NCBI RefSeq assembly: GCF_019900845.1
Contig: NZ_CP074570.1
Location: 2,356,001 to 2,420,000 of the forward strand
DNA: 64,000 bases
From: Paraneptunicella aestuarii
GTDB lineage: Bacteria > Pseudomonadota > Gammaproteobacteria > Enterobacterales > Alteromonadaceae
Direction: 5' to 3'
Part shown: positions 1-64,000 of the stretch, one piece after another
Layout of the letters: every line of letters begins with the position of its first letter
Position numbering within the stretch: the first letter of the stretch is position 1
Notes under the pieces: model-generated
Told to the model about the DNA's origin: nothing
Databases searched by the model: none
The model's input: only the letters and a program-made list of their open reading frames with translations
Made by a program: the position numbers and the translations under genes

Positions 1-690
1 CAAACGGCAAAGGTGAAAATCGTCACGGGTGATACCAAAGTCGTCGAGCGAGGCAAAGCCGATAAGTTGTTTATTAATACAACGGGTATTGGCGTTATCC
101 CGCCCAATATCGAGATTAGCGCGCAAAAAGCCCGCCCCGGAGACAAAGTCATCGTTAATGGCAATATTGGAAGCCACGGTGCGGCTGTGATGCTGGCGCG
201 TGGTGAGCTTGGGCTTTCTGCTGATATTAAAAGCGACTGTGCGCCTCTAAACCTGCTCATACAGCCTCTTTTACAACAGTTTCCTGATATTCATTGTATG
301 CGTGATGCAACCCGTGGCGGCGTGGGTGTTGTGCTCAATGAACTGGCGCAGGCTTCTGGCGTTAATATTGAATTGATTGAGCCGAATTTGCCGATTACGC
401 CACAGGTAAATGGCGTATGTGAATTATTAGGGTTAGAGCCGCTTTATCTGGCCAATGAAGGATTGGCTGTGTTTATTGTTCCTGAAGAGCATGCTGACGC
501 CATTTTGCGACAAATGCAGCAGCATCCTCACGGAGAACACGCCAGAATCATCGGCTCTGTGGTTGATTCGGTTCCAGACAAAACAACAAAAGGCCAGTCT
601 TCACAAGCTTTGCTCTATATCAAGAATGAATTTGGTAGCAAGCGTATCCTTGATATTCCCTATGGGATTCAATTGCCGAGGATTTGCTGA
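1..690 (+). CDS. hypE: HypE, hydrogenase maturation carbamoyl dehydratase (5' truncated by window edge)
   Basis: C-terminal about 230 residues of HypE, which dehydrates the carbamoyl group on its own C-terminal cysteine to give the cyanide ligand of the [NiFe] centre. The frame is open to base 1 (it reads Q-T-A-K before the first GTG at 13), so the gene starts upstream and the GTG is only internal. Visible signatures are the AIR-synthase-like segment RDATRGGVGVVLNELA and the C-terminal PRIC ending with the acceptor cysteine. HypA starts 22 bases downstream on the same strand, consistent with a hyp-hydrogenase operon. Identification is secure; only the length is unknown. Confidence 0.96.
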   Translation, partial: QTAKVKIVTGDTKVVERGKADKLFINTTGIGVIPPNIEISAQKARPGDKVIVNGNIGSHGAAVMLARGELGLSADIKSDCAPLNLLIQPLLQQFPDIHCMRDATRGGVGVVLNELAQASGVNIELIEPNLPITPQVNGVCELLGLEPLYLANEGLAVFIVPEEHADAILRQMQQHPHGEHARIIGSVVDSVPDKTTKGQSSQALLYIKNEFGSKRILDIPYGIQLPRIC

Positions 691-711
691 TGCACCTGAG
701 AGGATTTGTTG

Positions 712-1044
712 ATGCATGAATTGTCGCTGGTGAAATCCTTGTTGCAGCAGGTTGAACCTTATCAGGATCGACCGATCAAAAAAGTGGTACTCGAAGTGGG
801 AACCATGACCTGCGTCGATCCGGAGCGCTTGGTATTTTGCTTTGATATGGTGAAAGAGGAAGCGGGATTGAGCGATGTTAATTTGCAGATCAACATGCAG
901 CAAGCGATAGCTAAATGCCAGCAATGTGAACGAGAGTTCAAGTTACAACAATTAGGGCAGCCCTGCGAATGTGGCAGTTACCACTATACTATTGGCACAG
1001 GGCGAGATTTAAATTTAATCGAAATAGAGTTTAACGATGTGTAA
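712..1044 (+). CDS. hypA: HypA, nickel insertion protein for hydrogenase
   Basis: HypA delivers nickel to the hydrogenase large subunit together with HypB. The start is placed at ATG 712 because HypA proteins begin M-H-E, and His2 is the nickel ligand; a GAGAGG ribosome site lies at 699-704. A TTG two codons upstream is in frame but would bury the His2 ligand. The zinc site is C-Q-Q-C near residue 70, but the second half reads C-E-C instead of the usual C-x-x-C. The 110-residue length is normal. The gene overlaps hypB by 8 bases. Confidence 0.95.
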   Translation: MHELSLVKSLLQQVEPYQDRPIKKVVLEVGTMTCVDPERLVFCFDMVKEEAGLSDVNLQINMQQAIAKCQQCEREFKLQQLGQPCECGSYHYTIGTGRDLNLIEIEFNDV

Positions 1045-1789
1045 TCACTGTGGTTGTAGCGCAGAAAAAGCGCGAATTTCAGATCCTCAAAGCGGCAAAC
1101 ACACTCATTTGCATATGGATGGCAACAGCCTGAAATTGCAAGAGTCATTACTGGCGGGCAATACGGCTCTCGCTGAACAAAACAGAAAATGGCTGCAAAA
1201 ATTACAAGTGATTGCCATTAACTTAATGGGCACGCCGGGCGCAGGTAAAACCGCTTTGTTGGAAGCAACCTTGAAAGCCCCTCAGTTCGCTTCGCTGGAT
1301 ATTTCTGTGCTTGAAGGTGATCAACAAACCTCTAACGATGCCAAGCGTATTCAGTCTGCCGGTGGCAAGGTGCTGCAAATTAACACAGGCACGGGATGCC
1401 ATCTGGATGCAGACATGATCCATTCCGGTATTCATAGTCTGGAGCCTCAACCCGGTAGCCTGCTGTTTATTGAAAATGTAGGGAATCTGGTTTGTCCGGC
1501 ATTATTCGATTTAGGCGAGAATTACCGCATTACCATGATGTCGGTGACTGACGGTGCGGATAAACCGGAAAAGTACCCGCATATGTTCAGCGAATGCGAT
1601 TTAATCATCATAAACAAGGCGGATTTATTGCCTTACGTTGATTTCGATTTGGAATACGCCAAAAACTGTATTGCCAAATTAAATCCTGACGCCGACGTGA
1701 TTTTAATGTCAGCAAATAAACAGGGGGATGCAGATGAAGAGAATCAACAGTGGCAACAGTGGTTAATGAACCGGGTGAATAATGCGTAA
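1037..1789 (+). CDS. hypB: HypB, GTPase for hydrogenase nickel insertion
   Basis: HypB is a SIMIBI-class GTPase that powers nickel delivery. The N-terminus has the CxxCGC metal motif (C-N-H-C-G-C, residues 2-7) and a short His-containing stretch (KHTHLH), not a long histidine tail. The P-loop GTPGAGKT is near residue 64. G-domain metal ligands are visible as GCHLD and NLVCP, and the base-recognition motif as NKAD. The 250-residue length fits HypB without a His-rich storage tail. It overlaps hypA by 8 bases at its start and the next gene by 8 bases at its end, which suggests translational coupling. Confidence 0.96.
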   Translation: MCNHCGCSAEKARISDPQSGKHTHLHMDGNSLKLQESLLAGNTALAEQNRKWLQKLQVIAINLMGTPGAGKTALLEATLKAPQFASLDISVLEGDQQTSNDAKRIQSAGGKVLQINTGTGCHLDADMIHSGIHSLEPQPGSLLFIENVGNLVCPALFDLGENYRITMMSVTDGADKPEKYPHMFSECDLIIINKADLLPYVDFDLEYAKNCIAKLNPDADVILMSANKQGDADEENQQWQQWLMNRVNNA

Positions 1790-3011
1790 GCAGTATTTGC
1801 CCAAAGACTCGCTACCGGCACTTTATGAAGCGTTGAGAAAGCGGGGCTATAAGATCATCGCGCCTCATGTACATGATGGTGCTATCGTCTTTTCCGAGCA
1901 GCATTCTCCCGATACCTTACCCTGGGGATGGCAAGAGGAAACAGAGCCGGGACGTTATCAGCTACAACATACGGAACGGGATAATAAGTCAGAAAATCCA
2001 GCTCGCGCTTTTGCCTGGAATAACGGCCCTCAAGGGATTAAGCCCTGGTTGTTTAAACCAAAACAGGAAATGTGGCGTGCCGAAGAAACCGAAAATGGAC
2101 TGCGTTTCAGACAACCAGATTATGCTGCCGAACCTATTGCCTTTATCGGCGCCAGAGCCTGTGATTTAGCGGCGCTGAATTTACAAGACAAGCACTTTAT
2201 TCAAGGCCATTACCCAGATCCTTTTTACAGCGCTCAGCGCCAACAATTACTGCTCGTTGCCGTTAACTGCCAGCGTAGCGCAAGCACCTGTTTTTGTACC
2301 TCTACCGGTGATGGACCTGAAGCCTTGTTTGGCTATGACTTGTTACTGGATGAATTGGATGAAGGCTTTTTGATTGAAGCCAAAAGCGAAGTGGGTGATG
2401 AAATTTTAGTGGAATTAGCACTTGAATTGCCGCTTGAGTTACCACTTGACGCTTGCGAACAAAGTCTGCTGGAACAAGCCGAGCAGCAATTGCAACAAGC
2501 GGCACAGCAACAGAGAAAAATGCCCAGTGATTCAGAGTTACGGCTATTGCAAAACAAGCTGGATGACCAGCGCTGGCATGAAATCGCTGAAAAATGCCTG
2601 GCTTGCGGTAATTGCACACTGGTCTGTCCCACCTGTTTTTGTTCCAAACAGGAATCCAATAGTGAAAAGCTGGGCGAGGTGTCGTTAGCCTCGGTACAAA
2701 CCTTTCATCCCGAACAAAGCGACAACAATGATGTGGCTTCGCAAGTGCGAGTTTGGGATTCCTGCTTTAGTGAACAGCATAGCCATATCGCAGGAAAGAA
2801 TATTCGACCTGAAATCAGCCAGCGTTATCGCCAATGGTTATTGCATAAGCTATTGATGTGGCAAGAACAGTTTGGTCGTTCCGGCTGTGTTGGTTGTGGA
2901 CGCTGTATTAGCTGGTGTCCGGTTGGCATTGATTTGGTTGAAGAAGCTAATCTTCTGCTTCGTTCCGAGCTTGACCAAGCCGTTGAACAAGCAACAGGGG
3001 AAAGACCATGA
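1782..3011 (+). CDS. hydB: Group 3b [NiFe]-hydrogenase beta subunit (iron-sulfur)
   Basis: Electron-transfer subunit of a soluble NAD(P)-linked [NiFe]-hydrogenase (sulfhydrogenase type). The N-terminal half has the family's ARACDLAAL segment. The C-terminal half has two ferredoxin-type clusters: CLACGNCTLVCP near residues 270-281, and CVGCGRCISWCPVG near 367-380. Further cysteines (FCTS, CFCS) may bind additional clusters. The gene starts 8 bases inside hypB and shares ATGA with the gamma-subunit gene. The order beta-gamma-delta-alpha is the established layout of group 3b hydrogenases. The symbol follows the hydBGDA scheme. Confidence 0.9.
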   Translation: MRKQYLPKDSLPALYEALRKRGYKIIAPHVHDGAIVFSEQHSPDTLPWGWQEETEPGRYQLQHTERDNKSENPARAFAWNNGPQGIKPWLFKPKQEMWRAEETENGLRFRQPDYAAEPIAFIGARACDLAALNLQDKHFIQGHYPDPFYSAQRQQLLLVAVNCQRSASTCFCTSTGDGPEALFGYDLLLDELDEGFLIEAKSEVGDEILVELALELPLELPLDACEQSLLEQAEQQLQQAAQQQRKMPSDSELRLLQNKLDDQRWHEIAEKCLACGNCTLVCPTCFCSKQESNSEKLGEVSLASVQTFHPEQSDNNDVASQVRVWDSCFSEQHSHIAGKNIRPEISQRYRQWLLHKLLMWQEQFGRSGCVGCGRCISWCPVGIDLVEEANLLLRSELDQAVEQATGERP

Positions 3012-3889
3012 GCGTTGTATTACATACCGACCATATGGTGCATCTACCCAAGGTGGCCAGTTTTGTACCTGTTCCTGCTCGATTGATAAAGAAGGATCAG
3101 GAATCTGACGGTTTATATACCTTACATCTGGAAATTTGCAGTCAGCAACCTGAGCATATTCAACAGTTTGCAAGGTTTCAATTTGGTCAGTTCAATATGC
3201 TATCCATTATGGGCATTGGTGAAATACCTATTTCCATTATGGGCTGGCAAGACGGGCTATTGATGCACACTATTCGTTCTGTCGGGCGGGTGTCGGAAGC
3301 CTTAAACAATTTGCAACCCGGTAGTCAAATCGGTTTGCGAGGCCCATTTGGGCAGGGCTGGCCGTTAACGGATTTTACCGGGCGAGATTTGATTTTTATT
3401 ACGGCGGGGCTGGGTTGTGCGCCTGTGGTGGCTGCCATTAACTACGCCGTTGCTCATAAGCAACAGTATCGGCGCATTGTGATCTTGCAAGGTGTCAAAC
3501 ATCATCAGGATTTGCTATGGCAAAGCAAATACGATGAGTGGCGCGACAAGGGGGATTGTCAGGTGTTGTTAGCGGCAAGCGAAGAGAATAAGCGCAAGTA
3601 CCATTGGCGCTTGGGCTTGGTGACTGAGTTGCTGGAATTAGCCGAGTTCGATCCGTCTCATTGTTCCGTCATGATGTGTGGCCCGGAAATCATGATGTTA
3701 GCGGCATTAAAGCAGCTTAATAAGCAGCAGGTTGATGAATCGGAAGTGTATTTGAGCCTGGAGCGTAATTTTCAATGTGGCCTTGGTTCTTGTGGGCATT
3801 GCCAATTGGGGCCGTATTTTGTGTGTAAGGATGGCCCAGTGTTCCATTATCCTCAAATCAAACCCTGGTTTGGTCATACGGGTTTTTAG
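3008..3889 (+). CDS. hydG: Group 3b [NiFe]-hydrogenase gamma subunit (FAD/NAD(P)H reductase)
   Basis: Ferredoxin-NADP reductase-like diaphorase subunit that passes electrons between NAD(P)H and the iron-sulfur chain. The first about 100 residues form the FAD-binding barrel. The nucleotide-binding half has GLGCAPVVAAINYA near residue 135 and MMCGPEIMM near 220. The C-terminus carries a [2Fe-2S] motif, CGLGSCGHCQLGPYFVC, typical of the gamma subunit. The 293-residue length is normal. The start codon overlaps the beta-subunit stop (ATGA at 3008). Cytoplasmic; no signal peptide. Confidence 0.92.
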   Translation: MSVVLHTDHMVHLPKVASFVPVPARLIKKDQESDGLYTLHLEICSQQPEHIQQFARFQFGQFNMLSIMGIGEIPISIMGWQDGLLMHTIRSVGRVSEALNNLQPGSQIGLRGPFGQGWPLTDFTGRDLIFITAGLGCAPVVAAINYAVAHKQQYRRIVILQGVKHHQDLLWQSKYDEWRDKGDCQVLLAASEENKRKYHWRLGLVTELLELAEFDPSHCSVMMCGPEIMMLAALKQLNKQQVDESEVYLSLERNFQCGLGSCGHCQLGPYFVCKDGPVFHYPQIKPWFGHTGF

Positions 3890-3907
3890 AGCAAAATGGA
3901 GAGGAAT

Positions 3908-4711
3908 ATGAGCAAAGCCAAATCAAAAGTCACGGTTGCCATTCATAAACTCACTTCCTGTTCAGGATGTCAGCTAGCGTTTCTCAATCAGGGTAAAGCC
4001 TTATTGAGCTTGCTGGAAATTGTGGAGTTTAAGCACTTTATTGAAGCGGGGGTTTACGAGCCTGACGCAAAAGTGGATTTGGCCTTTATCGAAGGAAGTG
4101 TTTCAACGCCAGAAGATTTAAAGCGCCTGCAAGAAGTACGAAATAATGCCAAGCTGTTGGTCAGTATAGGCGCGTGTGCAACAAGCGGAGGGGTGCAGGC
4201 ATTGCGTAATCTTGCTGATGGCGATGTATGGAAGCGAGGTGTATACCCTCATCCCGAGTTTATTGCCACACTGGATACATCAACGCCTGTTGCAGAGCAC
4301 GTAAAGATTGATTTTGAGTTGTGGGGCTGTCCGATTACGGTGCAGCAAATTCGCCATTTTGTGCAGCAACTTACGCTTGGCACATTGCCACAACCGGAAA
4401 TGGAAAAATTGTGCATGGAATGTAAACGACAGCAAAATGTGTGCGTAGTCGTCACGCGGCAAGCGCCTTGCCTAGGCCCCGTTACCCGAACTGGCTGTGG
4501 CGCATTATGCCCTGAATTTGGCAAGGCTTGCTATGGTTGCTTTGGTGCATCTGAGCAGCCTAACGCTCGTAGTTTAGCGAATCGTTTTTCAGGTTTGGGA
4601 CTGGTTTCTGAGGAAGTGGCGCAACGTTTTGCGGCAATTCATAGCCATGAACCTGCATTTAAAGCTCAGGTAGAACATTGGCAGGGGCTTTCGGTAAGAG
4701 AAATCGAATAA
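3908..4711 (+). CDS. hydD: Group 3b [NiFe]-hydrogenase delta (small) subunit
   Basis: Small subunit carrying the clusters next to the Ni-Fe site. The proximal-cluster cysteines are in LTSCSGCQ near the N-terminus, IGACATSGG near residue 85 and LWGCPI near 140. A cysteine-rich C-terminal part (CMECKRQQNVC, then CLGP, TGCGALC and CYGCFG) would bind further clusters. I chose ATG 3908 because GGAG at 3898-3901 is well spaced from it; an in-frame ATG at 3896 lies before that site. There is no twin-arginine signal, so the enzyme is cytoplasmic as expected for group 3. Confidence 0.93.
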   Translation: MSKAKSKVTVAIHKLTSCSGCQLAFLNQGKALLSLLEIVEFKHFIEAGVYEPDAKVDLAFIEGSVSTPEDLKRLQEVRNNAKLLVSIGACATSGGVQALRNLADGDVWKRGVYPHPEFIATLDTSTPVAEHVKIDFELWGCPITVQQIRHFVQQLTLGTLPQPEMEKLCMECKRQQNVCVVVTRQAPCLGPVTRTGCGALCPEFGKACYGCFGASEQPNARSLANRFSGLGLVSEEVAQRFAAIHSHEPAFKAQVEHWQGLSVREIE

Positions 4712-4750
4712 AATTTTATCGGTGGATGTTTTTCGGAACATAAGGCAAGC

Positions 4751-6052
4751 ATGACAACAAAAGCACGCAAAATTAATTTAAAAGTTCCTTTCGTTACTCG
4801 TTTGGAGGGAGAAGGCGCATTAGAGCTGACAACCAAAGGCAACGACATTGATAAGTTACATTTAAAGATTTTCGAGCCGCCTCGGTTGTTTGAATCCTTT
4901 TTGCAGGGCAAATCATACAAAGATGTGCCAGATCTCAGTGCCCGTATTTGTGGTATTTGCCCTATGGCGTATCAGCTTACGTCTATTCAGGCTATGGAAA
5001 CCCTGTTTGGTGTGCAGTTGCCCGAGCATATCATCAGGCTGCGTCGCCTCATGAACCTGGGCGAATGGCTGCAAAGTCATGCCTTACATATTCATTTCCT
5101 TGCTGCGCCCGATATTTATGGCTTTGATAGTGCCTTACAGATGGCGGGGGAATACCCTGAGTTTTTACAGCGAGGCATGTTAATACAGGAAGCGGGCAAT
5201 TCCTTAATGACCTTACTTGGCGGACGCTCTGTCCATCCAGTTGGGCTGCAAGTGGGCGGCTTTACCAAGTTGCCCAATGCTGAAAAATGGCTGCACTGCT
5301 TAACCCTTGTTGAACACGCTTTACCTGCGGCTAAGCAATTAGTGAAATGGAGCAGTGAACTGGAATTGCCTGATTACAGCCATGACTTTTTGTGCGTAAG
5401 TCTAAAAGGCGAAAAAGCCTTTCCCATTAATAGCGGTGATATTCAAATCAGTAACGGACTGGTGATAACGCCTGCGCAGTATCCTGAACATTTTAAAGAA
5501 CATCAAACCCGGCACTCGACGGCATTTTATTCGTTGCTTGACGGTCATGATTATCTGGTCGGCCCTTTAGCCCGTATGAACAACAGCTTTCATTTGCTGC
5601 ATGAAGACGTAAAGCAAGTCGCCAAAGAGTATGGGCTCAAGTTTCCTAATCAAAACATGCATACCAGTATTCAAGCGCGAGCATTGGAGTGTTTTTCCGC
5701 ATTACATGAAAGTCTGGGCATTTTGCAACAAGGGCTTCCGGAAGGGGAAGCCAATGTTGCCTATGATATTAAAGCGGGTGAGTGTCATTTTTGCACTGAA
5801 GCGCCCAGAGGCTTGATTTATCACTATTATGATTTAGATGATGAAGGTAAGGTGTTGAAATGTTCGATTATTCCGCCGACTAGCCAGAATCAGGCTCGTA
5901 TCGAGAAAGACCTGCATTTTTCCGTGAAACAATTCGGTTTGGATAAATCTGACAAGGAGCTGAAATATTTCTGTGAGAGGATTATCCGAAATTATGACCC
6001 TTGTATTTCCTGTTCTACTCATTTTCTGGACTTTAAACGTATTCAGAAATAG
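4751..6052 (+). CDS. hydA: Group 3b [NiFe]-hydrogenase alpha (large, catalytic) subunit
   Basis: Catalytic subunit that binds the Ni-Fe(CN)2CO centre. The N-terminal ligand motif RICGIC is at about residues 65-70 and the C-terminal motif DPCISCSTH near residue 418, so all four nickel-ligand cysteines are present. Nine residues follow the histidine; large subunits are normally trimmed just after this position by a maturation protease. No such protease gene is visible downstream. The length of 433 residues fits group 3b. It is the last gene of the hydrogenase block; a transporter follows after 85 bases. Confidence 0.94.
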   Translation: MTTKARKINLKVPFVTRLEGEGALELTTKGNDIDKLHLKIFEPPRLFESFLQGKSYKDVPDLSARICGICPMAYQLTSIQAMETLFGVQLPEHIIRLRRLMNLGEWLQSHALHIHFLAAPDIYGFDSALQMAGEYPEFLQRGMLIQEAGNSLMTLLGGRSVHPVGLQVGGFTKLPNAEKWLHCLTLVEHALPAAKQLVKWSSELELPDYSHDFLCVSLKGEKAFPINSGDIQISNGLVITPAQYPEHFKEHQTRHSTAFYSLLDGHDYLVGPLARMNNSFHLLHEDVKQVAKEYGLKFPNQNMHTSIQARALECFSALHESLGILQQGLPEGEANVAYDIKAGECHFCTEAPRGLIYHYYDLDDEGKVLKCSIIPPTSQNQARIEKDLHFSVKQFGLDKSDKELKYFCERIIRNYDPCISCSTHFLDFKRIQK

Positions 6053-6137
6053 ATAAGTGCGCTTTAGATAGGTTATAGCCATATCTTTGCACTGGTACTA
6101 AAATCAAAGAGTTAGTTGTAATAAATACAGAGGTAAG

Positions 6138-7025
6138 ATGAACGCCAAGATGAACGTAAAAAAGGTTTTATACATTGAAGGTACGGTCAATCTGATCATG
6201 GCCTTGTTGAAGTTTATCGTTGGCCTTACCGTACAATCTACAGCAATTATTGCTGACGCTGCGCATTCTTTAAGTGATGTTGCCAACAATGGGTTAGCTT
6301 TTCTTGCTATTCGTTTTTCTGAAAAGCCTGCCGATGATGACCACCCTTACGGGCATGAGAAGTTTGAAACGCTGGCTGTATTTGCTCTGGCTTCATCCCT
6401 TGTCATTATTGCTTTTGAAGTCATTATCCATGCAGTACAACGTATTGGTGAGCCGATTGAACCCAGCCCTGTGGGATTCTGGTTATTAGTCGCGTGTGTG
6501 GTGATTAATATTGGCCTGACTACGTGGGAACACTACTGGGCTAAACGCCTTAATTCTCATTTGTTACATGCCGATGCAAAACATACTCTTGGCGATGTTA
6601 TGACTTCTGTTGCCGTTATTGCTGGATGGCAACTTGCCAGCATGGGCTGGTACTGGATTGATGCCGTAACGGCTATCGGTGTCGCTGGTATCATTTTCTA
6701 CTTTGCCTTTCAGCTGTTTAAACAATCCATTCCTATTCTTGTGGATGGTACAAAACTGGACAATGCTGCGGTAGGAAAAACCGTCCAAAAGCTGGATGGA
6801 ATTGAATCGGTGCATAGCATTCGTTCTCGCTATAACGGTAAGCATGTGGCAGCTGATTTGATTATTACCGTAGCTCCTGACATGCCAACCGAAGCGGCTC
6901 ATGAACTTGCTAACGAAGTAGAATCTATATTAAAGAATAAGTTTAATGTGGAAGATGCTGTGGTTCATATCGAACCGGATCCCCAATATACGGCTGATAA
7001 AGAGAATCCTGATAAAAAAGAATGA
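6138..7025 (+). CDS. Cation diffusion facilitator (zinc-type metal efflux)
   Basis: Six-helix cation diffusion facilitator of the inner membrane, exporting divalent metal in exchange for protons. Helix 2 carries H-S-L-S-D (HxxxD) and helix 5 carries H-T-L-G-D (HxxxD). This H-D/H-D tetrad is known from zinc transporters, whereas FieF-type proteins have D-D/H-D. The loop motif HPYGHEKFE is present. The C-terminal cytoplasmic domain runs from about residue 205, with the conserved VHSIRSR region. The 295-residue length is typical. The stop overlaps the start of the next gene (ATGA), so the two are probably cotranscribed. A link to nickel for the hydrogenase is possible but unsupported. Confidence 0.9.
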   Translation: MNAKMNVKKVLYIEGTVNLIMALLKFIVGLTVQSTAIIADAAHSLSDVANNGLAFLAIRFSEKPADDDHPYGHEKFETLAVFALASSLVIIAFEVIIHAVQRIGEPIEPSPVGFWLLVACVVINIGLTTWEHYWAKRLNSHLLHADAKHTLGDVMTSVAVIAGWQLASMGWYWIDAVTAIGVAGIIFYFAFQLFKQSIPILVDGTKLDNAAVGKTVQKLDGIESVHSIRSRYNGKHVAADLIITVAPDMPTEAAHELANEVESILKNKFNVEDAVVHIEPDPQYTADKENPDKKE

Positions 7026-8230
7026 GTCATTCAGGCAATGTAGAGCTTAAATCGCACTTAAGAATGATGCTGTTCGCATTATTCTCTATAACGATTCTGT
7101 TCTCGGTGTCGGGTTATAGTACGCCGATTATTGTTGATAACGCAGCATTTTCTCAATCCGCATCAGCACCTCAATCTGCGCAAAATACCGGGGCAGGTAG
7201 TTGCCATCAAATACAGGTATTTACCCGCCAAGGCTGCCCACATTGCGCCAAAGCCAAACAATATTTTGCGTTATTCGCACAACAATATCCGAATATTCAG
7301 ATACAAACCCTGGATGTACAGCAAGGCGATAACCTGGAGCAACTTAGAGTTATCAGCCAGCGCTATGGCATAGCTAATCCTGGCGTTCCTACCTTTAGAA
7401 TTTGCGACGCTGTTATGGTTGGGTTTGATGAGCAACAAACACCAGCCTGGATAACACAGCAAATGGCTATTACCGATGTTGCGGCAACCCGAAATATTCA
7501 TTTGCCTCTGTTCGGTGATGTCGCGCCCGAGAAACTTGGTCTTCCTCTGTTTACCGTTGTCATCGGGTTGGTTGATGGATTTAACCCTTGCGCTATGTGG
7601 GTGTTGTTATTCCTGCTTTCAATTCTGGTCAATTTGAAAGACAGGATCAGGATGGCCGTTATTGCCGGTAGCTTTGTGTTAGTGAGCGGACTGGTTTATT
7701 TTGCGTTTATGGCTGCCTGGCTGAATGTGTTTCTGATCCTTGGATATTCCCGCAATATTCAGATTGTACTGGGCGCGATAGCATTTTTGATTAGCCTGAT
7801 TCATATCAAGGATTACTTTGCATTCAAACAAGGGATTAGTTTGAGCATACCTGAATCGGCAAAACCGGGACTGTATTCGCGAGTGCGTAAAATTGTTCAG
7901 GCTGAAAACCTTTGGCTGGCGTTTCCCGGCATCATCGTTGTTGCCGTATTAGTCAATTTTCTGGAATTGCTCTGTACTGCCGGATTGCCCGCAGTCTTCA
8001 CCCAAATTTTAACCGCAAAATCCCTTCATTCCTCCGAGTATTATGCTTATCTGACTTTATACAATATCGCCTATATTTTTGATGATAGCGTGATGGTTGT
8101 AATTGCTGTTTATAGCCTTAATAAAATAAAAATGAATGAGGCTCAGGGAAGAGGTTTGAAACTATTGAGTGGTATTTTTATTTTAGCTTTATCTTTAGGT
8201 TTGTTGTTTTTTCCAGAAGTTCTTTTTTAA
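7022..8230 (+). CDS. Glutaredoxin-like domain fused to DsbD/CcdA-like membrane protein
   Basis: An N-terminal signal or anchor (residues about 15-33) is followed by a thioredoxin-fold domain with CPHC near residue 75 and the cis-proline stretch NPGVPTFRI. About six membrane segments then occupy residues 175-402. The membrane part has FNPCAMWVLL and LELLCTAGLP. These are two cysteines placed as in DsbD/CcdA proteins, which move electrons from the cytoplasm to periplasmic thiols. It shares ATGA with the metal transporter upstream. The likely role is redox transfer across the membrane, perhaps for metal-binding or envelope thiols; the partner is unknown. Confidence 0.8.
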   Translation: MSHSGNVELKSHLRMMLFALFSITILFSVSGYSTPIIVDNAAFSQSASAPQSAQNTGAGSCHQIQVFTRQGCPHCAKAKQYFALFAQQYPNIQIQTLDVQQGDNLEQLRVISQRYGIANPGVPTFRICDAVMVGFDEQQTPAWITQQMAITDVAATRNIHLPLFGDVAPEKLGLPLFTVVIGLVDGFNPCAMWVLLFLLSILVNLKDRIRMAVIAGSFVLVSGLVYFAFMAAWLNVFLILGYSRNIQIVLGAIAFLISLIHIKDYFAFKQGISLSIPESAKPGLYSRVRKIVQAENLWLAFPGIIVVAVLVNFLELLCTAGLPAVFTQILTAKSLHSSEYYAYLTLYNIAYIFDDSVMVVIAVYSLNKIKMNEAQGRGLKLLSGIFILALSLGLLFFPEVLF

Positions 8231-8420
8231 TAAGAGTAGTAGTAGTTCTTACTTTCTATATTCGAGGAAAATAATTTTACGAAAGATTGTAAATTCAATT
8301 TGAAATTGCACAGCCATTTTAACTAAACATTCAGGCTTATCATGCTTTTAATTTGACAGTTGGCTCCACTGCATCCAAATTTAAAAATGTCAGTGGTGGA
8401 TTTTAATTAAGAGTATTGAC

Positions 8421-10757
8421 ATGAAGCTTCAAAAACGGATAAGCATTTATATATCCTCACTGGTGATTAGTTCTTTAATTGTGCTTGCTGCTGCATTATT
8501 TATTACAGCGAAAAGTGAAATTGAAAATGCCCTGGTAAAAGAGTTTGATGAACGTCTGGTTGGTATACGTGATGCGCAAAAGCACCAGATAGAATCCTAT
8601 TTCTCCACCATTCAAAATCAGGTTATCACCCTTGCCAGTTCCACGATGACCCAAGACGCCATGCGAGATTTTACCTCGGCGTTCCAAACCTTCGAACAAG
8701 ATGTCCGCCTGCCTGTTTCTCAAGAAGATATAACACGTAGTTTGAATAATTACTATCAAGATGAATTTGGCAAAAAATACAGAGAAATGAACGAAGGAAG
8801 GCAAGTAAATACCCATGAGTTAATTCAATCTTTATCAGAAAATGCCAAAACAATTCAGTATATTTATATTAGTGGCAATAAATTTCCATTAGGTGAGAAA
8901 GATAAGTTAATTAATGCAGAAAACCCATCCAGACATAATCAGTTTCATGAAAAATATCACCCGTCATATCGGCAATTCTTATACTCTTTCGGTTATTACG
9001 ATATTTTTCTAGTGGATTTGAATGGAAACGTTGTTTATACCGTTTTCAAAGAGCTGGATTTTGCTACCTCACTAACCAACGGTGCTTATAAAAATTCAGG
9101 TTTGGCTAACACCTTTAAACGCGCCGTCGCACTTTCCTCTGGTGAAAGCGTGTTGGTTGACTTTGAGCCTTATAGCCCTTCTTACGAAAGCCCCGCATCA
9201 TTTATCGGCACACCAATCGTTAGCGAAGGACGCACAATTGGCGTATTGATATTTCAGATGCCCATTGAACGCATCAACAGCATTATGACGTTTAATAAAA
9301 ATTGGCATGGCAGCGGCATGGGGAATAGTGGAGAAACCTATCTTGTTGGGCAAGACATCAAAATGCGCAGCAATAGTCGATTCCTGATAGAAGCGCCTAA
9401 CGAGTTCTTCAAAGCTGTGCAGGGAAATTTCGAGAGTAGCGTTATTGATGAAATGAAAAGTAAGGAAACCACGATTGGATTACAGACGGTGAACACCGAG
9501 TCAGTGCAAAGAGCATTAAAAGGGAATTCGGGCATTACTTTGGTCAAGGATTACAGGGGAGTGGATGTGATTTCTGCCTATACTCCTCTGAATATTTCGG
9601 GGGTGAATTGGGTATTGTTAAGTGAAATTGATAAGGATGAAGCATTTTCATCCTTAGGTTCTCTGGAAAGTGCGCTGACTGTCACGGGGTTGGTTATCGC
9701 GTTGATTTTGGGCATTGTAAGTTTCCTGCTATCAATCATCATGGCAAAAAGTATTGCTCGTCCTATTAATCAGATGATTTCCTTTATTAATAACAGTGCT
9801 TCTAATCTCGATTTCTCTAATCGTTATCAAATAACCAAAACGGTAGAAGCCAATGACGAAATCCGGGATTTGGCAATCAGTTTTAATACTATGGTTGGGT
9901 CTGTGGAATCCACAGTTAAAGACGTTAAGCAAGCGTCATCCGTGCTATTAAAAGCAGTATCAGAACTGATGAGCAAGTTTGAAGAAGCGAAAAACAAATC
10001 GGCTGAACAATCTAATCTTACCGTCCAGATCTCCGCAGCCATTGAACAGTTGGCCATGACATCAAAAAGAGTGGCTGAAATTGCCAATCAAACCAGTGAA
10101 ATGAGTAATGAAGGTGTGGAAAAGTCTAATGCTGGACGCGATTTGGTTATAGTCAATCAGCAGAATAGCGAAACCCTGGTTAATGAAATGAGTTCGACCA
10201 ATGAAGTTATGAAACAACTGGAAGAACAAACATCGAATATTGGCAAAGTGCTTGAAGTAATCGTTGCTATTGCCGAGCAAACCAATTTATTGGCATTAAA
10301 TGCCGCTATCGAAGCCGCCCGAGCCGGTGAACAAGGCAGAGGTTTCGCTGTTGTCGCTGATGAAGTGAGAACATTGGCTAAGCGAACTCAGGATTCAACC
10401 GGGGAAATCAGTCAAATAATTCGAGACTTACAATCAGGTAGTAAAGTCACGGTCGCTTCCATTCAAGAAGCCAACGAAAGAGCAGAAGATACCAAACGTA
10501 TAGCACATGACGTGGGAGGGGCACTTAACACCATTATTGGTATTATTCAGCAGATCGAAGCCTACAACACGGAAGTGAATACCGCAGCGTCGGAACAAAG
10601 CCATGTAACAGAGGATATGTCTCAGCGAATTTCAGCTGTTACGGTGTTGGCGGAAGATAATCGAGAGCTCATGGACGAAGCCGAAAAACGCGCCTTATGG
10701 GTTTCTGAAAAATCCCGTGAATTGGAAAATATGGTGAAAAACTATAAGGTGAGTTAG
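8421..10757 (+). CDS. Methyl-accepting chemotaxis protein with periplasmic Cache-type sensor
   Basis: Transmembrane chemoreceptor of 778 residues. Helix 1 is at about residues 8-30, and a large periplasmic region of about 380 residues has the look of a double Cache ligand-binding domain. Helix 2 is near 418-440, followed by a HAMP segment (SIARPINQMISFIN). The signalling domain shows the conserved hairpin tip, with [18 protein letters not shown] and [15 protein letters not shown] near residues 615-650. There is no NWETF-like CheR tether at the C-terminus. It stands alone with about 190 bases upstream. TTGACA at 8354-8359 has no convincing -10 partner. The ligand cannot be read from the sequence. 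Confidence 0.93.
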   Translation: MKLQKRISIYISSLVISSLIVLAAALFITAKSEIENALVKEFDERLVGIRDAQKHQIESYFSTIQNQVITLASSTMTQDAMRDFTSAFQTFEQDVRLPVSQEDITRSLNNYYQDEFGKKYREMNEGRQVNTHELIQSLSENAKTIQYIYISGNKFPLGEKDKLINAENPSRHNQFHEKYHPSYRQFLYSFGYYDIFLVDLNGNVVYTVFKELDFATSLTNGAYKNSGLANTFKRAVALSSGESVLVDFEPYSPSYESPASFIGTPIVSEGRTIGVLIFQMPIERINSIMTFNKNWHGSGMGNSGETYLVGQDIKMRSNSRFLIEAPNEFFKAVQGNFESSVIDEMKSKETTIGLQTVNTESVQRALKGNSGITLVKDYRGVDVISAYTPLNISGVNWVLLSEIDKDEAFSSLGSLESALTVTGLVIALILGIVSFLLSIIMAKSIARPINQMISFINNSASNLDFSNRYQITKTVEANDEIRDLAISFNTMVGSVESTVKDVKQASSVLLKAVSELMSKFEEAKNKSAEQSNLTVQISAAIEQLAMTSKRVAEIANQTSEMSNEGVEKSNAGRDLVIVNQQNSETLVNEMSSTNEVMKQLEEQTSNIGKVLEVIVAIAEQTNLLALNAAIEAARAGEQGRGFAVVADEVRTLAKRTQDSTGEISQIIRDLQSGSKVTVASIQEANERAEDTKRIAHDVGGALNTIIGIIQQIEAYNTEVNTAASEQSHVTEDMSQRISAVTVLAEDNRELMDEAEKRALWVSEKSRELENMVKNYKVS

Positions 10758-11339
10758 GGCGTATTTTGGAGCTGTTTGCTTTATTTTATTAGGTTTTTAA
10801 GTTGTCCCTCTTGTCACTGGTTATGTGGCGGTTTTTGAGTTCGAGTGAATCAATTCAATACATCGAACGCAAATAAAAGCTAATCGCGAAAAATTCGCCA
10901 TGTCCAACTCGTTATAGCTAGACAAAACATTTTCAACAAATGGTGCTAAATGCTAGTAGTCATTAGCTTCATCAGCTCGATTTCACTTAAAGAAAATAAT
11001 ATTTCTCATTTCGTAGTCTTAAGCTATTGAAAGCGCTCTCATTCAACGGTTGTTTTTACTACCTTCGTAATTCTCGGTTTTCGTCTCGAACAAGCGATGG
11101 GTTTTAACTTATTGATTCTAATAAAAAGAAAACCTAAGATTTAAATTATCAGGAGCCTGTGAAAATACCAGTTCTTGCTTTCCTAAAATAATATATGGAA
11201 AAGATTCTGGTAATTCGATTTAACCTATTGCTAAAATTGGAGGAAGTTTTTCTAGTTGATTTTTTTGGTATGGTTCTAAAAATGCCCATAATGAGAATTC
11301 ATAGTTATACACTGTTATAAATTTTTAGAGTAAGTCATA
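10758..11339. other. Gene-poor interval, 582 bp
   Basis: AT-rich stretch between the chemoreceptor and the accessory genes. I see no intact gene. On the minus strand at 11118-11303 there is a short broken coding-like segment (listed separately). CGTTATAGC at 10910-10918 equals the junction at 13579-13587 near the possible cassette, but no complementary partner was found, so it is only noted. Confidence 0.5.
11118..11303 (-). pseudogene. Decayed coding fragment of unknown family
   Basis: Read on the minus strand, one frame gives a protein-like segment containing EFSLWAFLEPYQKNQ and LEKLPPILAIG before a stop. A second frame resumes immediately with ELPESFPYIILGKQE and runs to a stop at 11118-11120. 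The balanced composition and end-to-end arrangement suggest one frameshifted gene remnant. There is no upstream start in frame. I do not recognise the family. This is a weak call made by eye. Confidence 0.25.
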
Positions 11340-11525
11340 ATGGATTGGATTATCGAAAATAAAGATTGGCTCTTTAGTGGAGTCGCGATTGCAATACCTC
11401 TTACAGTTATAGGTTGGTTGATTGCTACACGTGGAAACAAACAGATTCAAAAAGGTGGTAAAAACTCAACCAATATTCAAGTTAGTGGAAGTCTTAATAT
11501 AGGCCGGAATAAGGATGATGAATAA
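11340..11525 (+). CDS. Small single-span membrane protein with QKGG..STNIQ tail
   Basis: A 61-residue protein with one membrane helix (about residues 10-30, FSGVAIAIPLTVIGWLIA) followed by a polar tail containing NKQIQKGGKNSTNIQ and SGSLNIG. The tail repeats the motif at the N-terminus of the next protein (NKQSQKGGDSSTNIQ), and the two genes overlap by 11 bases, so they almost certainly work together. The tail may act as a beta-type self-association or recruitment segment anchoring the partner to the membrane; that is inference. There is no clear ribosome site beyond weak AG-rich bases at 11328-11333. Confidence 0.6.
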   Translation: MDWIIENKDWLFSGVAIAIPLTVIGWLIATRGNKQIQKGGKNSTNIQVSGSLNIGRNKDDE

Positions 11526-12621
11526 GCAAAGTCAAAAAGGGGGGGATAGCTCAACTAACATTCAGACCGAGCAAATGATCGTGCAAGTTGGAATTGATGA
11601 AAAGCGTGCTCGCGAAATTTATCAAGAAATGAATCTTCAGCTAAAGAAAGATTACACTGAAGAAGCGCTAAAAATTGCAAATACAAGAGTTTTAGAGTTT
11701 GAAAATTTACTCATGCCTAAGATGGAAAGTGTCGAAGGTGCATTAGAGATATTCGCGGATCCTAGCTTTCAAATTTTACTCGTTGATGCGCAAAAGACAG
11801 TAGCCTCTACTGAAAGAACTGCTGACTATGAGCTCCTTTCCGAGTTGTTAATACATAGATTTCAGAGAGGTGAAAACCGTATTGTGAGAGCTGGAATTAG
11901 TCGAGCCGTAGAGATTGTAGATAAAATTTCTGATGATGCTTTAATTGGATTAACAGCATTTCATGCTGTAAGTTCATTCCTCCCTTCGACTGGAGATATT
12001 TTTCAAGGAATAGATCGACTAGATGACTTGTTCGGAAAGATATTATACGGGTCTTTACCATCAGGTATGGATTGGTTGGATCACTTAGACATTTTAGATG
12101 CTGTTCGCCTGAGTTCATTTGGTGGCTTAAAGAAAATCGAGCAATACTACTCTGAACAGCTACCTGGATATGTGGATGCTGGAATTAGAAAGGATTCGGA
12201 CGACTATAATAAGGCACTGGAAATTCTTAAAGCTGAAGCTTTATCTCATACAATAATGGTTGAGCATGCATTGAATCCTAATTATGTAAGAATTCCGGTG
12301 CCGGACCGGCAGCAAATTGGATCTATTAGTTTAATTCAGCAAGTAATTCATGAGGGTAGTCTTATTCAGTTGCCCGTTGCACCTTCAGAAGAGCAAAAGG
12401 ATGCAATGAACTCGGTATATGATCTGTATGACAAAGACCCGAGTATAAAGACTGAAAACATTCGTTTATTGATAGAAAATATAGATAAAAGAAAAAACTT
12501 AAATACTCTAAAAGAATGGTGGAACAGCTTGAATGTAGGCATTCAAATAACAGCTGTCGGAAAGGTGTTAGCGCATTCAAATGCGCAGAGATGCGATAAA
12601 AATCTACCGCCGCTCAACTAA
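11515..12621 (+). CDS. Uncharacterised protein resembling the LPO_1073/Vpar_1526 family
   Basis: A 368-residue soluble protein. It opens with NKQSQKGGDSSTNIQ, then an IVQVGIDEKRAREIYQEM helix-rich region. The overall pattern (a short GG-S-NIQ lead, a VG(I/L)...ar.i helix, then a long helical body with DPSFQILLVDAQKT and ADYELLSELLIHR) recalls the family named LPO_1073/Vpar_1526, which has no established function. The resemblance is from memory, not an alignment. It overlaps the small membrane protein gene by 11 bases. A 7-G run sits at 11539-11545 just after the start. ATG 11518 is an equally possible start. The accessory context hints at a conflict or defence role. Confidence 0.55.
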   Translation: MMNKQSQKGGDSSTNIQTEQMIVQVGIDEKRAREIYQEMNLQLKKDYTEEALKIANTRVLEFENLLMPKMESVEGALEIFADPSFQILLVDAQKTVASTERTADYELLSELLIHRFQRGENRIVRAGISRAVEIVDKISDDALIGLTAFHAVSSFLPSTGDIFQGIDRLDDLFGKILYGSLPSGMDWLDHLDILDAVRLSSFGGLKKIEQYYSEQLPGYVDAGIRKDSDDYNKALEILKAEALSHTIMVEHALNPNYVRIPVPDRQQIGSISLIQQVIHEGSLIQLPVAPSEEQKDAMNSVYDLYDKDPSIKTENIRLLIENIDKRKNLNTLKEWWNSLNVGIQITAVGKVLAHSNAQRCDKNLPPLN

Positions 12622-12690
12622 TAAAAATTAGGAATGGAGAGCAATGTATAATAAACCAATCAACTTCACGCCTGCGTCGCTTATCTTGGC

Positions 12691-13581
12691 GTTATGTGTG
12701 AAGATAAGGTATCGAATAAATTATGAATATCACTTTTGATTCAAATGTCTGGAGGATAATATCCTCGCCAGAAAAATTCCCCAATGAACCTTCAATTGAA
12801 GTTTTTAAGGCCATAAGAAAAGCAATTGAAGATAGTAAAATAACCCCTTTCCTTTGTGAAACAGTTTTTACACTTGAGGCAATAAAAAGGAAAGAAAGAA
12901 AAAGGTTCTTTTCAGCTTACAAAGCAAGCATCAACAGCTCAGTTGAGGAAGGAGAAAATGGGGAATTGAAATTATCGTTCTCTATGGGGCCAGATAAAAC
13001 TGCACATCCAGGGAATAATAGCTATTTAGAAGCTCACCTAACTGATGCTATTGAAATTGGTTTTCAAATTATCAAGCTACCAAGATTTGCAGGAATAGTG
13101 AACCCCGATATAGAAGCATACTATTACCAGCATAGTGATTTGAACTCATACCACGACAAAGTACATAAAGTATGTAGGGAAATCGAGCAAAAAGGTGCGG
13201 GGATATCCCATATTAAGGAGTTGGGTGAAAGATTCAACCCCCAATGGGTTACTGGTATTAAACAAGCACCGGAAAGTGAAGAAGGTAATATTGCTAAGGC
13301 AATAGCAGAATGGGCTGATGGTGATTCAGTTGCTTGCCACATAGCTGTTGGCGGGGACTATTTTTGCACCAGAGACACGGCTAAGAAAGCTGGTGATAAA
13401 TCGATATTGAGTGAGGACAATCTAACTTGGTTGAAACAAGAATATAATTTTCACACTATTTCACCAGAAGGTTTAGCTTCGAAATGTTAGAAGCTAAACA
13501 CATAACAATCATATGTACTTGGACAGAAAAATGCAGATCGAGGAATGAGCGCCTCTTTTTTCTAACGGTGATGTGAAGCGT
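12691..13581 (+). mobile_element. Possible integron-type gene cassette carrying a PIN-like gene
   Basis: The segment begins GTTATGTGT at 12691-12699 (close to the GTTRRRY core of attC sites), 32 bases before the PIN-like start codon. Eight bases after the PIN-like stop codon lies the exact reverse complement ACACATAAC at 13498-13506. GCGTTATAGC follows at 13578-13587, where a new cassette would start. A cassette's first bases should pair with the 5' core of its own attC, and that is what is seen over nine bases. GCTTATC-TTGGC-GTTATGT at the left end resembles a 2R-1R pair. The inner L boxes of the right-hand site match poorly, and no intI is present in the window. Confidence 0.35.
12723..13490 (+). 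CDS. PIN-like domain protein (putative RNase)
   Basis: A 255-residue protein with the layout of a PIN nuclease. It has an N-terminal acidic site in ITFDSNVW (Asp6) and a glutamate in LCETVF near residue 46. A C-terminal acidic cluster follows with ADGDSVACHIAVGG and YFCTRDTAKKAG near residues 198-225. PIN domains use such four acidic residues to bind metal and cut RNA. It is longer than typical VapC toxins (about 130-150 residues), with an inserted middle region, and no antitoxin-like partner is adjacent. It may sit inside an integron-type cassette. The family match is by motif only. Confidence 0.6.
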   Translation: MNITFDSNVWRIISSPEKFPNEPSIEVFKAIRKAIEDSKITPFLCETVFTLEAIKRKERKRFFSAYKASINSSVEEGENGELKLSFSMGPDKTAHPGNNSYLEAHLTDAIEIGFQIIKLPRFAGIVNPDIEAYYYQHSDLNSYHDKVHKVCREIEQKGAGISHIKELGERFNPQWVTGIKQAPESEEGNIAKAIAEWADGDSVACHIAVGGDYFCTRDTAKKAGDKSILSEDNLTWLKQEYNFHTISPEGLASKC

Positions 13582-13588
13582 TATAGCA

Positions 13589-13696
13589 ATGAAGTATTTA
13601 ATTAGCCTTTTGTTACTCCTTATAGCTGTAATCTATAACATCAGATACTCGAATGATGAGCTTACTGTTAGCTTTACCAAAGTCATTCTCTTTTAA
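13589..13696 (+). CDS. Very small predicted membrane peptide (35 aa)
   Basis: ATG at 13589 opens a 35-residue frame: a lysine, then a hydrophobic helix (YLISLLLLLIAVIY), then a polar tail ending VSFTKVILF. The start lies two bases after the CGTTATAGC junction at the end of the possible cassette, as cassette genes often do. There is no strong ribosome site. It could be a real small protein or the truncated start of a longer one. Confidence 0.35.
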   Translation: MKYLISLLLLLIAVIYNIRYSNDELTVSFTKVILF

Positions 13697-13794
13697 CCTA
13701 AGTCTTTTGTTTTAGTTATATTGGATTTATACGGTAAAAATCAGAGAGGCTTTTTGTTGGTTTGGTATGCTTATTGCCGCCAAGCTGCACTGCG

Positions 13795-13975
13795 TCACAG
13801 TCCATCAATTAGTTTTTGATGTGTTTCTTTCCTTTCTTTGAAATAGCCATATTTGTCATAAGTCCCCATAACCTTAGGCAACTTGTCGTTTAAGCATCTC
13901 TCAGCCACATGAGGTTGAATGCCAAAGTTCGACATTAATGGTTCGGCTAATGTTAGTCAGGCTCCGATGAAAAAT
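13795..13975 (-). pseudogene. C-terminal relic of a tyrosine recombinase (integrase), frameshifted
   Basis: On the minus strand the frame ending at TGA (13797-13795) reads SNFGIQPHVAERCLND, then KLPKVMGTYDKYGYFKER, then KETHQKLIDGL. This is the C-terminal end of a phage- or island-type tyrosine recombinase, with the catalytic tyrosine in GTYD. Just upstream, in another frame, is HRSLTNISRTI, which looks like the HxLRRT-type motif of the same enzyme, so the relic is frameshifted. Everything further upstream is missing. It marks a past integration event beside the accessory genes at 11340-13696. It does not resemble IntI of integrons. Confidence 0.6.
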
Positions 13976-14001
13976 AAAAAGTGGGAAATGAAAACTAAAA
14001 G

Positions 14002-14036
14002 AAAAATGCTGAGAATACACTCCGGTATTCTCAGCA
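14002..14036 (-). terminator. Rho-independent-type terminator on the minus strand
   Basis: TGCTGAGAATAC at 14007-14018 and GTATTCTCAGCA at 14025-14036 form a perfect 12-bp stem with a 6-base loop. Read on the minus strand it is followed by TTTTTCTTTT (from 14006 downward). No intact minus-strand gene lies upstream of it now, so it may belong to the lost mobile element. Confidence 0.5.
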
Positions 14037-14197
14037 ACAAAGAGCAAACTACAAAAGCAGTAGATATGCATTGTGGGGTAATCGCTAAGCATAAATACTG
14101 AAAATCCTAGGTGATCGGAAGTTAGGATCACACAGGAACTGCATTTCAATATCGCTCCACACATTTAGATGATAGGTCTGGCTTCTGCTGCGCACAA

Positions 14198-14214
14198 TGC
14201 GACATTTTGTCGCA
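14198..14214. promoter_or_regulatory. Perfect palindrome, possible operator
   Basis: TGCGACA-TTT-TGTCGCA is a perfect 7-bp inverted repeat with a 3-base centre, 195 bases upstream of the phosphorylase gene. It could be a repressor site or a small hairpin; no T tract follows. Confidence 0.25.
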
Positions 14215-14408
14215 CCCTGATTTTTATATGACGGATCCTTTGTTGAAGTGGATGTAAAAACTTAACTTTACAGGCTGATGCGTTGAATTTCTGAGAACTA
14301 AGCTGAATAGAAGACTAAGCTGTTTGTCAGAGGCGCATAATCAGTTAGGATTACCCGGCGCTAAAATTTGAAACCTAAAATAACGATAACTCCACAAGGA
14401 ACCAAGCT

Positions 14409-15929
14409 TTGATCAAGAAACAGCATCTCCTGAAAGTGCTCGATATGGGTATTGATACCCATCAGGAACCTGTCGTATTTATTCGTTCTGACTGCCACGT
14501 GTGTAAGTCGGAAGGGTTTACGGCCAGTAACCGTGTTGCTGTATCAACCAATGGGTTCAAGATGCTTGCAACTCTGAATGTTGTTGAAGGAGATATCATT
14601 CCCAAGGGATATGCCGGTTTTTCCAAAGCCGCGATTAAGCGTCTTAAAGCCTTACCCGGTGACGATGTGCAATTCTCTCATCCACCGGTTTTACCTTCTT
14701 TAGGCTATGTACGAAAAAAGATTTTTGGCGAAAAGCTCAGCAAGCCTGAAATAGAAGCCATCGTAAAAGACATTAGTGACCATCAATATCGAGATATTGA
14801 GATTGCCAGTTTTCTTGCTATTTGTGCCGGTGGTCGATTGGATGCCGATGAAATTACTGATTTAACCATGGCGATGGTGAATTGTGGCAAGAGGCTGTCG
14901 TGGAATGGTCAGAAAAAAATTATGGACAAACATTGTGTCGGTGGTGTTCCCGGCAACAGAACCACACCTTTGGTGGTCTCCATTGTAAGCGCCGCTGGTT
15001 TGATTATTCCTAAAACCTCTTCGCGCGCCATTACTTCTCCTGCTGGAACGGCGGATACAGTTGAAACACTAACTGAAGTGAACTTGAGCATGGAAGACAT
15101 GCAGCGCGTCGTTGCCGAAACGGGTGGCTGTTTAGCCTGGGGCGGCGCGGTTAATTTAAGCCCTGCTGATGACTTGCTCATTCGTATTGAGCAAGCGCTG
15201 GATCTTGATGGTGAAGGGCAATTGATTGCGTCCATGTTATCCAAAAAAATCGCCAGCGGTTCGACCCATGCCATTATTGATATTCCGGTTGGTGACACAG
15301 CCAAAGTACGCACTCAGAAAGATGTCGATCGTTTAGCTGACTTGTTCTACAGGGTAGGAACGGCATGTGGTTTAAAAGTGCGTTGCATCATTACTGATGG
15401 CAGCAAGCCTGTCGGTTTTGGCATTGGCCCGGTTGAAGAAGCCAGAGACTTATTGGCTGTGTTGAATGGTGAACCGGAAGCTCCCAGGGATTTAAGAGAA
15501 AAGTCCATATTATTGTCGGCTCATTTGCTGGATTTGGCGAATAACGACGAACAAAGCCGTGATCTTTCCAAGTGTATCGAACAGGCAACCCAGATACTCG
15601 ACAGCGGATTAGCCAAGCAACAGTTTGAAAAAATCGCCCAGGCACAAGGTGGTTTGAAAACTCTGCCCGACGCGGGTTTCTTCCATATGGAAACCGCGCC
15701 AATATCCGGCACCATTACAGCGTTTGACAACCGTAAGTTAGCCCGTTTGGCGAAACTGGCTGGTGCGCCGTTTACTAAAGCATCTGGACTTAGATTACAC
15801 GCTACTGTCGGCGATGTTGTCAGGACAGGCGCGCCATTGTTTACCATTTATAGTAATAGTAGTGGCGAATTGGATTATGCCATGCGCTACTACCAGGATA
15901 ACCCTGATCTGGTTTGTATTCAGCCTTAG
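14409..15929 (+). CDS. AMP phosphorylase / archaeal-type thymidine phosphorylase-like enzyme
   Basis: A 506-residue member of the nucleoside phosphorylase family in its long, archaeal-type version. That version has an extra N-terminal domain of about 80 residues before the helical domain; ordinary DeoA is about 440 residues. Active-site stretches include KHCVGGVPGNRTTPLVV near residues 173-190, SSRAITSPAGTADT near 204-217 and a phosphate-binding KKIASGSTHA near 276. The long family includes AMP phosphorylases that release ribose 1,5-bisphosphate; the true substrate here is uncertain. The start is TTG 14409 with AAGGA eight bases upstream. It is followed by a PRPP synthetase-like gene, a pairing that suggests ribose-phosphate recycling. 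Confidence 0.85.
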   Translation: MIKKQHLLKVLDMGIDTHQEPVVFIRSDCHVCKSEGFTASNRVAVSTNGFKMLATLNVVEGDIIPKGYAGFSKAAIKRLKALPGDDVQFSHPPVLPSLGYVRKKIFGEKLSKPEIEAIVKDISDHQYRDIEIASFLAICAGGRLDADEITDLTMAMVNCGKRLSWNGQKKIMDKHCVGGVPGNRTTPLVVSIVSAAGLIIPKTSSRAITSPAGTADTVETLTEVNLSMEDMQRVVAETGGCLAWGGAVNLSPADDLLIRIEQALDLDGEGQLIASMLSKKIASGSTHAIIDIPVGDTAKVRTQKDVDRLADLFYRVGTACGLKVRCIITDGSKPVGFGIGPVEEARDLLAVLNGEPEAPRDLREKSILLSAHLLDLANNDEQSRDLSKCIEQATQILDSGLAKQQFEKIAQAQGGLKTLPDAGFFHMETAPISGTITAFDNRKLARLAKLAGAPFTKASGLRLHATVGDVVRTGAPLFTIYSNSSGELDYAMRYYQDNPDLVCIQP

Positions 15930-16032
15930 ACGAGCCTGAATAAATCTTATATTTCAGGATGTTAGTTGCCAAGGTTAGGGCATAAGGAACAGGGAATAAT
16001 AAGGATAAATCATTACATGATACGAGGTTTAC

Positions 16033-16929
16033 ATGTTTCAAGATTCACCAGGTAATCTGGTTTTGTTTGCTCCGACTCAGCACTCAATGTGTTATTCATT
16101 AAGTCAGCATTTGGGAGCCGAAGTCGGCGAAATAGAACATCGGCAGTTTCCTGATGGAGAAACTTACTTACGTGTACTCAATAATGTGAAGGGTAAAAAG
16201 TGCGTTATTTTATTGGACTTGGTAAACCCTAATCCCAAGTATTTGCCACTTATCTTTTTGTCTAACACATTACGAGATCTTGGCGCTGAATCGGTGGGAT
16301 TAGTTGCTCCTTATCTCAGTTATATGCGCCAGGACAAACGCTTTAATGAAGGTGAGGCAGTGAGTTCTCGTATTTTTGCCAAAGCTTTATCTCATCATGT
16401 TGACTGGATGGTGACCGTTGACCCACATTTACACCGCTTTGCCAGCCTGGATGAAATCTACAGTATTCCAACCGTGGTTGTGCAAGCAGCGCCTGCCATT
16501 GCCGAATGGCTGAAAGGTGAATCAGAAGTTATGCTGGTTGGCCCTGACGCTGAAAGCCAGCAATGGGTTGAGCAGATCGCCAGTATTTCAGAGCACCCTT
16601 TTATCATTGGTGAAAAAAAGCGGGAAGGGGATCGCGAAGTTCATATCACCTTTGAAGCGATAGAAAATAACCTGCCGAAAAAGGTCGTGATTATCGATGA
16701 TGTCATTTCCAGCGGACATACCATTTTGCAATGCGTCAATGAGCTCAAAACACTGGGTGTTCAGAATATCAGTTGTGCTACTGTTCATGGTATTTTTGCC
16801 GAAGATGCGGATTCCATGTTGATTCTCTCGGGACTAACTGAGCTGGTTACTTGCAATACGGTTGCTCATCATAGTAATCGAATCGATGTCAGTCGCTTTA
16901 TTGCTGACGCGGTTTATCAATGTCTTTAA
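16033..16929 (+). CDS. Ribose-phosphate pyrophosphokinase-like protein
   Basis: A 298-residue PRPP synthetase family protein with two phosphoribosyltransferase-type halves. Visible signatures are RQFPDGETYLR near residue 36, SYMRQDKRFNEGEAVSSR near 95-112, DPHLHRF (ATP/metal site) near 135 and the PRPP-binding loop VVIIDDVISSGHT near 220. It is shorter and more divergent than the housekeeping Prs (about 315 residues), suggesting a paralogue. It could act with the phosphorylase upstream, which may generate ribose phosphates. A 103-base gap separates them, with no terminator seen. Confidence 0.85.
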   Translation: MFQDSPGNLVLFAPTQHSMCYSLSQHLGAEVGEIEHRQFPDGETYLRVLNNVKGKKCVILLDLVNPNPKYLPLIFLSNTLRDLGAESVGLVAPYLSYMRQDKRFNEGEAVSSRIFAKALSHHVDWMVTVDPHLHRFASLDEIYSIPTVVVQAAPAIAEWLKGESEVMLVGPDAESQQWVEQIASISEHPFIIGEKKREGDREVHITFEAIENNLPKKVVIIDDVISSGHTILQCVNELKTLGVQNISCATVHGIFAEDADSMLILSGLTELVTCNTVAHHSNRIDVSRFIADAVYQCL

Positions 16930-17044
16930 CCTATAGCCTTCTTTTAAGCTGCTAAAAAACAGTTAACACAAGGTAATCTTTTAGGCACAATCGGTTAATT
17001 ATTGACTCTCACTCTTGAATTTTTTGAATTCTATGGCTTGGGCT

Positions 17045-18055
17045 ATGATTAATCGATTGCTTATCTCTCTTTCTTTTTCCTTGCTTGTATTGTTATTAAC
17101 TTCCTGCTCGGGAGTGAAAGAAATACATCAACCAGAGCATGCTTCCCTTTCACAAAGCCCTGTTTTACAAGCTTCGCCTTTACAGGAGTGCGCACAAGTT
17201 TTTATTGATAGTCAACCCAACATGGCTCCGACAGTTTATGACAGCAGCCCCTTACTTCCTTATGGCAATAACCTGCAACTATGTTACCCACACGCATTTG
17301 CATTGGAATATTGGACAGGAAACCATTCGCCCCGTTGGGCTGCGTTTACCTTGCCGCTTTCTGACAATATGTTGACCGAGTGTTCTGGCGAAAAGCTGAC
17401 AGAAGAAAGGTTTCACGTAGACGCTCAATTTCCTGAGAACAATCTCACGGCTGACAGTTACCAAGGTTCTGATTTCGTACCTGAATTATTGGTTCCTGAA
17501 TTGCTATTTGAAGGAAACCCTTGTGCTCAATATCATGCCAGAGTGCTAACTAATGTGACTCCACAACATCAATATTTACAGCCACTGTGGCATGAATTAG
17601 CCAGGCAAATTCAGGCGTGGGCTAAGCAGTCTTCCAAATTGTATGTGGTAACAGGCAATGCATTTCAGAACTTTCCTTATCAAGCGTTTGAGGAATTTGA
17701 ACAAGGCAAGTTAAATAAAGATAAGCTGATATTGGGTGGAACCCGGATTGCTGCGGTTAGCTCTGATCCTGCGTCTTTAAACGCGATGATTAAAGATGAC
17801 ACATTGCCAACCGCTTATTTTGCGCTGTTATATCGTCCTGAACAGAATGGGATTTCAGAGCAAATGATTGGCTTCTTGTTACCTCATACCCAACAGGATC
17901 TTAAACTGGCTAACGATAGTATCTGGTCTTTTGTTGCGCCACTCGAAACTATCGAAACGACTTCTGATGTGTATTTTCCTGGACTGAAATCGCATATAGA
18001 TGCGCCTATCAAGAGTGACTGGTTCTTTAAAAACCGATCAATCAGGAGTAATTAA
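17045..18055 (+). CDS. Lipoprotein with degenerate DNA/RNA non-specific endonuclease fold
   Basis: The N-terminus is a lipoprotein signal (INRLLISLSFSLLVLLLTSC, with the lipobox cysteine near residue 21). The body resembles NUC1-type (beta-beta-alpha metal) nucleases: an FALEYWTGNHSPRWAAF strand region, a VLTNVTPQHQYLQ region, LYVVTGN and AYFALLYRP. Where active members have DRGH this protein has GSDFVPELL, and the metal-binding asparagine is also not evident. It is therefore probably inactive or changed in function. Starts at ATG 17033 or TTG 17015 are in frame; 17045 gives the most normal signal peptide. Confidence 0.55.
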   Translation: MINRLLISLSFSLLVLLLTSCSGVKEIHQPEHASLSQSPVLQASPLQECAQVFIDSQPNMAPTVYDSSPLLPYGNNLQLCYPHAFALEYWTGNHSPRWAAFTLPLSDNMLTECSGEKLTEERFHVDAQFPENNLTADSYQGSDFVPELLVPELLFEGNPCAQYHARVLTNVTPQHQYLQPLWHELARQIQAWAKQSSKLYVVTGNAFQNFPYQAFEEFEQGKLNKDKLILGGTRIAAVSSDPASLNAMIKDDTLPTAYFALLYRPEQNGISEQMIGFLLPHTQQDLKLANDSIWSFVAPLETIETTSDVYFPGLKSHIDAPIKSDWFFKNRSIRSN

Positions 18056-18113
18056 CCTCGGCAGAGGTTAATTAAAATGCTCGCAACACTAGCATGAAAA
18101 ATATTTACCAAAA

Positions 18114-18142
18114 TTGACATGCATCAAATTGCTGGGTAGTAT
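18114..18142 (+). promoter_or_regulatory. Sigma-70 type promoter for the GTP cyclohydrolase II gene
   Basis: TTGACA at 18114-18119 and TAGTAT at 18137-18142 are separated by exactly 17 bases, a near-consensus match. It implies a leader of about 120 bases before the ribA start, containing a short GCTCT/AGAGC hairpin. I could not fit the leader to the FMN riboswitch. Confidence 0.6.
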
Positions 18143-18268
18143 TTTAACCTCTAGGGGTTCTTAAAGGGCTGCTCTTAAAGAGCCATTACAACCTCCATAC
18201 GAACAATATCAATTGTCCAGGTAAGGACTTTATTAAAAAGCTCGCGATACGTAGCAAAATATAAGGTT

Positions 18269-18904
18269 ATGCGTATGAATGCTATTATGTCTGAAGGTTT
18301 TACTGTTACAGTCCGAACCCGTGTCAATATTCCTGTTATTAATGGAAAGTATTTCGCTGATTTAATCAGTTTTAATGGGTTAAGAGATAGTAAAGAACAT
18401 TTGGTTTTAGGGTTCGGTGATTGGGAAAGTCATGAAGTTCCCAATATTCGAATACACTCTGAATGTTTAACCGGTGATGTGTTTGGTTCCATGAAATGTG
18501 ACTGCGGTGCGCAGTTGCATGAAGCTATCGAAAATTTCGGTAATGACCACGGTATATTGTTATACATGCGTCATGAAGGGCGAGGCATCGGTTTATATAA
18601 CAAATTGGAAGCCTATGTATTGCAACAAAAAGGCTTTGATACCTTTCAGGCCAATCAAATGCTGCATTTTCCTGATGATATGCGTGATTACGAGCCGGCC
18701 GCTGGTATGTTAAAAGCTCTGGGCATAACCAATGTTCGCTTGCTTTCCAACAACCCGGATAAAGCCAGTCAATTAGAAAAATACGGCATTAATGTGATTG
18801 AAAAGCAATCTACTGGCGTATATTGCAATGAGCATAATCAGAAGTATTTACGCTCTAAAGCCGAATACAGTAAGCACGACATTCAGTTTGATCCGTCCAT
18901 ATAA
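18269..18904 (+). CDS. ribA: GTP cyclohydrolase II (riboflavin pathway)
   Basis: Converts GTP to the pyrimidine that begins riboflavin and deazaflavin synthesis. The zinc-binding stretch is HSECLTGDVFGSMKCDCG near residues 64-81, with all three cysteines. The GTP-binding loop is MRHEGRGIGL, where most enzymes have RQEGRGIGL. The catalytic DxR appears in DDMRDY, and LLSNNPDK matches the usual LxTNNP. At 211 residues the length is normal. ATG 18275 has better spacing from AAGG at 18263-18266 than ATG 18269, so the protein may start at the third residue. Its own promoter and neighbours (a glycosyltransferase, PRPP synthetase) suggest a specialised copy. Confidence 0.85.
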   Translation: MRMNAIMSEGFTVTVRTRVNIPVINGKYFADLISFNGLRDSKEHLVLGFGDWESHEVPNIRIHSECLTGDVFGSMKCDCGAQLHEAIENFGNDHGILLYMRHEGRGIGLYNKLEAYVLQQKGFDTFQANQMLHFPDDMRDYEPAAGMLKALGITNVRLLSNNPDKASQLEKYGINVIEKQSTGVYCNEHNQKYLRSKAEYSKHDIQFDPSI

Positions 18905-18971
18905 TTCTACCGATGAGTAGTAGAGTTTTAGAAAACTGATTTGAAATTATTACCTGACTGGAGACAGGTGT

Positions 18972-20264
18972 TTGGATTGGATTAATATTGTCATTACCGG
19001 GTTTGATGGGCTGAATTCAAAGTTAACGGGGGCGGGCGTTGTTGTACGCTCTATCGTTGAAGAGTTTGAACAGCTCATTGCCGAATCCAGGGTTTTAACT
19101 CCTTCGAATACTCGCTTATTTGCGTTAACCGCTTATCTCAGAGAAGACGCTCCGGATCTTAATCGTGAATTACGAGACGAAACGCAGGCTTTTTGCCGCA
19201 AGTGGAACGGCGATCTGATTACTTATCGAACCTATTCGGATGGTTATAATCGCAGTCAGTTGTGGTCTCCAACGCAAAAAGGCGGAGGTTACAATCAGTG
19301 GCTGAGTAATAGCCTCTCTGTGGCGAACGTTGCCATGATGATTGAGCGTCAATATGGTCAGGTTTTACTTATTACGCACGACACTCCCTTTGCTCAGGTC
19401 TCCAGATATCTAATGCCCGAAAGTAACGTTAAACATTTTTGGGTGCCTCATAGTATGGGAGCGATATTTTTCGATAACTGGTCGAAAGCAAAAGCGAGAT
19501 TTGAGCGAGTAGGGCTAAAACATATTGTCGAGCGAGGCGATTCTGTGGGGGCGACCACGGAAGAATTTGATCGCACCATGCGTCAGGAAGTTAAAGGTAT
19601 TAAAAAACCTTTACGCAGTTATCTGTTAAGTAACAACTTTATTTCCATGAAGCGGGAAATGTTGGATGAAGAACGCCAATCAATTCTTGCCCGATACCAA
19701 ATTCCGGCAGACAAAAAACTGATTTTTGTCTGGGGACGTTGCGTACCACAAAAAGGCTGGGATATCACTTTACCTACCTTAAAGCGTTTCTTTGAAACAC
19801 CAGAGCATCAACAGCAATATCATGCCGTTTTGCTCATGCCTACGGGGGCAATGACTAACGATTATGCGCAGAATGCATTGCGTCTTATGGATGAATTGTC
19901 GGAACAACATTGCACTAAAATAACCACCTTCGACTATGACCTACCTTCCGCCATGTTAAACAGCCGCAATCTTGATATGGTGTTGTTAACATCGCGCTGG
20001 GAAGGCATGAGCCTTGTGGCATTGGAAATATACAATACGGTAAAAACCTCGGTTGCTATCGTTTATTCCGACATTCATTACTTCAATGTCATCTTTCCGA
20101 AAATGCATAACAGTTTTCAAATGCCGGAATTTAGTAGTGATGCGCTCTACGATACGGTTATTGAAGCGGTTGAAACGCCTCGTTCAGAGCAACCGTTTGA
20201 AGAAATGGAATCAGCGATTTCGACCTATGCCAAAGCGTTTGATGCAGAGTTAGAGAGAAAATAG
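18972..20264 (+). CDS. GT-B fold glycosyltransferase
   Basis: A 430-residue cytoplasmic glycosyltransferase of the GT-B (family 4-like) type. The N-terminal half has a glycine-containing acceptor loop (SKLTGAGVVVRS). The C-terminal half has the nucleotide-sugar region FVWGRCVPQKGWD near residue 253 and the donor-site motif SRWEGMSLVALE near 342-353. The start is TTG 18972 with GGAG at 18960-18963. It lies 67 bases after ribA and ends at a strong bidirectional terminator. The sugar donor and acceptor cannot be read from the sequence; the nucleotide-metabolism neighbours make a nucleoside-like acceptor conceivable. Confidence 0.75.
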   Translation: MDWINIVITGFDGLNSKLTGAGVVVRSIVEEFEQLIAESRVLTPSNTRLFALTAYLREDAPDLNRELRDETQAFCRKWNGDLITYRTYSDGYNRSQLWSPTQKGGGYNQWLSNSLSVANVAMMIERQYGQVLLITHDTPFAQVSRYLMPESNVKHFWVPHSMGAIFFDNWSKAKARFERVGLKHIVERGDSVGATTEEFDRTMRQEVKGIKKPLRSYLLSNNFISMKREMLDEERQSILARYQIPADKKLIFVWGRCVPQKGWDITLPTLKRFFETPEHQQQYHAVLLMPTGAMTNDYAQNALRLMDELSEQHCTKITTFDYDLPSAMLNSRNLDMVLLTSRWEGMSLVALEIYNTVKTSVAIVYSDIHYFNVIFPKMHNSFQMPEFSSDALYDTVIEAVETPRSEQPFEEMESAISTYAKAFDAELERK

Positions 20265-20267
20265 GGG

Positions 20268-20304
20268 AAATTGGAGGCGAAAATTAAAGCAACGCCTCCA
20301 ATTT
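20268..20304. terminator. Bidirectional terminator between convergent genes
   Basis: AAATTGGAGGCG at 20268-20279 and CGCCTCCAATTT at 20293-20304 form a perfect 12-bp stem with a 13-base loop. It lies just after the glycosyltransferase stop and just before the end of the minus-strand reductase, so it can serve both. Confidence 0.75.
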
Positions 20305-20313
20305 GTAATTGGC

Positions 20314-20898
20314 TTATAGACCGTATGGGAAGTCTTTATGGTTAACCACGCCAGATTCTCTAACACCTTTTAATGCTTTTGAATATTCAGCCAAAATGTC
20401 CAAACCGTAAGTGAGTCTTTCACTGGCTGGATTTTCATCTGAGAAATCATCCGCATTGCGAACAATGACGTGGTCTGGAATATAGCAAATACGAGTATTT
20501 TTGTAGCTGCTCATGCGTAATTCTGCCACAGGGTAAGAACCGCCAATACCAGAGGAAACTGAAACGATGAGCGCTGGTTTGTGACCAAGCTCACGAGCAC
20601 TACACATTAAAAAGAAGTTCTTAATTAATCCAGTTGCCATTCCTGAGTATTCTGGCGTGATAATGACAAATGCATCATCGTCACGTAGTGGAGCAATAAC
20701 ATCGCGCTTTATTGGAGCCCACTCTTCAGAACTTGTCCAATAATCTTCATTCCAATGGGGAATGTCAGTTTCAGCAAAGTTTAACTCGTTGATCTCACTA
20801 AAGCTTGCCTTTGCCAGGCAACGTTCTTTAATGATGTTGGCAATTTTACTGCTATTGGAATTCTGTCTGTTGCTGCCTGTTACTATTTTTAATTTCAC
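20314..20898 (-). CDS. NADPH-dependent FMN reductase family protein
   Basis: A 194-residue flavodoxin-like reductase. The FMN phosphate-binding loop is TGSNRQNSNSSKI near residues 8-20. TPEYSGMATGLIKNFF near 85-100 is the conserved YN/S-G-xx-G-x-KN motif, and SVSSGIGGS lies near 120. Such enzymes reduce flavins or quinones with NAD(P)H. It is a single gene in reverse orientation, with a GGGAGAG ribosome site before ATG 20898 and a TATAAT-like box at 20935-20940. The physiological substrate is unknown. Confidence 0.85.
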   Translation of the reverse strand: MKLKIVTGSNRQNSNSSKIANIIKERCLAKASFSEINELNFAETDIPHWNEDYWTSSEEWAPIKRDVIAPLRDDDAFVIITPEYSGMATGLIKNFFLMCSARELGHKPALIVSVSSGIGGSYPVAELRMSSYKNTRICYIPDHVIVRNADDFSDENPASERLTYGLDILAEYSKALKGVRESGVVNHKDFPYGL

Positions 20899-21593
20899 TT
20901 ACTACTCTCCCGAGGTTAAGGGCACATTGGCCAAATTATAATAATTATTAACCTGACAATCGGGTGCTATTCACTGCTCATTAAAGCACCTGTCTGATAG
21001 CAATCTATTTTTTAGAGTATGCATTCATCAAGTTACGGCGAGCATTCTATTCACTATTGGGAATAGATGCCAGAAAGGTTATATGTTTAAAACAAATAAC
21101 TAAGTCCCGCATTTTATCCCTCCATTTACATCTAACTTATAAGTGTTTTGTCAGAACAAATCTTAATCATTTAAGCTTTGATTTTTTGTCAATGATAACA
21201 ATGGTAATTAATTTCATTATGAATTTTGCTTCTTTATTTAAAAGAATTCATTTAAATAAAAATAAAGAAATTTATTTTACTTTTAAACCAGATTTACCAT
21301 TCCAACGCCTCGTAAAATAACCGATTTAATGAAAATCATCCGTTTCAGGGTAATTATATTTCATCTTGATTGAGGTTAAAAAATAGGGCAGCCTTATTTA
21401 AATATAACATGCGTTAAAATATCAACCTTCCTTGCTTTTAATTTATTTTTTTATCTAAGGTAAAATTAAAATCAATTGGGTGGGTATTTTTTACTGCTGA
21501 TTAATAAATTAAATCGTTCTGTAAAATATTTTTCTGATTTTAAGGGTTTAATTAAAGCATTGTCGCAAAAATAAACGTGGATGTAGTGTAAGT
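20899..21593. other. AT-rich interval, 695 bp, no gene seen
   Basis: Divergent promoter region between the FMN reductase and the biosynthetic cluster. It is very AT-rich, especially 21180-21580. An 87-codon frame at 21057-21320 has no ribosome site or recognisable composition and was rejected. I could not pick a convincing promoter for the cluster, although this is where it should lie. Confidence 0.5.
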
Positions 21594-22994
21594 ATGTCAG
21601 TAAATGTATTGCGTAAAATTTGTGGGATATCGTTACTTGGTATCGGATTTACTTTGAGTTCATCGCCTTATTGTGAAGTATTGCAATTCAAAAATGTGAA
21701 TGTCATTACCATGGAGCAGGAACAGGTTTTAGATGGTTACCAGGTTATTGTGAATAATGGAGTTATCACAGCAATAAAGCCCGATTCAGAAGCAGCGCCA
21801 GAGAATATTGATCGAGTGATTGATGCTAAGGGGTATTATATGCTTCCGGGCTTGTCCGATACTCATTTTCACCAACACGGTGGCGATTATCATGAATATC
21901 AGTTGCAATTTAAGTCATTGATTGCAAACGGAGTTACCAATGTTCGCAGTATGGCGGAGTGGTCAGAGCAAGATACCATAGCAATACGTTATAGTGCAGA
22001 TGCAAACAAGATCCTTGCTCCTTATTACTATACAACCGGGCCTCAATTAGCCCATTACAATATGAAGAACCCACAGGATGCAATCAATATGGTTCGTTTC
22101 CATAAAGATCGGGGGTATGACTTTATTAAAGTACATGGGGATTTTGATACTGAAACCTATTTTACCTTATTAAGAGAAGCTGAAAGGGAAGGTATTCCGG
22201 TTACAGGACATGCACAACGAAAGCAACCTCTTGAATATTCTTTACGTATGTATGGATTGGCACATATGGAAGAATTGGTGGTGGTGTTATCCGACGAAGA
22301 AAATTTAAAAATTGTCGATTTAGATCCTGAAACAGCAAAATCAATTGCTCAACAGGTTAAAGATAGTGGCATTTTTATTTCACCCACATTAAGCATTATC
22401 GCTGGAATTCAAAATTATACTGACGATGCTAAATTTGAAAAAATGAAAGCAAAGGAAGCGTCTAAATATATTTCATGGAAGGAATATGAGCGTTTTACCA
22501 ACCCAGAGAATCAAACCTATTACAGTCCATTCTTTAGAACCGAGAAAGTTTTGAAGTATGTGGATGATCTGATTAAAGCAAATACAATTTTAACCAAATA
22601 TCTCAATGATGCGGGTGTTCCTCTTTTAGTGGGCACTGATAATTATGGTTTTCAGATTACAGGTTTCTCGATTCATGACGAGCTTCAGCTCATGCATGAG
22701 GCAGGGATGTCAAATTACGATGTGCTAAAAGCAGCGACGATTAATAGTGCTCGTTTCCTTAAGCGTCAGAGTACAGCAGGTACTATTAGTGTTGGGAAAG
22801 AAGCGGAATTTATTTTGCTATCTGAGAATCCTCTTTCAGACATTAAAAATACCAAGTCAATTCAAGGTGTTATGTTGAGAAATCAATACTTCGATAGAGC
22901 AGGACTGGATGCCATGCTTGATGAAGTATTGAAGGCTCGACAAGCGGAATTTGAAGACGCAGCACAAGCAGCAAGCAAAAAAGCACAGCAATAA
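21594..22994 (+). CDS. Exported amidohydrolase family enzyme
   Basis: A 466-residue metal-dependent hydrolase with an N-terminal signal peptide (hydrophobic stretch ISLLGIGFTLSSSP). The metal site is recognisable: DTHFHQH (HxH) near residue 90, IKVHGD with the bridging lysine near 180, TGHA and AHMEE histidines near 205 and 223, and GTDNYG near 347. This is the imidazolonepropionase/prolidase-like branch, which hydrolyses cyclic amides or X-Pro and other peptide bonds. Position directly before the NRPS operon suggests periplasmic processing or inactivation of the peptide product; that is inference. The C-terminus is Ala/Lys/Gln-rich. Confidence 0.75.
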   Translation: MSVNVLRKICGISLLGIGFTLSSSPYCEVLQFKNVNVITMEQEQVLDGYQVIVNNGVITAIKPDSEAAPENIDRVIDAKGYYMLPGLSDTHFHQHGGDYHEYQLQFKSLIANGVTNVRSMAEWSEQDTIAIRYSADANKILAPYYYTTGPQLAHYNMKNPQDAINMVRFHKDRGYDFIKVHGDFDTETYFTLLREAEREGIPVTGHAQRKQPLEYSLRMYGLAHMEELVVVLSDEENLKIVDLDPETAKSIAQQVKDSGIFISPTLSIIAGIQNYTDDAKFEKMKAKEASKYISWKEYERFTNPENQTYYSPFFRTEKVLKYVDDLIKANTILTKYLNDAGVPLLVGTDNYGFQITGFSIHDELQLMHEAGMSNYDVLKAATINSARFLKRQSTAGTISVGKEAEFILLSENPLSDIKNTKSIQGVMLRNQYFDRAGLDAMLDEVLKARQAEFEDAAQAASKKAQQ

Positions 22995-23022
22995 ATAGTT
23001 AGGCAAAAACAACAAAGTCAGG

Positions 23023-23049
23023 CTCGTCATTGATTCGGTCAATGACGAG
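23023..23049 (+). other. Strong intercistronic stem-loop
   Basis: CTCGTCATTGA and TCAATGACGAG form a perfect 11-bp stem around a TTCGG loop, a stable tetraloop-like form. It lies between the amidohydrolase and the oxygenase. No T tract follows, so it is more likely an RNA-processing, stabilising or attenuating element than a full terminator. Confidence 0.5.
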
Positions 23050-23093
23050 ACCGGTGATGTAAGACCAATAATAACAATGACTGGGGTAAGCCA

Positions 23094-24188
23094 ATGACTG
23101 TTTCTACAACACAACCACCTTTTCAACGTCGGAAAACCTCTCGAAGGACGGCTATTAGTCTCGATAGTCAGGAGTTGGTGAGCTTTAAAGCACTATTTTC
23201 TGACCAGAGTGATAACGAAAGCGGAAACGACAACGATCATGATAAAAGCGCGCTGCTCGTGCAAGCGAATGTACCCGGAATTCAATTAGCAGAATGGTGT
23301 AAGGACAAGCTTTCGTTGCTTAATGACAAGCTCTATCAACACGGCGCTATTTTGTTTCGAGGCTTTGCGGTTGAGCACGATGATGATTTTGTTCGCTATC
23401 TGAAGACCATGCCTTATGAGTTGTTAGGTTATTTGGAGCGCTCTACTCCCAGAAAAGAGGTTTCAACTCGCGTTTATACTTCAACGGTTTATCCGGCAGA
23501 AGAATCCATTGTCTTACATAATGAAAACTCTGCCGCCAACACCGTAGCTTTACGCCTTTGGTTTTATTGCTCGTTACCATCTCCTGTTGGGGGAGCAACG
23601 CCCATAGCGGATTCACGCAAAATACTCAGTTCTATCGACCCGGAAATCGTCGAAAAATTTAAGCGTTTAGGCTGGATGCTGGTTCGTAACTATACCGAGC
23701 AATTCGGTTATCGTTGGCAAGATGCGTTTGATGGTATGAGCCGGGCTGATGTGGAACAGTATTGCGATAACAACCACATTGAATGGGAATGGAAAAGTGA
23801 CAGCCATCTTTGGACGCGTCAAACCCGTTCCGCTGTCATGTCTCATCCTCATACTGGTGAAGAGTCCTGGTTTAATCATATGGCATTTTGGCATAGAGCC
23901 AATTTGCCTCCTCTGGTATTGCAACAAATGATCGCAGAGGTGGGGAATGATGGGTTGCCCTACGACACCCTGTTTGGTGATGGTAGCCGTATTCCCGATG
24001 ACGTTGCGCACCACATTCGAGATGCCTATCTCAAACAAAAACGTCTGTTTCAATGGCAAAAAGGCGATGTTTTAGCGATTGACAACCTGCTGTGTAGTCA
24101 TGGTCGAGAGCCTTTTGCTGGTGAACGAAGAGTCAGAGTGGCTATGGCTGAAGCCTACACTCGACCAATATTTTCTCCCTCAAAATAA
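23094..24188 (+). CDS. TauD/SyrP-like Fe(II)/2-oxoglutarate oxygenase
   Basis: A 364-residue non-haem iron oxygenase of the TauD superfamily. The iron ligands appear as LHNENS (H-x-E, as in SyrP-type enzymes where others have HxD) near residue 143, and CSHGREPFAGERRV near 332-345, which has the distal histidine and the 2-oxoglutarate-binding arginine. SyrP-type members hydroxylate amino acids bound to NRPS carrier domains. Position 60 bases before the NRPS supports tailoring of a residue such as Dap or another side chain. The N-terminal 50 residues are low-complexity and Asp/Asn-rich. Confidence 0.82.
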   Translation: MTVSTTQPPFQRRKTSRRTAISLDSQELVSFKALFSDQSDNESGNDNDHDKSALLVQANVPGIQLAEWCKDKLSLLNDKLYQHGAILFRGFAVEHDDDFVRYLKTMPYELLGYLERSTPRKEVSTRVYTSTVYPAEESIVLHNENSAANTVALRLWFYCSLPSPVGGATPIADSRKILSSIDPEIVEKFKRLGWMLVRNYTEQFGYRWQDAFDGMSRADVEQYCDNNHIEWEWKSDSHLWTRQTRSAVMSHPHTGEESWFNHMAFWHRANLPPLVLQQMIAEVGNDGLPYDTLFGDGSRIPDDVAHHIRDAYLKQKRLFQWQKGDVLAIDNLLCSHGREPFAGERRVRVAMAEAYTRPIFSPSK

Positions 24189-24248
24189 AAATAACAATAA
24201 TCACACTTACGTATTTATGCATTAACTACAAGCATCGGGATTTGAGAT

Positions 24249-27200
24249 ATGACACACGGGTACGCATTGTCTCCAGAATTACGCCATTACTGGAAACTGT
24301 TTGAAAAAACACCGAACAACGCACGAACAATCATTCGTATTCAGGGCAGTTTGCATCAGGATGCACTGAAATTAGCGTTGGAAAATGTGGCGTCCAGGCA
24401 TGAGATTTTGCGTACTCACTTAGCCTTACCTGAAAACATGATCATGCCACTTCAGGTTATTGCTGATGAAGTCCCCATTCATTGGTTTAATTCGGTAACC
24501 ATGGTGTCTGAACGAACTGATTATTCCGGCCTAAAAGATTCTCACATTAAAGAACAAGCTAATGTCTTGTTTCAGAAAATGCACGGTTCTCAGATTGATT
24601 CCCCGGCTATACAGGCACAATTAATTCAGGTGGTGGCTCCTGATTCAGAACAGAATGAATATTACCTGTTATTGATGCTGTCAGGGTTTCAGGCAGATAC
24701 TCAAACTCTCTACAATTTAACTGCCGAACTCGCCGCGTTATACGAACAAAACCTGTATGGGCAAAGTACCTTGCCACTGGTATCTGAGCCTGAGCAGTAT
24801 GTGGATATTGCCGAATGGCAAAATGAGGTGATGCAATCACCGGATGGTGAAACGGGCAAGCAGTATTGGCGTAACCTGAATTTCTACGAAGCGGCACATA
24901 CACCGATTTATCCGCTGCATAAGCGCATTCCTGAGCAATCCAAACCAGACTCAACGCAGTTCGATTTTTCTATTGCAGAGCCGCAATTGCTGTTATCGCT
25001 ACAAAACCTGGCTCAACAATACGAAATTTCGTTGCCACACTTGCTATTTACCGCATGGCAAGTCTTGTTATATCGGTTGGATAAGCGTAGCGATTTGGTG
25101 CTTGGCTATGCGCAAAATGGCCGAGATCAGGAAATGGCTTCGTTGATGGGGCTAATGACCAAAACCTTGCCAATCAAGGTGAATATCAAAGACGAGTTAA
25201 CCTTTTTGCAACTGTTGCAGCAAAATAAGCGCTCATTTGATGCGCTGGAAACCTGGCAGTATTGCTTTGACTGGCAAGAGCTAGGGCTCAATATAGATAA
25301 GCATGTAGATAAAAATCAGGAAACAAAAACAGAGCATACACCCTATTACTTGCCTTTCGCCTTTGAATACTCATGTTCTCACGCAATACACGCTAGGGAG
25401 AACCGCTTTGAGTGCATAATGCCTGATGCCAAATTTGATACCAGTGATTTACGGCTGAGCATTATCGAAGATAGCGCTAATCAAACGCTTTCCTGTCGAT
25501 TCACTTTTGATAACAATCGCATTTCTGCTTCAGTCGTGCAGAGACTATCGGGGCAGTTTCAGGCATTGTTAGAACATCTTGTATCAGAACCGGAATTAAC
25601 GATTGGAAAGCTGAATATCCTGCCTAAAGAGCAAAGGGACTATTTGCTCTACGGCGTAAACAGCAACCGCAAAGATTTTCTAAGCGACTCACCATTTTAT
25701 GATTCGAGCCATGCAAATGACTATTTAGAGCACTTATGTGTTCACCACTTAATTGATGAGCAAGCACAACGCTATCCGCAAGCCATTGCCATTGAATTTA
25801 ATGGTGAACAGCTTACTTATGCAGCGTTGCAGCAACGCTCAAATCAACTCGCTCATTTCCTTTTGGATAAGGGCGTTCAACAAGAACAAATTGTTGGCGT
25901 TCTATTGAATCGCAGCATTGACGTGCTGGTGTCTATTCTGGCGATATTTAAAGCGGGCGCGACTTATATGCCTGTGGATGTGTCCTATCCGGAAGATCGC
26001 ATTCATTACATGCTGGATAATTCTGAAGCGGCAGTGGTGATTAGTCGCTCTGAATTCAGTAGCAAAGTGGCTGATCGGGCTATTCAGTCTCTGGAACTGG
26101 ACGGCGTTAATTGGAATGATTTTCCTGATTCAGCGCCTGAACAAACAATCAATACTCATCAAAATGCCTATGTTATCTATACCTCTGGCTCAACGGGTAA
26201 ACCCAAAGGCACCTTGATACCGCACAGGGCCTTGTTAAATCATTGCCTGGGAATACAGGATTTATACCAATTTACACCTGACGATCGCGTGCTGCTGTTT
26301 GTTCCCTTTAACTTTGACCCTTCACTGGAACAGTCTATTCCTACGCTTATGTCGGGTGCGACAGTAGTCATGAAAGGCGATGAAACCTGGCCGTTGGCGG
26401 ATGTCAGTCGCATTATCGCCGAGCAAAAACTCTCGGTTATCAGCTTTACGCCCGCTTATTGGCATTTGCTGGTACAAAGCTGGGTAGGGCAGCTCCCAAG
26501 AGAGGACATTGCTCATTTGCGTTTAATCTCTGTCGGTGGTGACAAACTGCATCCTGAACTTGTACAACAATGGATGGACTTTGGCCTTGAGCATATTCGC
26601 TTGCTGAATTCCTATGGCCCCACAGAAACCACCATTACCCCGTGTATTGCCGAGCTTAACACTTGCCCGTGGCAGCAATATGGCATTGTGTCGATTGGTA
26701 AACATCTGCCTAACCGTAATGCTTATGTGCTGGATGAATACCAACAACCCGTGCCATTCGGATGTGCCGGTGAATTACACATGGGCGGTGAAAGTATCGC
26801 CTCCGGCTACCATAAGCAGCCCATGTTAACGGCAGAAAAGTTTATATCGGATCCATTCTGCGGTGATCCACAAGGCAAGATGTACCGAACCGGCGATCGG
26901 GTTTTCATGTCCGAAGAAGGCGATTTCTATTTTCTTGGGCGTGTTGATGAACAGATTAAAATTCGTGGTTATCGCATTGAAATGGGGGAAATTGAAAAAG
27001 CCATCTATCAACACCCCGATATTCAGGAAGCCGCAGTGGCGGCAATGCGCATTAACGACAAGGATCTGGATAAGCAGTTAGTCGCTTTTTATGTGTCTAA
27101 AAGTGGTCAGGATCTCAAGCGTGAGCTGCAAGCGTTGGCACAAAACGCATTGCCTGAATTTATGCGTCCTTCATTGTGGGGACAATTATCGGCGTTGCCT

Positions 27201-30200
27201 TTACTCCCTAATGGCAAACTGGATCGTAAACAACTGACGCTAGATCTCATTACTGCTAATGCCGAAGCAGAAAATCAAGCGCCAGAAACGCCGGAAGAAA
27301 AACGACTGGCAGCCATTTGGCAAGAGCTGTTTGGCATTGAGCAGGTGGGAACTCAGCAGCAATTCTTTGAACTGGGCGGACATTCATTATTGGCTATTCG
27401 TTTAGCTGCCAGTGTACGTCAGGCGTTTGAGGTGGAACTGTCCATCAAGGATATTTACAACGCTGAAAATATGGCTCAAATGGCTGCCATGATCGCTAGC
27501 AAACAAGTGCCGAGCAAGCAAGGTCAGAGTGAAACAGGTGCAACCCCGTCTGAATCCGATATCCGTGCGTTAGATAGCAAAACCGCGCCATTGTCTTTCT
27601 CTCAAGAACGATTATGGCTACTGAATGAGTTGGGTTTTGGTACTCAATATCATATGTATGGCGTGTTGCAATTGCCTCAAGCCATCATTCAGGAAGAAGG
27701 TTTTGAGCCGGAATTATTACAACAGGCACTGAATCAGCTCATTGCTCGTCACGCCAGTTTGCGGACTGTTTTCGAGGAAGCGAAAAAGAAAGAACCAGAG
27801 CACGAACAAGAACAAACCTCATCGGCTTTTGTGCAACAACGCGTTCTGGATCAGCTTGATGTCGCTCTGGGATATGTTGAATTAAGAGCGGAACAAGATT
27901 CTTTTGACGAGTACATCCGCCATTGGATTGAACAACCTTTTGATTTGTCCCAGGCGCCATTAATTCGGGCAACGCTGATCAAAACCAGTGACGATGACTT
28001 GAGATTCGCACTGTGTATGCACCACATCATTGCCGATGCATGGTCGGTGAGCATGTTATTGAAAGAACTAAGCCAGATTTATCAAGCGCTTAAAAACGAC
28101 AATACCATTGAACTTCCTGAAATTGCTCGTCAATACACGCAATTTGCCCACTGGCAACGAGAAACCTTCAGCAATGACATTGTGGGGCGGGAATCGGCTT
28201 ATTGGTTGTCGCAACTGGATGGCTATCAAAACTTCGATGGTTTTAGTGATTTTCCTCGTAAAGTCGTTCTGCCCGGGGAACCCGCACCTGCAGGAAAACT
28301 GGTTAGAACCCATCTTAATGCCGAAACGTTGAATGCTTGGAAGGGCGTCTGTTCACAGCAGAAAATCACCCTCAACACTTTATTAATGAGCTCGGTTTAT
28401 ATTCTGTTAAGCCGTTATGCCAATCAAACCGATTTTTGCCTGGGTATGCCGGTCGCGGGTCGACAAGAAGCCGCATGGCAAGATGTGGTGGGCTGTTTCA
28501 TTAATGTGCTACCTATTCGCATTAAAACCGGTTTACACAACCATAACGTTAAGCAATTTATGGATGCCGTGCAGCAAGTTATTCTGGCGGCTCAGGAGCA
28601 TCAATCGTTCCCATTTGAGAAGTTGGTTGAAGAGTTACAACCTGAAAGAGACTTAAGCCGCAATCCGGTATTTCAGGTCATGGTAAACCATATCAATGCA
28701 GTACAAAGCCTCAGCATAGTAGGGCATAAAGCCACCATTGTTGATTTGGAATACGTTGCTGCTAATTTCGATTTGTCGATGGACTTTATCGAACACAGTG
28801 ATAACAGTCTGGAATTAAGCATTACCTACCGTACTGATCTGTATCGAGACAGCTCTATTCAACAGTTAATGAGCCATTGGTTGTACCTGATAGAACAGAT
28901 GTTGCAAGCGCCAGACGCTATGACGAACAGCCTGGAATTGCTCAGTGATGAAGAAAAGCAGCAGGTTTTGCTGGATTGGAATCAACCCGATATATTTGAA
29001 CCCGAGTCTAAAACAAAGCAGAACCGCTCTTTGTTGCAACATATCGCCGACAATGCCCGTTTATATCCTCAAAACACCGCGTTGGTTTGTGGTGCCAATC
29101 AGGTTAGCTATCAGGAATTAGAACAGCAAGTTGATCAACTGGCTGCCCACATTCTAAAACAAGAGCAAGCTAATGGTTTAATGGGTGTTTATCTGGATCG
29201 CAGTATTGAGATGGTGGTTGCCATGTTGGCTATCTGGAAAGCCGGAGCCACCTATGTACCGCTGGATCCGGAATTTCCAGCCAGTCGACTGCAATATATG
29301 GTTGAAGATGCGCAACTCAGCTGCATTGTCAGCCATTCAGCTTTGCATGCCAGTAATGATTTTTCCAATGCTCATGTCATCAATATTGATGCCGTTCTGA
29401 AACAAAAAGAACCGATTGAACTTCCAATACCCGCCTTGAATCACAACGATTTGGCGTATGTTATTTACACCTCGGGTTCAACCGGGCAGCCCAAGGGCGT
29501 TGCTATAGAGCATGGAGCGCTAATCAACTTCTTAAATGGGGCAAGCCAGCGTGTTGGTATAGACAAAAACAGCTACTGTCTAGCAGTGACAACCATGGCT
29601 TTTGATATTGCAGGTTTGGAGTTGTTTGCGCCTTTGATGCAAGGCGGCAAGGTGTATATTGCCAGCGTTGAACAAACCCGAGACGGCGAACAGTTGGGAG
29701 ACATTCTCAATCAACAACCCATCTCGCTGATGCAAGCCACGCCAGCAACCTGGCAAATGCTGCTGGATAGCCCGTGGCAGCCAAGATCTGATTTAAACAG
29801 CATGACTATTCTGTGTGGTGGTGAAGCTTTACCGAAAGGCTTGGCGCAAAGACTTACAGAGCGGTTTGGTCGAGTGTTCAATTGCTACGGCCCAACCGAA
29901 GCGACGATTTGGTCTCACATGGACGAAGTCCATTTTTGCGACGATGCCGTCACTATTTGCGGGCTATTGCCGGGCTATCAACAATATGTGGTTGAACCTG
30001 ACACGCTGCAATTGCAGCCTGATGGCGTTGTAGGTGAATTGCTGTTGGGTGGGGACAGTCTGGCTCAAGGATATTGGGGTAAACCGGCATTAACCGAAAA
30101 GCAATTTATTACTGCACCTTTCTCTGTAAATAACCAGCCCCCCAGGCTTTATCGTACTGGCGATTTAGTGCGAAGAATAAATGATGGCAGCCTGGCCTTT

Positions 30201-33200
30201 GTCGGGCGTAGCGATCAGCAGGTTAAGATCCGTGGTTACCGTATTGAACTGGGCGAAATTGAAGCGCAATTAGCAGCCATTAAACACAATCAGGACGCCG
30301 TGGTGGTGGCTCAGGCCGACAATAAAGGCAATCAATACCTGGTGGCCTTTTTGGTGCTTTCCCATTTTGCCAGTGACAGTGTCAAGGCTGAGTTAATCCG
30401 CGAATATAAAGCTGTGTTGTCGGAATCACTGCCTGCCTACATGGTTCCAGAGCATTACGTATTCCTCGACAAGCTTCCTTTAACGCCCAATGGCAAAGTG
30501 GATCGTAAAGCGCTGCAAAACCGTGAAAAACGCGATTTATATTCTCTGCAAACACTTGAGTCACACTATGTCGCACCACGTAATAAACAGGAAGCTGCGC
30601 TGTGCGCCATTTGGCAACAAGTATTGAATGTCCCCAAAGTGGGCATTGAAGATAACTTCTTCGCATTAGGTGGGCATTCTATTCTAGCCAGCCAGTTAGC
30701 CAGTCAGGTGCGCGCACAATTGAGCATCAACCTGACCATGCGCCAGTTGTTTGAGTATCCGACCATTGCACAGCTAATGCAGCAGCATGAGCAAAGCGCT
30801 TCGTCTTTGTTATCTCAAGAGCTGCCAGAACTGCTTCCTGCCAATCGTGAATTGCCTTTAAGCTTGTCTTACGCGCAACAGCGCATGTGGTTTATCGATC
30901 AGTTTGGCAAAGGTAGTGTTCAGTACAATATGCCTGCGGCTTTTTCTCTCAAAGGCGAAGTGCGTGTTGAAGCGCTTAAACGGTCTTTATTGGCGTTAAT
31001 TCAACGCCATGAAATCTTACGAACGGGCTTTATTACCGGGCGTCGTGATGTTGAGCAATATGTACGACAAGCTTTCGACCTGCCATTTGTTGAGCGTGAT
31101 CTTAGCTCTGAAACTGATAGCAGTACCGAATTTAAAGATAATAACCATCGCAATAAGCTGGAAGCCTTGGTTGAAGAAGAAATTCTGCGTGAGTTTGATC
31201 TACTTAACGAGCTTCCTATTCGTTTCTTGTTACTGAAACTTTCCTCGAATGAGTATGTTGCGGTTTTAACCTTGCATCATATTGCTGCTGATGGCTGGTC
31301 GTTAGAAGTTCTACTGCGAGAATTTAATCAGTTGTATGCGCAAGGTTTGGGCAAAGACCCGGCTTCTTTAGCTCAATTATCTCAATTAGCAGATCTTCCC
31401 ATCCAATATGCGGATTACGCCCAGTGGCAGAAGCAATGGCTAAACGACGAGTATCTGCAAGCGGATATTCAATATTGGCAGCAACAGCTTAAAGGTCTGC
31501 CGCAAATCCATAGTTTGCCGTTGGATTATCCTCGTCCAGCACAACAAAGCTTTCATGGCGATGCGCTTGTTCAACAAATCAGAGCAGAACAACTGCAAGG
31601 GATACACAGCCTGTGCCAGCAACATGAAACCACCTTGTTTATGTTCTTGCAGTCTGTGTTTGCGGTGTTACTTTCAAGATTCAGTAATGAATCTGACATT
31701 GTGATAGGCGCGCCCATCGCGGGCAGACAAAACGCTCAGCTTGAACAATTGGTTGGCTATTTTGCCAATACTCTGGTGTTAAGAAGTCATGTTGATGGTG
31801 AAACGTCATTTGCCGCGCTCTTGCACGCCAATAAACAAATGATCCTGAATGCCTATACCCATCAGGAACTACCGTTTGAAATGCTGGTTGATAAACTCAA
31901 TCCTGAGCGCAGCATGTCGCATAGTCCGCTGTTTCAAGTGGTGTTGGTATTGCAAAATCATGCTCAGGAAGCCTTGCAGTTACCGGGCATTGAATCTGAA
32001 CTGATGTCGATGAATTCACCCTTGGTTCGCTTCGATTTAGAGTTAGTGGTTGAAGAACCTTCGACTCACAATAACGGCTTAACACTGTCATGGCGTTATA
32101 ACCGGGATTTATTCGCTCGTGAAAGCATAGAACGCATGAGCGATGCCTTTGCCACGTTGCTGGAAGGTGCCATTCACCAGCCTGAATCCCCCGTTAGCCA
32201 ATTACCGCTGTTGTCGGCCGCTGAACGAGAACAGCTTTTGTCACTGGCAACCTGTCAACCGGCCAATAGCGAAAACCCGGATCATAAGATTTGTATGCAT
32301 ACCTGGTTTGAACAGCAGGTACAAGCAAATCCCGATAGCATTGCGTTGGTCATGCCTGACGAGAATGGTTCCGAAGTTGTCTTGGGAGACGTGAGCAATA
32401 CCGCGCAGAAACTTACTTACAGAGAACTGAATCAAAAGAGCAACCAGCTTGCTCATTACTTGCTAGAGCAGGGAATTCAAGCCAATGATTTGGTGGGGAT
32501 CTGCGTTGAGCGCTCTGCAGAGATGCTTATTGCGATACTGGCAGTATTAAAAGCGGGCGCAGCCTATATCCCGCTGGATCCGGATTACCCGCCAGATCGT
32601 TTAGCCTTTATGATGCAAGACAGCCAGGCTCGATTGCTGCTGTGTCAGGCGCATTTACATAATTTGCTGTCTTCCACTTCAAGCGACATTATGCCAATCA
32701 TTCTTGATGCTCAAGACATGAAGGAAGAACTGCAATCCTATCCGGACACCAATCCTGAACTCACTCTTGGCAGTGACAATCTGATGTATGTGATCTATAC
32801 CTCGGGCTCAACCGGTACGCCCAAAGGGGTGTTGGTGGAACATGGTAATGTATCGCGCTTGTTCACATCGTCGGAATCGTTATTCCAGTTCGATCGTCAG
32901 GATGTCTGGAGCCTGTTCCATTCCTTCGCCTTTGATTTTTCTATCTGGGAAATGTGGGGCGCACTGGCTTATGGTGGCAAACTGGTGATTGTACCTAAAG
33001 CGACAGCCCGAGATACCCGTGCATTTGCACAACTGCTATTGCAGCAACAAGTCACCATGCTATCGCAAATTCCTACCGCCTTTTATGGGCTCAGCCGCGA
33101 GCTGGCAAACCTGAATATTAGCGCGGATATTAACTCGAATATTAAAGCGCCTATCGCACATCATGTTCGTACCGTAGTGTTTGGTGGCGAAGCACTGGAC

Positions 33201-34319
33201 TACAGCCAGTTAAGCCTTTGGTACAGCATGTACGGCGATGACCATACCCAACTGGTGAATATGTACGGTATTACCGAGACCACGGTTCACGTGACTTACA
33301 AAGCCATTTCCAGTGCAGATATTAACCGCTACACCAGTAATATTGGTTTGCCGCTGCCTGATTTGTCGGTGTTTGTGTGCGACAGACATTTACAGCTATT
33401 GCCACAAGGTGTTGCCGGTGAATTGCTGGTTTCTGGTGACGGTGTGACCCGAGGCTATTTGAATCGCCCTGAACTGACCGCATCGCGTTTTGTGCATACT
33501 GACTTTGCTTCTGGCACGTTGTATCGAACCGGGGATTTAGTGCGTATTAATCAGCAAGGAAATCTGGAATATCTGGGAAGAATTGACCATCAGGAAAAAG
33601 TGCGCGGCTTTAGAATGGAACTAGGTGAAATAGAGTTTCAATTGTCTCGCCTGGAGCAAATTAACGAAGCCGTTGTTTTAGCCAAAGCCAATACTGACAG
33701 TCGCTACAGCAGTGACAAGCAACTCGTTGCTTATATAACATCATCTATCACTTCGCCAATAAATGTAAGCGAAAAAGAGGGTATGCGTAACCAGTTGATC
33801 AGCGAAATCAAGTCTTCACTGCAAGAGGTTTTGCCGGAATACATGATCCCGGCGGTGTATGTAATGCTGGATGCCATGCCGCTAACGCCAAGTGGCAAAA
33901 TTGATCGTAAAGCCTTGCCAGAAGTCGGCGATCAAGATCGTCAGCAACAAGAGTATGTTGCTCCGTCGAATACCATAGAGCGTATTTTGTGTGACGTGTG
34001 GCAAGAGCTGCTGCACGTTGAGAAGATTGGCGTTCATGACAACTTCTTTGCCTTGGGTGGCGATTCCATTCGCGCCTTAAGTGTTGTTGCCAGTGCTGAA
34101 AAGCGCGATGTGTACTTTAGCGTTACGGACTTATTTAAAACCCCGACCATTTATGAACTTGCTCACGCGATTGGACAGTTGCAAGTTATTAATGAATCCA
34201 TGATCACCTCTGATGAAGATTTACTGAGCCAGATTGAAGGACTAAGTGAAGAAGAGGTCGCGGCTATGCTAGATACATTGGATACCTTGGTAGAGCAGGA
34301 CGAGGAGGATAATGTATGA
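24249..34319 (+). CDS. Three-module non-ribosomal peptide synthetase (C*-A-T, C-A-T, C-A-T)
   Basis: A 3356-residue NRPS. Module 1: an N-terminal C domain (1-450) in which HHxxxDG is replaced by SGFQADT, so it is probably inactive; A1 (about 495-1000); T1 (GGHSL near 1042). Module 2: C2 with HHIIADA near 1257; A2 (about 1590-2090); T2 near 2140. Module 3: C3 with HHIAADG near 2342; A3 (about 2680-3220); T3 (GGDSI near 3268). The C-terminal tail LSQIEGLSEEEVAAML is docking-like. Specificity residues read against GrsA: A1 D-P-E-S-I-V-S-I-T-K, close to the lysine code DAESIGSVCK, so a basic diamino acid; A2 D-I-L-Q-L-G-C-I-W-K, the glycine code bar one residue; A3 D-F-W-S-V-G-M-V-H-K, threonine-like. 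No epimerase. The gene overlaps the next by ATGA. Codes were aligned by eye. Confidence 0.93.
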   Translation: MTHGYALSPELRHYWKLFEKTPNNARTIIRIQGSLHQDALKLALENVASRHEILRTHLALPENMIMPLQVIADEVPIHWFNSVTMVSERTDYSGLKDSHIKEQANVLFQKMHGSQIDSPAIQAQLIQVVAPDSEQNEYYLLLMLSGFQADTQTLYNLTAELAALYEQNLYGQSTLPLVSEPEQYVDIAEWQNEVMQSPDGETGKQYWRNLNFYEAAHTPIYPLHKRIPEQSKPDSTQFDFSIAEPQLLLSLQNLAQQYEISLPHLLFTAWQVLLYRLDKRSDLVLGYAQNGRDQEMASLMGLMTKTLPIKVNIKDELTFLQLLQQNKRSFDALETWQYCFDWQELGLNIDKHVDKNQETKTEHTPYYLPFAFEYSCSHAIHARENRFECIMPDAKFDTSDLRLSIIEDSANQTLSCRFTFDNNRISASVVQRLSGQFQALLEHLVSEPELTIGKLNILPKEQRDYLLYGVNSNRKDFLSDSPFYDSSHANDYLEHLCVHHLIDEQAQRYPQAIAIEFNGEQLTYAALQQRSNQLAHFLLDKGVQQEQIVGVLLNRSIDVLVSILAIFKAGATYMPVDVSYPEDRIHYMLDNSEAAVVISRSEFSSKVADRAIQSLELDGVNWNDFPDSAPEQTINTHQNAYVIYTSGSTGKPKGTLIPHRALLNHCLGIQDLYQFTPDDRVLLFVPFNFDPSLEQSIPTLMSGATVVMKGDETWPLADVSRIIAEQKLSVISFTPAYWHLLVQSWVGQLPREDIAHLRLISVGGDKLHPELVQQWMDFGLEHIRLLNSYGPTETTITPCIAELNTCPWQQYGIVSIGKHLPNRNAYVLDEYQQPVPFGCAGELHMGGESIASGYHKQPMLTAEKFISDPFCGDPQGKMYRTGDRVFMSEEGDFYFLGRVDEQIKIRGYRIEMGEIEKAIYQHPDIQEAAVAAMRINDKDLDKQLVAFYVSKSGQDLKRELQALAQNALPEFMRPSLWGQLSALPLLPNGKLDRKQLTLDLITANAEAENQAPETPEEKRLAAIWQELFGIEQVGTQQQFFELGGHSLLAIRLAASVRQAFEVELSIKDIYNAENMAQMAAMIASKQVPSKQGQSETGATPSESDIRALDSKTAPLSFSQERLWLLNELGFGTQYHMYGVLQLPQAIIQEEGFEPELLQQALNQLIARHASLRTVFEEAKKKEPEHEQEQTSSAFVQQRVLDQLDVALGYVELRAEQDSFDEYIRHWIEQPFDLSQAPLIRATLIKTSDDDLRFALCMHHIIADAWSVSMLLKELSQIYQALKNDNTIELPEIARQYTQFAHWQRETFSNDIVGRESAYWLSQLDGYQNFDGFSDFPRKVVLPGEPAPAGKLVRTHLNAETLNAWKGVCSQQKITLNTLLMSSVYILLSRYANQTDFCLGMPVAGRQEAAWQDVVGCFINVLPIRIKTGLHNHNVKQFMDAVQQVILAAQEHQSFPFEKLVEELQPERDLSRNPVFQVMVNHINAVQSLSIVGHKATIVDLEYVAANFDLSMDFIEHSDNSLELSITYRTDLYRDSSIQQLMSHWLYLIEQMLQAPDAMTNSLELLSDEEKQQVLLDWNQPDIFEPESKTKQNRSLLQHIADNARLYPQNTALVCGANQVSYQELEQQVDQLAAHILKQEQANGLMGVYLDRSIEMVVAMLAIWKAGATYVPLDPEFPASRLQYMVEDAQLSCIVSHSALHASNDFSNAHVINIDAVLKQKEPIELPIPALNHNDLAYVIYTSGSTGQPKGVAIEHGALINFLNGASQRVGIDKNSYCLAVTTMAFDIAGLELFAPLMQGGKVYIASVEQTRDGEQLGDILNQQPISLMQATPATWQMLLDSPWQPRSDLNSMTILCGGEALPKGLAQRLTERFGRVFNCYGPTEATIWSHMDEVHFCDDAVTICGLLPGYQQYVVEPDTLQLQPDGVVGELLLGGDSLAQGYWGKPALTEKQFITAPFSVNNQPPRLYRTGDLVRRINDGSLAFVGRSDQQVKIRGYRIELGEIEAQLAAIKHNQDAVVVAQADNKGNQYLVAFLVLSHFASDSVKAELIREYKAVLSESLPAYMVPEHYVFLDKLPLTPNGKVDRKALQNREKRDLYSLQTLESHYVAPRNKQEAALCAIWQQVLNVPKVGIEDNFFALGGHSILASQLASQVRAQLSINLTMRQLFEYPTIAQLMQQHEQSASSLLSQELPELLPANRELPLSLSYAQQRMWFIDQFGKGSVQYNMPAAFSLKGEVRVEALKRSLLALIQRHEILRTGFITGRRDVEQYVRQAFDLPFVERDLSSETDSSTEFKDNNHRNKLEALVEEEILREFDLLNELPIRFLLLKLSSNEYVAVLTLHHIAADGWSLEVLLREFNQLYAQGLGKDPASLAQLSQLADLPIQYADYAQWQKQWLNDEYLQADIQYWQQQLKGLPQIHSLPLDYPRPAQQSFHGDALVQQIRAEQLQGIHSLCQQHETTLFMFLQSVFAVLLSRFSNESDIVIGAPIAGRQNAQLEQLVGYFANTLVLRSHVDGETSFAALLHANKQMILNAYTHQELPFEMLVDKLNPERSMSHSPLFQVVLVLQNHAQEALQLPGIESELMSMNSPLVRFDLELVVEEPSTHNNGLTLSWRYNRDLFARESIERMSDAFATLLEGAIHQPESPVSQLPLLSAAEREQLLSLATCQPANSENPDHKICMHTWFEQQVQANPDSIALVMPDENGSEVVLGDVSNTAQKLTYRELNQKSNQLAHYLLEQGIQANDLVGICVERSAEMLIAILAVLKAGAAYIPLDPDYPPDRLAFMMQDSQARLLLCQAHLHNLLSSTSSDIMPIILDAQDMKEELQSYPDTNPELTLGSDNLMYVIYTSGSTGTPKGVLVEHGNVSRLFTSSESLFQFDRQDVWSLFHSFAFDFSIWEMWGALAYGGKLVIVPKATARDTRAFAQLLLQQQVTMLSQIPTAFYGLSRELANLNISADINSNIKAPIAHHVRTVVFGGEALDYSQLSLWYSMYGDDHTQLVNMYGITETTVHVTYKAISSADINRYTSNIGLPLPDLSVFVCDRHLQLLPQGVAGELLVSGDGVTRGYLNRPELTASRFVHTDFASGTLYRTGDLVRINQQGNLEYLGRIDHQEKVRGFRMELGEIEFQLSRLEQINEAVVLAKANTDSRYSSDKQLVAYITSSITSPINVSEKEGMRNQLISEIKSSLQEVLPEYMIPAVYVMLDAMPLTPSGKIDRKALPEVGDQDRQQQEYVAPSNTIERILCDVWQELLHVEKIGVHDNFFALGGDSIRALSVVASAEKRDVYFSVTDLFKTPTIYELAHAIGQLQVINESMITSDEDLLSQIEGLSEEEVAAMLDTLDTLVEQDEEDNV

Positions 34320-37300
34320 GCCAGAAGCCGTTATCCGCCGAAAAACAACGCTTGTTTGAACTGCTAAAAGCAAAAAAAAGCGCAACAGAGCAGGTTAAAA
34401 ACACAAAAGCGGCCTTTAAATCGGCTGAACCTTTTTCGCTTATTAGTGAAGAAGATAAAGCGCTATTACTAGAAAACAATCAGATTGATTTAGAGGACGC
34501 TTACCCGGTTGGGCAAATCCAATTGGGAATGCTCTATCATATGGAATTTGACGAAGTTCAACATGAATCAGCCGCTCAGGAAAGCGGCGCACCGCCTGAC
34601 TCTCTATCCTCAAATAATCATCCTCCGGATTATCATAACGTCACAACATTTCGGATGCGTTTTAAAGAAGCGTACCAGCATAGTGATTTCGTCAAGGCGG
34701 TGAATGCGGTTGTTGCCAACCAGTCCAACTATCGCACAACCTTTGATTTAACCTCTTATAGTGAACCTTTGCAGCTGATCCATAAGGCATGCCCAATTAC
34801 AGTGCCTTATGAAGATTTGCGCTCGCAAGAGCCGGCACAACAGCAACAGGTTATTCATGCCTTTATTGAGCGTGAAAACCTGAATCCGGTTGATATGACC
34901 TGTTTACCTCTGGTGCGTTTTTACATTCATCAGCTGGAAGACAATCAAGTCAGTTTAACCTTTACCGAGCCTCATTCCATTGCCGATGGCTGGAGTTTGC
35001 ATCTGGCCTTTGTGGATATTGTTGATGCTTATTTGAAATATCGCCAGCAACAAGAGGTCGTGTTCACTCAGCCTAAAACCTCTTATGCCGACTTTATTCG
35101 CGCCGAGAAACAGGCGTTACAGTCTCAGGAAGCGAAAACCTTCTGGCGCAGTCAATTGGCGGAATGTGTCACAACTGTGCTGCCTAAACAGGTAGAAATG
35201 GCGGTTTCCAGCCACTTACCTCAACAGTTTGAATTAAATACACACATAGACGCTCACCGCGGTCGCTTCACTTTGCCAGCCAACGTAGTTCAGGCGCTAC
35301 GAAAGCTGGTGCAACGAACCGGTTTTCCCATGAAAGCCATTTTCCTTGCGGCGCATTTCCGAGTGCTGAGTTTAGTCACCGGCCAACGTAAAGTCACAAC
35401 GGGGTTGAGTTTTAACGGACGCTTGGAGGTAGAAACTGCCGAGCAAGTAAGAGGCATGTTCCTGAACACCTTGCCGGTAACGCTGGATTTAACGGGGGGA
35501 ACCTGGCTACAGCTGATTGAACAAGCCCATAAAGCAGAAATGGCGATTGTGCCTTACCGACGTTATCCGGTGAGCGCGCTTACCCGTGAATTTAATCATG
35601 GCGCGAATAAGCAACAAGGCGATCAGATACTCTTTGATACTATGGTGAGCTTTCTGCATTTCCATTCCATGGAATCCACCATTAAAGACGGTCACGTTGA
35701 GATAGAGCCCACGGAAGACCTGTCCAAGTCCAATTTTGGTCTGGCCGGGCATTTCCACATGGACACCGAACGGGAAAACAGTATTCAGTTTATTGGTGAT
35801 GCGGATCTCAACAAGATCTCGCGCAGTCAGTTTTTGGCTATGCTCGATTATTACCAGCGCGTTATTGCACAAATCGCGTTTCATCCTGATAGCAGTTACC
35901 ACACGGAACACTTTTTGCCAAAGGCCGAATATCGCAAGCTGATGACCGAATGGCAGGGAGCAAAATTAGACTGTGAACAAGTGAATATTCCCGCCATGTT
36001 TGAGCAACAAGTGGCTCGAACACCCAATGCCATTGCTTTGCAGTGCAAAACGGGATCACTGACCTATCAAGCATTGAACGAAAAAGCCAATGCGCTGGCT
36101 CATTACCTGATCTCACAAGGTATTAAGCCCGATTCACTGGTGGCGATTTGCTTTGAACGAACATTGGATATGGTTATTGCCCAACTCGCCATATTAAAAG
36201 CGGGTGGGGCTTATGTGCCAATGGATCCCGCCTATCCCAAAGATCGCTTGGCGTACTATCTGCAAGACAGCAAAGCCGCTATGTTGCTGACTCAGGAAAA
36301 AGTGAAAGCCCATTTGTCTGAGATAGCAGAAGAGACATTGGTTATTTCTCTTGATGATCCTGCATTTAAAATGCAATTAGCCGCTCTAGAACAATCACAA
36401 GAGCAATCACAAAAACAACCACTAGAGCAAAACCCCAACTACGAATTTATCGGTCTTGCTCCCCATCATTTGGCCTACGTTATTTATACCTCCGGCTCGA
36501 CCGGAAAACCCAAAGGGGTGATGGTTGAACATGGTAATACGGTGGCTTTTTTGCAATGGTGTTTAACGCAATTCAGCCCGCAAGAACTGTCTCGCGTTCT
36601 GTTTTCCACCTCAGTGTGCTTTGACCTGTCCATATTTGAGCTATTCGTGCCATTAAGCTGTGGAGGCACAGTGGTATTGGTTGATGATGTATTGGAACTG
36701 ACGGCTTTATCAGACGATAAAGCCGATGAGCAAAATAAGGATCATTTGCAACAACTGACCTTAATCAATACCGTGCCTTCTGCCATAAAAGCCTTGCTGA
36801 AAACGGGGGATATTCCAGATTCCGTTACCACGGTGAATTTGGCTGGAGAGCCGTTATCGCAAGATGTGGTGGTTGCCCTTTATGCCCGTGGCGTAGAAAA
36901 GGTTTACGACTTATACGGCCCATCCGAGGACACTACCTACTCGACTTATTGCCTAAGAAAAGCTAACGGCATTGCCAGCATTGGCCGTCCTATCGCCAAT
37001 ACTCAGGCGTATGTGCTGGATAGTCATCAACAACCGGTTCCTATTGGCGTGCCTGGAGAGCTTTATCTGGCTGGAGCGGGCATTGCTCGCGGCTATTTAA
37101 ATCGCAAAGAGCAAACCGACGAGCGTTTTTGTTATTTGCCCTGGTTGCAGCTACGCGCTTATCGTACTGGCGATCTGGTGCGCTATTTACCTGATGGCAA
37201 TCTGGTATATCTGGGGCGCATGGACGATCAGGTCAAAATACGCGGATTCCGCATAGAATTGGGCGAAATTCAAACCCGGTTATTGCAGCAGGATATGGTG

Positions 37301-40300
37301 AAAGAGGTGGTGGTTATCGCCTGTTCCGATGATGAAGGCCAAAAACGCTTAGTGGCTTATCTGGTGCTGAATAGCAGCCAAAACGATAGTTTTGATGAAC
37401 AAGCCATGATTGAGTCACTGACTCGTGCATTACAGGTTAACCTGCCGGCTTACATGATCCCAGGCAGCTTTGTCGTGCTCGAAGCTTTGCCGCTAACCTT
37501 AAACGGCAAGGTGGATAAACGTGCGCTACCCAAACCGGATTTTTCTAATCTTGCGACTCGTAAGGGCAATGAATATGTCGCGCCAGAAACCCCATTGCAA
37601 CAGCAGTTGTGTGTACTTTGGGAGTCGGTGCTGCCACAAGAAAAAATAGGCATTCACGACAATTTCTTTGCTGCCGGTGGCGATTCTATATTGGCAATTC
37701 AGTTGGTGTCTAAAGCCAGAAAAAATGGTGTTCGATTTAGCGCCAAACAGCTGATGAAGCATCAGACCATCTCTGAATTAGCACGCGAATTAGCACAGGT
37801 ATTGGCTTGCCAATTAGATCAAGAATTAGATCGTGAATTGACTCAGATTGTAAGTACGGCTGCGGATCAATCCGTATCGGACTCATTGCTTATTGCAAGG
37901 GTGCAAGAACCCACAACGTTAGAGCTCTTTTCTTTAGCGCGTTTTCCTTTAGCCCAGATCACTCAGGAAGAATTTGAAACCTGCTATCAACAATTCGGTG
38001 GTGTAGACAATCTGTACCCCGCATCGCCACTGCAACAAGGCATGTGGTTCCATTCAGTATTGGATAAACGCGCGTATCTGAATCAGCTGGAACTGAATAT
38101 TACTGGCGAGCTTAATGTCGAAGCGTTTAAGCAAGCCTGGCAACGCACTGTGGGGCATTTTGAAGCCCTGCGAACGGTATTTGTGGGGGCGGCTGAAAAT
38201 CTGCATCAATGGGTACTTGCTGCTAAGACTGTCAATTATGAATGGTTCGAATCTGAACAGGAACTCACGCAATTATCGGAATACCTTGAGCAGGATAGAG
38301 AGCGTGGATTTTTGTTTGATAACCGCAATGATGACGAAAGCAATAAACAGCCATACCCGTTAGCGCGATTTGCATTGTTCAAGCTCCGCAACGCTGAACA
38401 AGTCGATATACAAACGCAATACCGCTTTATCTGGACATACCATCATAGTTTGCTGGATGGCTGGAGCTTGCCATTAGTCTTTAAGCAACTTATGAGTGAG
38501 TATTATGCCTTGCTTGATGGTGTTGTGAATACCAACGCTGAGTTCAGAGCAGTTAATACTCAAAGCAGCGGAGCGCAATTTATTGCCTGGCTTCAGGCGC
38601 AAGATAAACGCGAAGCGTTAGCGTTTTGGCAGCAATATCTGCAAGGTATTGAGCTTCCTTCGTCCTTGGCAATGGATGCTGAATCAATCAGACAAGCCGA
38701 TTCCATTTATAAAGAGACGGGTTATCAAGATCTGAGTTATCAAGAAACTGGTTATAAAGAAACAGGCTTCACTTTAAGCTCCACAGCAACCCAGCGATTG
38801 CAGCAAAAGGCAAGGGAATGGAATGTCACCATGAACACTGTGCTGCAATACGCCTGGGCAATGCTGTTACATCAATATGGTGGACATCAGGGGCGCGGCA
38901 AAAGCTCAGATAACGCACATTCTCATTACATGGTCATTGGCTCACCTGTGGCTGTGCGCCCGGACGATATTGACGAGGCGATTGAAGACGAAGAGATGGA
39001 AGACGAAACGATACAGGAAGGAGCCATGGACGAGGCAGTAGGACTCTTTCTCAATACCCTTCCGGTAAAGGTCAATTGTGGCATCTCTGCGCAAAAGTCG
39101 ATCCAGCAACTGCATCAGGATATGCAGAAGGTGATGCAGTACAGCTATGTTTCACTAGCGGAAATTCAAAAACAGCTTGAGCAAAAGAAAATAGCCAGTA
39201 GCCCCGGGCAATCACTGTTCGATACATTATTGGCCTTTGAGAACTATCCTTTGGGCAATGCCCCTGACGCTCAAGAGCAGCCCCTGAATATCGAGGTTGT
39301 GCCGGGCAAGGCGCAAACCAATCATAAGCTGACGTTAAGCGCCAGTTTACAACCGTCTAAAGCTAATACTGAATCCCAACTATCTTTAAAAATCAGTTAT
39401 CTGGCAGAGCATTTTGCATCCAATACCGTTTCAAGATTGACCTCTCAGTTAGAGCATATTCTGCAAGGGTTGGGTGAATCGACAGGCGAGGAAACCTTTA
39501 ACTCTGGATTGCCTGATGCTGAATCAGCTTTAATCAGGGAATGGAATCAAACACAGGTCGATTTCCCAGACAATATCTGCATTCATCAGCTTTTTGAGCA
39601 GCAAGTCAAAGCCACGCCAAAGGCCATTGCGCTGATCTTCAATGAGCAACAACTCACCTATGAAGAGCTTAATAACAAAGCCAACCAGGTTGCACATTAC
39701 CTGATCCAGCAAGAGATAAAGCAGCATGATTTAGTCGGCGTTTACATGCTGCGTTCAGTGGAAATGGTGGTTGCGCTATTGGCGATCCAAAAGGCTGGTG
39801 CGGCTTATGTTCCATTAGATCCGGATTACCCGGAAGCCAGACTTGAACACGTATTGCAAGATACAGCACTATCGCAGGTGCTAAGCCATTCAAAACTGCA
39901 AGATAAAGCCTTCTATTCAAAGCTGGCGCAAAGTGCCGGCAAGACGATAACGCCGCTTGATCAATTTGTTGCTTCCAATTTCAGCGCTGAAAAACCGGAT
40001 GTGCAACATACCGCATCACAATTGGCTTACATCATTTATACCTCGGGGTCTACAGGGCTACCTAAAGGCGTGATGATTGAACATAAAGCGCTGGTCAATC
40101 GTATTCACTGGATGCAATCCGAATACAAGTTAGATGCAAGCGACGTGGTGTTGCAAAAAACGCCGTTTAGTTTTGATGTGTCGGTATGGGAGTTCTTCTG
40201 GCCATTGATTACTGGAGCAAAACTGGTGATGGCTGAGCCGGATGCTCATAAATTTCCAGAATATCTTGCAGAGGTCATTCAGGCACAAAAGGTCACGACA

Positions 40301-43300
40301 TTACATTTTGTGCCTTCCATGTTAAATGCCATGTTACATAGTGGGCTATGGTCGCAATGCGATTCGGTGCGCCGTACTTTTTGTAGTGGCGAAGCCTTGA
40401 ATGTCGAAACGGTTAAGGCATTTCATCGTGCCAGCAAGAGCGAATTGCATAACCTGTATGGGCCAACCGAGGCGGCGATTGATGTGTCGTATTGGCAGAG
40501 CCAGCCGGAAAATGCAGACGCATTGAACGTCGTGCCTATTGGCAAACCAATCCAAAATATTCAATTACAGGTGCTGAATGAGCAATTCCAGCCTGTACCT
40601 ATTGGTGGTATTGGTGAGCTGTATATTGGTGGCATTGGGCTGGCGCGAGGTTATTTAAACCGTGATGAACTGACCAAAGAACGCTTTATTGAACTTGATA
40701 TTAACCGTGAGCGGAATCGTTATTACCGCACAGGGGATTTGGCGCGATGGCTACCCAATGGTGAGCTGGAATATCTGGGGAGAAATGACCATCAAATCAA
40801 GCTGCGTGGTTATCGTATTGAACTGGGTGAAATAGAAGCCAAACTCCGTTCCTGCGAACAGGTTCAGGATGCCGTTGTGCTCGTTGCTTCAATACCAGCC
40901 TCTTCTCAAGCTTCCGCTTCATCCTCATCTAAAGCACAGGAAGCGCAACACCAGCAACTGGTTGCCTATGTGGTTTTTCAGGCAAATGAGAAAAATAAGG
41001 AAGAGCGTCTATTACAAACCAAACGAGATTTGGCACGAGATTTACCTTCCTTTATGGTTCCTGATAGCTATGTCGTGCTTGATGCTTTGCCACTGACGTC
41101 CAATGGCAAATTAGACAGAAAAGCGTTACCCAAGCCTGATCACCAGCACTATAACAAGGACAGAAAAGCTCAAGTTAAAGAAAAAGCGAATACAGCGAAT
41201 GCCAGAAACCGTGTGGAGAGCTTGCTACAGCAAGCCTGGCAAGACGTGCTGGGGCTTGAGTTCATCGATCTTGAGGATAGTTTCTTTGAACTGGGTGGCA
41301 ATTCACTGTTGGCGGTGACCTTGAAAGAGCGTATCCAGCAAGCATTACAAGCCGATTTTCCGGATTTGGCTTCGTTGATTAAAGTGACTGATATCTTCAC
41401 TTATCCCAGTGTTGCAGCCATGAGCGGTTTTTTAAGGCAATCAGCAGGGGATAGTATCCCTTGGGAACCCGAAGTATCTGACAGACATACGCCTCAAGCC
41501 ATTGGTTCAGATATCGCCATTATCGGCATGAGCGGCAAATTCCCGGATGCCAGTAATGTTGACGAGTTTTGGCACAACCTGTTGGATGGACATGAAGCGC
41601 TGGAAGAGTTGTCTGATGATGAATTACGCCAACGCGATGTGCCTTTAGAATTAGTTAACAATCCCGACTATGTAAAACGCAGTATGCGTTTCACCGGGCG
41701 GGAATGGTTTGATAACGACTATTTTCACATTCCAAACAAGCAAGCGTCGATGCTTGATCCTCAAAATCGTTTATTGCTGCAAACCGCGGTGCATTGTTTG
41801 GAAGATGCCGGATATCCGCCGTATTCGAGAAAAGCTCAAGGTGTGAATGCGAGAATTGGGGTTTATGTGGGCAAGTCCAGCAACATTCCCTGGTTGCAGA
41901 TGATTAGCGCAGCAATGGCTAATACTGGCGCTAACGATGCCACAAGCGCTATTACTGCGCTAACGCAGGTAGAAAAAGACTTTCTGGCGACTCAGATTTC
42001 TTACTATCTCAACCTGACCGGCCCCAGTATTAATGTCTCCACAGCTTGTTCCACCTCGCTCGTTGCGGTGGCTGAAGCTTGTAAGGCATTGATGTTTGGT
42101 GAGTGCGAAATGGCGTTGGCTGGCGGGGTAAGTTTGATGCCAATGGAGCCCGCTGGCTATTTGCACCAAGGCGAGTTTATCGAATCAAAAGATGGCCATT
42201 GTCGTCCTTTCGATCGCGACGCCAGCGGCATGGTGCAAGGCAATGGTGCCGGGTTGGTATTGCTCAAGCCCTTGTCCTTAGCGATGGAAGATAACGATCA
42301 GATCCATGCGATAATTAAAGGCTGGGGCTTGAATAATGATGGCGCTCAGAAGACCTCTTTCGGTGCGCCTAATCTGCAAGGTCAGGCTGAGGTTATTCGT
42401 GAGGCTTACCGTAAATCGGGCATTGAACCGGGTTCCATTCACTATATCGAAACCCACGGAACCGGTACCTATATTGGCGACCCGGTGGAACTTGGTGCGT
42501 TGTCTCAGGTATTTTCCGCTTCAAATCCTAAAACAACCCCGTGTTGGTTAGGTGCCGTCAAAGCCAATATTGGTCATTTGGATGCGGCGGCTGGTGTTGC
42601 GGGTTTGATTAAAGCGGTTCAGGTACTGAAAACGGGTATCGTGCCGCCTAATCGGAATTTTCATGTTCCTAACCCGGAATTAGCCGAGTGGGTGAATCAG
42701 GACGGAGCTTCTTTTGCTACTACGCCTTTTGCTATTAGCAATGAAGTTCAAAAAATTGAGTCGGAAGGCGCAAGGCGAGCGGCAGTAAGCTCCTTTGGCA
42801 TTGGCGGCACCAATGTGCATTTAATATTGGAGCAAGCGCTAGAAATAGATGTTCAACAAGCAACAAACGATAACAACCAAAGCGCGATTAAACACTTGTT
42901 GCCGTTATCCGCCAAAGACGAATCGGCCTTAAAACGCAGCGCAAGTCGCTTGTTAACGCACCTTGAAGCCCGTCCTGAACTGTCTCTTGCCGATGTCGCT
43001 TATACCTTGCAAACAGGACGACGCCATCATAGTCACCGGTTACTGTGGCAAGAACATAGCCTGGAAAACTTTAAAGCCAGTTTGCGGCACATTGTTAGTA
43101 GCGACTCGGAGCTAACACCCGTTTTAACCGAAGCCGTTAAACCGAGTGATATGGTGTTTATGTTTCCGGGGCAAGGCAGTCAGTATGCAGGTATGTTTGC
43201 TGAACTTTATCAACGGGATCCCAGCGATTACTCTTGTTATCGGGAAAACATTGATGCTTGTATCGCTGAATTTGAAAGGCAATGGCAAGTCTTTGCTCAA

Positions 43301-46300
43301 TCTAACCCCACGTATACCTTGGATGTGCAGTGGTTAACGGATTCGTTGCGTTCAATATTATGTGCTCCCAAACCCGTCGTTGATGAGTCGTTTCAAACCG
43401 AACTGGTACAACCGGCATTATTCTGTGTGGAATATGCCCTTGCCAAATCACTGATGGAGCAGGGGGGAACGCCCAAAGCCATGATAGGGCATTCATTAGG
43501 GGAATATGTCGCAGCGACGCTTTCGGGTGTCTTTGAATTGAGCGATGCCATCAAGTTGGTGACGTATCGCAGTCAATTAATGCAATCGCTTGAAGCTGGG
43601 AGAATGATCTCGGTTCAGGCCAGTCAGGATGTGCTGCAAACCTATGCTCAGCAGTATGATTTAAGTATTGCGGCAATTAATGGTGATCGTTTGGGAGTGC
43701 TGTCGGGAAGTATAGAGAAAACAGAGCGTTTCTTGTCTTATGCACAGAAAACAGGGATGCGCTATCGGCTATTAAACACCTCTCACGCATTCCATTCATC
43801 CATGCTTGATCCGGTTTTGCCTGCCTTTAGAGAGGTATTAAGCAGCATTAGCTTACATGCCCCAAAAATGCCATTTATCTCTAACGTTACAGGGGAGTGG
43901 ATAACATCTGAACAAGCAACAGACAGCCAATACTGGGTTGAGCATTTACGTGGCACTGTGATGTTCTACCCGGGTGTGCAATGCCTCACTCATAACAGTG
44001 ACTCTGTGTATTTGGAGGTGGGGCCAGGCAACACCTTAACCGGGTTGCTGGGGCGTTATATTCCAGAGCAGTTACCGCGCATTCTTTCTGCGGATAAGCC
44101 TGTTTATCAAGGTGTGGAAAGCGAGAACGGGTTGCAACAATTATTGGTTGATGCCTGGTTGCAAGGCGCCAATATTGATTGGGATAGATTTAATATCAAT
44201 AAGCAAGGAAAGACCGTTTCCTTACCCGGTTATCCTTTTGCGGAAAAAGCACATGCTGTGCCTAAGAGAACGGCGATTTCTAATGTAATGAAGCCGCAAA
44301 CCCGATTTAGTCTGGACGACTGTACTTATCTTCCGATTTGGAAACCGGTTGGGCTGGCTCACGAGTTCTCACCGATAGCCTTGTCGGATAGCAAATCGGT
44401 TCTGTTGTTTACCTATACGGATGAAACTCAAGCTAGCTTAGGTAGCTCGGGTATTACGCAACAAATGGCAAGTGCATTGAAAACGCATTTGGGTCTTTTA
44501 GATTCTGCCGAGTTGGATGTTTATCAAGTTCATATCGGCAGTGAGTTTAAGCAAATCAACGAGCAGTGTTTCGAAATAAACCCGGAAGCTCCGGCGGATT
44601 ACCAACGGTTATTGCAACACTTGCAAGATACTCGCGGTGCGATCCCTGAGTTAATTCTTCATGCGTGGAACCTGACTCTTAACGAAACAGATAGAGACAA
44701 AGACGAGCTAACACTGGCGCAAATGCAGCCAGCTCAAACCATCAGTGTTTACAGTGGTGTTTATCTGGCACAGGCGTTGTCGCCTTACCTTTCCAATAAC
44801 ACCATTGCCCTGCGCTTTATCAGTAGCAATGCGCATCCTGTACCGGGTGATCATCGTTTTGTTCCGCAACACTCAGGAATAACGGCTGTCAGTAAGATTA
44901 TTGGCGTGGAGTACAACCGTTTATCCTGCCAATCCATTGATGTTGATTTATCTCAACCGAATATCAATGTCGTCAGTCTGGCAGGGCAAATATTAGCGGA
45001 AGCCTTTGGTTTTAAAGATGACGCTAAACCAGACGATCTGGTTGCCATCCGTCATGGCATGCGCTTTTTGCCTTCCTATGAGCAAGTTCGCTTACCAGAA
45101 GTGAAAACTCAAACCCGATATAAAGAGCAGGGTGTGTACCTGATTGTTGGCGGGTTAGGTGGCATGGGATTGGTGTTTGCTGAACATATCGCCAAGCATG
45201 TAAATGCCACGATTGTGTTGCTTAACCGTTCGACCTTTATTGCACGCGATAAATGGGAAGAGTATTTACTTGAACATGCATCCTCGCAACAAGAAGAACA
45301 TCTCATTACCTGTAAACGTATCCGCGCCATTCAGCATATTGAGAAGCTCAGTAGCCGGATTGTGATACAGCAAGCTGATGTAGCGAACCGTTCAGATATG
45401 ACCCGAGTGATTGAATACATTTACAAGCAGTGCGGGCAAATAAACGGATTAATTCATAGTGCTGGTGTGGTGGATTACGGTGGCATTATTCAGCGTCGCG
45501 ATAAAGCCACTATTGAGCAATATACGCGCTCTAAAATTCAGGGCACGCTTTTGTTAGATGAGTTGTTAGAGGGGCTACAGGCAGATCATCCTCTGGATTT
45601 CATGATACTGGGTTCCTCCATTGCCAACGTTGCCTATTACTCGCGCTATGCTCAAGTGGGTTATGCCATCGCTAACGAGTTCCTCGATTGCTTCTCCTAC
45701 TATAAGAATTCAGTGAGCGAAACCTTTACCAGCACCATCAATTGGGATGATTGGTATGAAGATGGGATGTCTGCGCAAATTCTGGATAACGCCGGAAGAA
45801 GCGATTTTGACCGTGAACAGGTGTCTTTGCTCAATGATGAAGGGGAAGAACTTTATAGCCGCATACTGAATAGCTCCCACTCCAGAGTCGTAGTTTCTAC
45901 CCAGCCGTTAACCCGGTTGATGAACTATTACTACGATTTAGTGATGTCTACCTATCACGAACTGGAACTCAGTGATGATCAAACCGAAGAGCTTTCAAGT
46001 GACAAACAAAGCTTTAGCGCCGAAGAGATCAGGGAACAGGTTATCGCAGCGGTCACAGAAGTGTTTGGTACTCAGGATGTTTCAAGTACATCTGAAAGCG
46101 GAGAGAGGGATGGAGAGCTGGATTTTGTCGCACTTGGCGGCGATTCACTCATCGCACTACAACTGATTAATAACTTACAAAAACGTCTGGGTATACGCAT
46201 TGGTGTGGAAGATATCTTCGCTGATACCCGGATATCCAGCATTACAAACAATCTTATAAAACAACATAGTCAAAACCAGTTAATGGAAGTGGTAAGCAGT

Positions 46301-46363
46301 CACCATAATCAGGATGAAGACAGCGAAAATGCTGAACACAGCAGAGAAACGGGGTTGATTTAG
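34316..46363 (+). CDS. Hybrid NRPS-PKS (C-A-T, C-A-T, KS-AT-KR-ACP), no release domain
   Basis: A 4015-residue megasynthase. C4 has PHSIADG (second His kept) near residue 220. A4 (about 560-1070) reads D-L-F-N-N-A-L-T-Y-K, an alanine code. T4 is near 1120. C5 has HHSLLDG near 1375. A5 (about 1750-2250) reads D-V-W-H-F-S-L-I-D-K, a serine code. T5 is near 2325. KS (about 2398-2830) has TACSTSL with Cys2578, ETHGTG and KANIGHL. AT (about 2945-3240) has GHSLGEY and HAFH, the malonyl-CoA signature. KR (about 3600-3830) has GGLGGMG, the catalytic serine in GSS and tyrosine in VGYAIAN. ACP has LGGDSL near 3940. There is no thioesterase, reductase or terminal C domain: about 50 polar residues end the protein. 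Expected additions are Ala, Ser and one malonate reduced to a beta-hydroxy unit. Confidence 0.93.
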   Translation: MSQKPLSAEKQRLFELLKAKKSATEQVKNTKAAFKSAEPFSLISEEDKALLLENNQIDLEDAYPVGQIQLGMLYHMEFDEVQHESAAQESGAPPDSLSSNNHPPDYHNVTTFRMRFKEAYQHSDFVKAVNAVVANQSNYRTTFDLTSYSEPLQLIHKACPITVPYEDLRSQEPAQQQQVIHAFIERENLNPVDMTCLPLVRFYIHQLEDNQVSLTFTEPHSIADGWSLHLAFVDIVDAYLKYRQQQEVVFTQPKTSYADFIRAEKQALQSQEAKTFWRSQLAECVTTVLPKQVEMAVSSHLPQQFELNTHIDAHRGRFTLPANVVQALRKLVQRTGFPMKAIFLAAHFRVLSLVTGQRKVTTGLSFNGRLEVETAEQVRGMFLNTLPVTLDLTGGTWLQLIEQAHKAEMAIVPYRRYPVSALTREFNHGANKQQGDQILFDTMVSFLHFHSMESTIKDGHVEIEPTEDLSKSNFGLAGHFHMDTERENSIQFIGDADLNKISRSQFLAMLDYYQRVIAQIAFHPDSSYHTEHFLPKAEYRKLMTEWQGAKLDCEQVNIPAMFEQQVARTPNAIALQCKTGSLTYQALNEKANALAHYLISQGIKPDSLVAICFERTLDMVIAQLAILKAGGAYVPMDPAYPKDRLAYYLQDSKAAMLLTQEKVKAHLSEIAEETLVISLDDPAFKMQLAALEQSQEQSQKQPLEQNPNYEFIGLAPHHLAYVIYTSGSTGKPKGVMVEHGNTVAFLQWCLTQFSPQELSRVLFSTSVCFDLSIFELFVPLSCGGTVVLVDDVLELTALSDDKADEQNKDHLQQLTLINTVPSAIKALLKTGDIPDSVTTVNLAGEPLSQDVVVALYARGVEKVYDLYGPSEDTTYSTYCLRKANGIASIGRPIANTQAYVLDSHQQPVPIGVPGELYLAGAGIARGYLNRKEQTDERFCYLPWLQLRAYRTGDLVRYLPDGNLVYLGRMDDQVKIRGFRIELGEIQTRLLQQDMVKEVVVIACSDDEGQKRLVAYLVLNSSQNDSFDEQAMIESLTRALQVNLPAYMIPGSFVVLEALPLTLNGKVDKRALPKPDFSNLATRKGNEYVAPETPLQQQLCVLWESVLPQEKIGIHDNFFAAGGDSILAIQLVSKARKNGVRFSAKQLMKHQTISELARELAQVLACQLDQELDRELTQIVSTAADQSVSDSLLIARVQEPTTLELFSLARFPLAQITQEEFETCYQQFGGVDNLYPASPLQQGMWFHSVLDKRAYLNQLELNITGELNVEAFKQAWQRTVGHFEALRTVFVGAAENLHQWVLAAKTVNYEWFESEQELTQLSEYLEQDRERGFLFDNRNDDESNKQPYPLARFALFKLRNAEQVDIQTQYRFIWTYHHSLLDGWSLPLVFKQLMSEYYALLDGVVNTNAEFRAVNTQSSGAQFIAWLQAQDKREALAFWQQYLQGIELPSSLAMDAESIRQADSIYKETGYQDLSYQETGYKETGFTLSSTATQRLQQKAREWNVTMNTVLQYAWAMLLHQYGGHQGRGKSSDNAHSHYMVIGSPVAVRPDDIDEAIEDEEMEDETIQEGAMDEAVGLFLNTLPVKVNCGISAQKSIQQLHQDMQKVMQYSYVSLAEIQKQLEQKKIASSPGQSLFDTLLAFENYPLGNAPDAQEQPLNIEVVPGKAQTNHKLTLSASLQPSKANTESQLSLKISYLAEHFASNTVSRLTSQLEHILQGLGESTGEETFNSGLPDAESALIREWNQTQVDFPDNICIHQLFEQQVKATPKAIALIFNEQQLTYEELNNKANQVAHYLIQQEIKQHDLVGVYMLRSVEMVVALLAIQKAGAAYVPLDPDYPEARLEHVLQDTALSQVLSHSKLQDKAFYSKLAQSAGKTITPLDQFVASNFSAEKPDVQHTASQLAYIIYTSGSTGLPKGVMIEHKALVNRIHWMQSEYKLDASDVVLQKTPFSFDVSVWEFFWPLITGAKLVMAEPDAHKFPEYLAEVIQAQKVTTLHFVPSMLNAMLHSGLWSQCDSVRRTFCSGEALNVETVKAFHRASKSELHNLYGPTEAAIDVSYWQSQPENADALNVVPIGKPIQNIQLQVLNEQFQPVPIGGIGELYIGGIGLARGYLNRDELTKERFIELDINRERNRYYRTGDLARWLPNGELEYLGRNDHQIKLRGYRIELGEIEAKLRSCEQVQDAVVLVASIPASSQASASSSSKAQEAQHQQLVAYVVFQANEKNKEERLLQTKRDLARDLPSFMVPDSYVVLDALPLTSNGKLDRKALPKPDHQHYNKDRKAQVKEKANTANARNRVESLLQQAWQDVLGLEFIDLEDSFFELGGNSLLAVTLKERIQQALQADFPDLASLIKVTDIFTYPSVAAMSGFLRQSAGDSIPWEPEVSDRHTPQAIGSDIAIIGMSGKFPDASNVDEFWHNLLDGHEALEELSDDELRQRDVPLELVNNPDYVKRSMRFTGREWFDNDYFHIPNKQASMLDPQNRLLLQTAVHCLEDAGYPPYSRKAQGVNARIGVYVGKSSNIPWLQMISAAMANTGANDATSAITALTQVEKDFLATQISYYLNLTGPSINVSTACSTSLVAVAEACKALMFGECEMALAGGVSLMPMEPAGYLHQGEFIESKDGHCRPFDRDASGMVQGNGAGLVLLKPLSLAMEDNDQIHAIIKGWGLNNDGAQKTSFGAPNLQGQAEVIREAYRKSGIEPGSIHYIETHGTGTYIGDPVELGALSQVFSASNPKTTPCWLGAVKANIGHLDAAAGVAGLIKAVQVLKTGIVPPNRNFHVPNPELAEWVNQDGASFATTPFAISNEVQKIESEGARRAAVSSFGIGGTNVHLILEQALEIDVQQATNDNNQSAIKHLLPLSAKDESALKRSASRLLTHLEARPELSLADVAYTLQTGRRHHSHRLLWQEHSLENFKASLRHIVSSDSELTPVLTEAVKPSDMVFMFPGQGSQYAGMFAELYQRDPSDYSCYRENIDACIAEFERQWQVFAQSNPTYTLDVQWLTDSLRSILCAPKPVVDESFQTELVQPALFCVEYALAKSLMEQGGTPKAMIGHSLGEYVAATLSGVFELSDAIKLVTYRSQLMQSLEAGRMISVQASQDVLQTYAQQYDLSIAAINGDRLGVLSGSIEKTERFLSYAQKTGMRYRLLNTSHAFHSSMLDPVLPAFREVLSSISLHAPKMPFISNVTGEWITSEQATDSQYWVEHLRGTVMFYPGVQCLTHNSDSVYLEVGPGNTLTGLLGRYIPEQLPRILSADKPVYQGVESENGLQQLLVDAWLQGANIDWDRFNINKQGKTVSLPGYPFAEKAHAVPKRTAISNVMKPQTRFSLDDCTYLPIWKPVGLAHEFSPIALSDSKSVLLFTYTDETQASLGSSGITQQMASALKTHLGLLDSAELDVYQVHIGSEFKQINEQCFEINPEAPADYQRLLQHLQDTRGAIPELILHAWNLTLNETDRDKDELTLAQMQPAQTISVYSGVYLAQALSPYLSNNTIALRFISSNAHPVPGDHRFVPQHSGITAVSKIIGVEYNRLSCQSIDVDLSQPNINVVSLAGQILAEAFGFKDDAKPDDLVAIRHGMRFLPSYEQVRLPEVKTQTRYKEQGVYLIVGGLGGMGLVFAEHIAKHVNATIVLLNRSTFIARDKWEEYLLEHASSQQEEHLITCKRIRAIQHIEKLSSRIVIQQADVANRSDMTRVIEYIYKQCGQINGLIHSAGVVDYGGIIQRRDKATIEQYTRSKIQGTLLLDELLEGLQADHPLDFMILGSSIANVAYYSRYAQVGYAIANEFLDCFSYYKNSVSETFTSTINWDDWYEDGMSAQILDNAGRSDFDREQVSLLNDEGEELYSRILNSSHSRVVVSTQPLTRLMNYYYDLVMSTYHELELSDDQTEELSSDKQSFSAEEIREQVIAAVTEVFGTQDVSSTSESGERDGELDFVALGGDSLIALQLINNLQKRLGIRIGVEDIFADTRISSITNNLIKQHSQNQLMEVVSSHHNQDEDSENAEHSRETGLI

Positions 46364-46413
46364 GTTGTTGATTAGGCACTAAAAAAGCAAATACACACGG
46401 GATAATTATTCAT

Positions 46414-47478
46414 ATGAGCATAAGCACAACAAGCAAAAATGAATTTCGAATACTGGATGGTGATTGTATTCGAAAGCTCTTGGCTGGTAACGAAGCCAAT
46501 GTTGTACAGATAGTGAAAAACGCTTATACCACCTACGGTAAAGGTGCATTTTCACTGCCCCATTCAGTTTTTCTGCGTTTTGAGGAACAACCCGCGAACC
46601 GGATCATTGGGCTGCCGGCTTATCTTGGCAACGAATTCAATGTTGCCGGTTTGAAATGGGTGTCTTCGTTTCCGGGAAATCTGGAAAAAGGCATTGATCG
46701 TGCTTCTGCTACATTAACCTTAAATGATATGGAAACCGGGCGGCCTATCGCCTTGCTGGAAGCGTCGTCGATTAATGCTTGTCGCACTGCGGCAAGTGCG
46801 GCCTTAGCGGCGCAGCTTTTACATGATAAAACAAATGCAACCCATTGCAGTTTGATTGGTTGTGGCTACATTGGCTTTGAGTGCTTGAACTACCTTAAGC
46901 ACTGCATACCGTCGTTAACTGACGTTACCTTGCTGGATTTGGATGAGAGCCGAGCGAAACATTTGGCGCAACGGTTAGATGAAGCGCACATCGACCTTCG
47001 TGTGCAATTTACCCAAGATATCGCTCAAGCCTGTCAGGCGGATATTGTGGTCTTCGCTACAACGGCGGGTACGCCCTGGTTATTGGATGAAACGCTGTTT
47101 TCGCCAGAAACAACGGTTCTGCATGTGTCCCTGCGTGATTTGGGAACGCAAGTGATGTTGTCCGGACAAAATATTGCAGACGATATCGACCATGTCTGCC
47201 GAGCCAATACGTCACCGCATCTGACAGAAATGGAAACGGGCAACCGTGATTTTATGACGACCAGCTTGCCAGATGTTTTAGCTGGAAATGTCCAATATCA
47301 ACGAGACAAAACCAAACCATTGATTTTCAGCCCTTTTGGTTTAGGCATTTTGGATATCGCAGTTGGGCAATGGTTGCTACAACAAGCCATAGAAAAAGAG
47401 CAGGGAACCGTTATCCATAACTTCTTTCCCACTCCCTGGAAAACAGATTCAGAAAAAGATTCAGAGGTGTCGTTATGA
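46414..47478 (+). CDS. sbnB: SbnB-like dehydrogenase for 2,3-diaminopropionate synthesis
   Basis: A 354-residue member of the ornithine cyclodeaminase/mu-crystallin fold, closest in character to SbnB. SbnB oxidises N-(2-amino-2-carboxyethyl)-L-glutamate to release L-2,3-diaminopropionate and 2-oxoglutarate with NAD+. The NAD-binding site is IGCGYIGFECLNYL near residues 149-162, and the substrate region is LKWVSSFPGNLEKG near 76-90. A conserved late segment, DVLAGNV, is also present. It lies 50 bases after the hybrid synthetase and overlaps the SbnA-like gene by ATGA. The pair makes Dap, the expected building block of the NRPS. Confidence 0.9.
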   Translation: MSISTTSKNEFRILDGDCIRKLLAGNEANVVQIVKNAYTTYGKGAFSLPHSVFLRFEEQPANRIIGLPAYLGNEFNVAGLKWVSSFPGNLEKGIDRASATLTLNDMETGRPIALLEASSINACRTAASAALAAQLLHDKTNATHCSLIGCGYIGFECLNYLKHCIPSLTDVTLLDLDESRAKHLAQRLDEAHIDLRVQFTQDIAQACQADIVVFATTAGTPWLLDETLFSPETTVLHVSLRDLGTQVMLSGQNIADDIDHVCRANTSPHLTEMETGNRDFMTTSLPDVLAGNVQYQRDKTKPLIFSPFGLGILDIAVGQWLLQQAIEKEQGTVIHNFFPTPWKTDSEKDSEVSL

Positions 47479-48557
47479 TCAATGCAAACCTGTTAGATTT
47501 GGTCGGTAACACGCCCATTGTTAATCTCAAGCCCTTTGATGAAAACGATTTTTCTAACGGCGATTGTAGTGCGGATATTTACGCCAAGCTGGAGTATTAC
47601 AATCCAACCGGAAGCATTAAGGATCGCCCTGCGGCTTACATTATTCGTCACCTGCTGTTAAGCGGAGAAATCAATAAAAACAGCACCATTATTGAGTCTT
47701 CATCTGGCAACTTTGGCATTGCATTGGCGGCAATTTGTAAGTCGGAAGGCATTCGATTTATTTGTGTTATCGACCCTAATATCCTTAGTCATAATGAGTT
47801 TTTATTGCGCCAATATGGTGCTGAGATCGTGAAAGTATCAGAGCGTGATGATACTGGTGGTTATCTGAAAACCCGATTACAGAAAATCCAGGAGTTGAAA
47901 GAGCATAATCCGGATTTTGTCTGGATCAACCAATATGCCAATCCGCGTAATGCCATGGCACACTACTATGGCACTGGAATGGAAATCTATAAAACCTTTG
48001 CCGATCAAGGGTTGGACTATATTTTCATTGCGGCGAGCTCAGGCGGCACGATTGCCGGAACCTCACAAATCCTTAAAGAGCAGTTTCCGCAAATTAAGGT
48101 GATTGCCGTTGATGTGGAGGGCTCTGTGATATTCAGCGATGAGCCCAAGAAACGTTATATCCCGGGGATGGGATCCAGCATTCGCCCGGAACAGGTGAAA
48201 AGGGCACATATTGACCAGATTATTCATGTAAAAGAAAAGGATATCATTGATGGCTGCATGGAATTAATGCATCACCACAGTCTGTTTGTTGGTGGTTCAT
48301 CGGGAGCCGTTTATGTTGCCATGAAGCAGTTTATTCGTTCAAAAGAGTTTGTCAGTTCCTATATCAAACCCAATTACCCCGACAATAAAGGTTCCAAGAA
48401 CACTCAAAGCTGTCATCCAAAGATGTTGATGTTATTTCCGGATCGTGGTGATCGCTATACATCGACTGTATACAATGAGCAGTGGGTAAAAGAACATTAC
48501 GTGGACAATTTAACGTTAGAAAGCATTATTGAGGAAAATCGCGAGATAGCTCTATAG
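47475..48557 (+). CDS. sbnA: SbnA-like PLP enzyme for 2,3-diaminopropionate synthesis
   Basis: A 360-residue cysteine-synthase-fold enzyme. SbnA joins O-phosphoserine and glutamate to give N-(2-amino-2-carboxyethyl)-L-glutamate, the SbnB substrate. The PLP lysine is in PTGSIKDRPA near residue 48. The cofactor phosphate loop is SSGGTIAGT near 188 and the substrate loop SSSGNFGIA near 75. A C-terminal extension (LFPDRGDRYTSTVYN) is typical of this family. Translationally coupled to sbnB. It is the last gene of the cluster, followed by a hairpin at 48601-48635. Confidence 0.9.
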   Translation: MINANLLDLVGNTPIVNLKPFDENDFSNGDCSADIYAKLEYYNPTGSIKDRPAAYIIRHLLLSGEINKNSTIIESSSGNFGIALAAICKSEGIRFICVIDPNILSHNEFLLRQYGAEIVKVSERDDTGGYLKTRLQKIQELKEHNPDFVWINQYANPRNAMAHYYGTGMEIYKTFADQGLDYIFIAASSGGTIAGTSQILKEQFPQIKVIAVDVEGSVIFSDEPKKRYIPGMGSSIRPEQVKRAHIDQIIHVKEKDIIDGCMELMHHHSLFVGGSSGAVYVAMKQFIRSKEFVSSYIKPNYPDNKGSKNTQSCHPKMLMLFPDRGDRYTSTVYNEQWVKEHYVDNLTLESIIEENREIAL

Positions 48558-48600
48558 CCCTTGTTTTTATTGACGACGTCACAAGTAAATATCAAAAATA

Positions 48601-48635
48601 AAAAGGCAATATTTGAGCGCCATTTATTGCCTTTT
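48601..48635. terminator. Terminator-like hairpin after the biosynthetic operon
   Basis: AAAAGGCAATA at 48601-48611 and TATTGCCTTTT at 48625-48635 pair perfectly over 11 bases with a 13-base loop. The A/T ends supply the T-rich 3' arm. It lies 43 bases past the sbnA-like stop and separates the cluster from the catalase-peroxidase gene. Confidence 0.65.
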
Positions 48636-48839
48636 AACCTTCCATTTCCGTCCTCATCTACTCTTCTTCTACATCGTTTTTTCGAATTAATCAAAAGTCA
48701 TGATAGCTATTTTCGATTATGACAATCAATTTATTGGGTTTAGTAAATTCTCCAAACCTGACTATAACTACAAGAGTTTATTAAACCTGATCAGCTCAGG
48801 TTGTGAATGTTCTAAAACAAGTAATAAGGAACAACAATC

Positions 48840-51059
48840 ATGTTAAAGAAGTCAATACCCGTAGTAGCAGCTATTACGGTGGCAGTGTCCTCTCTAATGT
48901 CTGTAAGCAGTGTACAGGCAATGGGCGAAGCACGAAGCAATCACTTTTGGTGGCCAGAGCAACTGAATCTTTCACCACTAAGACAGCATTCGCCTGAGTC
49001 CAATCCTTATGGTGCTGATTTTGATTATGCGAAAGAATTCGCGACGCTTGATCTGAAAGAAGTGAAAAAAGATATCGAGCAAACATTAACTACGTCACAA
49101 GATTGGTGGCCGGCGGACTGGGGGCATTATGGCCCGTTTATGATCCGTATGGCATGGCACAGCGCCGGTGTTTACCGTGTGCATGATGGTCGTGGCGGCG
49201 CGGCAGGTGGTCAACAACGTTTTGATCCTCTAAACAGCTGGCCAGATAACGCAAACCTCGACAAAGCGCGTCGCTTATTGTGGCCTGTAAAACAGAAATA
49301 TGGTCGCAAACTGTCTTGGGCTGATTTGATGGTGCTAGCGGGTAACGTCGCACTTGAGTCTATGGGCTTTAAAACCTTCGGATTTGCCGGTGGTCGTTCT
49401 GACGATTGGGAGCCTGATTTGGTTTACTGGGGGCCAGAAAGCAAGTTTCTTGATGATAAACGCCGTGATAACAAGGGTAAATTGAAAGGGCCTTTGGCAG
49501 CAGTTCAAATGGGGTTGATTTATGTTAACCCGGAAGGCCCAAATGGGGTTCCTGATCCTTTATTAGCGGCAGAAGATATCCGTATGTCATTTGGTCGCAT
49601 GGCAATGAATGACGAAGAAATTGTTGCTTTGATTGCTGGCGGTCATACCTTCGGTAAAACCCACGGTGCGAAAAGCCCGGAAGGTTGCGTAGGTAAAGAA
49701 CCTGCGGCCGGAGCCATTGAAGATCAAGGCTTGGGCTGGAAAAATAAATGTGGTTCTGGTAAAGGTGCAGACACTATTACCAGTGGTCTGGAAGGCGCGT
49801 GGACGGTTACCCCAACGCAATGGTCAACCAACTTCCTTGATAATTTGATGACCTTTAACTGGGTTAAAACCAAGAGCCCAGCAGGTGCAACACAGTGGGT
49901 TCCGGAAGACAAAGCAGCTCACCAATTGGTGGCTGATGCGCATATTGAAGGAAAACGTAACCCGCCAACTATGTTGACAACCGATATTGCATTGAAGGAA
50001 GACCCTAAATTCCGCGCTATTGTTGAGCGTTTCCGTAGTGATCCTTCTCAATATGAAATGGCCTTTGCAAAAGCATGGTTTAAGTTAACTCACCGTGACA
50101 TGGGGCCTCGCGCACGCTATGTGGGCTCGGAAGTACCTCAGGAAGTGCTAACCTGGCAAGATCCTATCCCAGCGGTTGATTATAAGCAGGTAAACAGTAA
50201 AGACATCAGCAAGTTGAAAAAACAAATTCTGGATTCGGGTTTAACCATTCCTGAGTTGGTAAGAACGGCATGGGCTTCAGCTTCCAGCCATCGTGTGACA
50301 GACATGCGTGGTGGTGCAAATGGTGCTCGTATACGCTTGGAGCCGCAAATCAACTGGGCGGTTAATAACCCTGCTGAATTGAAAAAAGTGCTGGATAAAT
50401 TGGAGTCAATCCAAACGGCATTCAATAATAAATCCGGTTCCAGAAAGGTTTCTCTGGCTGATGTGATTGTGCTGGGTGGTGCTGCGGCAATTGAAAGTGC
50501 AGCGAAAGAAGCAGGTCATAAAGTGTCGGTTCCTTTTGCTCCTGGTCGAGCTGATGCCTCTCAAGAGCAAACAGAAGTATTGTCTTTCTCTTATCTTGAA
50601 CCTACCGCAGATGCATTCCGTAACTATTACAGTGAAAACAGTTACATGGGGCCAACTGAAATGATGGTGGATAAAGCCAACATGTTAGGTTTGACTGTTC
50701 CTGAAATGACTGTTCTGCTGGGTGGTTTACGTAGTCTGGATGCCAACATCGGTGGTGCAAAACACGGTGTGTTCACAGATAAGCCAGGAACACTAAGTAA
50801 TGATTTCTTCGTTAACTTGTTAGACATGTCTACTGAGTGGAAAAAGTCATCTAATCCTGGTGTTTATGAAGGTAAAGACCGCGTTTCTGGTGAAGTGAAG
50901 TGGACAGCAACGCCTGTAGATCTGATCTTTGGCTCTAACTCTGAATTACGTGCAATAACAGAGGTTTATGCTTCTTCTGATGCGCAAGACAAGTTCTATA
51001 AAGACTTTGTTGATGCGTGGGTAAAAGTCATGAGACTGGATCGCTTTGATCTGAAATAG
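48840..51059 (+). CDS. katG: Exported catalase-peroxidase
   Basis: A bifunctional haem catalase-peroxidase of 739 residues. A Sec signal peptide precedes the core, with cleavage likely after VSSVQA near residue 27, so the enzyme is periplasmic, as in KatP-like forms; standard KatG is cytoplasmic. The Trp-Tyr-Met adduct residues are visible: [17 protein letters not shown] and GRMAMNDEE. The proximal haem histidine is in [11 protein letters not shown]. The C-terminal inactive duplicate domain is present, so the protein is full length. An AAGGA ribosome site lies ten bases before the ATG. It follows the biosynthetic cluster but is separated by a terminator. Confidence 0.95.
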
Positions 51060-51132
51060 ACATGTTGAAACGTTGAAATAAATTGCTGAAGAATCCGTTC
51101 TAACTATTTCAACAAATCAATTTCCAAGCTAA

Positions 51133-51169
51133 GGGCCTTTCAATCTTCGTGATGAAAGGCTCTTTTTTT
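51133..51169 (+). terminator. Rho-independent terminator of katG
   Basis: GGGCCTTTCA at 51133-51142 pairs with TGAAAGGCTC at 51153-51162 (one G-T pair) around a 10-base loop and is followed by seven Ts (51163-51169). Confidence 0.85.
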
Positions 51170-51193
51170 ATGCCTTATGCGGGCTTCACACAG

Positions 51194-51221
51194 AAAAAAG
51201 CCAGAGTCTTTCAACTCTGGC
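51194..51221 (-). terminator. Rho-independent terminator of the subtilase gene
   Basis: On the minus strand GCCAGAGT (51221-51214) and ACTCTGGC (51207-51200) form a perfect 8-bp stem with a 6-base loop, followed by six Ts (51199-51194). It lies about 30 bases past the protease stop. Confidence 0.85.
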
Positions 51222-51251
51222 CTTCACGTTTACACACTATCGAAAAACGAA

Positions 51252-52406
51252 TTACAAGTGGATGATTGAATCCGCGTTGCCATCTGGGTCGCCAGATACT
51301 TTGCCGTCTGTACCAGGGTTGCCGTTACGCATCATGATAACGGCACAAGCTGCTGGAGAAGCCATTGAAGTACCAGACATAGTCGTTGTACCACCACCAT
51401 TTTTAGTAGAAAGGATGCTTACACCTGGTGCAGCATAATCTACTGGTGGGTTACCATAGTTAGACCATGACGCCAGAACATCATTGCTGTCAGAAGCAGA
51501 GATGGTGAATACACGGCTACCATTTGCGCTGGCAGGAGAGTGGTTGTTAGCGTGATCGCCGTCATTACCCGCTGCTAGTACAAAGTAAGCACCAGACTGT
51601 TGAGAAGCCGCAATTACTGCATCATTAAGAGCAGCACTGTAACCCCCCCCCAGGCTCATGTTGGCACAATCACCAGCATTTGCATTAGCACCTACATAAT
51701 CAATACCGGCGATAACACCAGAATAGGTACCTGAACCACGAGAATCCAATACTTTAACTGGAACTACGGTAGCGCCAGCCGCAACACCAACAACGTCAAT
51801 GCCGTTATCTAATGCTGCAATGGTACCCGCTACGTGAGTACCGTGACCGTTTCCATCATCAAAACCAGCATTTTTACCAGTAGTGAAGGCAGAGAAACCA
51901 CGGCTTGCATCAACGTTCAAATCAGCGTGATCCAGGTCGATACCTGTATCGATAACCCATGCAGTGTTGCCAGAACCATCAACTGGACCACCTACACGAG
52001 TAACGCTCCAAGGAACAGTTTGGCCTGAACCGCTACCGCCACCGCCACCTGGAGGACCAGGCATCATGGTAACAATACCGTCAGATTCCATGCTCAGAAC
52101 ATCAACATTGTCACCAAACGCTTCTTGAGCAGCAGCACAAGACATATTGATGGTGAAACCTTTGATTGAGTTCTTGTAAACGTATTGCAATGCCGCTTGA
52201 GCGTTACCGCGAGCTTGAGCTGCTGCAACCATTCCACGAGCACGACCGTCAACGTCGAACTTGGATACGCCATCATTCAAGCGAACAATACATCTGTTTT
52301 GAACGTTAAGGATATCAGCGTTTGCTGAGTTTGTGGGTGCAGGGGTGGCATTAACAGCCCCTACCATAGCCATTGCGATGGCTGTAGCAATCGTAGATTT
52401 ATACAT
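51252..52406 (-). CDS. Exported S8 family serine protease (subtilase)
   Basis: A 384-residue secreted subtilisin-like protease. The signal peptide ends near AVNA (residue 20). An inhibitor-I9-like propeptide covers about 35-115, followed by a Gly/Pro-rich linker. The catalytic triad is visible: Asp in VIDTGID near 151, His in GHGTHVAGT near 187, and Ser in SGTSMASPAACA near 345; most relatives have PHVAG after the serine. The oxyanion asparagine is in AAGNDGD. The domain ends soon after the serine. A run of nine Gs in the coding strand (51651-51643) encodes part of SLGGGYS and could cause slippage. It has its own promoter and terminator. Confidence 0.92.
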   Translation of the reverse strand: MYKSTIATAIAMAMVGAVNATPAPTNSANADILNVQNRCIVRLNDGVSKFDVDGRARGMVAAAQARGNAQAALQYVYKNSIKGFTINMSCAAAQEAFGDNVDVLSMESDGIVTMMPGPPGGGGGSGSGQTVPWSVTRVGGPVDGSGNTAWVIDTGIDLDHADLNVDASRGFSAFTTGKNAGFDDGNGHGTHVAGTIAALDNGIDVVGVAAGATVVPVKVLDSRGSGTYSGVIAGIDYVGANANAGDCANMSLGGGYSAALNDAVIAASQQSGAYFVLAAGNDGDHANNHSPASANGSRVFTISASDSNDVLASWSNYGNPPVDYAAPGVSILSTKNGGGTTTMSGTSMASPAACAVIMMRNGNPGTDGKVSGDPDGNADSIIHL

Positions 52407-52466
52407 ATTTTTTTCCTATCAACTTGTTGTTATTTTTGCTTATGATTTTTTTTATAAAGCAATTTC

Positions 52467-52496
52467 AGTATAGGGGGAATATTTATTACCTTGCAA
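52467..52496 (-). promoter_or_regulatory. Promoter of the subtilase gene
   Basis: On the minus strand TTGCAA (52496-52491) and TATACT (52472-52467) are 18 bases apart, about 60 bases upstream of the protease start codon. The leader has an AGGA ribosome site. Confidence 0.5.
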
Positions 52497-52768
52497 GTGT
52501 AATTAATATTTTTTTAACAAAATAAAAGTTCTTCTAATGGATAGGAAATCCTTTAAACCCTTTAGTGTCAAAGGATGCATGAGATATTAAAAATGACTTA
52601 AAAATTAATTTTCAGTGGCTTTTTTATCAAGAAATAGTCTGAAACTTGAAGGTGGAATAGTAAAAAGATAGTGGAATGAACAGAGTGTTTAAAAGCCCCT
52701 AACCGTACTTTTCAATATAGACAGCAGGGATATAGAGGCTTCTTTTTATGTATATCAGAGTTGATTAG

Positions 52769-52858
52769 TTATGCAGATAGAATATGCCAATAGTGACTTG
52801 ACAATAACGCAACAGAAGCAACTGATAAAACAACGATGTCGATAACTTTCTTTTTCAT
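52769..52858 (-). CDS. Very small hydrophobic peptide (29 aa)
   Basis: ATG at 52858 on the minus strand, preceded by AAAGGTG seven to eight bases away, opens a 29-residue frame: three lysines, then a hydrophobic stretch (VIDIVVLSVASVALL) and a short polar end. It resembles a small membrane peptide. The good ribosome site and Lys-rich start are the only support. Confidence 0.3.
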   Translation of the reverse strand: MKKKVIDIVVLSVASVALLSSHYWHILSA

Positions 52859-53487
52859 GGCATCACCTTTATTTCAACTCATTTTACAACGGGATATCAC
52901 TAAAACATTTTTCTGAAATAGTGATTTCCTTTTTCCAATATATTCCGTTTTACTTTCTACAACGTCCCGATGACGGGATAACAAATGTATAGCAAAGCTG
53001 GGCGAAGAGCGCCCGATAAAATCGAACTCATCAAGCGCTAAAATCTTCACGAGCGACCAAAAAACAAACTAAACGTATCATTGGAAGAAGCTGTTTTATG
53101 ACGTTGAAATTTCATAACTTTATGAAAATTAATGGATTAATTTGAATTTTCCGGACTACCAAAAAGAGGGGGCGTATCGATATGACACGCATCTAGTAAA
53201 TTAGTCTAATATAGATGTATCGCATATTATTTTGTCGTCATGAAAGACGTATTTATGTTCTGCTGAGTAATTTCATGAACTCATTTAGATGTCTACTTTA
53301 ACTACCAGCTGTCAGAAAATCTTGTCTTAAATTTTCCGTTAATCAAATTATTGTTTTCACATTTAAGAATAATTAGAAAGCCTGTATAGCAAGTAATATA
53401 CAAGCAGAATTAAACGTTCATTGCCCATTACATTGGTGATTACAGAGCAATCTGTTTATTTAGCGATGACCAAGAAGGGGTTGAGTA

Positions 53488-54066
53488 ATGAGTACAGGTG
53501 AACATTTAATTGATGAGATACTAAAGAACGATAAATTAATGAGTATTGATAACTGCCCAGGAGTACCAGTAAATATTGGACTGGCAGTGTATGGTTCTGT
53601 TCAGGATGACAAAGGTGGAGTTGTTATTGAGCCTACCGACAAAGATTTATCGAGTGCTATCAATAAGGCCATCGGGTTTAGTGGCGCAAATTCTGAAACC
53701 TCAGTCTGGCATTTTCAGATTGGAAAACCCACACATCATTTTGTTGTTATTCCCTGGTACAGACATTCAACACCCGATTACGGTCAGGTATATACCGTTT
53801 TTATGGCATGGGAGAATGCGTATACGGTTCAACAATATGTGAATGGAAGTGATCCAGCTCCGGATATTGGTGGTACAGGATTCAAACATGTCTGGACCGT
53901 TAGTGAGCTCAATAAAATGCTGACAGACTTAATGACCAAAGACTCGGCATGGGAAGACTACTTTGGTCAGGTGGGGCAATCGCGAGCCAGTAAACTGGAA
54001 TACTGGAAGTACAAAACAATGAGTATTGATAAAGCAGTGAGTAATGTGACCGCTTTTTCTGATTAA
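53488..54066 (+). CDS. Hypothetical protein, 192 aa, no family recognised
   Basis: A soluble protein without signal peptide or membrane segments. Composition and a plausible GGGG ribosome site at 53477-53480 support a real gene. Features visible are an N-terminal helix (EHLIDEILKNDKL), a mixed core with aromatic strands (SVWHFQIGKPTHHFVVIPWYRH, YTVFMAWENAY) and a helical C-terminal third. The strand-rich, His/Trp-containing middle could be a binding domain. It has no operon partner: both sides are gene-poor. I do not recognise a function. Confidence 0.65.
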   Translation: MSTGEHLIDEILKNDKLMSIDNCPGVPVNIGLAVYGSVQDDKGGVVIEPTDKDLSSAINKAIGFSGANSETSVWHFQIGKPTHHFVVIPWYRHSTPDYGQVYTVFMAWENAYTVQQYVNGSDPAPDIGGTGFKHVWTVSELNKMLTDLMTKDSAWEDYFGQVGQSRASKLEYWKYKTMSIDKAVSNVTAFSD

Positions 54067-54454
54067 CTGGCTTGAAATAACTCGGCGTTTGCATGAAAGC
54101 TTCATTTGGGCTACTTAGATTTTGACTACTTAGCCAGAAATACATTTCATGCGGACGCGCATTCCCTTTTCTCTACATATTTACGTATATTTTCCGATAT
54201 AGCATTTATCTATGCATAAAACTGAGCATTTAGGTAAATGCATCATCCCTCTATCTGGAGCTGTTTAGCCACAGGGTAAGAGCATAAAATAGGTTTTGTA
54301 TTAGATTTCCTTTTATAAATATTGAGTTATTGGTTCTTTAAACTGCTCTTGACCATACTTTCGGTAAATGTTGAACTAAAGGGCTTATAATCAAATAACT
54401 CGAAACTCGTTTAAAACTATAAAAATAACTTAAGTCAGCACAAATGGGGTAGCT
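54067..54454. other. Intergenic region, 388 bp
   Basis: There is no gene here. A perfect TATAAT lies at 54386-54391, about 65 bases before the chemoreceptor start, but no good -35 hexamer is found 16-18 bases upstream, so the promoter call is weak. Confidence 0.4.
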
Positions 54455-55768
54455 ATGCTGTTTAACCGTAAACAGAACGATAAATTGGATAATCGTGATG
54501 ATTTAATCAAGCAACTCAAAGCAGAAATAGACAGTATTTCCGAATATTGCACTGTTATTTATTTCTCTCCACAAGGCGAAGTTTTGAGTGCCAGCCCAAG
54601 ATTTTTAGCATTCATGGGGTATTCCCCAGAAGAGATCATTGGCAATCATCACAAGATGTTTTGTCCGACAGAAGTGGCAAACTCGTCAGAATATAGAAGC
54701 TTTTGGTCTGATTTAGCGAAAGGCAAAAGTAAATCAGGTCAATTTTGGCGTAAGAGAAAAGACGGAAATGATATTTGGGTAGAAGCGACTTACATCCCTA
54801 TTGTGTCTAATGGTCAAGTGACCAAAGTCATGAAGATTGCAAACGACGTTACCATTGCCCATGAAAAAGCTGTTAGTAGCCAAGCATTAATTAAAGCCAT
54901 TCACCGTTCAAATGCAGTCATTGAATTTACCCCGGAAGGTATTGTTGTGGATGCCAACGAAAATTTCTTGCAAACGCTTGGATACCAAAACCTGAATGAA
55001 ATTGTCGGTAAGCATCATAAACTATTTTGCGACGACGACTTTTATCAAGAAAATCCTGATTTCTGGAAAGAACTTAGGTCTGGTCAGGTCAAAGATGGTT
55101 TGTTCCGTCGCGTTGATAAGAAAGGCAATACAGTCTGGATAGAGGCAACTTATAACCCGGTTTACGACCAACGTGGTGAAACAATAAAGATTGTTAAAAT
55201 TGCCACCGATGTTACTGACCGGGTAGAAAGACAGTTAGCTATTCAAAAAGCGGCGGAAGTGGCTCACAGCACTTCTGTTGAAACGGCGCAAGTATCTGAA
55301 AGAGGCGCTCAAATCTTAAAAGAGAACCTGAAAAACTCTGAAAAGATAGCCATTGATATTGGTAAATCATCGGGGCTGGTTGAAGAACTTAATGCTCAGT
55401 CAGCAGAGATATCCAAGATAGTAACCACCATTAAGGCGATTGCAGACCAAACCAACTTGCTAGCGCTTAACGCAGCTATAGAAGCCGCAAGAGCAGGGGA
55501 GCACGGTAGAGGTTTCGCCGTTGTTGCCGATGAAGTTAGAACGTTAGCCAGCAGAACAACCACTTCGACAGAAGAGATCAACCAAATGGTTGATAGAAAC
55601 AATCAACTAGTGGCTCAGTCCAGAACCAGCATGGTAGAAGTGACAGAACAGGCTAACCGAAACGCGGAATTAATTTCAGAAGCGTCGGGGATTATCGATG
55701 AAATCCTCAAAGGTGCGGATTATGTCTCGGATATCGTTGGTCAGTTAATGGATAATTCAAACCGATAG
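54455..55768 (+). CDS. BdlA-like cytoplasmic chemoreceptor (PAS-PAS-MCP)
   Basis: A 437-residue soluble chemoreceptor without membrane helices. The first PAS domain (about 25-135) contains GNHHKMFC and the second (about 150-260) GKHHKLFC. Both have the C-terminal KIA(N/T)DVT ending typical of this PAS type. The signalling domain (about 270-437) has the hairpin motif [18 protein letters not shown] and [15 protein letters not shown]. The architecture matches BdlA, a regulator of biofilm dispersal, and related energy or redox sensors; the paired HHK-FC motifs might bind haem or flavin. The function is inferred from architecture only. Confidence 0.88.
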
Positions 55769-55797
55769 CGAACAACGAATTCATTCTTCACTTTTTT

Positions 55798-55828
55798 GCG
55801 CCCGTTAATTTAATATGATGGGCGCTTT
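55798..55828 (+). terminator. Terminator-like hairpin after the PAS chemoreceptor
   Basis: GCGCCC at 55798-55803 and GGGCGC at 55820-55825 pair around a 16-base AT-rich loop, followed by only three Ts. It lies 30 bases past the stop codon. Confidence 0.4.
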
Positions 55829-55997
55829 CCTAACTCTTCATTGCGTATTTTCATTATTCTGGTTAACCCATCCCGGTATAACCATCAGCCCTAAAATTTT
55901 CTGCTGAGACTCGCGCTTTAGTGATGTGTTGCTAAACTTACTTAAAGGTAAATTTGTATGCACTTTACTAAGCATTACCCGGAAGGAGTCACAAGCA

Positions 55998-56405
55998 ATG
56001 CATCATCTTTCTATTGGTAAAATTATGGGCGGCTATCATTCGCAAATGCACTTTATCAGGGCTAATGATGATATTAGAAGCGCAGCCAGAAAAATGCTGA
56101 AATTGGATGTATCTGCATTGCCGGTTATCGGTGACGAAGCTGATATTGTAGGGCTTTTGACATCAAGGGATATATTGAATGGCTATGTGTCACATGATGA
56201 TGTGCCTCTGGTTTTAAGCGTGATGAATAAAGACTTTGTTGCCGTCAAAAAATCAGATTCAATCCAATACGTTGCCAATATAATGGGTAAGCTCGGTGTT
56301 CATCACATCATTGTTGAGCATAATGGATTAGTCTGCGGCATTGTCTCTAGTTACGATTTTTTGAGGCTTTATAAAGAACCCGAAGAGACTATTGAGACTA
56401 CCTGA
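55998..56405 (+). CDS. CBS domain pair protein
   Basis: A protein of about 135 residues made almost wholly of two CBS motifs: the first around IRANDDIRSAARKMLKLDVSALPV followed by IVGLLTSRDIL, the second around VKKSDSIQYVANIMGKLGVHHIIV followed by GIVSSYDFL. Such pairs bind adenine nucleotides and regulate partner proteins. The start is set at ATG 55998, seven bases after a strong GGAAGGAG site (55981-55988). The longer in-frame extension to 55926 has no ribosome site. It stands alone. Confidence 0.85.
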   Translation: MHHLSIGKIMGGYHSQMHFIRANDDIRSAARKMLKLDVSALPVIGDEADIVGLLTSRDILNGYVSHDDVPLVLSVMNKDFVAVKKSDSIQYVANIMGKLGVHHIIVEHNGLVCGIVSSYDFLRLYKEPEETIETT

Positions 56406-56491
56406 TAGAGCCTGGCTATTGAAGCCGGATAAACTGCATGTATCAAATTAAATTGCCCCGCAAAGTGGTAAGGCTTGTGTTTACCGGATAT

Positions 56492-56758
56492 CTATGAACT
56501 GTGCTTTTCTTTTTTGCGCCCCAAGAGGTAATAAGCAATAACGGATAAGCTAGCTAACGGTATGCATAATGTAAAATATCCTATGGGGTAAAATACAACA
56601 CCCCCGCCTTTATAAATGAAGTGAAAATGAAAAATGCTAAAGAAATAATAAGTAACAAAGGGTTGAATGGCCAGGGCGACTCCACCGAACAGGGGGCGGT
56701 AGTGATTCATAATACCTACACACGTGAGGCTAATAATAGAAAAAATAATAAATAGCAT
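56492..56758 (-). CDS. Small membrane protein (88 aa)
   Basis: Hydrophobic protein with about three predicted membrane segments (LFIIFSIISLTCVGI; GGVALAIQPFVTYYFF; YFTLCIPLASLSVIAYYLL) and a basic C-terminal tail (GRKKEKHSS). The layout resembles short inner-membrane proteins of unknown function. No family is recognised. It runs opposite to its neighbours. Confidence 0.5.
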   Translation of the reverse strand: MLFIIFSIISLTCVGIMNHYRPLFGGVALAIQPFVTYYFFSIFHFHFIYKGGGVVFYPIGYFTLCIPLASLSVIAYYLLGRKKEKHSS

Positions 56759-56969
56759 GCCTGTTACATAGAACTCGGTTGGTTAAAGAACTTTTTCATG
56801 AGTCTCAGTTTCGTTTTGTTTTTTCTGCATAATGACGGGCATTATAACCGATGCTCTGTTATACGCTTAACGCTTCGTTTTCAAGTTAAGCTTTCACCAT
56901 TGAACATGATCACTATAGCCTCTACACTTCCCGATAAATATTTTTTATCTTCTTGGCGCGGTAAATGTA

Positions 56970-57386
56970 ATGCGCAGCGTTTTTTTCATTGGGGGAATTC
57001 TCCCTTTTCTATTAACGAGTTGTACTTACTCACTTGACGAGCATTTTATATTTGAATGTCATTCCCCTGATGAAATGTATAACGCGCAATCTATAGCAGT
57101 ACAAGGGGGCGGGGCGGCAGGAAGTCAGTATATCAACATCTACATTACAAAAGCAGATGATGAAGAATTCAAGACCAGAGTTATGGTTACTTCAACATCA
57201 GATAAGCTTATTCTTGAATGGAAGAAAGGAAATAATCTTATGATTACCGTAGATGATGTTCGCATATACGAGTTCAAAAACCATTTTGATGAATCCGTAT
57301 ATTGGGAACAAACAGGACAAGGGAAAATAGAATTTCAATATAGGGCCTTTAACGATAGCGAAAAAGTAAGCCAATGCATCAATTAG
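56970..57386 (+). CDS. Small lipoprotein, unknown function
   Basis: A 138-residue protein with a lipoprotein signal (RSVFFIGGILPFLLTSC, with the lipobox cysteine near residue 18). The mature part is beta-strand-rich (QYINIYITKADD, RVMVTSTSDKLILEW) and contains two further cysteines, one in FECHSP and one near the C-terminus. No family is recognised. It is followed closely by two more small coding frames on the same strand, possibly an operon. Confidence 0.6.
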   Translation: MRSVFFIGGILPFLLTSCTYSLDEHFIFECHSPDEMYNAQSIAVQGGGAAGSQYINIYITKADDEEFKTRVMVTSTSDKLILEWKKGNNLMITVDDVRIYEFKNHFDESVYWEQTGQGKIEFQYRAFNDSEKVSQCIN

Positions 57387-57411
57387 AGGTATTAAATCAC
57401 TCATTCGCATA

Positions 57412-57585
57412 ATGCTATGCGTTCTTGCTATGGTTTCTTATTCAACGTACGCAGTTGCAGAACCAAATGATAGGAATGATTGCTCCGTCAATTCCGGCAC
57501 CCTGAAATATACACACAAAGATGAAACAGCCAGTTGTTTTATCTTTAACAGGAATTTACTACTTCTGATGCACAATGCAAAATGA
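57412..57585 (+). CDS. Small exported peptide (57 aa), possible
   Basis: The frame encodes a signal-peptide-like start (MLCVLAMVSYSTYAVA) followed by a 41-residue polar part with two cysteines (NDCSVNSG; TASCFIF). If translation begins at the non-standard ATT 57391, the n-region gains a lysine and an arginine and looks better, but GAGG at 57386-57389 is then too close. It lies between the lipoprotein gene and the IS-split gene. It could be a remnant. Confidence 0.35.
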   Translation: MLCVLAMVSYSTYAVAEPNDRNDCSVNSGTLKYTHKDETASCFIFNRNLLLLMHNAK

Positions 57586-57781
57586 GCCCGGCACCGTAAG
57601 TTATACGATATTTATTGATTGGGCTAGGGGCGTGGATGGTCTTCGACTTTGGTTATTTCGTTAACTCGTCGCAACAGTTACAAAAGGATAGGGTGTGCAT
57701 TGAGAACCAATGGCACTCGGGCACCACGGCGGGCGAATTAGCACTATCAAAAGTGATCAGAACCCGTGCATGGCCTGCATT

Positions 57782-58352
57782 GAGGGTGTTCAAACTTCTG
57801 TGTCAGCTAAAAGTTAAAGTTCGACATATTGTTCGACCCGCCCTTCAAAATGGATGCTCAACTGTGACAGTGTGAGATTCCAATTCTGGACTGGGTGAGT
57901 CCACTTTTCGGTGGCCTTCAACATACCCGCGTAGAGAAGTTTGAGCAAACTGTTTTCATTCGGGAAACCGCCTTTGGTCTTGGTCAGTTTGCGAAACTGA
58001 CGGTGTACGGCTTCTACAGCATTGGTGGTGTAAATGGCTTTTCTGACATCTTCGGGATATTTGAAGTAGGTAGATAGTTGCTCCCACTTACTACGCCAGG
58101 ATTTAATGACCAAAGGATATTGCTTGCCCCATTTGGCTTCCAGCTCATCCAATGCTTGCTCTGCTGCGTTTTTGGTCAAAGCGCGATAAACGCATTTTAA
58201 ATCTGCCATAACAGACCATCCTGACCATGCAGACCTTGACCAGATTGAAGTCCTTTAGCAAAGGCTTCAACATCAATTTCGAATTTTTTGGACATGTGCC
58301 ATTTCCTTTTTGAGGAAGTTTAAAGAAATGACACAGAATTTTGAACACTACC
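57782..58352. mobile_element. Internally deleted IS256-family insertion sequence
   Basis: The element is about 571 bp, far shorter than the usual 1.3 kb or so. Inverted terminal repeats are at 57786-57805 and 58329-58348 (GTGTTCAAA..TTCTGTGTCA, one mismatch in 20), each set four bases in from the end. Perfect 8-bp direct repeats CCTGCATT flank it at 57774-57781 and 58353-58360, the duplication length expected for IS256 elements. Inside, transposase N- and C-terminal parts are fused out of frame with the middle missing. It can move only if a full-length relative supplies transposase. Confidence 0.9.
57814..58295 (-). pseudogene. IS256-family transposase, central part deleted
   Basis: The N-terminal piece starts at ATG 58295 (SKKFEIDVEAFAKGLQSGQG) and stops at 58197 after 32 residues. 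The C-terminal piece, in another frame from 58209 to 57814, reads MADLKCVYRALT, then WRSKWEQLSTYF, IYTTNAVEAVHRQFRK and TKTKGGFPNENSLLKLLY. These are the end of a Mutator/IS256 transposase, including the third catalytic acidic residue (the Glu of NAVEAVHR). From the usual length of about 400 residues, roughly 230-240 middle codons, including the first two catalytic aspartates, are missing. Not functional. Confidence 0.9.
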
Positions 58353-58453
58353 CCTGCATTCAAAATAGAGCCGATAGTTTTTCCAGATGGCTGCTCGCCC
58401 TTCATGTTTTACCTTTCATAAAGCAAAACTCTCCAGCGTAGAGCCCTTCGATT

Positions 58454-58518
58454 AGTACATAGATTCTGGTATGGGTTAGGGGTTGGGTATTAGGCTTTCA
58501 GCCTCTAATCTATGTACT
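58454..58518. repeat. Long inverted repeat with nested hairpin
   Basis: AGTACATAGATT at 58454-58465 is exactly complementary to AATCTATGTACT at 58507-58518. The 41-base interior contains a second hairpin, AGGCT-TTC-AGCCT, at 58492-58504. It sits between the IS-split gene and the end of the minus-strand membrane protein gene. It has no T tract in either direction. It may be a transcript end structure or a small repeat-family element. Confidence 0.5.
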
Positions 58519-58530
58519 GAAATATTAGCC

Positions 58531-59169
58531 TTAAACTTGAATATTTGGATGTGTAAATATGTTTACTTTAATCTTTTTTTTGAAACTGCTTCTTGCTGGC
58601 TTATTGTTTAATCTATATTCATCAGCGACAGTTTTTATACTTACTCTCCCTAAAACAGTTATATATTCAATTAAATCTATGACCATTTTAAAAGAGTAAA
58701 CTGTTAATGTGGATTCAAGAAAAATGATTTTAATATTCGCATTATCAAAAACTTGCAACATAAAGGAGATAAGCAAACTAATCCCCATCCCCATAAGAGG
58801 GTAACCAATATTAGCCGGCAATTCCCTTACAGAAGTTTTTGTTACGCTATTGTCTAATAAGTTTAAAAATGTGGATGGTAGTACAAATATCAACGCAAAT
58901 ACACCAATACCAAACCCTAAAAGGCTTGGTATTGCCCCAATAATATATTCTCCAGCATCAAAATCATGATTACCGTAATGATGTGCATAAATAGTTATCA
59001 AACTACCTAAAATAATAGACCAGTAAAATGAAGGGAAAACCCTTTCACACCACATGCTTAAAGGGGCAAAATTTTTAGTATATGTAGGATCACCTTTGCA
59101 GGCATAAGCATTGGCGAGCCTGAAAAAGCTACCGATAAAAGGCGCCCTAAAAATATACCTAGCTATCAC
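58531..59169 (-). CDS. Multi-span membrane protein of an unrecognised two-gene module
   Basis: A 212-residue protein with about four membrane segments (around residues 47-65, 77-100, 121-140 and 148-170) and a basic C-terminal cytoplasmic tail (ARSSFKKKIKV). It begins at GTG 59169, whose G is the last base of the upstream gene's TAG stop, so translation is coupled. No family is recognised. Pairing of a soluble protein with a small membrane protein in an IS-rich patch is typical of phage-defence or toxin modules, but nothing here proves that. Confidence 0.6.
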   Translation of the reverse strand: MIARYIFRAPFIGSFFRLANAYACKGDPTYTKNFAPLSMWCERVFPSFYWSIILGSLITIYAHHYGNHDFDAGEYIIGAIPSLLGFGIGVFALIFVLPSTFLNLLDNSVTKTSVRELPANIGYPLMGMGISLLISFMLQVFDNANIKIIFLESTLTVYSFKMVIDLIEYITVLGRVSIKTVADEYRLNNKPARSSFKKKIKVNIFTHPNIQV

Positions 59170-60074
59170 TATCGAATCCTAGTTCTATCCATAGCTTCTC
59201 TAATTTTTTGAAACATCTTGATATGAAATGCTTTTTCTTCATCTTTCTTTTTTGGAACTGGGATTTTTACAGGGAACTTCTTGAATGAAAAGTTTGCCCA
59301 TTTTTTCAAAAACTTATCAAAATACCTAATCTTTGCATCTCCATTTTTACTTGCAATTTCTAGATATGCCTTTGTTACATTGGGCAATTGATTGATTTCA
59401 CCGTTCTTCGCAGGAGTTTGTATTAACTTTGTTTTTGCTATTCCACTATCTCGAGATTCTTTATCTATAAAAGCCTCTAAGGCTTCAATGTCCCGCCAAT
59501 CATTCGTATATGATATGTCTATCTCTATTTTTCCGAACCTTTCAGCTTCTTCTAATCTTTCGATTGCAGCTCCTTCTTTTAATACTTTGCATGTTACTTG
59601 ATAATCCTTGAAATCAGTAAACTTTGATTTTATATCTTCAAAAAAATGAATTAGCACTTCTTCTACGGTCGTTGGTTGAGGAAGTTTGCCACCTCTATTT
59701 TCTATACAAAGAATATGATTTTCATAAGAAAACACAAAATCAAACTCACTTCTCTTGGTAGTTGCAGATTTATCTTGGGGAACCTCATACAATTGTTCAT
59801 TAGTGTAAAACTCGTTCAACCTGTCAACTTTGTCGTATCTTCTTAGCTTTCCTCTTACATAGTTCGGTTCTGGTTTTAGATTAATTGGAACCATATAAAA
59901 TTCGCTTCGCTTCAATCTAACGCCATAATCGTGCAGCTTTTTATCAGTTTTTTTCAGAGTGGTAACTTCAGCTAATTTCTCGGATATTTTTTTATACCCA
60001 TCAACCCCAATCAATCCATTTTTTTTTGAATTTACTGGTATAACTTGAATATTAAAGAATAGGCAGGTTGCCAT
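59169..60074 (-). CDS. Unrecognised 301-aa protein, first gene of a two-gene module
   Basis: A soluble, lysine-rich, AT-rich-coded protein. It opens with a strand-rich region (TCLFFNIQVIPVN). The middle contains RSEFDFVFSYENHILCIENRGGKLPQ, and a later part reads IEIDISYTND and AYLEIASKNGDAKIRYFDK. The general pattern faintly recalls DUF4747-type proteins, from memory only. An AAGGA ribosome site precedes the ATG. It shares one base with the membrane-protein gene. Low GC relative to the metabolic genes suggests acquisition. Confidence 0.6.
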   Translation of the reverse strand: MATCLFFNIQVIPVNSKKNGLIGVDGYKKISEKLAEVTTLKKTDKKLHDYGVRLKRSEFYMVPINLKPEPNYVRGKLRRYDKVDRLNEFYTNEQLYEVPQDKSATTKRSEFDFVFSYENHILCIENRGGKLPQPTTVEEVLIHFFEDIKSKFTDFKDYQVTCKVLKEGAAIERLEEAERFGKIEIDISYTNDWRDIEALEAFIDKESRDSGIAKTKLIQTPAKNGEINQLPNVTKAYLEIASKNGDAKIRYFDKFLKKWANFSFKKFPVKIPVPKKKDEEKAFHIKMFQKIREAMDRTRIR

Positions 60075-60317
60075 ATTTTGAGATTCCTTTGCTATTTGTT
60101 ACGGTTATTAGTGCTTGCCTATGCGTATACAACTTTGCAAGGGTTAGGATGTTACACTTTAAAAGAGTGATGTTCTACCCAAACTGATTAACAAAAGTAC
60201 AATTCATTAAAAAATCGTGCGCTATCTGAAAGTAAGTGAGCTCCTGTAATAAGATTCATGTAGCGCAGCGTTACGTATACTAAACATTATTAATTTCAAA
60301 CCAATAGAAGTGACATC

Positions 60318-60749
60318 ATGGCAAATAAGGTTTTAGTAACCGATGTGGGAACTGCGATCGTAGGAATACAAGGAGTATTTAAGGGGCGCTATACACCATA
60401 TAAAGGAACAAAGATAATTAGAGCCCTTAAACGGCTTGAAGATGCTGACGAATTTATTACTTACAACGGTAAAGGAACTGATGGAAGTGGCATTGGTTTT
60501 GATTTAAAGCAGTTGAACGAATTCTCATTAATGTATAGGGATACCGAATTTAGCCCTAAAGGAACTCATACAGATATGAGGGAGATTTTTTGGCCTAATA
60601 TTATTGGAAGCTGTCTATTTGATACATTTAATAGATATTGCAAATTTGATAGAGAATTTGCTGACAGTTATGAAGGAGATAACCGTAGAGATGTTTACAT
60701 GACATTAATGCTTTGGAAATGTTGGAAATCAGGAGAAACTTTTCAATAA
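60318..60749 (+). CDS. Small RNase H-like / 3'-5' exonuclease-like protein
   Basis: A 143-residue protein with a pattern like DEDD-type exonucleases: KVLVTDVGTAIVG at the start (first Asp, though the usual DxE glutamate is not evident), DEFITYNGKG and GIGFDLKQL in the middle (second Asp), THTDMREIF (third), and EGDNRRDVYMTLMLWKCWKSG at the end (last Asp). It is short for an exonuclease, so it may be a minimal or non-catalytic version. It is divergent from the 59169-60074 gene, with 243 bases between. The call rests on motif order alone. Confidence 0.45.
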   Translation: MANKVLVTDVGTAIVGIQGVFKGRYTPYKGTKIIRALKRLEDADEFITYNGKGTDGSGIGFDLKQLNEFSLMYRDTEFSPKGTHTDMREIFWPNIIGSCLFDTFNRYCKFDREFADSYEGDNRRDVYMTLMLWKCWKSGETFQ

Positions 60750-61443
60750 CGCCGATAATAATTTCAAAAACTGCAAACCAGTTCACAGTGTGAACCGATA
60801 AAGATTATCTCGACATCAATTCAACATCGGCACAGAGTCCGGCACCAAGTAAATTCAATTCAACCATTTCAAGAACCACATTAAAAAACAATTCATTCGT
60901 TCCAACAAATCAGCGCTGCGGCACCGAACGCAAGTGCAAGAAACCTAACTAAACACGTTTTAAAAACAGAAATAGGCCAGATGTCTGATTCAGGCCAGAA
61001 ACGCACTTTGGCACACTCCAATATCTAATTACCTATAATGTATATTATGTTAAATTAAATAAGTTATTATATATCAGTTAGTAAGCTATGAAGCCACCCA
61101 CTCATTCATTATCTATTTGTTGTGGTTCATCTAAAGACTTATTATGAAGCTGTTGCATATTGTTTTCTTTGAGAGTGGGAATCCCTCAGCTCGAAATCCT
61201 TATCTCTGTAAAATGTGCGTAACTCACGTAGAGAACGATTTTGAAATTCCTTCGTATTTTTGCTGTTTTATTTGTTCTTCATAAACCTGATATTCAAATA
61301 TTTTACAGCTCTCAATGAAATCGAAATTAAGAATTACATAGATGCTATTCTTCTACTAATTCAGCCTTAAATCACATTAACTGTAGGTGTAATATATTAA
61401 CCTCTGTTTTTTATTATCAGTTAAATTGATTAAAGGTACTAAA
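60750..61443. other. Gene-poor interval, 694 bp
   Basis: No gene seen. GTTCACA-G-TGTGAAC at 60781-60795 is a perfect 7-bp palindrome, a possible operator or hairpin just past the RNase H-like gene. The rest is AT-rich with no clear structure. Confidence 0.45.
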
Positions 61444-61665
61444 ATGAAGAACATAAATAAGAAGATTCTGACGCTTGTCAGCTTTTTTGTTGCATGCGGC
61501 TCAGCAAGTGTCAACGCAGATGAAATTTTAGAAACAATATGTGTTGGTAATATTTGTTTGTCGATACCAATCAGTAGTGATGGTAATGTATCCAAAGAAT
61601 CAGAAAACATACCAAATGATACGGGCCCAGGGTGTCCCCCTGATTGTAAAGATCCATGGCCTTGA
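61444..61665 (+). CDS. Small exported Cys-containing peptide (73 aa)
   Basis: The start is ATG 61444, eight bases after AAAGG at 61432-61436; an upstream in-frame ATT at 61426 is less likely. A signal peptide (NKKILTLVSFFVACGSASVNA) precedes a mature part of about 48 residues with two cysteine pairs: TICVGNICL and GCPPDCKDPWP at the C-terminus. The Pro-rich, disulfide-capable end suggests a secreted or periplasmic peptide. No family is recognised. A bidirectional terminator follows. Confidence 0.55.
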   Translation: MKNINKKILTLVSFFVACGSASVNADEILETICVGNICLSIPISSDGNVSKESENIPNDTGPGCPPDCKDPWP

Positions 61666-61693
61666 TACGTTTATTTATACATTTCATTAGACA

Positions 61694-61713
61694 AAGCCGC
61701 TTTTAAGCGGCTT
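61694..61713. terminator. Hairpin terminator between convergent genes
   Basis: AAGCCGCTT and AAGCGGCTT form a perfect 9-bp inverted repeat around TT, between the small exported peptide (+) and the J-domain gene (-). T tracts are weak on both sides. Confidence 0.55.
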
Positions 61714-61720
61714 CAATTAT

Positions 61721-63466
61721 TCACTCAGGCTGTTCAGTTGCCCAGTGCAGTTGATTTAATAACTTACGCTCTATAGCGCTTTGAATATCATTAAAGAAGG
61801 TTTTTTTGTCCGTAAATATCGACGTGTAAATAGCCGGTTTTTGTTGTTGAAATAAACCCAAACGTTCGCCCGCTTGTTCAATTTCAGATTGGGCATATCC
61901 TTTATTTTTAAACAATTCTATCGCTTCTTTCTGATATTCTATTGCATGTTCAAAGTCTTTATTGGCGGCATAAGCGGCTGCAAGAGTATCAACATAAACC
62001 GGATCTTTTGCGTAGCGTTTATCCTGAATAATGGATTTAGCCAGTTCGACAATTTTATCGGTGGAAATAAGGTGCTGGTCTGATGAAGTTGATAATTCCC
62101 AGGCAACATTATTAGCTCCTGTGGGAAATTCTTCTAAAGAGGCTTGAAGAATTAACTCTTTGGCTTTTTCTTCATTTTGTTTAATTTCAAATCCATTGGC
62201 GTGAATGAGTGCGATTTTATACAAGTCAACTGTATCTGGATTGGCCTTTTGAGCTTTTTCTAACAACCATAATGGATTAGCCGCTCTGGGAAATACATTC
62301 ATATCCAGATAGTAAAGCGTGGCCAAATATGCGGTTGCATAGGCATTGCCTTTATCCGATAGATTAATGATTCCTTTATAACCAATTTCCTGATCTTTTT
62401 CGGTTTTTCCGTACAGTAACAATATGATTTCTTTAATTAATCTTGCTGACTCATCATAATAACTCGCTCGAGATACCCATTTATAAGTTTCAATAATCGC
62501 TTCTTTATCTTCGGAATCAAAATACAGGCCAGCAACTCTCATTTGAGCATAAACACGCCCTGATTCCGCCAGTTCCAAGCAGGCTAAAAACGCCTCTGAA
62601 TCCCCTACTTCACTGGCTTGATTGCACACCTCAAGATCCGCATCCCAATAGGGTTCTTGCTGTATGACTACGGTTTCACTCTCAATATTTTCATCTTCTA
62701 CTTCAATCTTGTCGGACATGAATCGGGTAAATATTGAAAGCATGAATAGCCACAACGCAGCATAGGCCACAAACTTAATGACTCTCTTGGTTCTATTTTC
62801 CTGTGGCGCTATGTATTCAGCTTTTTGATTGATGGCAGCACTACCATATGCCGCATAGAAAACAGCATCCATTTCTTCCAGCGAAAAGGCTTTGGAAAGC
62901 TCAAGCTCTTGTCCTTGCCAGTCAAAAATGCGAGCAAACTCAGGAACAACATAATCCGGGAGATTGGAGGGGCTCCAATCTTCGCGAGAATGGCATAAGT
63001 GCCCTGCCAATAATTTGAATACCTGATAACTGAGCAATTGTCGGCATTCTGAAGATTGCATCAGTTCGTTATTGAACAGAGCCTTCCAGTCGCCATCGTC
63101 GGTTCGGGAGTTATCAAGCAGTTCGGTGAGAGATGCAAGAAATTGTTCTATCTTATCTTTCAAATAAACTTCCTGTTCTGTCACGGGTTCGATCTCTGCT
63201 ATCCATTGAGAGCCTTGTTCTTCATCCTCTTGCACTTTATCGAATGAGTCATTATTCGAGTCGTCGCCAGTCTGCTCTAAAATCGCATCCTCATTATGAG
63301 ATTCAGAAAATTCGTAACTTAATGCCGCTTGATACGCTTCATTTAGCCGCTGAAATTTTTCTGGTTCATCTTCTGGATGACAGTCACGCAGTAATTTCGC
63401 ATATGCGCGTTTGATCTCTCTTTCATTGTCCGTTGGCGCTATACCTAAAACTTCCCAACAATTCAT
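61721..63466 (-). CDS. Membrane-anchored J-domain protein with Sel1/TPR-like repeats
   Basis: A 581-residue co-chaperone. The J domain is at residues 1-60 (CWEVLGIAPTDNEREIKRAY), with C-H-P-E where classical DnaJ has HPD; this is common in the DjlB/DjlC-like group. An acidic linker follows, then one membrane helix (FVAYAALWLFMLSIFTRFM near 230-250). The C-terminal half is of alpha-helical repeat type (AFLACLELAESGRVYAQMRVA and similar). It lies six bases after an HscC-type Hsp70 gene on the same strand, the same partnership known for E. coli djlC-hscC. Confidence 0.82.
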   Translation of the reverse strand: MNCWEVLGIAPTDNEREIKRAYAKLLRDCHPEDEPEKFQRLNEAYQAALSYEFSESHNEDAILEQTGDDSNNDSFDKVQEDEEQGSQWIAEIEPVTEQEVYLKDKIEQFLASLTELLDNSRTDDGDWKALFNNELMQSSECRQLLSYQVFKLLAGHLCHSREDWSPSNLPDYVVPEFARIFDWQGQELELSKAFSLEEMDAVFYAAYGSAAINQKAEYIAPQENRTKRVIKFVAYAALWLFMLSIFTRFMSDKIEVEDENIESETVVIQQEPYWDADLEVCNQASEVGDSEAFLACLELAESGRVYAQMRVAGLYFDSEDKEAIIETYKWVSRASYYDESARLIKEIILLLYGKTEKDQEIGYKGIINLSDKGNAYATAYLATLYYLDMNVFPRAANPLWLLEKAQKANPDTVDLYKIALIHANGFEIKQNEEKAKELILQASLEEFPTGANNVAWELSTSSDQHLISTDKIVELAKSIIQDKRYAKDPVYVDTLAAAYAANKDFEHAIEYQKEAIELFKNKGYAQSEIEQAGERLGLFQQQKPAIYTSIFTDKKTFFNDIQSAIERKLLNQLHWATEQPE

Positions 63467-63472
63467 TAATCG

Positions 63473-64000
63473 TTATCCCTCGATTTGCTTCATTATTGAT
63501 AAAACCTGATTACGTGCGGAGGCTATTGCCTGTTCATTTTGGCTGAGCAAGGTATTTTCAAAATCTTGCAAAACCTGAGCGATGTAAGTACGCATATCAC
63601 CGAGATGCTCTTCATAAAGCCTTTCTAACTGTGCAATGATTTGTTTGTTCAATGCGTTTTCGCGAGGATGAATTTTAATATCGTTCAATTTTGCCAGACT
63701 TTCTTCAATTTCTTCCGGGCTCATATTGGTTGCGGAATTATTAATAATTAAACGTTCCGTTTTCCCGGTGGTTCCAACTTTTAGTATAGCTTCCAAAATA
63801 CCATTGATGTTGTAAGTAAAGCGTATATCAACGAACTGTTCACCCGCCTTGTCTTTCGGCACATCACTTTGGATCTTGCCTATACTGATGTTGTTTTTGG
63901 TTAGCCGGCTTTCGCCTTGAAAGATCTCGCACACAATCTGTTCCTGATTGTCATGAACCGTATGCAGCCTTTTTTCACGGCTTACCGGCACTGTCATATT
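63473..64000 (-). CDS. hscC: HscC-like Hsp70 chaperone, C-terminal part (cut by window edge)
   Basis: C-terminal about 175 residues of an Hsp70. The beta-sandwich substrate-binding domain is visible in TVPVSREKRLHTVHDNQ and CEIFQGESRLTKNN. A helical lid follows (about 95-170). The frame stays open through base 64000 beyond the ATG at 63997, so the gene begins outside the window. Hsp70 normally has PxS/T-R..F.T..D.Q here, and this matches the HscC branch. It is paired with the J-domain gene six bases downstream. Confidence 0.85.
   Translation of the reverse strand, partial: NMTVPVSREKRLHTVHDNQEQIVCEIFQGESRLTKNNISIGKIQSDVPKDKAGEQFVDIRFTYNINGILEAILKVGTTGKTERLIINNSATNMSPEEIEESLAKLNDIKIHPRENALNKQIIAQLERLYEEHLGDMRTYIAQVLQDFENTLLSQNEQAIASARNQVLSIMKQIEG

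What the first reader, a model, noticed from the sequence alone, without database searches (positions are those of the whole stretch)
21594..48557. NRPS-PKS cluster predicted to make a Dap-Gly-Thr-Ala-Ser-(reduced malonate) lipid-free peptide-polyketide
Seen: two translationally coupled megasynthases with five A domains and one KS-AT-KR-ACP module, flanked by a SyrP-like oxygenase, an exported amidohydrolase and an SbnB/SbnA pair. Known: SbnA/SbnB make L-2,3-diaminopropionate. Inference: specificity residues give basic amino acid (Dap)-Gly-Thr-Ala-Ser, then a beta-hydroxy ketide. I do not recall a described compound with this order; Dap is found in antibacterial peptides.
Basis: partly seen in the sequence, partly recalled or inferred. 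Interest (0 to 1): 0.85.

Follow-up and report, generated by a model that had tools for sequence, protein, structure and literature searches.

The report
Orphan peptide-polyketide gene cluster with hydroxylase
A bacterium carries an uncharacterised assembly line predicted to make a small, positively charged peptide ending in a serine-derived short hydroxy acid; the kind of machinery is known, but the product and its first building block are not.

Summary
Six co-directional genes (21594-48557) encode an amidohydrolase, a SyrP-like Fe/alpha-ketoglutarate oxygenase, two coupled megasynthases with five A domains and one KS-AT(malonyl)-KR-ACP module, then SbnB and SbnA. Codes fit Gly, Thr, Ala and Ser.

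NRPS1 begins with a condensation-like domain that has lost HHxxxDG and falls in a clade of such domains from loci chosen for SyrP-like oxygenases: probably an 'interface' (hydroxylase-docking) domain. No thioesterase was found.

A1 (DPESSGSIT) has a basic-residue pocket. A1 and the oxygenase group with the same three loci in two trees; two of those three genomes show no SbnB. Beta-hydroxylating Dap would give an unstable carbinolamine. Dap at position 1 therefore rests on SbnAB and elimination; Lys/Arg-like, then hydroxylated, fits somewhat better. Against this, SyrP-like genes lie beside sbnB at 7 of 13 places examined elsewhere, so Dap is not excluded.

Predicted product: (beta-OH-basic)-Gly-Thr-Ala-Ser-C2 with a free N-terminus, perhaps self-released as a delta-lactone (untested). 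Orphan cluster of a known kind with an unusual start; modest novelty.

The parts
21594..22994 (+). Amidohydrolase (PF01979) with a signal-like N-terminus (by eye); possible peptidase or self-protection enzyme
   Evidence: weak PDB matches include prolidase, Xaa-Pro dipeptidase, bottromycin amidohydrolase and Cc2672 carboxypeptidase; on contigs of equal length with oxygenase hits P0001-P0004
23094..24188 (+). SyrP-like Fe(II)/alpha-ketoglutarate oxygenase (PF02668); H142, E144, H336 and R348 invariant in the 13 sequences aligned
24249..34319 (+). NRPS1: interface-like domain, A1-T1, C2-A2(Gly)-T2, C3-A3(Thr)-T3
24249..25658 (+). N-terminal condensation-like domain without HHxxxDG (SGFQADT in its place): probable interface domain
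25686..27248 (+). A1, code DPESSGSIT: basic amino acid (Lys/Arg-like, Dap not excluded); boundaries approximate
34316..46363 (+). NRPS2: C4-A4(Ala)-T4, C5-A5(Ser)-T5, KS-AT(malonyl)-KR-ACP; no thioesterase found
41510..42685 (+). Ketosynthase domain, motifs TACSTS, HGTGT and NIGH present
43154..44041 (+). Acyltransferase domain, GHSLG and HAFH (malonyl-type, recalled)
45131..45754 (+). Ketoreductase domain, nucleotide-binding and catalytic motifs present by eye
46004..46279 (+). Terminal acyl carrier protein, followed by 27 residues and the stop
46414..47478 (+). SbnB family (2,3-diaminopropionate biosynthesis)
47475..48557 (+). SbnA family (2,3-diaminopropionate biosynthesis)

Best explanation
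This is an orphan NRPS-PKS cluster. Assembly starts on A1-T1 of NRPS1 with a basic amino acid, probably Lys/Arg-like and less probably Dap. The C-like domain at the N-terminus, which has lost its catalytic motif, does no condensation; it docks the SyrP-like oxygenase, which beta-hydroxylates the T1-bound residue. Gly, Thr, Ala and Ser follow, then one malonyl extension with ketoreduction gives a 4-amino-3,5-dihydroxypentanoyl (Ser-derived, statine-like) end on the ACP. With no thioesterase found, the Ser hydroxyl may attack the thioester and release a delta-lactone, or a separate enzyme releases the acid. The amidohydrolase, if exported, would act on the finished peptide as self-protection or maturation. 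SbnA and SbnB supply L-Dap; where it enters is unsettled. Shown: genes, domains, codes, loss of HHxxxDG, tree placements. Inferred: docking, hydroxylation, residue 1, release, amidohydrolase role.
For: Domains. Loss of HHxxxDG and placement in a 29-row clade (SH-aLRT 99): 27 rows scored noHH, the window row, and one row scored HH by the loose match NHETQDA. That clade includes modules with DLTKIG(H/E)xG codes, Asp-type by recall. The oxygenase tree puts the window enzyme in a 22-row clade (99) with L021, L022 and L023, apart from the DAQD and DLTK groups (the other 18 rows are proteins, seen without their neighbours). A1 groups with the A1 domains of the same three loci (97). Gly follows in the window, L021 and L022. 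E239/S278 match the residues named for Lys in Pls_A and Arg/Tyr in ApnA A1 (PMC11253843, passages), and ApnA genotype c, DVESIGAIEK, one strain, had Arg only (PMC5311044, table seen as a passage). ApnA A1 is the best-scoring single-A-domain chain in the PDB search.
Against: The siderophore beta-hydroxylase families named in PMC12971057 act on Asp or His (passage); none on a basic residue is named there. SbnAB directly follow the NRPS genes and four of the five A codes are taken, so elimination favours Dap at A1. A SyrP-like gene lies within about 1.1 kb of sbnB at 7 of 13 places (5 of 10 SbnB-bearing genomes) elsewhere, and one of them (L117) has an E239 code, DVEDVGATP. The genome of L023, one of the three relatives, has an SbnB. 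The L021/L022 code DPENIGAVT resembles DVENAGVVTK, printed at the Ahp position of cyanopeptolins (PMC2533009, passage), so 'basic' is not certain for them. Release is pure inference.
Confidence: 0.5

Rival explanations
1. Residue 1 is L-Dap, supplied by SbnAB; the oxygenase acts on Dap (for example to a dehydro-Dap, or after N-capping) or on another residue.
For: SbnB and SbnA pass their family cut-offs and follow NRPS2 by 50 bases; A2-A5 codes are taken by Gly, Thr, Ala, Ser; TauD-SbnB neighbours recur at 7 of 13 places, though those genomes were chosen for having related oxygenases.
Against: A1 differs from the D[IV]W[EQ]xT[AT]DD codes found at 5 of 13 SbnB places, in 3 genomes; the genomes of two of the three nearest A1/oxygenase loci show no SbnB at E 1e-40 (L022's is an incomplete MAG); beta-hydroxy-Dap is a carbinolamine; the 92,531-base contig with the 88%-identical oxygenase is not among the contig lengths of the best 120 SbnB hits, though it may end before such a gene.
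Confidence: 0.38
2. The cluster makes a metallophore: the beta-hydroxylated residue and other hydroxyls chelate iron.
For: Asp/His beta-hydroxylases mark metallophore clusters, and further unexplored hydroxylase clades near transporters are mentioned (PMC12971057, passages); SbnAB belong to staphyloferrin B synthesis (PMC3179956, abstract start).
Against: No receptor or transporter among the 10 neighbouring genes profiled (the rest of the window was not profiled); A1 is neither Asp- nor His-type by code.
Confidence: 0.15
3. The line is incomplete: the ACP-bound chain passes to another synthase in trans.
For: No release domain found; 90 AMP-binding matches in this genome, this cluster's five, fragments and non-NRPS enzymes included.
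Against: No trans partner identified; genes after SbnA are KatG, a subtilase, a frame without family and a chemoreceptor.
Confidence: 0.2

Closest known systems
SyrP-like / siderophore beta-hydroxylases with interface domains (Reitz et al. 2019, cited in PMC12971057 and PMC12230676; original not held; details recalled)
   Same: TauD-family enzyme gene next to an NRPS that starts with a condensation-like domain lacking HHxxxDG
   Different: Named substrates are Asp and His; here the following A domain is E239-type, and it opens the assembly line with no C domain before it
L021 Pseudoalteromonas peptidolytica and L022 Alteromonadaceae bacterium DT_5 NRPS loci
   Same: Oxygenase 50-51% identical, C-like first domain without HHxxxDG, related A1, Gly second
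   Different: Follow an upstream NRPS; no amidohydrolase or SbnAB match within the fetched stretches; larger assembly line in L022
SbnA/SbnB (staphyloferrin B) and SbnAB-bearing NRPS clusters such as chitinopeptins (PMC9248904, passages)
   Same: Same Dap-forming gene pair beside NRPS genes
   Different: Here no A domain in the cluster has a code that I can call Dap-type
Zwittermicin / galantinic acid / statine-type units (recalled; pepstatin paper PMC12081711 seen as a listing with start of abstract)
   Same: Aminoacyl chain extended by one malonyl and ketoreduced
   Different: Different peptide; no thioesterase found here

Membership tests
NRPS-PKS hybrid cluster | A, C and carrier modules joined to KS-AT-ACP with intact motifs | tested here: met
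SyrP-like / interface-domain beta-hydroxylase system | TauD-family oxygenase with His-x-Asp/Glu...His | tested here: met
SyrP-like / interface-domain beta-hydroxylase system | Condensation-like domain without HHxxxDG beside the hydroxylated module (definition recalled) | tested here: met
SyrP-like / interface-domain beta-hydroxylase system | Adjacent A domain for Asp or His (the named substrates) | tested here: not met
   A1 DPESSGSIT; substrates named
SyrP-like / interface-domain beta-hydroxylase system | Hydroxylation of the carrier-bound residue | not testable with these tools
   needs biochemistry
SbnAB L-Dap synthesis | Both genes above family cut-offs and nearest to SbnA/SbnB-type structures | tested here: met
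   (the best SbnB match, 4m54, is labelled putative ornithine cyclodeaminase; that it is S. aureus SbnB is recalled)
Dap-incorporating NRPS | A domain with a Dap-type code | tested here: inconclusive
   No verified Dap code to compare with; A1 differs from codes at 5 of 13 SbnB places
Any MIBiG compound | Same domain order and product | not tested
   antiSMASH and MIBiG not available
Lipopeptide with starter C domain | Catalytically competent N-terminal C domain | tested here: not met
   HHxxxDG lost

The most novel reading that the evidence does not exclude
A clade of SyrP-like oxygenases with matching A domains, seen in Gammaproteobacteria and Acidobacteriota, beta-hydroxylates carrier-bound basic amino acids through interface domains; in this cluster the interface domain opens the assembly line, so the peptide starts with a free, hydroxylated basic residue.
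Probability: 0.4. Interest if true: 0.55.

Novelty: new variant of a known kind. Interest (0 to 1): 0.42.

Why it matters
If right, it widens the substrates of interface-domain hydroxylases beyond the Asp and His named in the papers seen, and gives a rule for reading hydroxylated basic residues from sequence. It also changes the mass to look for compared with the first prediction (residue 1 hydroxylated, N-terminus free, no thioesterase found). It does not reveal a new kind of machinery.

Tried and rejected
Origin: I first took the genome for a shipworm-type Cellvibrionaceae because of its NRPS wealth and one hit, and read part 1 of one section of a shipworm paper. This is not supported: G843, placed in the same family as the window, matches L022 in contig length (68,896) and position, and L022 is titled Alteromonadaceae bacterium. 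A 16S comparison with 10 genomes gave 94% to an unnamed member of the same family. The window's own name is not known.

Metagenome relatives: the closest oxygenases (P0001 88%, P0002 75%) lie on contigs that I did not read (no metagenome scan was allowed); only equal contig lengths link them to amidohydrolase hits. P0005-P0007 have no amidohydrolase of equal contig length among the 120 listed. At E 1e-90 only the own genome of 394 in the order had the oxygenase; at 1e-85 the own and one other of 395 in the family.

Dap code: tried from SbnB neighbourhoods. 5 of 13 places (3 genomes, three of the five in one genome) gave one code family; 4 gave other codes and 4 showed no A domain in the stretch. 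Three further SbnB places in relatives (L128, L151, L152) showed neither a SyrP-like gene nor an A domain. The papers opened for Dap codes gave none usable. In the own-genome stretches examined no A domain has that code; one is DVWQMIGDD.

A metallophore reading and a trans partner were considered and ranked lower. Structure prediction was not used.

Tree caveats: searches are quick trees with SH-aLRT only. Rows were thinned or chosen: 101 of 122 C-like domains, 22 of 120 listed proteins added to locus hits, 155 of 234 A domains. In one search, 21 of 48 noHH rows lie outside the interface clade (8 in a weak, mostly actinobacterial group, 8 Lentzea rows, others single; some probably mis-cut). 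In one search code labels were given per locus, and DAWQ-labelled oxygenases are scattered (5 changes, shuffled mean 6.9).

Odds: on recheck the best explanation went from 0.55 to 0.5 and the Dap rival from 0.35 to 0.38, because L023's genome does hold SbnB and the SbnAB-side codes come from only 3 genomes.
Full report
What is there. One search gives six co-directional reading frames from 21594 to 48557. Pfam and NCBIfam name them: amidohydrolase, TauD-family oxygenase, two NRPS/PKS megasynthases of 3356 and 4015 residues, SbnB and SbnA. NRPS1 and NRPS2 overlap by 4 bases, as do sbnB and sbnA; the other gaps are 99, 60 and 50 bases. KatG begins 282 bases after sbnA and ends the cluster in my reading; an FMN reductase on the other strand lies 695 bases before it.

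Domain order. NRPS1 is (C-like)-A1-T1-C2-A2-T2-C3-A3-T3; NRPS2 is C4-A4-T4-C5-A5-T5-KS-AT-KR-ACP. KS has TACSTS, HGTGT and NIGH; AT has GHSLG and HAFH, the malonyl type; KR has GGLGGMG and an S-Y-N set (read by eye, meaning recalled). The protein ends 27 residues after the ACP match. Pfam at E 0.001 lists no thioesterase or reductase domain in either protein.

A-domain codes (same). A1 DPESSGSIT, A2 DILQLGCIWK, A3 DFWSVGMVH, A4 DLFNNALTYK, A5 DVWHFSLID; position 517 is missing from three of the cut segments, though [NS]GK-type A10 motifs are present for all five. From recall, A2-A5 are standard Gly, Thr, Ala and Ser codes.

The overlooked first domain. The first 477 residues of NRPS1 match condensation domains of solved structures (best E 4.3e-22, chain 5u89_A), and where that chain has HHMIVDG the window has SGFQADT. 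In a tree of 101 of 122 C-like domains from the window and from the loci (69 loci chosen for SyrP-like oxygenases), this domain lies in a 29-row clade with SH-aLRT 99: 27 rows scored as lacking the motif, the window, and one row scored as having it through the loose match NHETQDA. The clade includes modules with DLTKIG(H/E)xG codes, Asp-type by recall. Not every row directly follows an oxygenase gene. This fits the interface domains that antiSMASH 8 lists together with siderophore-associated beta-hydroxylases (PMC12230676, passage); that they lack HHxxxDG is recalled, as the original paper was not held.

The oxygenase and A1 go together. In a tree of 110 oxygenases the window enzyme lies in a 22-row clade (99) with those of L021, L022 and L023; the other 18 rows are proteins, seen without their neighbours. 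In a tree of 155 A domains window A1 lies in a 4-row clade (97) with the A1 domains of the same three loci: DPENIGAVT, DPENIGAVT and DADNIGAIT. Gly follows in the window, L021 and L022. Some other oxygenase groups also go with one code (DAQD-type, DLTK-type), but DAWQ-labelled ones are scattered. So the oxygenase most likely acts on residue 1 (inference).

What residue 1 is. E239 and S278 correspond, by my numbering, to the residues that hold the side-chain amine of Lys in Pls_A and orient Arg/Tyr in ApnA A1 (PMC11253843, passages). ApnA genotype c, DVESIGAIEK, one strain, had Arg only (PMC5311044, table seen as a passage), and ApnA A1 is the best-scoring single-A-domain chain in the PDB search with A1. 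This favours a long basic residue. Against it, DVENAGVVTK, close to the L021/L022 code, is printed at the Ahp position in cyanopeptolins (PMC2533009, passage).

Where Dap stands. SbnB and SbnA are good family members. Of 31 genomes with related oxygenase loci, 10 have SbnB at E 1e-40; those of L021 and L022 do not, that of L023 does, on a contig of another length. L022's genome is an incomplete MAG (93% complete, 5% contaminated as G843). Around the 13 SbnB places found, 7 (5 genomes) have a SyrP-like gene within about 1.1 kb, and 5 (3 genomes) have an A domain with D[IV]W[EQ]xT[AT]DD. Those oxygenases lie outside the window's clade, and the A domains of that code kept in the tree form a 7-row clade (99) with DVWQMIGDD. 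SbnB occurs in 2 of 118 relatives (E 1e-40) and 3 of 369 genomes of the class (E 1e-60), the own genome counted in both. The 92,531-base contig with the 88%-identical oxygenase holds the 93%-identical amidohydrolase by its length, but that length is absent from the best 120 SbnB hits; the contig may end before such a gene.

The amidohydrolase. Equal contig lengths (92531, 9169, 66389, 25911) pair it with the four nearest oxygenase hits P0001-P0004; the next three, P0005-P0007, have no such partner among the 120 listed. It is therefore probably part of the pathway. Weak PDB matches include prolidase, dipeptidase and carboxypeptidase-type amidohydrolases; a role in self-protection or maturation is inference.

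Product and release. Predicted chain: residue 1, probably beta-hydroxylated, then Gly-Thr-Ala-Ser, then a C2 unit reduced to a hydroxyl. The terminal 4-amino-3,5-dihydroxypentanoyl thioester could close to a six-membered lactone through the former Ser hydroxyl; no test was possible.

Novelty. The ten paper searches made cover open-licence PMC text only, were aimed at the parts and not at the whole product, and no compound database was queried; nothing in their listings named this compound. [quoted passage not shown] The cluster is an orphan of a known kind with an unusual start module; interest is moderate.

Noticed in passing
L121, L123, L127 (one genome, the contig of 11,646,492 bases titled Kutzneria sp. 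744; three places): Recurrent group of an NRPS A-domain protein with code DIWQST[AT]DD, a SyrP-like oxygenase, SbnB and SbnA: a possible carrier-bound Dap-modifying unit.
   Followed up: partly
Own genome: 90 AMP-binding matches in a 4.9-Mb genome, fragments and non-NRPS enzymes included, with an open frame of 10,773 residues: rich in NRPS genes.
   Followed up: partly
window 14409-18904: Nucleoside phosphorylase-like, PRPP synthetase-like, DNA/RNA endonuclease and GTP cyclohydrolase II genes in a row, upstream of the cluster.
   Followed up: no
window 51252-52406: Subtilase (minus strand) with likeness below cut-off to mycosin and PatA/PatG maturation proteases.
   Followed up: no
L157-L159 (contig of L022): Related larger NRPS locus with a second oxygenase beside a second NRPS that begins without HHxxxDG, and a KS-bearing module in L157.
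   Followed up: partly
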